From IMG/VR virus record IMGVR_UViG_3300005581_000108, positions 1-26,568 of that record: a stretch of 26,568 nt of DNA; one strand, written 5' to 3'. A program made the position numbers and the translations under genes. The DNA comes from a virus. Each line of letters opens with the position of its first letter. Within the stretch, counting starts at the first letter, position 1. Shown piece after piece: positions 1-26,568 of this stretch. Under the pieces are notes generated by a model. That model was not told where the DNA came from, did no database searches, and saw only the letters and a list, made by a program, of their open reading frames with translations.

Positions 1-1
1 T

Positions 2-133
2 CTTGGCGCTGTAATACCCGCTAGTGGTGCGCGCATTGCTACAGCAGATGTAGACGCTGTTCGTTTTTATTATGCTTCTGGAAATATAGCATCCGGAACT
101 ATCTATTTATACGGTGTCGCTAAAACCTCTTAA
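2..133 (+). CDS. Tail-fibre-like protein, C-terminal end only
   Basis: Only the last 43 codons are present, in the frame beginning at base 2 and ending with TAA. They read ...ADVDAVRFYYASGNI...TIYLYGVAKTS. This closely matches the last residues of the next gene (ANVDAVRFLYSSGNI...VIYLYGISKTS); about 23 of the final 33 residues are identical, so the two genes share a C-terminal fibre domain. The stop lies 6 bp before the next ATG, which suggests a common transcript. A tail-fibre or receptor-binding role is inferred from this relationship and from the repetitive fibre-like N-terminus of the neighbour. The start of the gene lies outside the window. Confidence 0.75.
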   Translation, partial: LGAVIPASGARIATADVDAVRFYYASGNIASGTIYLYGVAKTS

Positions 134-139
134 GGAAAT

Positions 140-1009
140 ATGGCTACAACAAACGCAATTAATGCCAATTCGACAGGGCTAGTGAAGTATAACGGAACGG
201 GCACGTTTTCCGGTGTTACAGTCACGCAATACAACGCATTAATCGGCGGTAGTAGCAACGCAATAACATCAGTAGCGCCATCAACGACAGGTATTCCTTT
301 AGTGTCACAGGGAGCAGCTGCCGATCCAGTATTCGGAACGGCGGTTGTTGCAGCTGGAGGCACTAATTTAACCACGTATGCCAGTGGGGATATTATCTAT
401 GCAAGTTCGGCAACAGTGCTCAGTAAACTGGCTAAGGGTACAGATACTCATGTATTGACGGTAGCATCCAGTTTACCAAGTTGGGCAGCTCCAACAGCCG
501 GCGGAGGTGTTTGGACTTTTCTAGCGTCTGGTACCGCTGCGGCTTCGGCAACATTGGATTTTACAACCGGAATAAACAGTACTTATAATTGCTATGCGTT
601 TGTTATAGATAGTCTCCTCCCCGTTACATCTGCAACAAACCTTTATATGCGAACCTCAACAGATGGCGGGTCTACATATGATGCGGGAGCATCTGATTAT
701 GGATGGGCAAAAAGTTCAAACGCCAATCAATCCAATGATAATGCCGATTCGGAAATGTCTTTAGGCGATAGCAGTTCAAATAGTAGATCACTATCAGGAA
801 TTGTATACGTATATAGTCCATCTGATGCATTACCTTGTAACGTGATAATGGAATTATCTTATACCGATAGCGTATCCGGTAAAGTAGTATCAACAAATAG
901 AGGTATACGATTTGCTTCAGCAAACGTAGATGCCGTTAGATTTCTTTATTCTTCTGGAAATATCAATACAGGAGTTATATATCTATATGGAATATCAAAA
1001 ACATCATAG
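140..1009 (+). CDS. Tail fibre / receptor-binding-like structural protein
   Basis: 289 aa, rich in Ala, Ser, Thr and Gly and almost free of charged residues in the first half, as expected for an extended phage fibre. Residues about 30-75 (NALIGGSSNAITSVAPST..., then VSQGAAADPVFGTAVV) have the short repeat pattern common in phage tail proteins. From about residue 125 there is a separate beta-rich domain (TFLASGTAAASATLDF..., RTSTDGGSTYDAGASDY, ...IYLYGISKTS) shared with the truncated upstream gene. ATG is preceded by AAGGA at good spacing. A small assembly-type gene follows after 10 bp. The role as a distal fibre or adhesin is inferred from composition, domain layout and position; receptor specificity cannot be read. 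Confidence 0.75.
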   Translation: MATTNAINANSTGLVKYNGTGTFSGVTVTQYNALIGGSSNAITSVAPSTTGIPLVSQGAAADPVFGTAVVAAGGTNLTTYASGDIIYASSATVLSKLAKGTDTHVLTVASSLPSWAAPTAGGGVWTFLASGTAAASATLDFTTGINSTYNCYAFVIDSLLPVTSATNLYMRTSTDGGSTYDAGASDYGWAKSSNANQSNDNADSEMSLGDSSSNSRSLSGIVYVYSPSDALPCNVIMELSYTDSVSGKVVSTNRGIRFASANVDAVRFLYSSGNINTGVIYLYGISKTS

Positions 1010-1019
1010 GAGATTTTAA

Positions 1020-1295
1020 ATGGCATTAAAAAGAACAGTTGCATCTAAAGAGGGTGGGTATGACGTTGAATGTACACCTGAAGAAGAAGCAGCCTTTAGG
1101 GCAGAGTGGGCGAAAAACGACGTAGCGCGAGCAAAGGTAGAGTATCTACGCCTGAGAAAATCAGAGTATCCAAAGCAAGAAGAGCTAGACAAAGCCATGT
1201 GGGAACACATTGCAAGAGGAAACTCAGCTCCTATGAGAGAACTTGATGCTCTAATGAGAGCAATAGATGAGAAGTACCCGCCTCCTATTGCTTAA
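1020..1295 (+). CDS. Small tail-fibre-associated protein, possible tail assembly chaperone
   Basis: 91 aa, soluble and charged, with no signal peptide or membrane segment. The middle and end (YLRLRKSEYPKQEELDKAMW, then MRAIDEKYPPP) resemble small proteins found directly after tail-fibre genes in many phages, which carry a YP...LD..W stretch and end in a KYP motif. ATG is preceded by AGGAG with about 7 nt spacing, and the gene sits 10 bp after the fibre gene, so the two are likely cotranscribed. A chaperone or assembly role is inferred from family resemblance and position and has no visible catalytic signature. Confidence 0.6.
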   Translation: MALKRTVASKEGGYDVECTPEEEAAFRAEWAKNDVARAKVEYLRLRKSEYPKQEELDKAMWEHIARGNSAPMRELDALMRAIDEKYPPPIA

Positions 1296-1345
1296 ATATA
1301 ATTCTGACTGATAGAAACAAATTGTCCCTTAAATAGGAGTCGATT

Positions 1346-1549
1346 ATGTCACCTATCGTAAACACTTCATTTACCATGAATAGCGATTTCTCTAGATGTT
1401 GCCCTAGAACTCTAAATATTTCTTGCTGCTGCTTTAAAGCCGAGTCAGATCAAGACGATAGAGTGCAGGAGCTAAATACAATTGAACAAATTAATGCTGC
1501 GTTAGCTGCACATGAGTCAAAAAGAACTTGGAAGTGCACTATTCTATAA
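1346..1549 (+). CDS. Hypothetical Cys-rich small protein
   Basis: 67 aa and not recognised. The N-terminal half carries a Cys cluster (RCCPRTLNISCCCF at about residues 17-30) and the C-terminal half is a charged, probably helical segment (DDRVQELNTIEQINAALAAH). A clear AGGAG lies 7 nt upstream of the ATG, which is the main reason to accept the gene. It is the last + strand gene before the convergent early operon. The Cys cluster could bind metal or receive lipid, but no known motif is complete. Confidence 0.55.
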   Translation: MSPIVNTSFTMNSDFSRCCPRTLNISCCCFKAESDQDDRVQELNTIEQINAALAAHESKRTWKCTIL

Positions 1550-1589
1550 AGAAAATCCTGGGTAGCAAGTTTTTTTTAAAACATATGTG

Positions 1590-1695
1590 GGAATCTTTGT
1601 CAGTGTTTGTCAATCTACGGAAGATTCCTGTTCATAGTGCTGTCTAAAAGCAATCCATTTCTACAACTTGCCTATATTTAAACAGCACATGAACA
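1590..1695. repeat. Nested inverted repeats in gene-free gap
   Basis: The 260 bp between the convergent genes holds no convincing ORF but several inverted repeats. GGAATCTT at 1590-1597 pairs exactly with AAGATTCC at 1621-1628. TGTTCATAGTGCTGTCTAAA at 1629-1648 pairs imperfectly (one bulge, one mismatch) with 1677-1695. An oligo-T run lies near 1570-1577 after the last + gene. These could be processing or termination structures for either strand, or a small structured RNA; no promoter was identified for such an RNA. Confidence 0.45.
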
Positions 1696-1725
1696 AGTTA
1701 TGTTAGATAGTTCTGTCTATACAAA

Positions 1726-1757
1726 AAGAGGCTTGTGAACAATTCCACAAGCCTCTT
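1726..1757 (-). terminator. Rho-independent terminator of the left operon
   Basis: A perfect 12-bp stem (AAGAGGCTTGTG at 1726-1737, complement at 1746-1757) with an 8-nt loop. Read on the - strand the stem is followed by a run of five T. It lies downstream of the exonuclease stop codon and would end the recombination operon. On the + strand there is no T tract, so termination there would be weaker. Confidence 0.8.
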
Positions 1758-1761
1758 GAAT

Positions 1762-1792
1762 AAGAAGAGATATATTAGTTAAATCTCTTCTT
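1762..1792 (-). terminator. Hairpin after the exonuclease stop
   Basis: A perfect 10-bp stem (AAGAAGAGAT at 1762-1771, complement at 1783-1792) with an 11-nt loop, 18 nt beyond the exonuclease stop codon on the - strand. It lacks a good T run of its own. It may protect the 3' end or act with the stronger hairpin at 1726-1757. Confidence 0.5.
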
Positions 1793-1809
1793 CGGTTTGT
1801 TTAAAAAAA

Positions 1810-2652
1810 TTAAGATACTTTCCAATATTCAACGGGACCTTTTCTATAAGACTCTAAGTCTACATCGATAAGCTCCGGAATCTTTGTATATTCAACGGCT
1901 CCCTTTCTTAGAACCTTCGACAACTTGATACCGCCCCCCACAATATTTGAGTTGCCAGAAATATCTATTAGGCGTTCTTTTAGTTTTTTTTCCTGCAACT
2001 CCAAAGCTTTCAGCTGTAAGCGTAAACTTTTGTATTCTTCGGCTGTTTGTGTCCATTCAACATCGCTCCTTAAATGAAAATCACGATCCTCTAACTCGGG
2101 AGCTTCCATTTCCTGGATGCTTTCCCAAAACCGCTGCTCTTTAGTAATTAGTTTTTTAATGTAATCGTCATCCCTCTCAACTTCTACAAGCGCCCCGGTG
2201 GTACCGTTAAAAGAAAAGTAATAACCGTGATCTAAACCCGTACAAGCCATTTGGTGCTGCATTTGAGGCATATACTTATCAGGAACCCGTCCTGACACAG
2301 CCGAACTATGATCGACGCTTCCAGGGCACTTAATTTCAACCAGAACATCTCCGGCATCGGTGATCCCATCAAGACTAGCCATCATCCAATCGTATTGTGT
2401 CGAAAAAACAACCTTTGGCTTCGTAACATATCCAGTTGTTAGCTCAAACTCACGTCTAGCAGTCTCCTCCATAGAAGTACCGCGTCTCATCGCCTTATTA
2501 GTCTCTTGCTCATATAATCCTAGCTTCTCCTTCCATAATTGATACGGAGTCTTCCATGGACTAACACCCATAATTACCGGCGCATCTGATGCACCAATAT
2601 AACTTCTTCTCATCTCTAGCCAATCGGCTGTACCTTGAATTAGTGCTGACAT
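1810..2652 (-). CDS. YqaJ-type viral exonuclease (lambda exonuclease family)
   Basis: 280 aa. Predicted 5'-3' double-strand DNA exonuclease that makes 3' single-stranded tails for phage recombination. The PD-(D/E)xK nuclease motifs are readable in order: IGASDAPVIMG near 19-29, E-x-x-AR-x-x-FE near 62-70, SLDG with D95, EIKCP with E106 and K108, and a YMPQMQHQM helix near 127-135. Residues beyond about 205 form a coiled helical segment and a C-terminal tail. AAGGA lies 6-7 nt before the ATG. It follows an ssDNA-binding protein gene and a 59-aa gene in one - strand operon, matching the exo/partner arrangement of phage recombination modules. Family assignment is firm; substrate polarity is taken from the family. 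Confidence 0.93.
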   Translation of the reverse strand: MSALIQGTADWLEMRRSYIGASDAPVIMGVSPWKTPYQLWKEKLGLYEQETNKAMRRGTSMEETARREFELTTGYVTKPKVVFSTQYDWMMASLDGITDAGDVLVEIKCPGSVDHSSAVSGRVPDKYMPQMQHQMACTGLDHGYYFSFNGTTGALVEVERDDDYIKKLITKEQRFWESIQEMEAPELEDRDFHLRSDVEWTQTAEEYKSLRLQLKALELQEKKLKERLIDISGNSNIVGGGIKLSKVLRKGAVEYTKIPELIDVDLESYRKGPVEYWKVS

Positions 2653-2655
2653 ATA

Positions 2656-2835
2656 TTATCCTTTATTAAAAATTCTATTATAAATATCTGGTGAGTAAAT
2701 AGAGAGGCGACCTAATAATTTTATTAAAATGTGTCTAGACAATTTCTCTACTGACTCGTCTTCTTTTCTTTCAGCAAGCGCCATATCAACTAAGGCGTCC
2801 GCATCGTTAATTATTCTATCAATAGTAATTTTCAT
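2656..2835 (-). CDS. 59-aa protein between SSB-like and exonuclease genes
   Basis: A short ORF of 59 codons fills the gap between the two recombination genes. Its ATG shares one base with the upstream stop (TAATG), and its stop lies 3 bp before the exonuclease ATG, so it is probably translated by coupling. The protein (MKITIDRIINDADALVDMAL..., ...GRLSIYSPDIYNRIFNKG) is charged and probably helical, with no known motif. The close spacing argues that it is real and works with recombination, but its function is unknown. Confidence 0.65.
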   Translation of the reverse strand: MKITIDRIINDADALVDMALAERKEDESVEKLSRHILIKLLGRLSIYSPDIYNRIFNKG

Positions 2836-3572
2836 TAGAAATCCGGAGTTGATAGAGATGAAACCTTCTTCAATGCAGCGTTATAAAGTCTCTCAAAAAC
2901 ACCCACTTCAATCTGTGATATATCTTTACCATAGTTTTTCTTGATAAACTCATATACCTTACTTCTATAATCTTCATCGCATTGTGCTAAAAGACCCTGA
3001 AGTTGCATTACTTGCTCTCCTGATGCAACATCTACAGCAAGCAAACTCTCATCGTTTTCGCTAAAACAAGGCGTGTGTTTCATATGTCCTTTATCAAATG
3101 GATCTTCATTTGTAAATATAGCCTCTAAATAACACGGCTTCTCATTAAATTGATCTAGTATGTATTCCGCTGTGTTTTTGTGAGGTATCGGATTAACCAT
3201 GTACTCGGTATCCATCTTCTCGCCCTTCTTAACAATCTTGATGTCATAGAAATAAGGCGCACCCCAATCTTTGTCGTTGCATAGAGCCTCAATAGCATTA
3301 CGAATAGACGCTTGTGTTATATGCAAAACTTGAATGCTCTCCTCGTCGTAATTCCATACAACAAATGACCAAAAATGCTTAATAGCTTTCTTTGGGTCAT
3401 ATGGACGTTGCGGCTTTTCATCCATCTTGTAGCGAACTGGCTTGGTATCTAACCAATCTTCCCAGCCAACAATTGGAGCTGTTAAAATACGTACTCTATT
3501 CTCTCCGTCTTGGAGCTTCATATAATTATTTGATGACCTTGGTGCTTGATAGCCTTGTGGTAAAAATGACAT
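2835..3572 (-). CDS. Phage single-stranded DNA-binding protein with recombinase-like C-terminal helical domain
   Basis: 245 aa from the chosen start. Residues about 17-160 match the OB-fold type of phage ssDNA-binding protein: YMKLQDGENRVRILTAPI, HFWSFVVWNYDE, IQVLHITQASI, DWGAPYFYDIKIVKKGE, and EYMVNPIPHK. Residues about 178-238 (SGEQVMQLQGLLAQCDEDYR, then SKVYEFIKKNYGKDISQI) look like the short helical tail often found at the end of RecT/ERF-type annealing proteins. The tail ends TPDF, like the acidic tip of SSBs. I chose the ATG at 3572, not the first in-frame ATG at 3638, because it has AAGG 6 nt upstream and because the extra 22 codons read through the repeated leader motif. It precedes the exonuclease operon members. 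Confidence 0.82.
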   Translation of the reverse strand: MSFLPQGYQAPRSSNNYMKLQDGENRVRILTAPIVGWEDWLDTKPVRYKMDEKPQRPYDPKKAIKHFWSFVVWNYDEESIQVLHITQASIRNAIEALCNDKDWGAPYFYDIKIVKKGEKMDTEYMVNPIPHKNTAEYILDQFNEKPCYLEAIFTNEDPFDKGHMKHTPCFSENDESLLAVDVASGEQVMQLQGLLAQCDEDYRSKVYEFIKKNYGKDISQIEVGVFERLYNAALKKVSSLSTPDF

Positions 3573-3586
3573 GGTTGACCTTGTGA

Positions 3587-3604
3587 TTTGGTTTGGTTGG
3601 GTTT
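3587..3604 (-). repeat. Leader motif copy a (upstream of SSB-like gene)
   Basis: On the - strand this reads AAACCCAACCAAACCAAA, ending 14 nt before the SSB-like start codon. It is one of at least eight dispersed copies of the same core in the window. Confidence 0.75.
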
Positions 3605-3628
3605 GCTTGTGTCCGTTTTTGCGAAGTA

Positions 3629-3931
3629 TTAAAGACATACTTCCTCCTTTAATGTAACTGAAGGGTTTGTCAAAAGATAGCCAAAATTAAATATTTTTGA
3701 TCTATGTCGAATCACCTTTGGCTGATGGTCTGGAAATTCAAACCTTACGCCTAATAGGTGTTGCGCTTCGTCTAGATGATTTTCTAGCCTGGACGTGTCT
3801 AAAGCTGTATTTTCATATAACATCTCTAGAACAGCGCGTAAATGGTCTCCAGCTTCACGTATGATATCCTGGGCCTTGTCGCACTCATGACAGTCTGGTT
3901 GCGTGCAACTGTCTTCTTCGTAGTAATACAT
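3629..3931 (-). CDS. Hypothetical small early protein, first gene of the left operon
   Basis: 100 aa from the chosen start (MYYYEEDSCTQPDCHECDKA...). A Cys/His cluster at residues 9-17 (C9, C14, H15, C17) could bind a metal ion, followed by a helical stretch (REAGDHLRAVLEMLYENTAL, then RLENHLDEAQHLLG) and a basic C-terminal part. The start at 3931 is preferred over the first ATG at 4006. It has GAAGG upstream, the extension would run through the leader motif, and the predicted promoter -10 lies at 3998-4003, so a start at 4006 would precede the transcript. It is the first gene expressed from the leftward promoter. The function is unknown; an early regulatory or host-takeover role is possible. 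Confidence 0.65.
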   Translation of the reverse strand: MYYYEEDSCTQPDCHECDKAQDIIREAGDHLRAVLEMLYENTALDTSRLENHLDEAQHLLGVRFEFPDHQPKVIRHRSKIFNFGYLLTNPSVTLKEEVCL

Positions 3932-3965
3932 TTGGTGGTTCCTTCTAGTTTTGGTTGGTTGGGTT
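3929..3965 (-). repeat. Leader motif copy b (upstream of first left gene)
   Basis: On the - strand AACCCAACCAACCAAAA (3965-3949) is followed by GGAACCACCAAATG (3942-3929), which contains the start codon. Both halves of the two-part motif are present. The copy lies inside the predicted 60-nt 5' leader of the left operon transcript. Confidence 0.75.
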
Positions 3966-3997
3966 CTTATCTCAGCTATTCGCTGTGACATATGTAA

Positions 3998-4026
3998 ATA
4001 TAACACACCATGCTATTTAATGACAA
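3998..4026 (-). promoter_or_regulatory. Leftward early promoter (PL-like)
   Basis: On the - strand, TTGTCA (4026-4021), a 17-bp spacer and TTATAT (4003-3998) make a good sigma70-type promoter. Transcription would start near 3991, about 60 nt before the first left gene. It diverges from the + promoter at 4083-4111, leaving about 55 bp between the -35 boxes for operators. Confidence 0.7.
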
Positions 4027-4082
4027 TAGAAACAATTAAACAAAAACAACAAACCGTTAACATGAGATGTCTACAAAACAAG

Positions 4083-4111
4083 TTGTTGCTAAAAATGTGC
4101 AAACATATATA
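4083..4111 (+). promoter_or_regulatory. Rightward promoter of the Cro-like gene (PR-like)
   Basis: TTGTTG (4083-4088), 17-bp spacer, TATATA (4106-4111), with a start expected near 4118 and a 25-nt leader to the regulator ATG. AAACAT occurs twice, at 4101-4106 and 4113-4118, overlapping the -10 box. It may be an operator for the adjacent HTH protein; this is inference. Confidence 0.65.
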
Positions 4112-4142
4112 TAAACATGCTCTTCTAATCAGGAGGGTTAAA

Positions 4143-4385
4143 ATGGAATTAAAAAGTTGGCTTAAAAAAAACCGCGTTACGCAAGTTGCGTTTGCATCGC
4201 ATTTAGGTGTAACACAATTTTATTTATCCAAAATATTAAATGGAAAATATTACCCCAGCCGATCCTTGGCTATTAATATAGAAACATTAACAAATGGAGA
4301 GGTGCTAGCACAAGATATCATGTTTCCAGACACCCTGCTTTCAGAAAGAACTAATTTAATGGAAGATAAAAGAACGCAGCGATAG
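4143..4385 (+). CDS. XRE/Cro-type helix-turn-helix regulator
   Basis: 80 aa. An N-terminal HTH covers residues about 8-50: VTQVAFASHLGVTQFYLSKI forms the two helices and turn, followed by GKYYPSRSLAINIETLTNGE, typical of short Cro/YdaS-like phage regulators. The ATG at 4143 has a strong AGGAGGG 6-7 nt upstream. The in-frame extension back to 3951 would cross both promoters and is rejected. It is transcribed divergently from the recombination operon, in the position of Cro in lambdoid phages. It probably represses one or both divergent promoters. No partner repressor of the CI size is present here, so whether this is a lysogeny switch or simple early-to-late control is open. Confidence 0.85.
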   Translation: MELKSWLKKNRVTQVAFASHLGVTQFYLSKILNGKYYPSRSLAINIETLTNGEVLAQDIMFPDTLLSERTNLMEDKRTQR

Positions 4386-4398
4386 AGTAAAAAAAAGA

Positions 4399-4425
4399 GG
4401 GGGCCGAGTAACCAACTCAGCCCCC
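4399..4425 (-). terminator. Strong hairpin with T run on the - strand
   Basis: GGGGGCCGAGT (4399-4409) pairs with ACTCAGCCCCC (4415-4425) apart from one C-A mismatch. Read on the - strand the hairpin is followed by eight T after a short CTC, a strong intrinsic terminator. On the + strand no T run follows. No - strand gene ends here. Confidence 0.65.
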
Positions 4426-4427
4426 AA

Positions 4428-4456
4428 GAAACCCAACCAGCATAAAGAACCACCAA
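4428..4456 (+). repeat. Leader motif copy c (after the Cro-like gene)
   Basis: GAAACCCAACCA at 4428-4439, then AAAGAACCACCAA at 4444-4456. Both halves are intact but no start codon follows (ATACG in place of ATG). It lies between the regulator gene and the + strand terminator, a position like nutR in lambda. Confidence 0.75.
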
Positions 4457-4480
4457 TACGCTAGATAAGAACAAATGTAT

Positions 4481-4507
4481 AACCACACTTATAATTGTGG
4501 TTTTTTT
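4481..4507 (+). terminator. Rho-independent terminator after the Cro-like gene
   Basis: AACCACA (4481-4487), 8-nt loop, TGTGGTT (4496-4502), running into seven T. It would stop transcripts from the rightward promoter before the replication genes. Either read-through or antitermination, or a separate promoter, must serve the initiator gene. Confidence 0.85.
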
Positions 4508-4554
4508 ATTCTCACAAAAACAATGCTCTTTTTTGTATTAAATTAACACTAAAA

Positions 4555-4572
4555 AAACCCAACCAAACCAAA
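4555..4572 (+). repeat. Leader motif copy d (upstream of replication initiator)
   Basis: AAACCCAACCAAACCAAA, identical over 18 bp to copy a on the other strand. It ends 40 nt before the initiator ATG. A TATACT at 4584-4589 could be a -10 box, but no -35 box is recognisable 17 bp upstream, where the motif itself lies. Confidence 0.75.
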
Positions 4573-4612
4573 TCCCCTGTAAATATACTGAGAAAGGATA
4601 AAGGAAAAGTAG

Positions 4613-5782
4613 ATGCCCCCAAAAGATATCCTAGAAAATGTTGGTACCAGTGACTTCAGAATATATAACGTATCATTAGCAAAAGAACTCACCATATACG
4701 CCTCAGTAATAGTCAGCGAATTCTATAACCAATACATCTCGTGCAAGAAAAATAATACCCTACAAACACTTCCAGGAAGCAAACTAAAATGGTTTTTCTA
4801 TGACATCGAAACAGTCTATCAAAGACTAGGTATCTCAGAGAATGAACAGCGTGCCGCGCTCAAGCTACTAGTATCATATGACCTCATCGAGAGACGTGTC
4901 TCAGGGCTGCCAGCTAAACGATGTTTTGCTCTAAAATTCGACAATATTCAAGAATTTCAAAAAAACATTAAAGAGTTTGAAGATACTATTCAAAATTTAA
5001 CCAATGACAATGAAGAGCACGTTCAAAATTTAAGTAGCAACAATTTTGTGATAAAACAAAATTCTAATGATATTGAATTTGCGGTAAATCAAAATTCTAA
5101 TGTTACCTCAAAAAACTTGCAAGAAGTCTATAATTCACCCGGCTTGCCACGTGAAATCAACAGAATTGACGTTAAAGAACATTTTTTGAAAAAAAAAGCT
5201 CCCATATTACATAATACTCATGAAGCTATGTATCTCAATACACCTATTCATGAAAATACATACATCAATAGTGAAAAGAAAAAAAACCCGCGTGCGCCCG
5301 CGTACGCACACGCACACGAGGGCTTAGCCGATATTGAAAAAAACACTACTCGGCCTTCGGCCTCGCTTTTTTCTTTTTCTAATTCTAATTTTATTTTACA
5401 CGGAAGTCATGTTAAGTTAAAAAGCGAAGATTATACCAAGCTTTGTAAAAACCATACAAAAGAGCTCATTGATGTTTTAATCACAGAAATGAACGATTAT
5501 TGCGCTGCAAATAAGCCTAAAGGCTATAAGTGCTATGCGGCAGCTCTTAGAACATGGGTTAGGAGATACAGTGAAAACAATCCTACAAACTACTACAAAG
5601 CCAAACCAATCAACCCCGATAAGCCGGTCATGGCAAAGCATCCACCAGAAGCCATTAAGCAAAATGAGACACCTGAGGAGCGTAAAGCTCTTGGTGGGAA
5701 GAGGATAAACAAATCACTCTATAGCCTACTTGCTTTTCAGGGCAGGGATATGGAGGGATATATCCTCGATGAAACAATTTAA
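4613..5782 (+). CDS. Replication initiator (lambda O-like, winged-helix N-terminus)
   Basis: 389 aa. Residues about 15-112 form a winged-helix DNA-binding domain (SLAKELTIYASVIVSEFYNQ, TVYQRLGISENEQRAALKLL, DLIERRVSG). Residues about 113-262 are a low-complexity Asn/Gln/Lys linker. Residues about 266-325 carry the C-terminal domain of phage replisome organisers (VKLKSEDYTKLCKNHTKELI, MNDYCAANKPKGYK, AAALRTWVRRYSE). AAGGA precedes the ATG. The next gene, overlapping by 14 bp, is a DnaC-type loader, matching the O/P pairing. The linker DNA holds four phased iterons, so the gene probably contains the origin its product binds. Role: origin recognition and helicase recruitment in the host cytoplasm. 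Confidence 0.85.
   Translation: MPPKDILENVGTSDFRIYNVSLAKELTIYASVIVSEFYNQYISCKKNNTLQTLPGSKLKWFFYDIETVYQRLGISENEQRAALKLLVSYDLIERRVSGLPAKRCFALKFDNIQEFQKNIKEFEDTIQNLTNDNEEHVQNLSSNNFVIKQNSNDIEFAVNQNSNVTSKNLQEVYNSPGLPREINRIDVKEHFLKKKAPILHNTHEAMYLNTPIHENTYINSEKKKNPRAPAYAHAHEGLADIEKNTTRPSASLFSFSNSNFILHGSHVKLKSEDYTKLCKNHTKELIDVLITEMNDYCAANKPKGYKCYAAALRTWVRRYSENNPTNYYKAKPINPDKPVMAKHPPEAIKQNETPEERKALGGKRINKSLYSLLAFQGRDMEGYILDETI
4958..5102 (+). repeat. 33-bp-spaced iterons, candidate replication origin
   Basis: CAAAATTTAA starts at 4991 and 5024, and CAAAATTCTAATG at 5057 and 5090; each C is exactly 33 bp from the next, about three helical turns. A weaker fifth member (CAAAAAAACATTA) starts in register at 4958. 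The repeats lie in the linker of the initiator gene, as the lambda origin lies inside gene O. A very A+T-rich tract at about 5367-5399 could serve as the unwinding region. The same DNA encodes an 11-residue periodic QN(L/S) pattern, so protein-level repetition is the alternative explanation. Confidence 0.6.
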
Positions 5783-6359
5783 GGATATAACTTTAGAAAG
5801 CAACGCGGAATATATTGTAGAGCCAATTGTTTCATGGGAATATTTTTCAAAGTCAGAGGGAATGGGGGTAGATTCTGAGGGTGCGGATATAGAAAAACTA
5901 GATATTCATACACGATCAATAGCCATTCAGCTTATAGCGTGGGCAAATAACCCACAAAAAACTCTGTATCTTTGGGGTGCACCTGGTTGTGGTAAGACAT
6001 TTGCGGGAATTGCCATTTTAAAACACGTGTTTAATAAGTATAAAAAACCATGGATACGCTATTTAGAGGCCTCTTTGATTACAGATATAGGAAAGAAAAA
6101 AGGAACATCATTTCTCCAAGACACCTATGCGGAGTGTGATCTTTTGATGGTGGATGATTTAGGGGTATCAATGCCTGCAGAATGGGAGCAGAGGTACACT
6201 TACGACCTTTTCGACAGACGTTGCCAGCGTTTAGATAAGCCAACAATTGTCACAAGCAACCTATCAAAAAAAGAATTAACAAAAGTAGTAACAGAGCGGG
6301 TAGTTTCACGATTACGAGGCCAAGAGTTTGAATTTATAACAGGAGACCTCAGAAACTAG
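5769..6359 (+). CDS. DnaC-like helicase loader ATPase
   Basis: 196 aa from the chosen start. AAA+ motifs are clear: Walker A GAPGCGKT at 70-77, Walker B LLMVDDLG at 125-132, sensor 1 TIVTSN at 159-164, and a C-terminal Arg-rich box ERVVSRLRG at 177-184 that would hold the arginine finger. The protein is short, in the DnaC/IstB-type loader range. I chose the ATG at 5769, inside the end of the initiator gene, with GGAGGG about 11 nt upstream; the frame is open back to 5730, but that start has no better signal. It should load the host replicative helicase at the phage origin together with the initiator, with which it overlaps by 14 bp. Confidence 0.9.
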   Translation: MKQFKDITLESNAEYIVEPIVSWEYFSKSEGMGVDSEGADIEKLDIHTRSIAIQLIAWANNPQKTLYLWGAPGCGKTFAGIAILKHVFNKYKKPWIRYLEASLITDIGKKKGTSFLQDTYAECDLLMVDDLGVSMPAEWEQRYTYDLFDRRCQRLDKPTIVTSNLSKKELTKVVTERVVSRLRGQEFEFITGDLRN

Positions 6360-6449
6360 CGTTTAAACGCATTTAATACCACCTAGAACGAGCGATCTTG
6401 TGTTAAACGCAAGATTGTAAGCCTAAAACGCGTTCGTTGATTCTAGGTG
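6359..6449 (+). promoter_or_regulatory. Structured intergenic element with AAACGC repeats
   Basis: The gap between the loader and the next gene starts with the perfect 12-bp palindrome GCGTTTAAACGC (6359-6370). A two-tier stem follows: CACCTAG (6380-6386) with CTAGGTG (6443-6449), then AACGAGCG (6387-6394) with CGTTCGTT (6431-6438, one G-T pair), enclosing a hairpin ATCTTG (6395-6400)/CAAGAT (6410-6415). AAACGC recurs at 6365, 6405 and 6426. It could be a structured RNA leader, a protein-binding site or a secondary origin element. The T run of a terminator is absent. Confidence 0.5.
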
Positions 6450-6470
6450 CCTTAAAACAAGAAATCAGAA

Positions 6471-6502
6471 AACTCAACCAAAACCAGAAAAAGGACCAAA
6501 TG
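6471..6502 (+). repeat. Leader motif copy h (variant, ends at a start codon)
   Basis: AACTCAACCAAAACCAG followed by AAAAAGGACCAAATG. The first half has one change from the AACCCAACCA core. The second half merges a ribosome site with the ATG of the lipoprotein-like gene, as in copies a and b. Confidence 0.5.
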
Positions 6503-6715
6503 AAACATAAATTGGATAGTTTAGACAAGTTGTTGTTAGCAATTAGCTTTTTTTCGGCCACCTGTTTTTTAATAACAGTTACACAAGGATGTTCTTATAC
6601 AAACAAGAAGATGGGACAAAACGACGATTGGATTGGCGAAGAGATTGTAGAAGAGGTAATTAAATCACAAACAGGCTTGAGAGTAGATCTTACGCCAGAA
6701 TCACAAGAGAGGTAG
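6500..6715 (+). CDS. Small membrane or lipoprotein-like protein
   Basis: 71 aa. A short basic N-terminus (MKHKLDSLDK) precedes a hydrophobic segment at residues 11-28 (LLLAISFFSATCFLITVT) and a QGC at 29-31 that resembles a lipobox, so export and lipid attachment at Cys31 are possible. The soluble part (WIGEEIVEEVIKSQTGLRVD, then LTPESQE) has the acidic 'EEVI..TG..VDLTP' ending seen in small phage proteins encoded near replication genes. The ATG at 6500 has AAGGA upstream; the frame also opens at a TTG at 6437, which is rejected. The function is unknown; an envelope location is inferred from the sequence only. Confidence 0.65.
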   Translation: MKHKLDSLDKLLLAISFFSATCFLITVTQGCSYTNKKMGQNDDWIGEEIVEEVIKSQTGLRVDLTPESQER

Positions 6716-6724
6716 TAGGTTTAA

Positions 6725-7039
6725 ATGAGTAGCATTGATGAGATACGAAAAACGAAAATCAGAGCAGCACTGGAAAACACAAATCTAACATTTGGCTCAC
6801 TAATTAGAACTATTCGTTCGGCATTAGGCGTTAAGTTATACACAGCATGTGAGGAAACGGGTATTGGTGATCAAAAGATGAGGGCTTTTGAATTAGGAAG
6901 ATTTAGCAGGAGGCCAGATGAAACAGACATCAAGTTGCTGGCTGAATATTACGGAATTGAATACGAAAATCTTGTGGACAGAGTTGATAAACACATTGAA
7001 AGATCACGTAAAATGAGAGAGGAGAAGGGGCTTATATGA
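6725..7039 (+). CDS. XRE-family DNA-binding regulator
   Basis: 104 aa. Residues about 25-88 form an XRE-type helix-turn-helix: FGSLIRTIRSALGVKLYTAC for the first helices, then ETGIGDQKMRAFELGRFSRR across the recognition helix and loop, and DIKLLAEYYGIEYENLVDRV for the closing helices. The C-terminus is a short basic helix. It lies 9 bp after the lipoprotein-like gene and overlaps the next gene by 4 bp (ATGA), inside the replication operon. It is the second HTH regulator in the window. It could be a late activator or repressor; the target is unknown. Confidence 0.75.
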   Translation: MSSIDEIRKTKIRAALENTNLTFGSLIRTIRSALGVKLYTACEETGIGDQKMRAFELGRFSRRPDETDIKLLAEYYGIEYENLVDRVDKHIERSRKMREEKGLI

Positions 7040-7239
7040 CTGAATATCAATACACAGATACTCAATCTCTAATTGATAGTAATAAATATCCATTTACGCG
7101 AGAGCAATTTAGATATCTTCTGAGACATCGTGATAAGAACGGGCTTAACAAAGCCGCTCGAAAGATAGGGAAGTGCATTTATTGGCGCTCAGACCTATTT
7201 GACGAATGGATTGAAAGTCATGCAGAAACAACAGAGTGA
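7036..7239 (+). CDS. AlpA/excisionase-like HTH protein
   Basis: 67 aa. The stretch PFTREQFRYLLRHRDKNGLN, followed by KAARKIGKCIYWRSDLFDEW, is the compact winged helix of the AlpA/MerR-like excisionase group: a helix, a turn, a strand pair and the final ...W/F..WI. It starts with ATGA, overlapping the upstream stop, and ends in a GTGA overlap with the next gene. Such proteins act as small regulators or as recombination directionality factors. No integrase is present here, so a regulatory role is as likely as excision. Confidence 0.7.
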   Translation: MTEYQYTDTQSLIDSNKYPFTREQFRYLLRHRDKNGLNKAARKIGKCIYWRSDLFDEWIESHAETTE

Positions 7240-7514
7240 AATATTCGTGGGATATGAAAAAATTAAAAAAGAAGAACGGAGATAAAATACTAGATCTCAT
7301 TTCTGAAGATGAAATACTAGGTCTCATTTCTGAAAACGATTATCTATCATTTATATCAATTCTATCTGAATTATCGAGTTTAGAAATTGATTCTATTTGG
7401 GATAAGGATGAGCAACTTGGACAGATACTCACAGACTCAATAAGTCTATACAAAGGGTTGTTAGAGCTTAAGGAACAGTTTTTTTGGGCTCATGAAAGGA
7501 GGTTCAATAAGTGA
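7236..7514 (+). CDS. Hypothetical acidic protein with internal tandem repeat
   Basis: 92 aa, GTG start at 7236 overlapping the upstream stop (GTGA). An ATG at 7254 is an alternative. The protein is acidic and Leu/Ile-rich, with a 9-residue tandem repeat (DKILDLISE then DEILGLISE) encoded by a 27-bp DNA duplication. The C-terminus (LKEQFFWAHERRFNK) is basic. Its stop overlaps the RusA GTG in the same way. No family recognised; the gene is accepted because of its tight coupling on both sides. Confidence 0.6.
   Translation: MKYSWDMKKLKKKNGDKILDLISEDEILGLISENDYLSFISILSELSSLEIDSIWDKDEQLGQILTDSISLYKGLLELKEQFFWAHERRFNK
7281..7334 (+). repeat. 27-bp tandem duplication
   Basis: Copies at 7281-7307 and 7308-7334 differ at only two bases, both A to G. 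They keep the frame and add nine residues to the host gene. Confidence 0.85.
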
Positions 7515-8287
7515 AGATAACAATATTTGGAGATCCAATTTCCAAAATGAGGCCAAGATTTGCTCGTCGTGGGAAATATGTTTCTACATTTGATCCGCAA
7601 GAAGAGCAAAAGTTAACAATAAAAGAGCTATTAAAACAGCACTTTAAAGAGTGTTTAGAGAGTAATGATGTTAAAATCGCAACAGAGGCCAAAAGATTTG
7701 CCTCTACGCCATTCTTTGAGTGTGAGCTATCGTTTCATATCAAAGCACCAGAAAGTTGGTCTAGCGCACTAAAGAATGAGAAAATATGGGGTATAACGAA
7801 ATGTGACAATAAATGTGACCTAGATAATTACGAGAAGTTCTATCTTGACTGCATGAACAAAATTATATTTAATGATGACAAGCAGATTGTAATCCTAAAA
7901 TCAAGTAAACATTACTCACTGGATCCAAGGGTTGAAATTAATATTTCATCTATATCGTCTAGCGATATTACTGAAGAAGCCAAAGGGGTGTTAAGGGTAT
8001 TAGGTCCAAGCGAGGTTAGGGAATTGTTTGAACTTTGCTACGAATTGCATTGTTTAATTAAGGATGCTCGAGATGATGATGTTAATCCGAATTGTGATCT
8101 CAGTTTTTATGAAGCATATAATGAAATACAACTTTCCAAGACCGCTATAATTTTATCTGAATTGGCTGACAAATATGCTGTACCGTTAAAAAAGATAAAA
8201 ACTAATTACGGAAATCTTTGGAAGGATGTGCGTGAAGATTATACAACTAATAAAGAAGTGGTTTTGTCAAAAAAAACAGAAGACTGA
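7511..8287 (+). CDS. RusA-type Holliday junction resolvase with C-terminal extension
   Basis: 258 aa. The RusA core covers residues 1 to about 150. It has a basic N-terminal motif GDPISKMRPRFARRGKY at 7-23, the metal-binding signature KCDLDNYEKFYLDCMN at 101-116 with D103, D105 and N106, and NDDKQIV at 121-127 with D122/D123. RusA cleaves four-way junctions as a dimer. Known RusA proteins are usually about 120-150 aa; here about 105 further residues follow (from SSDITEEAKGVLRVLG), which I do not recognise. The GTG start has a perfect AAGGAGG 8 nt upstream and overlaps the preceding stop. It likely resolves branched DNA from replication or recombination before packaging. Confidence 0.88.
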   Translation: MKITIFGDPISKMRPRFARRGKYVSTFDPQEEQKLTIKELLKQHFKECLESNDVKIATEAKRFASTPFFECELSFHIKAPESWSSALKNEKIWGITKCDNKCDLDNYEKFYLDCMNKIIFNDDKQIVILKSSKHYSLDPRVEINISSISSSDITEEAKGVLRVLGPSEVRELFELCYELHCLIKDARDDDVNPNCDLSFYEAYNEIQLSKTAIILSELADKYAVPLKKIKTNYGNLWKDVREDYTTNKEVVLSKKTED

Positions 8288-8477
8288 GATAGAAGTCGTT
8301 ATTAAGCGAATTCCTATTATTAACTATCCCGAATTAATGACTTACGTAAATTGCATGATAAATAACCATAAAGGGCGCTTTCTCTCGATTAACTCAGAAG
8401 TTATCGTGACTCAAAGCAATGGGCCAAATTATCTATTCGTTACAATTGTATTTGAAGTCGATAAAGGAGAGAAATAA
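8226..8477 (+). CDS. Hypothetical protein overlapping the RusA 3' end
   Basis: 83 aa if started at 8226, which overlaps RusA by 62 bp in another frame and has GGAAGG directly at the ATG, too close for a normal ribosome site. A GTG at 8232 is also possible. The part beyond the overlap ([20 protein letters not shown], then [20 protein letters not shown] and [10 protein letters not shown]) has alternating hydrophobic strands and looks like a real small alpha/beta protein. The next gene follows after 2 bp with its ribosome site inside this gene. The product is unknown and the true start is uncertain. Confidence 0.5.
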
Positions 8478-8479
8478 GC

Positions 8480-8647
8480 ATGCCACTACACAAGGGAAAT
8501 TCCCCAAAAACCATTGGGAAAAACATTAAAGAACTGAAACAATCTGGTCGTCCACAGAAACAAGCTGTGGCTATTGCGCTATCAACAGCAGGAATAGCAA
8601 AAAAGAAACCCAAGAAACCCAAGAAACCAAAAACCAAAAAGGAATAA
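8480..8647 (+). CDS. Small basic DUF6496-like phage protein
   Basis: 55 aa. The core [19 protein letters not shown], then [12 protein letters not shown] matches the short phage family with the pattern S..TI..NI.EL...[11 protein letters not shown] (DUF6496, from memory). It ends in a Lys/Pro tail ([15 protein letters not shown]), so it is strongly basic and may bind nucleic acid. AAGGAG lies about 10 nt upstream of the ATG. Such proteins occur in the structural or accessory regions of many phages, and their function is not established. Confidence 0.75.
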
Positions 8648-8655
8648 CAACCACA

Positions 8656-8874
8656 ATGCCACAACAATACACAGTTACCTTTTATTACCTGGACGATAAA
8701 ACTGCCTCGCTTGATCTTGAGGAGCGTTTTATCATTGATTTTATGAACCAATTTGAAGCCGGAAAGACGTTTTACAATGATTTAAAAACAAATCTATTTT
8801 GGTTTAACAAAGAAAAAGTACGGTATGTCACAGCTGTTAGGAAAGAAATGTTTGACCACAGAGAGAATTTCTAA
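8656..8874 (+). CDS. Hypothetical small protein
   Basis: 72 aa, not recognised. It opens with a beta-strand pattern (QYTVTFYYLDDKTASLDL), then a helix (EERFIIDFMNQFEAGKTFYN) and a C-terminal strand (VRYVTAVRKEMF), a compact alpha/beta layout with no Cys and no membrane segment. There is no close ribosome site; the start is preceded by AACAACCACA, which resembles the second half of the dispersed leader motif. It lies 8 bp after the basic protein gene. Confidence 0.55.
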   Translation: MPQQYTVTFYYLDDKTASLDLEERFIIDFMNQFEAGKTFYNDLKTNLFWFNKEKVRYVTAVRKEMFDHRENF

Positions 8875-8876
8875 GA

Positions 8877-8972
8877 ATGGATAAAGTAGAAATTTCAATT
8901 CTTGTTTTTATAGCACTAGCACCGTTGTCTTTTTTTATTCTTATTAAATCTCTTGTATGTCTTATTTTTTGA
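8877..8972 (+). CDS. 31-aa single-span membrane peptide
   Basis: The 31 codons start 2 bp after the preceding stop: MDKVEISILVFIALAPLSFF, then ILIKSLVCLIF. Almost the whole peptide is hydrophobic, as expected for one transmembrane helix, and it fills an otherwise empty gap before the ParB-like gene. The ribosome site is weak (AGAGAG about 10 nt upstream). It may be a real small membrane protein or chance; no function can be assigned. Confidence 0.4.
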   Translation: MDKVEISILVFIALAPLSFFILIKSLVCLIF

Positions 8973-8975
8973 TCT

Positions 8976-9509
8976 ATGATGGAAGATAGCGGAATTATTG
9001 TTAGTTGGCATATAGAAAGCAGAAAGATTGTTGACCTTCGTGATCATTCAAAGAATCCGAGAACTCTGTCTAAACAGCAAGCAATTCACTTAGAGAAAAG
9101 CCTTAGGAAGTTTGGGCTAATAGACAAACCTATTATTAATCTTGATAATGGAATAATAGGCGGTCATCAGCGCATTAGGTTGTTAAAGGCTCTTCAAATA
9201 GAAGAGGTTGAGTGCTGGGTTCCTTCTTTCATGTTAAATCCAAAAGAGGTGGACGAACTCTGTATTAGGTTAAATAAGAATACTGGAGAATTTTGCTGGG
9301 ACACTCTAGCGAATCTATGGGATGGTGACGAGCTTATAAATGCAGGCTTTTCAGAGGGTGAATTGCTTGATGAAAAGGTCGTTACTAAAAAGAAATCATT
9401 GAAAATCATATTAGAATTCGATACTTCTGAAGGAATGCAAGACTGTCTTGCGAGTAAAGAATTCAATGAGATCAAGCGTTTCGACCCTAAGATAAAAGTA
9501 AAAAAATGA
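8976..9509 (+). CDS. ParB/Srx-fold nuclease-like protein
   Basis: 177 aa. Residues about 16-95 match the ParB N-terminal (ParBc) fold: VDLRDHSKNPRTLSKQQAIH, LEKSLRKFGLIDKPIINLDN, and the GGHQRIRLLKAL nucleotide-binding/nuclease motif at about 62-73. The C-terminal part is unassigned and ends in a Lys-rich tail. In phages this domain is often fused to or beside a DNA methyltransferase; none is present here. Two adjacent ATGs (8976, 8979) are possible starts, neither with a clear ribosome site. It may modify or nick DNA, or act as a CTP/DNA-binding regulator; the fold is firmer than the role. Confidence 0.78.
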   Translation: MMEDSGIIVSWHIESRKIVDLRDHSKNPRTLSKQQAIHLEKSLRKFGLIDKPIINLDNGIIGGHQRIRLLKALQIEEVECWVPSFMLNPKEVDELCIRLNKNTGEFCWDTLANLWDGDELINAGFSEGELLDEKVVTKKKSLKIILEFDTSEGMQDCLASKEFNEIKRFDPKIKVKK

Positions 9510-9694
9510 GTATTTTTGATACCAATATTAAGTTGTTACGTTTTTTAAGAGCATATCAAACCCGTCAGTTACATGAGCTCGAATGTATTGTAGAGGAGTT
9601 GGATAGACTGGAATTATACATTGAAGGACTGGAGGATATGATGGAGTTAGTCGAGGAAGAGGATTCTGTTTCTTTGACGGACTGGATGCTATGA
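9506..9694 (+). CDS. Hypothetical acidic coiled-coil protein
   Basis: 62 aa, starting with an ATGA overlap on the ParB-like gene. Most of the protein is a predicted coiled coil with Leu/Ile spacing (LHELECIVEELDRLELYIEG, then LEDMMELVEEEDS) and a strongly acidic centre. It may pair with a neighbour or act as a DNA mimic; neither can be shown. The following 72 bp hold only a small hairpin (GAGGAAC/GTTTCTC near 9714-9731) and no gene. Confidence 0.55.
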   Translation: MSIFDTNIKLLRFLRAYQTRQLHELECIVEELDRLELYIEGLEDMMELVEEEDSVSLTDWML

Positions 9695-9766
9695 TGGAAT
9701 GAATCGAGGAACTAGTGTTTCTCGTGGAACAGATCTAAAAGAAAGTTGAGTATAAAGAATTAGATT

Positions 9767-10204
9767 ATGAGTGTATTACCTCCAAATTATAATTTTGAGC
9801 ATATTGTAGAGGCTCTTTACGAATGCAGAGGGTTTATTATTTCTTCACTTAAATATATTGACGTTAAGTGGGGCTATAAACTGACTAGAGAGGTTCTTAA
9901 TGCAATTATTGTAGAAAACGGAATGAAAGAATGGTTGGATGATATTAGACGTTCTCTAATTGAGGATTCGCTAGCAACGGTGCTTAGGAAGGGTGTGCGA
10001 GAGGGTGATAACGCCTGTTTGTTTTGGGTGTTAGGAAAATATAAACAGCATATTGATTTCTTAGAACCAGCTGAGGAAAACAAGCCTGAGAGGGCTAATG
10101 GTGAAATTACTGACTTCATGAATAACCTAAAGAAAGCAAATGCCGATACAGCCTTTAAGCGAGATGCAGCTAATAGCGTTTCAACAGAGCAATGCTCGAC
10201 TTAA
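9767..10204 (+). CDS. Terminase small subunit (probable)
   Basis: 145 aa. It lies directly upstream of the large terminase and overlaps it by 65 bp, the usual TerS position. The N-terminal half contains a helix-turn-helix-like stretch (SSLKYIDVKWGYKLTREVLN, then AIIVENGMKEWLDDIRR). The motif SLIEDSLATVLRKGVREGDN, followed by ACLFWVLGKYK at about 65-95, matches the oligomerisation helix and '..GD..A..F.L' signature of small terminases. TerS recognises the packaging site and stimulates the motor. Sequence identity to any model is low by eye, so position carries much of the weight. Confidence 0.75.
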   Translation: MSVLPPNYNFEHIVEALYECRGFIISSLKYIDVKWGYKLTREVLNAIIVENGMKEWLDDIRRSLIEDSLATVLRKGVREGDNACLFWVLGKYKQHIDFLEPAEENKPERANGEITDFMNNLKKANADTAFKRDAANSVSTEQCST

Positions 10205-11396
10205 TATATTTGAAGGCCCTGTAAGAGCTGGGAAGTCATTTTCGTCGCTATTGCGTTGGATAGAATTCTGTAGGTCTGGTCCTAAAGGGCCTCTAATACT
10301 TGTTGGACGAACTGACAAGACAATCAAAAGAAACATAATCCTACCACTGCAAGATCTTCTTGGAGATTCCATAGTGTATCACCAACATAAAGGTGAAGTA
10401 ATGCTATGGGATAGGATTATGTATGTTGTTGGAGCTAACGACGATAGAGCAGAAGCTAAGATTAGGGGATCTGAGTTTGCGGGTGCACTTGTCGATGAGG
10501 TGACTTTAATACCAGAAAACTTCATTAAGATGCTGCTTTCGCGATTGTCGGTAGATGGCGCTCAATTCTTCGGAACAACAAACCCGGATAGTCCATTCCA
10601 TTGGTTAAAACGTGATTTTATCGATAGACAAAGCGAGTTGAATATTGAGGTATTCTCCTTCAACATCAACGATAATCCTTCATTGTCAGAAAAATATAAA
10701 TCTGATTTAAGGAAGGAATACCAAGGGTTATGGTATCAGCGCTATATAGAGGGAAGGTGGGTGCTTGCTGAAGGTGCTGTTTACGACTTCTTTGATGAAA
10801 GTCGGCATGTAATAGAGCATCCTCCGGGAACAGCAGATTATTATATTGTTGGCGTTGATTACGGAACAACAAACCCATGCGTCTTTTCTATGATAGGCTA
10901 CTCTGGAGCAACTTACCCTAACATGTGGCTTGATAAGGAGTATTACTATGATTCAAAGGCAAAGCAACGGCAAAAGACAGATTATGAATATGCTAATGAT
11001 TTAGTCGAGTTTATAAAGGGATACAATGTAAAAGCGCTTTACATCGACCCGTCTGCTGCATCATTTAAGCTTGAGTTGCGTAGATCTGGCGTTGCTAATA
11101 TCAGAGATGCAAAGAATGAAGTTTTGGACGGGATTAGATATCAAAGCCAGCTAATCAGTGCTGGAACCTATAAAATATGCCGCTGTTGCACTAATTCCAT
11201 TAAGGAATATAGCACATATTTGTGGGACGAGAAATCTAGTAATCACGGTATTGATAAACCAATGAAAGTAAATGATCACTGCTGTGATGCCCAAAGATAT
11301 GCACTATTTACACACTTTTATGCCAAAACGACTAATGGCATGACAGAGGAGGAAGCAATGTCGATGCAAAAAGTCTATGGTAAAAAATGCTATTAA
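10140..11396 (+). CDS. Terminase large subunit (packaging ATPase/nuclease)
   Basis: 418 aa. ATPase motifs: the deviant Walker A GPVRAGKS at 26-33, Walker B ALVDE with D119/E120, and coupling motif GTTNPDS at 145-151. The RNase-H-like nuclease follows: IVGVDYGTTNP with D240, YIDPSA with D303, and NDHCCDAQRYA with D379/D383. All expected acidic residues are present, so the enzyme appears intact. It pumps DNA into the procapsid and cuts the concatemer, docking on the portal encoded next. The start at 10140 lies inside the TerS gene. Family assignment is firm (PBSX/Terminase_3-6-like); packaging by headful or cos cannot be decided from sequence. Confidence 0.95.
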   Translation: MPIQPLSEMQLIAFQQSNARLNIFEGPVRAGKSFSSLLRWIEFCRSGPKGPLILVGRTDKTIKRNIILPLQDLLGDSIVYHQHKGEVMLWDRIMYVVGANDDRAEAKIRGSEFAGALVDEVTLIPENFIKMLLSRLSVDGAQFFGTTNPDSPFHWLKRDFIDRQSELNIEVFSFNINDNPSLSEKYKSDLRKEYQGLWYQRYIEGRWVLAEGAVYDFFDESRHVIEHPPGTADYYIVGVDYGTTNPCVFSMIGYSGATYPNMWLDKEYYYDSKAKQRQKTDYEYANDLVEFIKGYNVKALYIDPSAASFKLELRRSGVANIRDAKNEVLDGIRYQSQLISAGTYKICRCCTNSIKEYSTYLWDEKSSNHGIDKPMKVNDHCCDAQRYALFTHFYAKTTNGMTEEEAMSMQKVYGKKCY

Positions 11397-11426
11397 TGAT
11401 AAACATAAGTATAACCAAGCGGAGTG

Positions 11427-11471
11427 TGTAAAGCGGCTTTACATAAGAACCAAATGTACAGCTGTTTTACA
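11427..11471 (+). promoter_or_regulatory. Twin 17-bp palindromes (operator-like)
   Basis: TGTAAAGCGGCTTTACA (11427-11443) is a perfect palindrome around one central base. TGTACAGCTGTTTTACA (11455-11471) is a degenerate copy of the same length, 28 bp downstream. TTTACATA also recurs at 11535-11542. The tiny loop makes an RNA hairpin unlikely, so a dimeric DNA-binding protein is the better reading. The pair lies in the 193-bp gene-free gap between terminase and portal. Confidence 0.6.
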
Positions 11472-11477
11472 TAGATA

Positions 11478-11507
11478 GAAACCCAACCAGAGCACAAGAA
11501 CCACAAT
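11478..11507 (+). repeat. Leader motif copy e (upstream of portal gene)
   Basis: GAAACCCAACCA at 11478-11489 and CAAGAACCACAAT at 11495-11507; both halves are present but no start codon follows. It is 83 nt before the portal ATG and 7 bp after the second palindrome. Confidence 0.75.
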
Positions 11508-11589
11508 CGTAAGGAAGTCCCTACCAAGGACGACTTTACATAGCTCCTTTTTCACAAGAAGGCGCGCAATACACTGGATGTATATATAG

Positions 11590-13653
11590 ATGGTCAATTC
11601 AGATCTTTCTATCGTCAATCAGTATGACGAAGCTTATCTCGCCGCTTATTTAGCTTGGGATTCCTTCTTTCCCTTAGCTGAAAGAGATCTTAGGATGTAC
11701 CTTGGCGATCAGTGGGATGAAGCGGAAAAGAAAGAGCTTTTCCAGCAAGGAAGATCCACATTCGTATTTAATAAAATACGTCCAAGTATAAATATGGTGA
11801 CAGGCTATCAGCGTAAGCACCGTCACTCTTCTGTAGTTGTCCCCGTTGAGGGATCAGACCAACAAACATCAGATCAACTGACAAAACTCCTTTTGTACGC
11901 GATGCAATTTGGAGATGGTTACGAACTCATTTCTGATTGTTTTTCTGGTGCCTTAAAAACAGGCTGGAATCTTGCTAGTGCTTGGCTAGATTATAGAACT
12001 GATCCAATAGATGGGGACATCTGTTTCCGTAGAGAGCCTTATAACGCATTCATTTGTGATCCTTATTTCTCTAAAAGGGATATGTCAGATTGTGCTTATA
12101 TTTTGCGGAGAAAATACCTCTCAATAGAACAAACAAACTCCCTTCTTCCAGGAAAAGAAAATGAGCTAATAGAGCTCTATAATGTTGGATGGGAGAGGGA
12201 CGATAAATTCACATGGTTACCCTATCAAAGGCTCCCAAACGGCCAAAAGATGATGGCATACGATGAATTTTGGGTTCAGGGATGGGAAGATGAAGAGCTT
12301 TTAATAGACCGTCAAACGGGTGAAATGTCCCCTTTTGATGGAGACAGAAACATTCTATTCATTCGCCCTGAATTAGATATAATTACACGAAAAAAACCGT
12401 ACGTTTTACAACATATCATTGTCAATAACGTGCATCTTCTAACAGAGAAAAACCCGAATGGCTTAGATGAATACCCATTCGTTCCATTCTTTGCTATTTT
12501 TGAGCCAGAATCCGACCAGTGGATGCTCAAGGTACAATCGCTTATTAGGACGATGGTAGACCCACAAAGAGAGTCTAATCGCCGTAGATCACAGATGAGT
12601 GACCTTATTGAGAGTCAAATTAACTCTGGCTGGGTGGCTACAGAAAATAGTGTTGTAAATCCTCGGTCATTATTCCAAACGTCGCAGGGAAAAGTAATCT
12701 GGCGCACTCAAGATGCTGCACCTGGTTCATTAGAAAAGATTCCTCCTGCACAAATACCGCCAAGTTTCTTCCAGCTACAAGAGCTGTATGACAAAGACAT
12801 GCAAGAAGTTGCTAATATTTCCGCTGAATTGCTGGGTCAAGCCGATTCTGAACAGGATTCAGGCCTTAAAGTGATGCTCAGACAAGGAGCCGCTTTAGTA
12901 GGGTTACAAGATCTATTCGACAACTTGAGGTATTCTCAAGAGTGTCTATCTAGAAAAGTTTTAAAATTGATTCAACACTGGTCGCCGGAAAAGATGTCAA
13001 GAATTCTTGGCGAAGAGGTGTCCGAATCAATAAAAAACAAAGAGGTCTTAAAATACGATATTTCTGTTCAAGAAGGTGTTCTCACAAACACCCAGCAGCA
13101 AATGTTCTTTCAGCAACTCATCACCCTTAAAGAACTTGGCGAGCCTATACCTCCTGGATTACTTGCTCGTGTTGCGCCTCTACAGGGCAAAACCGAATAC
13201 ATGCAAGCGATGGATGAATTCAATAAGAAGCAACAGGAAGCACAAGACCAAGCTACTCAAATCCAGCAGCAGATTCATCAGACACAATCGCAACTATTCC
13301 AATCACAATCTATAGCAAACATCGCATCTGCAAAAGAGAGATTTACTCGCTCCGTAGCAAATCTAGGATTGGAAGACGAACGCGTAGCCCAAGCGGTAGA
13401 AAACCGTGCTGATGCAACTCTCAAGCGCACACAAGCTGCAAAGCAGATTGAGGAGATGGACGACGATAGATTGATCAAGCTATTGGATCTGTTTATGAAA
13501 TTAGAGGACTACAACCAAGCTCAAGAAGCTAAATTAAAATCCGACAATTTAATGGTATCGTCGCAGGTAAAAAACATAGTAAATCAACAGCAAGGAGCTG
13601 GGGTTGAACCTGGGCCTGTTGCTGGTCAACAAAGTCAACAATTAGGAGTTTAA
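11590..13653 (+). CDS. Portal protein, P22 gp1-like
   Basis: 687 aa, close in size to the P22 portal. The N-terminal region (WDEAEKKELFQQGRSTFVFN, then KIRPSINMVTGYQRKHRHSS) carries the family opening; the middle has the wing and stem region (MVDPQRESNRRRSQMSDLIE, ISAELLGQADSEQDSGLKVM). From about residue 540 the C-terminus is a long Gln/Ala-rich helix (QQEAQDQATQIQQQIHQTQS), like the helical barrel of P22 that reaches into the capsid and senses DNA filling. Twelve copies form the DNA channel. The ATG follows a short A+T tract with no good ribosome site, so the start is slightly uncertain. It is followed 2 bp later by a small head gene. Confidence 0.92.
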   Translation: MVNSDLSIVNQYDEAYLAAYLAWDSFFPLAERDLRMYLGDQWDEAEKKELFQQGRSTFVFNKIRPSINMVTGYQRKHRHSSVVVPVEGSDQQTSDQLTKLLLYAMQFGDGYELISDCFSGALKTGWNLASAWLDYRTDPIDGDICFRREPYNAFICDPYFSKRDMSDCAYILRRKYLSIEQTNSLLPGKENELIELYNVGWERDDKFTWLPYQRLPNGQKMMAYDEFWVQGWEDEELLIDRQTGEMSPFDGDRNILFIRPELDIITRKKPYVLQHIIVNNVHLLTEKNPNGLDEYPFVPFFAIFEPESDQWMLKVQSLIRTMVDPQRESNRRRSQMSDLIESQINSGWVATENSVVNPRSLFQTSQGKVIWRTQDAAPGSLEKIPPAQIPPSFFQLQELYDKDMQEVANISAELLGQADSEQDSGLKVMLRQGAALVGLQDLFDNLRYSQECLSRKVLKLIQHWSPEKMSRILGEEVSESIKNKEVLKYDISVQEGVLTNTQQQMFFQQLITLKELGEPIPPGLLARVAPLQGKTEYMQAMDEFNKKQQEAQDQATQIQQQIHQTQSQLFQSQSIANIASAKERFTRSVANLGLEDERVAQAVENRADATLKRTQAAKQIEEMDDDRLIKLLDLFMKLEDYNQAQEAKLKSDNLMVSSQVKNIVNQQQGAGVEPGPVAGQQSQQLGV

Positions 13654-13654
13654 A

Positions 13655-13846
13655 ATGAAATACAAGACAGCTAAAGAGCACAACATGGCTCCAATGAAGG
13701 GAATGAAGCAAGGTTCTGGAGTAATGGGACACGCCGGCTCCGTAAAACATATAGAGCCATGTGTTTTCCCAGATCAAGGAAAAGTAAAGATGGATACAAC
13801 TTCCGGTCGTGGATACGATAGTGAAGCTTGGAACTATAAATACTAG
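13655..13846 (+). CDS. Small head-region protein, hypothetical
   Basis: 63 aa. AGGAG lies 6 nt upstream of the ATG, 2 bp after the portal stop. The protein is rich in Gly, Met and Lys at the N-terminus (KEHNMAPMKGMKQGSGVMGH) and ends in an aromatic tail (GYDSEAWNYKY). No domain recognised. Small genes between portal and scaffold are common in P22-like phages with N4-gp56 coat proteins, so a minor head or assembly role is possible. Confidence 0.6.
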   Translation: MKYKTAKEHNMAPMKGMKQGSGVMGHAGSVKHIEPCVFPDQGKVKMDTTSGRGYDSEAWNYKY

Positions 13847-13854
13847 GATATTAG

Positions 13855-14214
13855 ATGCAACAAGTTGGTGAAACATCACAGGCAATAGTAGAAGACGATG
13901 AGAGGGAAGTTGATAGAATTCTTCGACAAAATTCATGTCATAAAGAACCTTATTGGATCGTTATCTATGCAAAACCAACTAAAACAATGGTTGATGGAAA
14001 ACACACGATGCTAAGGTATCGTAAAGCTGTTTTCACTAAGCCAAATCCTCAAGTAGGAATGATCATCGCTGAAGTGAACAATCAAGATGGAACGATTGAC
14101 TGGGACATTTCTATGCCTGACAGGCCTTTTGATTATGGCGCGTTAGGTTTAGAGCAAGACTCCCATGTAAGAGTTTCATCAAAGATCAATCCACAAGCAT
14201 ATATTTACAATTAA
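13855..14214 (+). CDS. Hypothetical head-module protein
   Basis: 119 aa. The ATG has AGGA about 7 nt upstream and lies 8 bp after the preceding stop. A central beta-rich segment (PYWIVIYAKPTKTMVDGKHT, LRYRKAVFTKPNPQVGMIIA) precedes DGTIDWDISMPDRPFDYGAL. No signal peptide, membrane segment or catalytic motif. It lies between portal and scaffold, so it is probably a virion or assembly component. I do not recognise the family. Confidence 0.65.
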   Translation: MQQVGETSQAIVEDDEREVDRILRQNSCHKEPYWIVIYAKPTKTMVDGKHTMLRYRKAVFTKPNPQVGMIIAEVNNQDGTIDWDISMPDRPFDYGALGLEQDSHVRVSSKINPQAYIYN

Positions 14215-14279
14215 GAGCCGCCGTCTTTAACGGGCGTAAAAAAAGAAACCCAACCAAGAGCCGCCATCTTTAAAGGGCG
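14215..14279 (+). repeat. Two 22-bp direct repeats flanking the leader motif
   Basis: 14215-14236 and 14258-14279 match at 20 of 22 bases (GAGCCGCCGTCTTTAACG... and GAGCCGCCATCTTTAAAG...). Each can fold its CGCC against the terminal GGCG. The 21-bp spacer contains the A-run and the dispersed motif. The first copy starts at the base after the preceding stop codon. Confidence 0.8.
14245..14257 (+). repeat. Leader motif copy f (upstream of scaffold gene)
   Basis: GAAACCCAACCAA, followed by GAGCCGCCATC in place of the usual second half. It is 41 nt before the scaffold ATG and sits between two 22-bp direct repeats. Confidence 0.7.
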
Positions 14280-14298
14280 AATATACAGGACCCACTTA

Positions 14299-14964
14299 AT
14301 GGAACTAACCAATCCGGGCGTTTATTCTGAGGCCGCCGCTCAGGGAGTAGAGTCTCAACTCGACCAACAAAGCTACCAACAAGAGGCACCTGCGCAAGAA
14401 CAGCATGTGCCATTGTCTGCGTTACAGGCTGAGAGGAGAGAAAGACAGCAGTTGCAAGAAAATCTCAAGCTAATGCAAGACCACATTTCGCTTCTCCAAG
14501 CTAATCACGTCAGAAGTAAACCACCTGAAGATGATGGCCTAAGAGATGACGATGTTTTAACCGTAGGTGAGGCAAAGCGTTACCTAAGTGAACAAACACG
14601 TAAAACGGATTCTGAGCTTGCAGAACTTAGAATGCAACAGACCTACTCCGATTATGCGGAGATAGTGAAAACATATCTCCCTGAAGTTTTAAAGGAAGAC
14701 CCAGAACTAAGGGACGAAATTCAGAACGCTCGGAATCCATTCAAACTTGCTTACAAACTAGCTAAGAAATCAGATGGCTATCAGAAATTTAAACGCGATA
14801 AGATGAGCAGCCCAGAGGCAACAAAAGCTATTGCAAATTCGCATAGACCAGGAAATCTTTCATCCGTTGGATCTGTCAGCCCTGCATCTCAAGTTAATTC
14901 ATACAAAAGCATGTCGGACGCCGATTTTATGAAACAAGTCCAGAAGAACTTGGGATACAGCTAA
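14299..14964 (+). CDS. Capsid scaffolding protein
   Basis: 221 aa. The protein is hydrophilic with a Gln/Glu-rich N-terminus, a coiled coil at about 38-70 (LSALQAERRERQQLQENLKL), a charged middle (EDDGLRDDDVLTVGEAKRYL) and a short C-terminal helix (MSDADFMKQVQKNLGY) that would bind the coat protein. This composition and its position directly before the coat gene fit phage scaffolds, which guide procapsid assembly and leave before or during packaging. AGGA lies about 9 nt before the ATG. There is no protease motif, so it is probably recycled and not self-cleaved; this is inference. Confidence 0.8.
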   Translation: MELTNPGVYSEAAAQGVESQLDQQSYQQEAPAQEQHVPLSALQAERRERQQLQENLKLMQDHISLLQANHVRSKPPEDDGLRDDDVLTVGEAKRYLSEQTRKTDSELAELRMQQTYSDYAEIVKTYLPEVLKEDPELRDEIQNARNPFKLAYKLAKKSDGYQKFKRDKMSSPEATKAIANSHRPGNLSSVGSVSPASQVNSYKSMSDADFMKQVQKNLGYS

Positions 14965-14987
14965 TTTTTAAATAACGAGAAAAAATC

Positions 14988-15929
14988 ATGGCAATTACAA
15001 CCGTATCAGTGTTGCCTCCCGCAGTAAGAGAGTATTACGACCGTTTACTCTTGATGACTGCCTATCCAATGTTGGTTCATACACGTTTCGCACAGAAGCG
15101 CGTATTACCAAAGAAGATGGGAGACACCATTGTTTTTAGAAGATATTCCAGACTGTCAACAGTACCAATTCCATTACAAGATGGAATAACACCACCTGGA
15201 GCACCTCTAAGTGTTACAGATATCAAAGCACGCGTAGATTTCTACGGTAACTTCGTAATGATCACAAATCAAGTCGAACTTACTGTTGAGGATAGAGTTC
15301 TTAACGAATCTTCACGTCTACTTGCTCAAAACGTTGGTCAGACTATGGACGAAGTTACTAGAGACGTTCTTGCTGCAACAAGCTCAGTACTTGCTTGCAG
15401 TAATGGATCTAACGGTAACACTCCAACAGAACTAACTAAGACTGATATTGACGCAGCAGTAAAAACACTATTAGGCAACGACGCCGAAATGATTTCCGCT
15501 GTAGTTACGGGAACTAATGCGTTTGGAACAACTCCAGTACGCCCAAGTTTCTATGCCTATATTGATACAGATCTTCTAGATGATTTAGAAGCTGTTTCAA
15601 ACTTCGTCAGTTCAGCAAACTATCCTAATCAGAACACAGTTCTGGATGGGGAGTGGGGATCAACTGGAAACGTAAGATGGTTATATACAAGCGTAGGAAG
15701 TGTTTCTAGCGCATCTCCTGCTGTATACAATAACTTCATTATCGGAAAAGAGGCCTACGCTGTAGTTAACCTAGGATCCGAAACTGGTGAGTTTTATATC
15801 GAACCGCTCGGATCAGGAGGTTCTTCTGACCCATTGCATCAGAGAGGGACAGTCGGATGGCAGCATCCTTTTGTATCCCGTATCTTGAATGATGCATTCA
15901 TGTTGAATCTTCAAGCAACACATAGTTAA
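14988..15929 (+). CDS. Major capsid protein, N4-gp56 family
   Basis: 313 aa. The N-terminus (PPAVREYYDRLLLMTAYPML, then HTRFAQKRVLPKKMGDTIVF, RRYSRLSTVPIPLQDG) and the strand pattern GNFVMITNQVELTVEDRVLN are typical of N4-gp56-type HK97-fold coat proteins. The C-terminal half holds the A-domain strands (SFYAYIDTDLLDDLEAVSNF, GNVRWLYTS) and the ending QRGTVGWQHPFVSRILNDAF. It forms the icosahedral shell on the scaffold encoded upstream. The ribosome site is weak (ACGAGA), unusual for the most abundant protein; strong expression may rely on transcript level or coupling to the 23-bp-distant scaffold gene. Confidence 0.92.
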   Translation: MAITTVSVLPPAVREYYDRLLLMTAYPMLVHTRFAQKRVLPKKMGDTIVFRRYSRLSTVPIPLQDGITPPGAPLSVTDIKARVDFYGNFVMITNQVELTVEDRVLNESSRLLAQNVGQTMDEVTRDVLAATSSVLACSNGSNGNTPTELTKTDIDAAVKTLLGNDAEMISAVVTGTNAFGTTPVRPSFYAYIDTDLLDDLEAVSNFVSSANYPNQNTVLDGEWGSTGNVRWLYTSVGSVSSASPAVYNNFIIGKEAYAVVNLGSETGEFYIEPLGSGGSSDPLHQRGTVGWQHPFVSRILNDAFMLNLQATHS

Positions 15930-15940
15930 AGGAGAATCAC

Positions 15941-16534
15941 ATGAGCCAAACCAAAGTCCTTAACTGGACAAACCCAGGAACAGCAGTAGCTCGCAATCTT
16001 GATTGTGGGTTTACAGTATCCGAAGTAACAACGGTAGACGTAACAAATGGCGGATCATTCTATTGGAACTCCGCTATGGACGCAGCATCTTACCTTGATG
16101 TAGACGCTGGAACCATTACCACAAGCAACGGTTTTACTCCGCTTGCTCAAGGTGCGGTTTTCGGTGCAGCTATTACCAACTTCACATCAGCTAACCCTGG
16201 CGTGATCACAGCTTCTAATATTGCAGCTGTTGGTATTGTTGCCGGCGACACCATCAAAGTAACTGCGGTTGCTGAAGCAGCTACTGGAACATCAAAGAAC
16301 GCTGAATTTACTGTAGCTTCAGTGACAGCAACAGCTATTACTCTTGTTGAAAGCACAGCAGCTTACGCCGTGTATACCTCTGGTGGATTTGTTACTCGCG
16401 TATCAGATACAGCCGGGGCCCAGGTAGCTACAAACAACGTTGGTGTTCGCGGTGTAATCGCTGGAACTGGCGTCGTTGGAGCAAACAGTGCGGTTATGGT
16501 AGCAGTCTGTAAGAGTGTAGAAAACGTAACATAA
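15941..16534 (+). CDS. Capsid decoration / cement-like protein
   Basis: 197 aa, Ala/Thr/Val/Gly-rich and almost wholly beta-predicted, directly after the coat gene with AAGGAG 7 nt before ATG. The N-terminus (MSQTKVLNWTNPGTAVARNL) and the C-terminus (GVVGANSAVMVAVCKSVENV) look like one small fold. Residues about 65-150 (ITNFTSANPGVITASN, AGDTIKVTAVA, EFTVASVTATAITLVESTAA, YAVYTSGGFV) look like an inserted beta domain. A related ending also occurs in the gp10-like protein (TYTSGG). A surface-decorating role is inferred from position, composition and the terminator right after the gene. Confidence 0.72.
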   Translation: MSQTKVLNWTNPGTAVARNLDCGFTVSEVTTVDVTNGGSFYWNSAMDAASYLDVDAGTITTSNGFTPLAQGAVFGAAITNFTSANPGVITASNIAAVGIVAGDTIKVTAVAEAATGTSKNAEFTVASVTATAITLVESTAAYAVYTSGGFVTRVSDTAGAQVATNNVGVRGVIAGTGVVGANSAVMVAVCKSVENVT

Positions 16535-16554
16535 AACTCCTCCGTTTATGTTGT

Positions 16555-16587
16555 GTGGAGGGGGATAAAATCCCCTCCACGCTTTTT
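16555..16587 (+). terminator. Strong rho-independent terminator after capsid genes
   Basis: GTGGAGGGG (16555-16563), 8-nt loop, CCCCTCCAC (16572-16580), then GC and five T. The perfect 9-bp G+C-rich stem should terminate much of the transcription, giving high coat and decoration mRNA relative to downstream tail genes. Confidence 0.93.
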
Positions 16588-16612
16588 AATCAAAAAATAA
16601 GGCCCAAAAGTA

Positions 16613-16948
16613 ATGACCAGACAAAGAACAAGCACACCAGAAGCAGCACCGATGCCCTTCAATGTAAGAGCCAATGAAAAAGAATGGCTCGATGAAGAAG
16701 TCACAGTAGAATTTATGAATCTTGAGGAACCAGGTCTGATGCAAAAATTTGCATATGGATCAACGAAGAACCCAAAAACATATATTCTTATGCATGGTGG
16801 AAAATATAAACTTCCAAGACACCTTGTAAATCATATCAATACAAGAGAAATTCCTAACTGGAAGTGGGTTCCAGATGGAACTGGCTCATTAAACAAACAA
16901 ATGGTATCTAAAACACCGCGTTTTCAATGTAGAGAAGTTTACGCGTAA
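16613..16948 (+). CDS. Conserved-looking head-module protein, unknown role
   Basis: 111 aa. The pattern VEFMNLEEPGLMQKFAYGST, KNPKTYILMHGGKYKLPRHL, and NHINTREIPNWKWVPDGTGS ... RFQCREVY is one I associate with small proteins next to N4-gp56 coat genes in other phages. It has no membrane segment and mixes strands with one helix (LPRHLVNHINT). The ribosome site is poor (AAAAGTA). It is the first gene after the capsid terminator and before the adaptor gene, so a minor head or connector component is likely. Confidence 0.68.
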   Translation: MTRQRTSTPEAAPMPFNVRANEKEWLDEEVTVEFMNLEEPGLMQKFAYGSTKNPKTYILMHGGKYKLPRHLVNHINTREIPNWKWVPDGTGSLNKQMVSKTPRFQCREVYA

Positions 16949-16962
16949 TTTTGGAGTAGGTC

Positions 16963-17823
16963 ATGACCTGGCAACTTGCCGATATCAGGAAAAAAGTTAG
17001 ACAGATCACGGGTAGATTTAGCTCAACGCAACTGACTAATCAGCGGTTAGATGAGTATATAAATAACTACTATGTGTTTTCTCTTCCAAATGAGCTGAAG
17101 CTAGAAAGAGAGCATACATTTTACGAGTTCAACACGACACCTTTGACTCGTGATTATACCTTCCCCTCAGGTTATGTTAACTTTGAGCCTCCTGTATGGC
17201 TAGATGGGTATGACCTACTATTTTATCAAGATCCAACTGTTTGGTATCAAGAAAATCCACTTCAAATAGCACGGTATTCTGTAGGTACAGGAGATGGAGC
17301 AACATTTAATTATATATTCTCTGTTAATCCAAGCATCGTTCCAGGCTCTGCAATTATTACAGATAATAATGAGACTGGGGTTGACGATTCATCAGGTGCT
17401 TTTACTGGAGATGTTACAGGGACTATTGATTATACAACTGGCGATGTAGATGTAACGTTCACTACTCAGCCAGCAAGTGGTGAAGCCATTGTATTTTCAT
17501 GGGAGCCTTATACAGCATCTAGACCTACCTCTGTCATGTTATATAATAACGTATTCAGGTTTAGCCCTACACCGGACACGGTCTACCGTACCAGAGTTAA
17601 GGCATATCGCCTTGAATCAGAGCTTACATCAGCTACAGAAACGCCAAGACTAGAAGAGTGGGGTCCTGCAATTGCTTACGGTGCAGCCCGTCAAATAGTT
17701 TCAGATTTTGGTGAACAAGATAAATACGCGGAAATTACCGCTCTATATGACGAACAATTAGCTTATATCATGCGACGCACTCATCAGAATCTTCTGAATG
17801 ATCGTGCTCGCCCAATGTTTTGA
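16963..17823 (+). CDS. Head-to-tail adaptor, P22 gp4-like, with inserted beta domain
   Basis: 286 aa. The N-terminus (ADIRKKVRQITGRFSSTQLT, then NQRLDEYINNYYVFSLP) and the C-terminus (EEWGPAIAYGAARQIVSDFG, YDEQLAYIMRRTHQNLL) are the helical parts of the gp4-type adaptor that binds the portal. Between them, residues about 110-185 carry an extra beta domain with the pattern SIVPGSAII, TGTIDYTTGDVDVTFTTQPA and EAIVFSW, a module seen in other phage tail proteins. GGAG lies about 7 nt before ATG. The P22 homologue is about 166 aa, so the insert explains the extra length. The lysozyme-like activity reported for P22 gp4 cannot be judged from this sequence. Confidence 0.8.
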   Translation: MTWQLADIRKKVRQITGRFSSTQLTNQRLDEYINNYYVFSLPNELKLEREHTFYEFNTTPLTRDYTFPSGYVNFEPPVWLDGYDLLFYQDPTVWYQENPLQIARYSVGTGDGATFNYIFSVNPSIVPGSAIITDNNETGVDDSSGAFTGDVTGTIDYTTGDVDVTFTTQPASGEAIVFSWEPYTASRPTSVMLYNNVFRFSPTPDTVYRTRVKAYRLESELTSATETPRLEEWGPAIAYGAARQIVSDFGEQDKYAEITALYDEQLAYIMRRTHQNLLNDRARPMF

Positions 17824-17832
17824 GGTAATCCA

Positions 17833-18387
17833 ATGGCAGAGTCAGACTGGGATCCAACCCAACCACTAACTACAACAAAATTACGACTTGTACCGTCGGT
17901 TATCACTCCTAATTGGGATGCTATTGAAGATGGTGATGTTCCTCATGTTAAAGTGAGATTGGCAGAACAGGCCGGAAACCCAACTAATGAAGCTAATAGA
18001 GCATTTCTATATGCAAAAGAAGACCCTAGTAATGGATTTACAGAAACATTTGCCATCAATAGCAACGGAAGCGTAGTACAACTTACACGTGGTGTGCCAA
18101 CGATTTCAGCATCTGGATATGTATATCTTCCTGGTGGCGTGCTCCTGCAATGGGGAACAAATGCAGACGTTTGGAACGGGACACCAACAATTACATTTCC
18201 CCTAGCTTTCTCTGCTGCGCCGTATTCGATTACAGCTAATACAAAAACGGCAGGATCTTCTGCAAGGGCTTTTGTAACGGTTGGAACACTTACCACGACA
18301 ACATGGACGCCTACTTTATACGCAGATGGCGGAACGGTCGCCGGTACTTCTAGAGATTTGTATTGGATGGCGATAGGGCCTGCCTAA
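17833..18387 (+). CDS. Head or tail fibre with gp53-like C-terminal knob
   Basis: 184 aa. The first 90 residues form an attachment and shaft region (TKLRLVPSVITPNWDAIEDG, TFAINSNGSVVQLT). From about residue 92 there is the gp53-like tail-fibre domain: ASGYVYLPGGVLLQWGTNAD, then TITFPLAFSAAPYSITANTK, and the closing LYWMAIG. This domain forms the distal trimeric knob of several fibres. GAGGT lies about 6 nt upstream of ATG. Its place between adaptor and stabilisation genes suggests a fibre anchored near the portal vertex. A host-binding role is inferred. Confidence 0.78.
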   Translation: MAESDWDPTQPLTTTKLRLVPSVITPNWDAIEDGDVPHVKVRLAEQAGNPTNEANRAFLYAKEDPSNGFTETFAINSNGSVVQLTRGVPTISASGYVYLPGGVLLQWGTNADVWNGTPTITFPLAFSAAPYSITANTKTAGSSARAFVTVGTLTTTTWTPTLYADGGTVAGTSRDLYWMAIGPA

Positions 18388-18405
18388 GAAATAAATAGGG
18401 ATTAA

Positions 18406-20340
18406 ATGAGCGCTTATCAACCTTTTCTTATTTCTGGGTTTAAAACAGGATTAAGCACTGATGTAGCCACATGGTTACTACCACCAGATGCTTTTCCTAC
18501 TTTAGAAAATGCATATCTTAAAGATGGCGTCATTAATAAGCGAAGTGGATCTCAATTCTTTGCGCAATTCGTTGATAATGTAGGTGATACAACAAATCAA
18601 ATTACTGGCATATATGAATATGTTGGATTAAGCTCCGGAGCTAAAGAGACGGAACTGTTGTTCACAGACACCAAGAGAATGTGTCGATACAATGCCGTAA
18701 CTGAGCTGTGTGAAGCAATAGACGTAGCGGATATTTTTTCCTCATCAAACTATAAATGGTTTGCTAACTTTGGAATTACGGGATCAGTTACTCAAAACCG
18801 CCTATTCATTACCGACAATAATCCAACCGGAGCTCCTCCAGCAACTGCAATGAGGACATATAGCTTTAACAGCGCAACGACAAGTGATTTTCTTCCTCAA
18901 TATGGTGCCTTGGCTAGCGATGTTGCTGTTACTTGCCTGTTAATGTTTCCAATTAAAAATAGACTTGTTCTTCTTAATACAGTAGAAGACTCAGGGACTT
19001 TGCTTAGAAAACCACAAAGAGCGCGTTGGTGTGTAGCCGGCGACCCATCTACAACAGCCAATCAATGGAGACAAGACATTCCTGGAAATGGGGGATTTGT
19101 TGATTGTCCAACGGCAGATTTTATTATAGGAGCTGCCCCATTACAAGATTATCTCATCGTTTTTTTCAGTAACTCAACATGGTCATTAAAACCAACTTCT
19201 GACCCAGCCCTCCCGTTTAGATGGGATCGAATCAATAACTATAGAGCTTGTGACGCAACATTTTCCATCATTCAACATGATAAGTATGCAATTAGTTTTG
19301 GTAAGACGGGAATAATTGCTTGTGATGGGATAGAGACAAATAGAATCGACAACAACATTCAAGAATTCGTTACGAAAACAGTAACTCAGTCTAATTTTAG
19401 TAAATTATATTCGGCAAGAAATTATTCCGAAAGAAGATCCTGGACGTTATTTAACTCTTCTGAAAACGCAAATAGCGAGAATGATTCGGCGTTAATTAGA
19501 TCGGAAGAAGAGGGATCATGGTCTGTTTTCAACATAAAGATGTCATGCCTTGGGAATGGTGCATCAGAGAAAGACTTTCGTCTATCAGATTTCACAGGAG
19601 ATTACGACTATGATTTCAATGACTTTTCAGAAAATGAAGATTTCATAAGTTACTATGCACAAAATGATAGTAGATTGTTTTTCGGCGGTGATTATGAAGG
19701 AAGGATTTATCTATTAGATGCTGGTAATAGCGATGACACTGCCCTAGGAGATGATAACGACATTTCAATGGAATTGTTAACGGCAGGATTTAACCCATAT
19801 CAACCGCAAGGGATAGAGGCACAGTTAGGATATGTTGATATTTACGTTGACCAAAGCGTTGGCGGCGAATTAGAAATAGGGTTTATTCAAGATGACAACG
19901 TAACACCTTCTTCAACAGAAACAATCAATCTAATCCCACAATTTGGATGGTTAGCAGACGTTCTTTCTATATCAAAAGCTAGTACATGTCGCGTAACAGC
20001 TATTAGCCATGGAATCTCCACGGGGACAGAGGTTCATATATATGGCGTAAAAGGAATGGTAGAGATAAACACAGGCCCATTTACTGTCACCTATATAGAT
20101 GAAAATAATTTTGATCTTCAAGGTGTAAATTCCACAGCTTATACGACATATACAAGCGGTGGGACGATTTCTGAAATCCCGACTTCGTATAAGAATACTC
20201 AGGTTTGGAAGCGTGTATATTCAGGAGCTATAGGGTATTTGCATCAGTTGAAAATTACCAACACAGGTAAAGATCATAACATACGCATACACGCAATTAA
20301 ACCATGGTTTAGGGCCGTTGGAAGTAGGCAATTGTCATGA
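18406..20340 (+). CDS. Tail/DNA stabilisation protein, P22 gp10-like
   Basis: 644 aa. The N-terminus (FLISGFKTGLSTDVATWLLP, then TLENAYLKDGVINKRSGSQF) is the family opening of tail stabilisation (gp10-type) proteins. The middle reads as a beta-propeller-like body (LIVFFSNSTWSLKPTSDPAL, FGKTGIIACDGIET). Residues about 522-591 appear to be an inserted module (STCRVTAISHGISTGTEVHI, then FTVTYIDENNFDLQGVNSTA, YTSGG) like the FCCH-type domain found in phage tail proteins. AGGGA precedes the ATG. The next gene overlaps by 4 bp (ATGA). The protein should close the portal channel below the adaptor and hold the tail tip. Confidence 0.85.
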   Translation: MSAYQPFLISGFKTGLSTDVATWLLPPDAFPTLENAYLKDGVINKRSGSQFFAQFVDNVGDTTNQITGIYEYVGLSSGAKETELLFTDTKRMCRYNAVTELCEAIDVADIFSSSNYKWFANFGITGSVTQNRLFITDNNPTGAPPATAMRTYSFNSATTSDFLPQYGALASDVAVTCLLMFPIKNRLVLLNTVEDSGTLLRKPQRARWCVAGDPSTTANQWRQDIPGNGGFVDCPTADFIIGAAPLQDYLIVFFSNSTWSLKPTSDPALPFRWDRINNYRACDATFSIIQHDKYAISFGKTGIIACDGIETNRIDNNIQEFVTKTVTQSNFSKLYSARNYSERRSWTLFNSSENANSENDSALIRSEEEGSWSVFNIKMSCLGNGASEKDFRLSDFTGDYDYDFNDFSENEDFISYYAQNDSRLFFGGDYEGRIYLLDAGNSDDTALGDDNDISMELLTAGFNPYQPQGIEAQLGYVDIYVDQSVGGELEIGFIQDDNVTPSSTETINLIPQFGWLADVLSISKASTCRVTAISHGISTGTEVHIYGVKGMVEINTGPFTVTYIDENNFDLQGVNSTAYTTYTSGGTISEIPTSYKNTQVWKRVYSGAIGYLHQLKITNTGKDHNIRIHAIKPWFRAVGSRQLS

Positions 20341-20873
20341 CCTTACCAACAGATATCATTTATCCATTTAGACCGGCTCAGATAACAAGTAAAGACCCAA
20401 ACGATCTAAAGGTGTATTTATACGATTTGATATTCAAAATGACGCGTGTTTATCAGGATCAGGTTGAAATAATTAATGGAAATATCAGGGAATATACTGC
20501 AACGATATTAGGTTCCACTGTAGCCGGAACGGGAACTTACAACTATCAAACAGGCGTTTATTTACGCCAAGGTCTTATGGTTGACTACTGGTTTGATATC
20601 TCATGGTCGGCGCATACGGGAGCAGGAAATTTAGAGGTATTATTACCCTATAAAGTTAAAGCTATAAGTAATAATGTATGGCTTGGTAGTGTAAGCACAT
20701 CGAATATTACATACCCCGCGGGATATATATACCCCTCTATAATTTGCTTGCAAGATGATACTTCGGCAATTGTAAAGGTCAATGCAAGCGGTTTGGCAGA
20801 ATCTAATATAGGAATCCCAGCTAGTGGCATTTTAAAGGGTCATGTTAGATATATAGGACAAGAATTTAATTAA
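20337..20873 (+). CDS. Tail needle/knob-position protein
   Basis: 178 aa, starting by ATGA overlap on the gp10-like gene, the place of the tail needle gene (gp26) in P22. The first 45 residues are Pro-containing and then helical (NDLKVYLYDLIFKMTRVYQD). The rest is a beta domain (TGTYNYQTGVYLRQGLMVDY, WFDISWSAHTGAGNLEVLLP, ...GILKGHVRYIG) like the trimeric knobs on some needles and fibres. It lacks the long heptad helix of the P22 needle, so it may be a short needle tip or a separate fibre. The assignment rests on synteny plus the knob-like domain. Confidence 0.62.
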   Translation: MTLPTDIIYPFRPAQITSKDPNDLKVYLYDLIFKMTRVYQDQVEIINGNIREYTATILGSTVAGTGTYNYQTGVYLRQGLMVDYWFDISWSAHTGAGNLEVLLPYKVKAISNNVWLGSVSTSNITYPAGYIYPSIICLQDDTSAIVKVNASGLAESNIGIPASGILKGHVRYIGQEFN

Positions 20874-20874
20874 A

Positions 20875-21396
20875 ATGACAGAAATAGAAAACCTACGTTT
20901 CATAAGAATTATCGACCCTGTTCATATTCCGAAGCATCTTGTGGAACAGATTAGAGATAGGGAATTTACTGTTGATAGATTCTATGATTATCAAAGATCA
21001 ATTTGTGTTGATCATGTAGATAATGGAATTCAAGCAAATATGTTGAATCTATTATTTGTAATAGTAGATGACGAAAATAAAGTTCAAGGCTTTGCGTGGA
21101 TGGTAATCGATGTGCTTTGTAATGCTCTGTTTATTAATACCTTTTCAATTGAGAAGATATATTGGGGCGGTGGAAAAGCTGTCGAATTATTAAAGCGAAA
21201 AGCAATAGAGATAATGGAAGGCGCAAAGCTACCAAAATGCTATTGGATGACTAATCACCCTAAGCATAGTGAAAGATATGGTTTTAAGCGCGCAAAAACA
21301 GTTTTAATGCAATATACAGGAGAAGACGACGATGGGAAAGGTATTCGGGGGGAGCAAAGCGAAGCAAACAGGATCGGCTCAACTACTAACTCCTGA
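20875..21396 (+). CDS. GNAT-fold N-acetyltransferase-like protein in the ejection cluster
   Basis: 173 aa. The layout fits GNAT enzymes: strands NLLFVIVDDENKVQGFAWMV, acetyl-CoA loop region IYWGGGKAVELLKRKAIEIM with GGGKA in place of the usual R/QxxGxG/A, and the closing YWMTNHPKHSERYGFKRAKT motif in which '..RYGF' is typical. There is a 1-bp gap from the previous gene and a 65-bp overlap with the next, so it is firmly part of the late operon. It sits where P22 carries gp14. It might acetylate a virion or host protein, or use the fold structurally; activity is unproven. The ribosome site is weak. Confidence 0.72.
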   Translation: MTEIENLRFIRIIDPVHIPKHLVEQIRDREFTVDRFYDYQRSICVDHVDNGIQANMLNLLFVIVDDENKVQGFAWMVIDVLCNALFINTFSIEKIYWGGGKAVELLKRKAIEIMEGAKLPKCYWMTNHPKHSERYGFKRAKTVLMQYTGEDDDGKGIRGEQSEANRIGSTTNS

Positions 21397-22090
21397 GCAG
21401 AGAGCGTTTATTAAACAAATATTGGGCGATATGGGACCTGATGCTGCTTCAGCATTTGGTGATCTTTTACAGCCATATAGCGAAGAGATGTTTCAGTCTT
21501 CTGTTGTTGATCCTGCAATGAAAACATATGAACAACAGATGCTTCCAGGATTGCAGCAAAGATTTGTAGATGCAAATGCCTCCTCATCATCTGCGCTTAA
21601 TCAAGCTTTAGCACAAAGCGCCGGGGATATGTCCGGCTTACTTGCAGGTCAACGTTTAGATTTACAACAAGCAGCAGCTCAAAGACAGCAAGGAGCTCTT
21701 AGTGGATTGGTTGGACTAGCCGGCGGGAAAACTATGGAGCCTATTGTTCAAGGCCCGAAACCAAGTTTACTTGGCGGTCTATTACAAGGTGCCGGAGCCG
21801 CAGGAATGGGTTGGCTGTTGAGTTCTAAGGAAGTGAAAGAAAACATAAGAGACTACGATAAGGGTCTTGAAACCATTCGTAATTTCAAAGTAAAACAATA
21901 TGATTATAAGCTAAATGTAGAGGTCAACAAACATAAAGATAGAGTTGGTTTGATTGCAGAAGAGTTGCCCGAGGAACTTACTGGATATATTGATGAAGTT
22001 AAATCAGTAGATTTATACGGCCTTGTCTCCGTTCTAATTAATGCTATTAAGCAACTTGATTCCAGGCTTTCTAATTTGGAGAAGAAATAA
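21332..22090 (+). CDS. Ejection-type protein with C-terminal peptidase-S74-like chaperone domain
   Basis: 252 aa. Residues 1 to about 160 are Gln/Ala/Gly/Leu-rich (LLTPEQRAFIKQILGDMGPD, AQSAGDMSGLLAGQRLDLQQ, SLLGGLLQGAGAAGMGWLL), like P22-type DNA ejection proteins. From Ser164/Ser165 the intramolecular chaperone module begins: SSKEVKENIRDYDKGLETI, KVKQYDYKL, RVGLIAEELPEEL, DLYGLVSVLINAIKQLDSRL. This module trimerises fibres and then cuts itself off at a serine. The Ser-x-x-x-Lys-E-N start is retained, though one residue shorter than in classic S74 (SSDERLKENI-like). The start lies in the GNAT gene (65-bp overlap). It shares one base with the next gene (TAATG). Confidence 0.8.
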   Translation: MGKVFGGSKAKQTGSAQLLTPEQRAFIKQILGDMGPDAASAFGDLLQPYSEEMFQSSVVDPAMKTYEQQMLPGLQQRFVDANASSSSALNQALAQSAGDMSGLLAGQRLDLQQAAAQRQQGALSGLVGLAGGKTMEPIVQGPKPSLLGGLLQGAGAAGMGWLLSSKEVKENIRDYDKGLETIRNFKVKQYDYKLNVEVNKHKDRVGLIAEELPEELTGYIDEVKSVDLYGLVSVLINAIKQLDSRLSNLEKK

Positions 22091-23154
22091 TGGCTATTGT
22101 ATTTGAATCTAATCAAGACCCTTATGGTTTGGTTGGTCTTGGAAACATGGCTGGCAAGATGCTATATAACCGAGGCGAAGAACAAAAAGCAGAAAAGAAG
22201 CGCATATTAAGCGGCTCTACCTTGGCTTCAGTTATGCAGGCGATGCAAGGAAAAGCACCTGAAGAAAAAATGAGTTTACTCGGCCAAGCATTACAGCAAG
22301 GACTTGATCCAGATGTCGCTAATCGTTTTGGAATGTCCATTATGCAAGAAGCCGATGAACTCCGGGCACAGAACCAAAAGAAATCATTAGAGCAACAAGA
22401 GGTACAATCACTTCTGCAATTATCAGGAAAGTCTCCAGAGGAAATTAACGCATTAGCTCCCACATTAACCCCTACTTCTGCTAGAGAACTGTTAAAAACA
22501 TCCAAATCATCATACGAACCAGAATCTGAAAAAATAGCAGCAAAAAGACAGTCGGAATTTGCTGATGCAATTATAAAAGATTATCAATCCGCTGAAACAT
22601 CTTCGCTTAGGCTTAAGAGAATGGCCAAGTTAAATGAAGGGGATAAGTTAACAACTCCATTTGCAGCAACGGTATTAGAAATTGCGGGATTGCCATTAGG
22701 TATACTATCGAATCCAGATAGTGAAGAATTTGCTAAATTAGAGGCGGATTTCTCTAGAGATGCTTCAAAATATTTTCCTGGTCAAGTACGTACAGCAGAA
22801 TTAGTAGCATTTATGAAGTCTATCCCTTCATTGATGAATTCTAAAGAAGGAAGAGACAGGGTCATACAAAATTTAACTCTTATAGACGAAGCAAAAAAAG
22901 AGCGATACGAAGCTTATAAAGAAATTATTAAAGAGAACAGAGGATTTCCTCCTTCGGATTTAGATGTTCGCATATTTGAAAGAACAAAAGAAAAGATGTC
23001 TGATATTGGAGATAGATTTGCTAATGGTATTTCTGATGCAGCAGAACCTTTTCAATCAAAAGTAACGATGTATGACGCCTCCGGAAAGGCATATAGTATC
23101 CCCGCTTCACTTATTCCCCAGGCAATGGAAGAAAAAGGACTAAAATTCAAATGA
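22090..23154 (+). CDS. Internal virion / DNA ejection protein (gp20 position)
   Basis: 354 aa. Starts at a TAATG junction and ends in an ATGA overlap, so it is translated with its neighbours. The N-terminus has a Gly-rich membrane-active-like stretch (LVGLGNMAGKMLYNRGEEQK), then long amphipathic helices rich in Gln and Glu (LGQALQQGLDPDVANRFGMS, KSLEQQEVQSLLQLSGKSPE). The central ATVLEIAGLPLGILSNPDSE is more hydrophobic. There is no catalytic motif. Position and composition match the P22-type proteins that leave the capsid and help DNA cross the envelope. The call is by synteny and character, not by a specific motif. Confidence 0.68.
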   Translation: MAIVFESNQDPYGLVGLGNMAGKMLYNRGEEQKAEKKRILSGSTLASVMQAMQGKAPEEKMSLLGQALQQGLDPDVANRFGMSIMQEADELRAQNQKKSLEQQEVQSLLQLSGKSPEEINALAPTLTPTSARELLKTSKSSYEPESEKIAAKRQSEFADAIIKDYQSAETSSLRLKRMAKLNEGDKLTTPFAATVLEIAGLPLGILSNPDSEEFAKLEADFSRDASKYFPGQVRTAELVAFMKSIPSLMNSKEGRDRVIQNLTLIDEAKKERYEAYKEIIKENRGFPPSDLDVRIFERTKEKMSDIGDRFANGISDAAEPFQSKVTMYDASGKAYSIPASLIPQAMEEKGLKFK

Positions 23155-24665
23155 CAGCATCAATCGATTGGAATAAATATCTTATTGAATCAACGCTAGA
23201 AAGTCAAAAAGCGCCTGTTGCGCCAATTCCAGTAATCTCCACGCAAACGCAGGTTCCTCAAGCTCAGGTTCCTCAACAAGAAGAGGCTACGGGTGTTACC
23301 GAGCAAAAAAGTCCAATTCAATGGGATCAGTTTGAAGTAAAAGAACCTGAAACAGGTCTGCAACAAGCCACAAGGTTTGCTACTGGAGTTGTTTCTGACT
23401 GGGTTGCACAAACGCTCGGCCTTCCTGGGGATATTGGAGCATTAGTTGAAAGTATCGCTCCTGGCGATAAAGAAAACCCTCTTAGACAGCTTGCAACTTG
23501 GGCGTCTAATCTTCCTGGATCACAGTCCATAAAAGAGGGTATTTCTAGTCTAACAGGAGGATATACCTCCCCACAAGAAGGGTTAGAAACATCTACTCGC
23601 GAAGCATTGAGCACGCTGTCATCTTTAATTTCTCCTGTTCCTGGTGTTACAACAGCAGCAAGAACCGCACCAGTGGTAATAAGGCATGCAGCAAATGCAC
23701 TAGCTTCGCAATTAGCTAAAGAGGGGGTTAAACTTTTAGGAGGAAGCGAAGGGCAGCAGGAAGACGCTAAAATGCTTTCTCTTTTCGTTGGAGGAATGGC
23801 TCTTCCAAGAATAGCAGAACGTTCACCGGATGCATTTGTAAGTAAAGTGTATCAAAAAAGAGACGCTCTAATCCCAAATGGCACAATGGTTGAGCCAGTA
23901 AAATTATCCAAAGATCTAAACTCCTTCATAGAGAAGTTAAAAAAGGGAATTCCAACAGCAGAAAAACGCGCTGCAATTGCTCAGGCCGAAGAATTATTGA
24001 CAGCCGTTAATAATAGAGCTGTTCCACTTAAAGAAATGACAGAAATGCAAAGAAACTTAAATAGAAACATGTCCGATTTATACACAAAGGATTTGAGTAA
24101 GTCTGGTGTCAAAGCAGCTAGAGCAAATTACGGCGAGATAGCGGCAATGCTTAATAACTCAGTTGAAGGATTTATAGGAACTGTCAGTCCAAACGCAGTA
24201 CAATTACATCGGCAAGCTCAGGCTGCATACAGTACATTATCACAGAGCAGAGTAGTAACAAGGTTCATTACAAAACAACTCGAATCACTACCGGCAAAAA
24301 CAGCTGTGGGCATGATGTTTGGTGGAGCTGCAATGCATCCTATCGAGGCTGTAATGGCTCTTCCGAAAGCAGCTGCAACCGCCGCAGTAGCAGGCGGGAT
24401 TAAGACCGCAGCGGAAGTTACTTACCGCGTTCTTAAAGACCCAACGCTTAGAATGTATTACTTTGATGTTTTGACAGGTGCTATGAAAGAAAATGCTCCG
24501 GCGGTTATTAGATCTTTAAATAAGCTAGATGCTGCAATGTACAAACAGATGTCCAGTCCCGATTATCATTTGTCAGATGAAGAGAAGGCAAAAAAGAGAA
24601 GAAAAGAAAGAGAAAAGAAAGAGAGCCAGGTAACACCAAACCTCTCTTTCTCTTCAAATTACTAA
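23151..24665 (+). CDS. Internal virion / DNA ejection protein (gp16 position)
   Basis: 504 aa, last gene of the + late operon, starting in an ATGA overlap. A Pro/Gln-rich N-terminal part (ISTQTQVPQAQVPQQEEATG) leads to a region with a Gly/Pro-rich pattern (VAQTLGLPGDIGALVESIAP). Helices follow (LNSFIEKLKKGIPTAEKRAA, EMQRNLNRNMSDLYTKDLSK), then a hydrophobic Ala/Gly-rich stretch near 380-420 (AVGMMFGGAAMHPIEAVMAL, AAATAAVAGGIKTAAEV) that could insert in membranes. The C-terminus is strongly basic. These fit an ejection protein. No muramidase signature is visible. The stop overlaps the convergent - strand gene by 4 bp. Confidence 0.68.
   Translation: MTASIDWNKYLIESTLESQKAPVAPIPVISTQTQVPQAQVPQQEEATGVTEQKSPIQWDQFEVKEPETGLQQATRFATGVVSDWVAQTLGLPGDIGALVESIAPGDKENPLRQLATWASNLPGSQSIKEGISSLTGGYTSPQEGLETSTREALSTLSSLISPVPGVTTAARTAPVVIRHAANALASQLAKEGVKLLGGSEGQQEDAKMLSLFVGGMALPRIAERSPDAFVSKVYQKRDALIPNGTMVEPVKLSKDLNSFIEKLKKGIPTAEKRAAIAQAEELLTAVNNRAVPLKEMTEMQRNLNRNMSDLYTKDLSKSGVKAARANYGEIAAMLNNSVEGFIGTVSPNAVQLHRQAQAAYSTLSQSRVVTRFITKQLESLPAKTAVGMMFGGAAMHPIEAVMALPKAAATAAVAGGIKTAAEVTYRVLKDPTLRMYYFDVLTGAMKENAPAVIRSLNKLDAAMYKQMSSPDYHLSDEEKAKKRRKEREKKESQVTPNLSFSSNY
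24617..24650. terminator. Hairpin at the convergent operon end
   Basis: GAAAGAGAG (24617-24625) pairs with CTCTCTTTC (24642-24650), inside the last codons of the ejection gene. Read on the - strand the stem is followed by a T-rich tract, so it should end the small-gene operon. For the + strand it is followed by TCTTC only. Confidence 0.6.
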
Positions 24666-24808
24666 TAATCTCCTGTCCAACCCTCCGGTTCATCGTTCCA
24701 AGTTGCTATAAGGGCAACCGGCCAAATGATAAGATTAACCACAACTGCGAAGCAAAGGGTCGGGGAATGCAGTATTATGCATATTATATTTCCAAGTGTT
24801 TCTAACAT
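24662..24808 (-). CDS. 48-aa membrane protein
   Basis: I chose the ATG at 24808, with AGAGAG upstream; the frame opens at 24871, but that start has no ribosome site. The protein (MLETLGNIICIILHSPTLCF, then AVVVNLIIWPVALIATWNDE and PEGWTGDY) is hydrophobic from about residue 7 to 37, enough for one long or two short membrane helices, with an acidic tail. It is the last gene of the - strand operon and overlaps the ejection gene end by 4 bp. A role in lysis or membrane modification is possible but not shown. Confidence 0.55.
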   Translation of the reverse strand: MLETLGNIICIILHSPTLCFAVVVNLIIWPVALIATWNDEPEGWTGDY

Positions 24809-24887
24809 ATGATCTCTCTTAGTTTCTGTGTCAATCAGATATATTATAGACATATAACGACAATAACACAAGAAAAACCAAGAGAAA

Positions 24888-24956
24888 CTAGTTTTTTAGT
24901 TTCTCAAAAAAATATATAACAACAGCTATAGCGATGAGACTTCCCAGGATAAACAC
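24888..24956 (-). CDS. 22-aa membrane peptide, translationally coupled
   Basis: GTG shares one base with the upstream stop (TAGTG). The 22 codons give a single hydrophobic helix with a charged end (FILGSLIAIAVVIYFF, then EKLKN). Composition and coupling suggest a real membrane mini-protein, but at this length chance cannot be excluded. A hairpin (24882-24905, GAGAAACTA/TAGTTTCTC) lies across its stop codon. Confidence 0.38.
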   Translation of the reverse strand: MFILGSLIAIAVVIYFFEKLKN

Positions 24957-25387
24957 TATTTATCTCTCCAAAGCCTATCTTGCAACTCATCAGCATGCCA
25001 CGCATAATAATCGGCATCACTCATGTGTCGCACGGATTCATAGTAAGCATCAGAGGCGTCGGTAGTAATATTTGCTATTGTATTTAAACACCCCGAAACA
25101 AGAACACCATATACATTTCTTGTTGCTATTCCAGTAATAAGGCCAGCAATAGCACTCAATACCGTTCTTTTCACATCAAGTTGTTTGATCTTTTCTGCTG
25201 CGCTTTTAGATTTTTTAATAGCTGAATTCATTTTTTCAACTGTGAAATGCCATTCTCTCCATATTCTATCCCTTTCCGCATCGGTAAGGGCTTTGTTCTG
25301 GCATTCACACACGTTGATTAGAGAGGCTTGATAGGCCTCTTGTGGAATAGTCCAAATAGTTTCTTGTGGCGGAATAAAATCAATCAT
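24956..25387 (-). CDS. Hypothetical protein with hydrophobic centre
   Basis: 143 aa, not recognised. A soluble N-terminal part with CEC at 27-29 and Trp-rich helix (DAERDRIWREWHFTVEKMNS) is followed by a Lys-rich stretch and two hydrophobic segments at about 75-88 (TVLSAIAGLITGIA) and 92-107 (VYGVLVSGCLNTIANI). An acidic Tyr/Trp-rich C-terminus follows (DADYYAWHADELQDRLW). AGGAG lies 11 nt before the ATG. It is the largest product of the - strand operon and probably inserts in or docks on the membrane. A lysis or superinfection role is speculative. Confidence 0.65.
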   Translation of the reverse strand: MIDFIPPQETIWTIPQEAYQASLINVCECQNKALTDAERDRIWREWHFTVEKMNSAIKKSKSAAEKIKQLDVKRTVLSAIAGLITGIATRNVYGVLVSGCLNTIANITTDASDAYYESVRHMSDADYYAWHADELQDRLWRDK

Positions 25388-25388
25388 A

Positions 25389-25562
25389 CTAATAAAAACT
25401 CCTCGTTAAAATTTCCATGGAAGAATTAGCTATAAAGAGAATGACAAAGTCGAGAATGGTCGTATGTATTTGTTGTTTTTGGCCGTATTTCTTCCTGTAA
25501 AACCACATTGCTAAACTTGTTCCAAGTGATACAAATAAGCATTTAAAAAAAAACGACATCAT
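25389..25562 (-). CDS. 57-aa two-span membrane protein, holin-like size
   Basis: Starts in an ATGA overlap with the upstream zinc-ribbon gene and ends 1 bp before the next start, whose ribosome site it contains. Two hydrophobic segments are visible: residues about 4-22 (FFFKCLFVSLGTSLAMWFY) and 33-48 (TTILDFVILFIANSSM), separated by a basic loop (RKKYGQKQQ). Small two-span proteins include class II holins, and an adjacent cluster of membrane genes fits a lysis region. No endolysin is visible in the window, so the holin reading is only a suggestion. Confidence 0.6.
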   Translation of the reverse strand: MMSFFFKCLFVSLGTSLAMWFYRKKYGQKQQIHTTILDFVILFIANSSMEILTRSFY

Positions 25563-25801
25563 TCTAGCTCTTTTTTGGTCAAATTATGTCCCTGACATTT
25601 TCGACTGCAATACTTTGATCTTTCATATGTTGATTTTTTTTTTGTATAAAGAAAACCGCAGGTTTCACATACGCAATAAACATGTAAATTACCTTTCGGC
25701 CTTCTTCCCATTGCAGTATTTCTACATATAATCGAACAATATTTCTTTTGTCGTCTCTGTAAAGCCGCTTTACATTCCAAGCACTTCACCAGAGCACTCA
25801 T
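25559..25801 (-). CDS. Double zinc-ribbon protein
   Basis: 80 aa, overlapping both neighbours by 4 bp (ATGA). Two Cys clusters are clear: C7-x2-C10 with C22-x3-C26, and C45-x2-C48 with C65-x3-C69; the second has the form CETCGFLYTKKK...YCSRKC. Spacing of this kind is found in zinc fingers attached to HNH nucleases, but no HNH motif is present. The charged, basic character suggests nucleic-acid binding. It is odd in an operon of membrane proteins; it could be a remnant of a homing endonuclease or a regulator. Confidence 0.65.
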   Translation of the reverse strand: MSALVKCLECKAALQRRQKKYCSIICRNTAMGRRPKGNLHVYCVCETCGFLYTKKKSTYERSKYCSRKCQGHNLTKKELE

Positions 25802-26070
25802 TTCTTTTCTTTTAACAAATCAATAAACATTTGGTATAAGTGATCGGTTCTTTGGTTATATGCATCTGTTTTATCAATAAACATTTGGTATAAGTGATCG
25901 GTTCTTTGGTTATTTATATCTATTTTATTGCTTAAAGAGTTGATATTGATGTCTAGTCTATTGCTTAATGCGTTGACATCGCTGTCTAATCTATTTGCCA
26001 CGTAAAATACGAAAGTACCCAACGTTCCAATAATCGTTCCAATAATCGTTACTGTTTGTGTCCAATCCAT
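25798..26070 (-). CDS. Membrane-anchored coiled-coil repeat protein
   Basis: 90 aa. An N-terminal membrane span at about 5-24 (QTVTIIGTIIGTLGTFVFYV) is followed by heptad-like repeats (NRLDSDVNALSNRLDININS, LSNKIDINNQRTDHLYQMF) and an 18-residue unit present twice (YQMFIDKTDAYNQRTDHL), encoded by a 54-bp tandem DNA duplication. The arrangement gives a rod on the outer or inner face of the membrane. AGGGAGG lies just before the ATG. Holin-associated or spanin-like functions are conceivable, but there is no lipobox and the function is unknown. Confidence 0.62.
   Translation of the reverse strand: MDWTQTVTIIGTIIGTLGTFVFYVANRLDSDVNALSNRLDININSLSNKIDINNQRTDHLYQMFIDKTDAYNQRTDHLYQMFIDLLKEKK
25821..25928 (-). 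repeat. 54-bp tandem duplication
   Basis: Units 25821-25874 and 25875-25928 match at 50 of 54 bases, with the first 39 bases identical. It keeps the reading frame of the coiled-coil gene and adds 18 residues. Confidence 0.9.
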
Positions 26071-26091
26071 TATTTCCTCCCTAAGAGCTGA

Positions 26092-26142
26092 CTCCCTACA
26101 TGTTCCTAATCACTCCCTGCATGTTCCTAATCACTCCCTACA
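26092..26142. repeat. 21-bp tandem repeats in an operon gap
   Basis: Units 26092-26112 and 26113-26133 differ at one base, and a third partial unit runs to 26142. On the - strand the unit contains TAGGAACATG, which looks like a ribosome site plus start, but the frames close at once. The 100-bp gap (26071-26169) between two - strand genes holds no other gene. Confidence 0.85.
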
Positions 26143-26169
26143 GGTTGGGGAGATTTCTCAGGAGACCTA

Positions 26170-26367
26170 TTATCCTTTTGCGACAAAAGGATTGGAGCCA
26201 TACTCCTCTAGTTGTTTTTTTAATTCTAGATACATTTTCGCAAGTTCGTTGTGTCTAGCAAAAAGGCCTTTTCTAACCGCTTCAGAACTTGCTTTTACTT
26301 GTGCAAGTTCACTTTTAAGAGCTGCAACCTCATCAATTTCTTCAAAAAGATTTAACTGGATTTCCAT
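26170..26367 (-). CDS. Small acidic coiled-coil phage protein
   Basis: 65 aa from the ATG at 26367; an in-frame ATG at 26379 is an alternative. The sequence MEIQLNLFEEIDEVAALKSE, LAQVKASSEAVRKGLFARHN, then ELAKMYLELKKQLEE resembles a small protein type I recognise from other phages (SS..VR..LFA.H.ELAK.YLEL), of no known function. It forms a coiled coil. There is no ribosome site, and the predicted transcript starts only about 11-23 nt upstream, so initiation may be near-leaderless. It is the first gene of the - strand operon. Confidence 0.7.
   Translation of the reverse strand: MEIQLNLFEEIDEVAALKSELAQVKASSEAVRKGLFARHNELAKMYLELKKQLEEYGSNPFVAKG
26172..26192. terminator. Perfect inverted repeat across a stop codon
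   Basis: ATCCTTTTG (26172-26180), three-base centre, CAAAAGGAT (26184-26192). On the - strand it covers the last codons of the first gene and one base of its stop. No T run follows. It could attenuate transcription or stabilise the 5' cistron. Confidence 0.4.
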
Positions 26368-26396
26368 AAAAATAACCATGTTTTTTCTTACGCATA

Positions 26397-26425
26397 ATTA
26401 TAACAGGGACCTTTGCCAATGTAAA
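26397..26425 (-). promoter_or_regulatory. Near-consensus promoter of the - strand small-gene operon
   Basis: On the - strand TTTACA (26425-26420), a 17-bp spacer and a perfect TATAAT (26402-26397). This is the best sigma70 match seen in the window and suggests constitutive or early expression by host RNA polymerase. Confidence 0.8.
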
Positions 26426-26440
26426 TAAGAAAAAAACCAT

Positions 26441-26469
26441 TTGTTGTAAAAACAAGAAAAATGTTATGT
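26441..26469 (+). promoter_or_regulatory. Promoter of the downstream fibre-like gene
   Basis: TTGTTG (26441-26446), 17-bp spacer, TTATGT (26464-26469). Transcription would begin near 26476, so the 5' leader would consist almost entirely of leader motif copy g. It diverges from the - strand promoter at 26397-26425. The -10 match is moderate. Confidence 0.5.
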
Positions 26470-26476
26470 ATGTGTT

Positions 26477-26513
26477 ACCCAGCCAAACCACCACCACCAA
26501 GAGAACCACGATG
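26477..26513 (+). repeat. Leader motif copy g (variant, ends at a start codon)
   Basis: ACCCAGCCAAACCACCACC, then ACCAAGAGAACCACGATG including the start codon. The first half has one change from the core and extra CCA units. The second half matches the AAGAACCACCA form and carries the ATG. Confidence 0.6.
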
Positions 26514-26568
26514 CCTTTTCAAATTAACCAATTCGGATATCCAGGACCAAACAATGCAACTACTGGAG
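26511..26568 (+). CDS. Start of a tail-fibre-like protein (cut by window end)
   Basis: ATG follows the leader motif, with only AGAGAA as a possible ribosome site. The 19 codons present read MPFQINQFGYPGPNNATTG, a Pro/Asn/Gly-rich opening like those of phage fibre proteins. The frame does not continue into base 2 of the window, so it is not simply joined to the partial gene at 2-133. A fibre role is inferred from this short sequence and from the fibre genes at the other end. Confidence 0.5.
   Translation, partial: MPFQINQFGYPGPNNATTG

Follow-up and report, generated by a model that had tools for sequence, protein, structure and literature searches.

What is the function of a two-part sequence that recurs in front of early, replication and head genes across one phage genome, and once more behind a Cro-like gene? 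The phage is an uncultured tailed phage, IMG/VR record IMGVR_UViG_3300005581_000108, of which positions 1 to 26,568 were analysed as one stretch of 26,568 nucleotides, here called the window. Besides the genes in Table 1 it encodes a RecE-like exonuclease and a DnaC-like loader, and megablast found no close phage in the GenBank collection. The motif was traced across about 60 related contigs, gathered by TerL and MCP scans together with one phage contig of 36 kb from the bin of a Chlamydiae MAG, and the locus behind the Cro-like gene (the post-Cro locus) was compared in 11 phages. We conclude that the repeat probably serves as docking site of a small RNA encoded by the phage itself, beside the Cro-like gene.

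Distribution of the motif in the window

The first word, AAACCCAACCA, has five exact copies (3594-3604 on the minus strand and, on the plus strand, from 4429, 4555, 11479 and 14246) and two leader copies with one mismatch (3956-3966, minus; 6470, plus), all seven of which are noncoding and lie on the strand of the gene that follows. Sense-leader positions make up 3.8% of the strand-positions in the window, and they hold all five exact copies (P = 7.6e-8) as well as seven of the nine matches with up to one mismatch (P = 3.6e-9), the remaining two falling within the gene at 17833-18387. When up to two mismatches are allowed, 18 matches are found against 8.3 expected (0 of 100 shuffles). The dispersal over sense leaders and the gene and strand bias claimed in the preliminary description were thus borne out, and its figure of at least eight copies comes down to seven at one mismatch or fewer, as the copy at 26477 (TTACCCAGCCA) is weak, with three mismatches to AAACCCAACCA. 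The copies at 3604 (minus) and 4555 (plus) are identical over 20 nt, which upholds the suggestion of spread by copying for at least one pair. Upstream of the 6470 copy lies a structured leader containing AATACCACC at 6375.

Leaders contain the second half, AAGAACCAC, with no more than one mismatch at 4445, 11445, 11496, 26501 and 3935 (minus), and as the variant AACAACCAC at 8646 in the leader of a small gene; it is also present within genes and, taken alone, has a frequency near chance in the window. Of the four copies in which the second half had been described as running directly into the ribosome site and ATG, it does so at 3932-3941 (minus) and 26501; in the copies at 3604 and 6470 what reaches them is only an AC-rich spacer.

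Among the leaders, that of the portal gene has the two halves in the order seen at 4426-4458 and the best duplex energy of the 25 window leaders. Its hairpin at 11425-11473 is syntenic with GAACCAC hairpins upstream of the portal gene in relatives; a GAACCAC hairpin also occupies the scaffold leader slot there, and the window version of the scaffold leader, folded alone, is not significant (z +0.45). Before the first left gene, one of the 10-nt matches touches the ATG, and the form GGAGAACCACC-ATG is found family-wide. The minus-strand terminator at 4399-4425 and the portal leader hairpin had both been missed in the preliminary description.

Table 1. Genes, leader copies and structural features of the window, with positions counted from its first nucleotide.
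Feature	Positions	Strand	Remarks
SSB-like gene	2835-3572		
Exact AAACCCAACCA copy	3594-3604	-	Before the SSB-like gene
Putative target site before first left gene	3932-3966	-	AACCCAACCA ... AGAAGG GAACCACCAA ATG; two 10-nt exact matches to 4426-4458
Cro-like HTH gene (HTH_3)	4143-4385	+	Pfam HTH_3 7.8e-06; upstream of the post-Cro locus
Putative intrinsic terminator of the small RNA	4389-4425	-	GGGGGCTGAGTTGGTTACTCGGCCCCC then TCTTTTTTTT
Putative seed region of the small RNA	4426-4458	-	Both anti-motif halves; minus strand of AAGAAACCCAACCAGCATAAAGAACCACCAA
Plus-strand intrinsic terminator	4481-4509	+	Separates the locus from the replication genes
Exact AAACCCAACCA copy	4555-4565	+	Before the DnaD-like gene
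DnaD-like replisome gene	4613-5782	+	
One-mismatch copy AAACTCAACCA	6470-6480	+	G:U-compatible change; before gene 6500-6715
TerL	10140-11396		
Portal leader hairpin	11425-11473	+	Loop AAGAACCAA (11445-11453); -21.1 kcal/mol, z -5.0
Putative portal leader target	11477-11504	+	AGAAACCCAACCAG + AAGAACCAC; 14-nt and 9-nt exact matches to 4426-4458
Portal	11590-13653		
Scaffold leader	14208-14293	+	GCCGCC...GGGCG hairpin sequence in two copies, AAGAAACCCAACCA (14243-14256) lying between them
Scaffold-position gene	14299-14964		
MCP	14988-15929		
Weak copy	26477-26511	+	ACCCAGCCA ... GAGAACCACG ATG; precedes the last fibre-like gene, which is truncated

The locus behind the Cro-like gene

At the 4428 copy the motif (AAGAAACCCAACCAGCATAAAGAACCACCAA) has its two halves intact and a short distance apart, no gene follows directly, and a hairpin (4399-4425) with AACCA in its loop as read on the plus strand precedes them. 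On the minus strand this hairpin was scored by a terminator scan as a strong intrinsic terminator of 11 pairs, eight of them G-C, and as the top terminator-like site of its region; it folds at -19.1 kcal/mol (z -4.9). The adjoining bases 4426-4458 are complementary to leaders over 14, 14 and 10 nt. This copy had been taken for a decayed gene start, but a minus-strand terminator with its seed region fits better. As read from the sequence, AAGAACCAC at 4445 could also be a pairing partner of the 3' arm of the 4481-4509 terminator, GTGGTTTTT.

A hairpin directly after the Cro-like gene, with an antisense U-run, is found in all 11 phages examined, and as read from sequence contexts the U-run is absent from most portal, scaffold and MCP leader hairpins. 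As far as sequence evidence goes, a minus-strand hairpin with a U-run is what would be expected of a short RNA of the OOP/sar type that ends in an intrinsic terminator; neither a consensus nor a conserved minus-strand promoter was found at the locus. In relatives the hairpin is longer, with a GAACCAC-type loop followed by CUACACGCGAG, and shows compensatory change in seven of ten pairs. A second hairpin stands 3' of the tail in most phages, and among nine phages a sense terminator follows in two and antisense terminators are present in six. Outside its training set, a covariance model built from the post-Cro sites of five relatives matched best the same site in L006 (E 2e-9), followed by L102, L182 and several portal leaders, from which it follows that post-Cro and portal loci hold the same element. 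No Cro homologue was detected in L004.

Leader words and hairpins in related phages

The exact AAACCCAACCA word is lineage-specific in the contigs compared: outside the record it was found only in L007 and L064, near-identical contigs of the same phage, and in relatives with 65-69% TerL identity it is missing except for scattered one-mismatch matches. A de novo k-mer search gave no exact counterpart in relatives, and when all viral contigs were scanned for AAACCCAACCA followed by AAGAACCA, the matches elsewhere were coding and came mostly from one homologous gene. The exact sequence is therefore not kept, and what recurs in related phages, in lineage-specific form, is the two-part, sense-oriented signal at the RNA level that the preliminary description had proposed.

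The part common to relatives is the core of the second half. In their 410 noncoding leaders GAACCACA is present in 12 against 0.4 expected, and on the opposite strand in two; AACCCA and CCAACC are not enriched. The relatives' GAACCAC sits in the loops of small hairpins whose stems vary by copy; a stem of at least five pairs flanks the word in 15/42 cases in leaders versus 40/633 elsewhere (P 1.3e-7), and in the aligned set of leader hairpins all six pairs show compensatory change. A nested form with an inner hairpin is found in L004, L005, L006 and L070. The second word, CUACACGCGAG, comes after the GAACCAC hairpin and often overlaps the ribosome site: among 33 sites of this type (B-type), 25 are preceded by an AACCA-type word no more than 60 nt away, and 16 are followed by a start codon after 2-16 nt. 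The elements are located in portal, scaffold, MCP, ParB-like, terminase-small-like and fibre leaders and at the first left gene, with an AACCA-type element in the fibre leaders of L004 and L114 and AACCAC at the ribosome-binding site of the first left gene in eight phages. A different copied unit, a terminator hairpin with AAAGAAAACAACAAAACCGAGG, is present in L069, where 12 leaders are complementary over 9 nt or more. A search with GAACCA...ACACGCGAGG gave, among the matches listed, mostly chance coding matches and a few real portal leaders. The Rfam 15 covariance models, C4 included, gave no match at gathering score in the window or in eight relatives, and in two leaders only weak matches at chance level (E 2-5). 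Covariance model R2, which is not one of the Rfam models, returned 0 matches when run against 79 Chlamydiota genomes, an uninformative null.

Joint change of locus and leader words

In the 11 phages the terminator loop and its adjacent bases are complementary to two words in the phage's own leaders, these being AAACCCAACCA + AAGAACCACC in the window, CUACACGCGAG + GAACCAC in most relatives and CACAGGAAUACC + GCACCACC in another phage, and a change of the words at the post-Cro locus is matched in the leaders of the portal, scaffold and first left genes. Locus and leaders agree in AGAAACCCAACCAG and GAACCACCAA in the window, in GAACCAAU in L006 and L067, in GAACCACU in L112, in AAACCAC in L070 and in AGCACAA(A/G)CAAGG in L114; L095 has CCGCACCACC + CACAGGAAUACC, the latter in its portal leader, again in agreement with the locus. 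In L083 the agreement is in UACACACGGA or ACACACGGA, standing before two starts, and its portal leader has no match. Substitutions between locus and target comprised 13 G:U-compatible changes, 3 of the reverse kind and 8 transversions, C/A-rich sites weakening this count as a test of direction.

Terminator-ended segments were also ranked by complementarity to leaders in an unsupervised way, with no prior choice of locus. The post-Cro locus came first of 34 in the window, first in L065 and second in L070 and L073; by this crude ranking it was outside the first three in L006, L067, L079, L112 and L114, and the best candidate in L004 was at a fibre leader. The portal leader was the best duplex partner among 24-39 leaders in seven of the 11 phages; in the window it was followed by the scaffold and first-left-gene leaders (z -3.6, 0 of 30 shuffles), and z-scores fell short of significance in L065, L067, L095 and some others. 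Sequence comparison thus places complementarity around the translation starts of phage mRNAs, as for RNAs of the OOP/sar type. Ranking, shared lineage words and duplex ranks alone do not prove pairing, because a model of sense copies predicts the same identity.

Interpretation and alternative explanations

We put at about 0.5 the probability that the 4428 copy, instead of being a leader, is a gene on the minus strand for a small antisense RNA whose targets are the other copies. The post-Cro minus strand would be transcribed into an RNA ending in the strong intrinsic terminator, its unpaired part being UGGUUGGGUUU + GGUGGUUCUU in the window and CUCGCGUGUAG with the terminator loop GUGGUU in relatives, and this RNA would base-pair with leader words of the phage's own mRNAs, those of the first left gene, portal and scaffold among others. 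Control of translation start or of mRNA stability, whether as repression or activation, would be the simplest consequence, because in relatives one word lies in a hairpin loop and the other often over the Shine-Dalgarno region; early, replication and head genes could thereby be coordinated. This reading is favoured by the terminator-like site with its U-run in 11/11 phages, the high rank of the locus for leader complementarity together with the agreement of lineage words, the portal leader as top duplex partner in 7/11, covarying leader hairpins and a post-Cro model that finds portal leaders, the 16 B-type sites just before start codons, and a position resembling that of lambda OOP; against it stand the lack of a conserved minus-strand promoter, the failure of duplex z and ranking in several phages and the unmatched L083 portal leader.

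The main rival, which we regard as rather unlikely, is a sense-strand operon-leader element of the put/nut type, in which a hairpin and linear tail near the start of an operon modify RNA polymerase for antitermination, with or without a protein. The placing of copies behind the Cro-like gene and shortly downstream of the left promoter region, which recalls HK022 putL and putR, the second hairpin in most phages and the sense terminator just downstream in the window (4481-4509) would suit it, yet the 2/9 count of sense terminators against 6/9 for antisense ones does not, nor do the many copies mid-operon, 10-60 nt before a start codon, and the antisense U-run would go unexplained. No boxA enrichment is tied to the copies: exact boxA (YGCTCTTTA), which in lambda nut lies beside the boxB hairpin, occurs only at 2135 and 13672, neither adjoining a copy, and the nearest one-mismatch match is at 4524. 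Antitermination was dropped as first choice because in most relatives the terminators found are antisense and not sense. An N-like antiterminator role for the first left gene was rejected, its product being acidic.

A translation or antitermination factor had been suggested as the partner of the motif; the joint change of locus and leader words makes a small RNA likelier, and a binding site for one RNA-binding protein of phage or host, acting like RegA on translation or decay of many mRNAs, with the post-Cro copy as another site, is a rival of low probability. Conserved AACCAC in loops of variable stems and at the first-left-gene ribosome-binding site would agree with a protein, but it would have to change its specificity repeatedly as the words change between phages while locus and leaders stay matched, and no candidate was found, the first left gene product being without a Pfam match. 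Still more doubtful are AC-rich, unstructured ribosome-binding leaders spread by copying, without a trans-acting partner: the 20-nt identity and the copied unit of L069 speak for copying, but the post-Cro and portal loci, where no ribosome-binding site is needed, have covarying hairpins and matched two-part words. Chance repetition of A/C-rich sequence, to which the near-chance second half would conform, is highly improbable, and for the motif as a whole it is refuted by the sense-leader counts of exact copies and by the strand-specific excess of GAACCACA.

We hold more tentatively that a tailed-phage family, possibly of Chlamydiae, has a master small RNA beside cro and two-part leader sites in many early and late genes, RNA and sites coevolving. 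To our knowledge, the phage antisense RNAs described so far mostly have a single phage gene as target; if the small RNA reading is true, a single RNA acting on sites dispersed genome-wide would add a new level of temporal control and could tune early and late genes together. Joint change in 11 phages provides natural variants for testing, and the leader hairpins and portal leader RNA are undescribed in Rfam.

Comparison with known systems

The c4 RNAs of P1/P7 and the CI RNA of P4 have bipartite complementarity to leader sequences near the ribosome site, come from the same leader transcript and serve immunity. The putative RNA would share the bipartite complementarity, but would be antisense and located after cro, and by the Rfam test it does not belong to the same family, because there is no Rfam match.

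HK022 putL and putR lie near the left promoter and after cro, about 270 nt after PR (PMC9378689), and the phage elements, at similar distances, stand near PL and behind cro like those of HK022 put and lambda nut (PMC9378689). HK022 put RNA consists of two stem-loops that suppress termination without a protein, to which the phage copies may correspond by position and, in most phages, by a second hairpin; the elements differ, however, in order and sequence, and the phage has in addition an antisense terminator and further copies in the leaders of head genes.

Small antisense RNAs of the size of OOP and sar are known in phages (PMC12197685). Lambda OOP is likewise a short antisense RNA from the interval between Cro and replication genes that regulates phage genes by pairing (PMC12197685), but it acts in cis on cII, whereas the complementary sites described here are scattered among the leaders of early, replication and head genes. 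P22 sar is a phage antisense RNA of 68/69 nt that blocks the translation start of a phage gene (PMC12197685); it has one target, ant, whereas the putative RNA would have several, marked by two-part words.

Leader structures of the portal and scaffold genes

In relatives of the window phage, the portal gene is preceded by a structured leader in which GCGAGG...CCTCGC forms a predicted three-way junction, found in L003, L065, L088 and eight further portal leaders, with compensatory change in 9 of the 15 predicted pairs and without a match in Rfam. Apparent kissing loops, seen in the sequences as CCGTA/TACGG, CCGCTA/TAGCGG or CCGAAT/ATTCGG, differ by phage, and the start-codon region GGTGCGATG is a possible pairing partner of CGCACC in this leader. 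In the window, the portal leader hairpin is made by the first two copies of the near-palindrome TGTAAAGCGGCTTTACAT; the third lies inside a minus-strand gene.

The hairpin 5' of the scaffold gene is conserved between the window and the scaffold leaders of the relatives examined, and CGGGCG recurs inside the first codons of the scaffold gene in most relatives. This hairpin is a candidate for scaffold autoregulation.

Coordinates of leader structures and repeats
Feature	Location	Description
Structured portal leader	L003:2008-2110, L065:2085-2185, L088:3277-3378; eight further portal leaders	three-way junction
Scaffold leader hairpin, two copies	window 14208-14293	GTGCCGCC...GGGCG
Near-palindrome TGTAAAGCGGCTTTACAT	window 11427, 11455, 25758	three sites
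Tandem duplication, 54-nt	window 25819-25926	within minus-strand gene
Terminator GGGGCGTAAAGCCCC + AAAGAAAACAACAAAACCGAGGTA unit, example	7925-7988	L069 contig (L267/L268)

Possible alternative pairing, other units and suggested host

After the Cro-like gene, the plus-strand terminator has GTGGTTTTT (window 4499-4507) as its 3' arm, with which AAGAACCAC (window 4445-4453) could pair; this would be an attenuator-like alternative, seen in the window's lineage only. The L069 contig carries its own dispersed unit, unlike that of the window, and 12 leaders are complementary to it over at least 9 nt.

A near-complete relative of the window phage (L114, contig G001:C1, 36,464 b) was binned in a Chlamydiae MAG; since the entire contig is phage-like, a Chlamydiae host is suggested, not more. 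Insertions apparently split the MCP genes of L102, L107, L108 and L109 and of the Chlamydiota contigs G069:C368 and G092:C388, and these appear to be intron or homing-endonuclease like.
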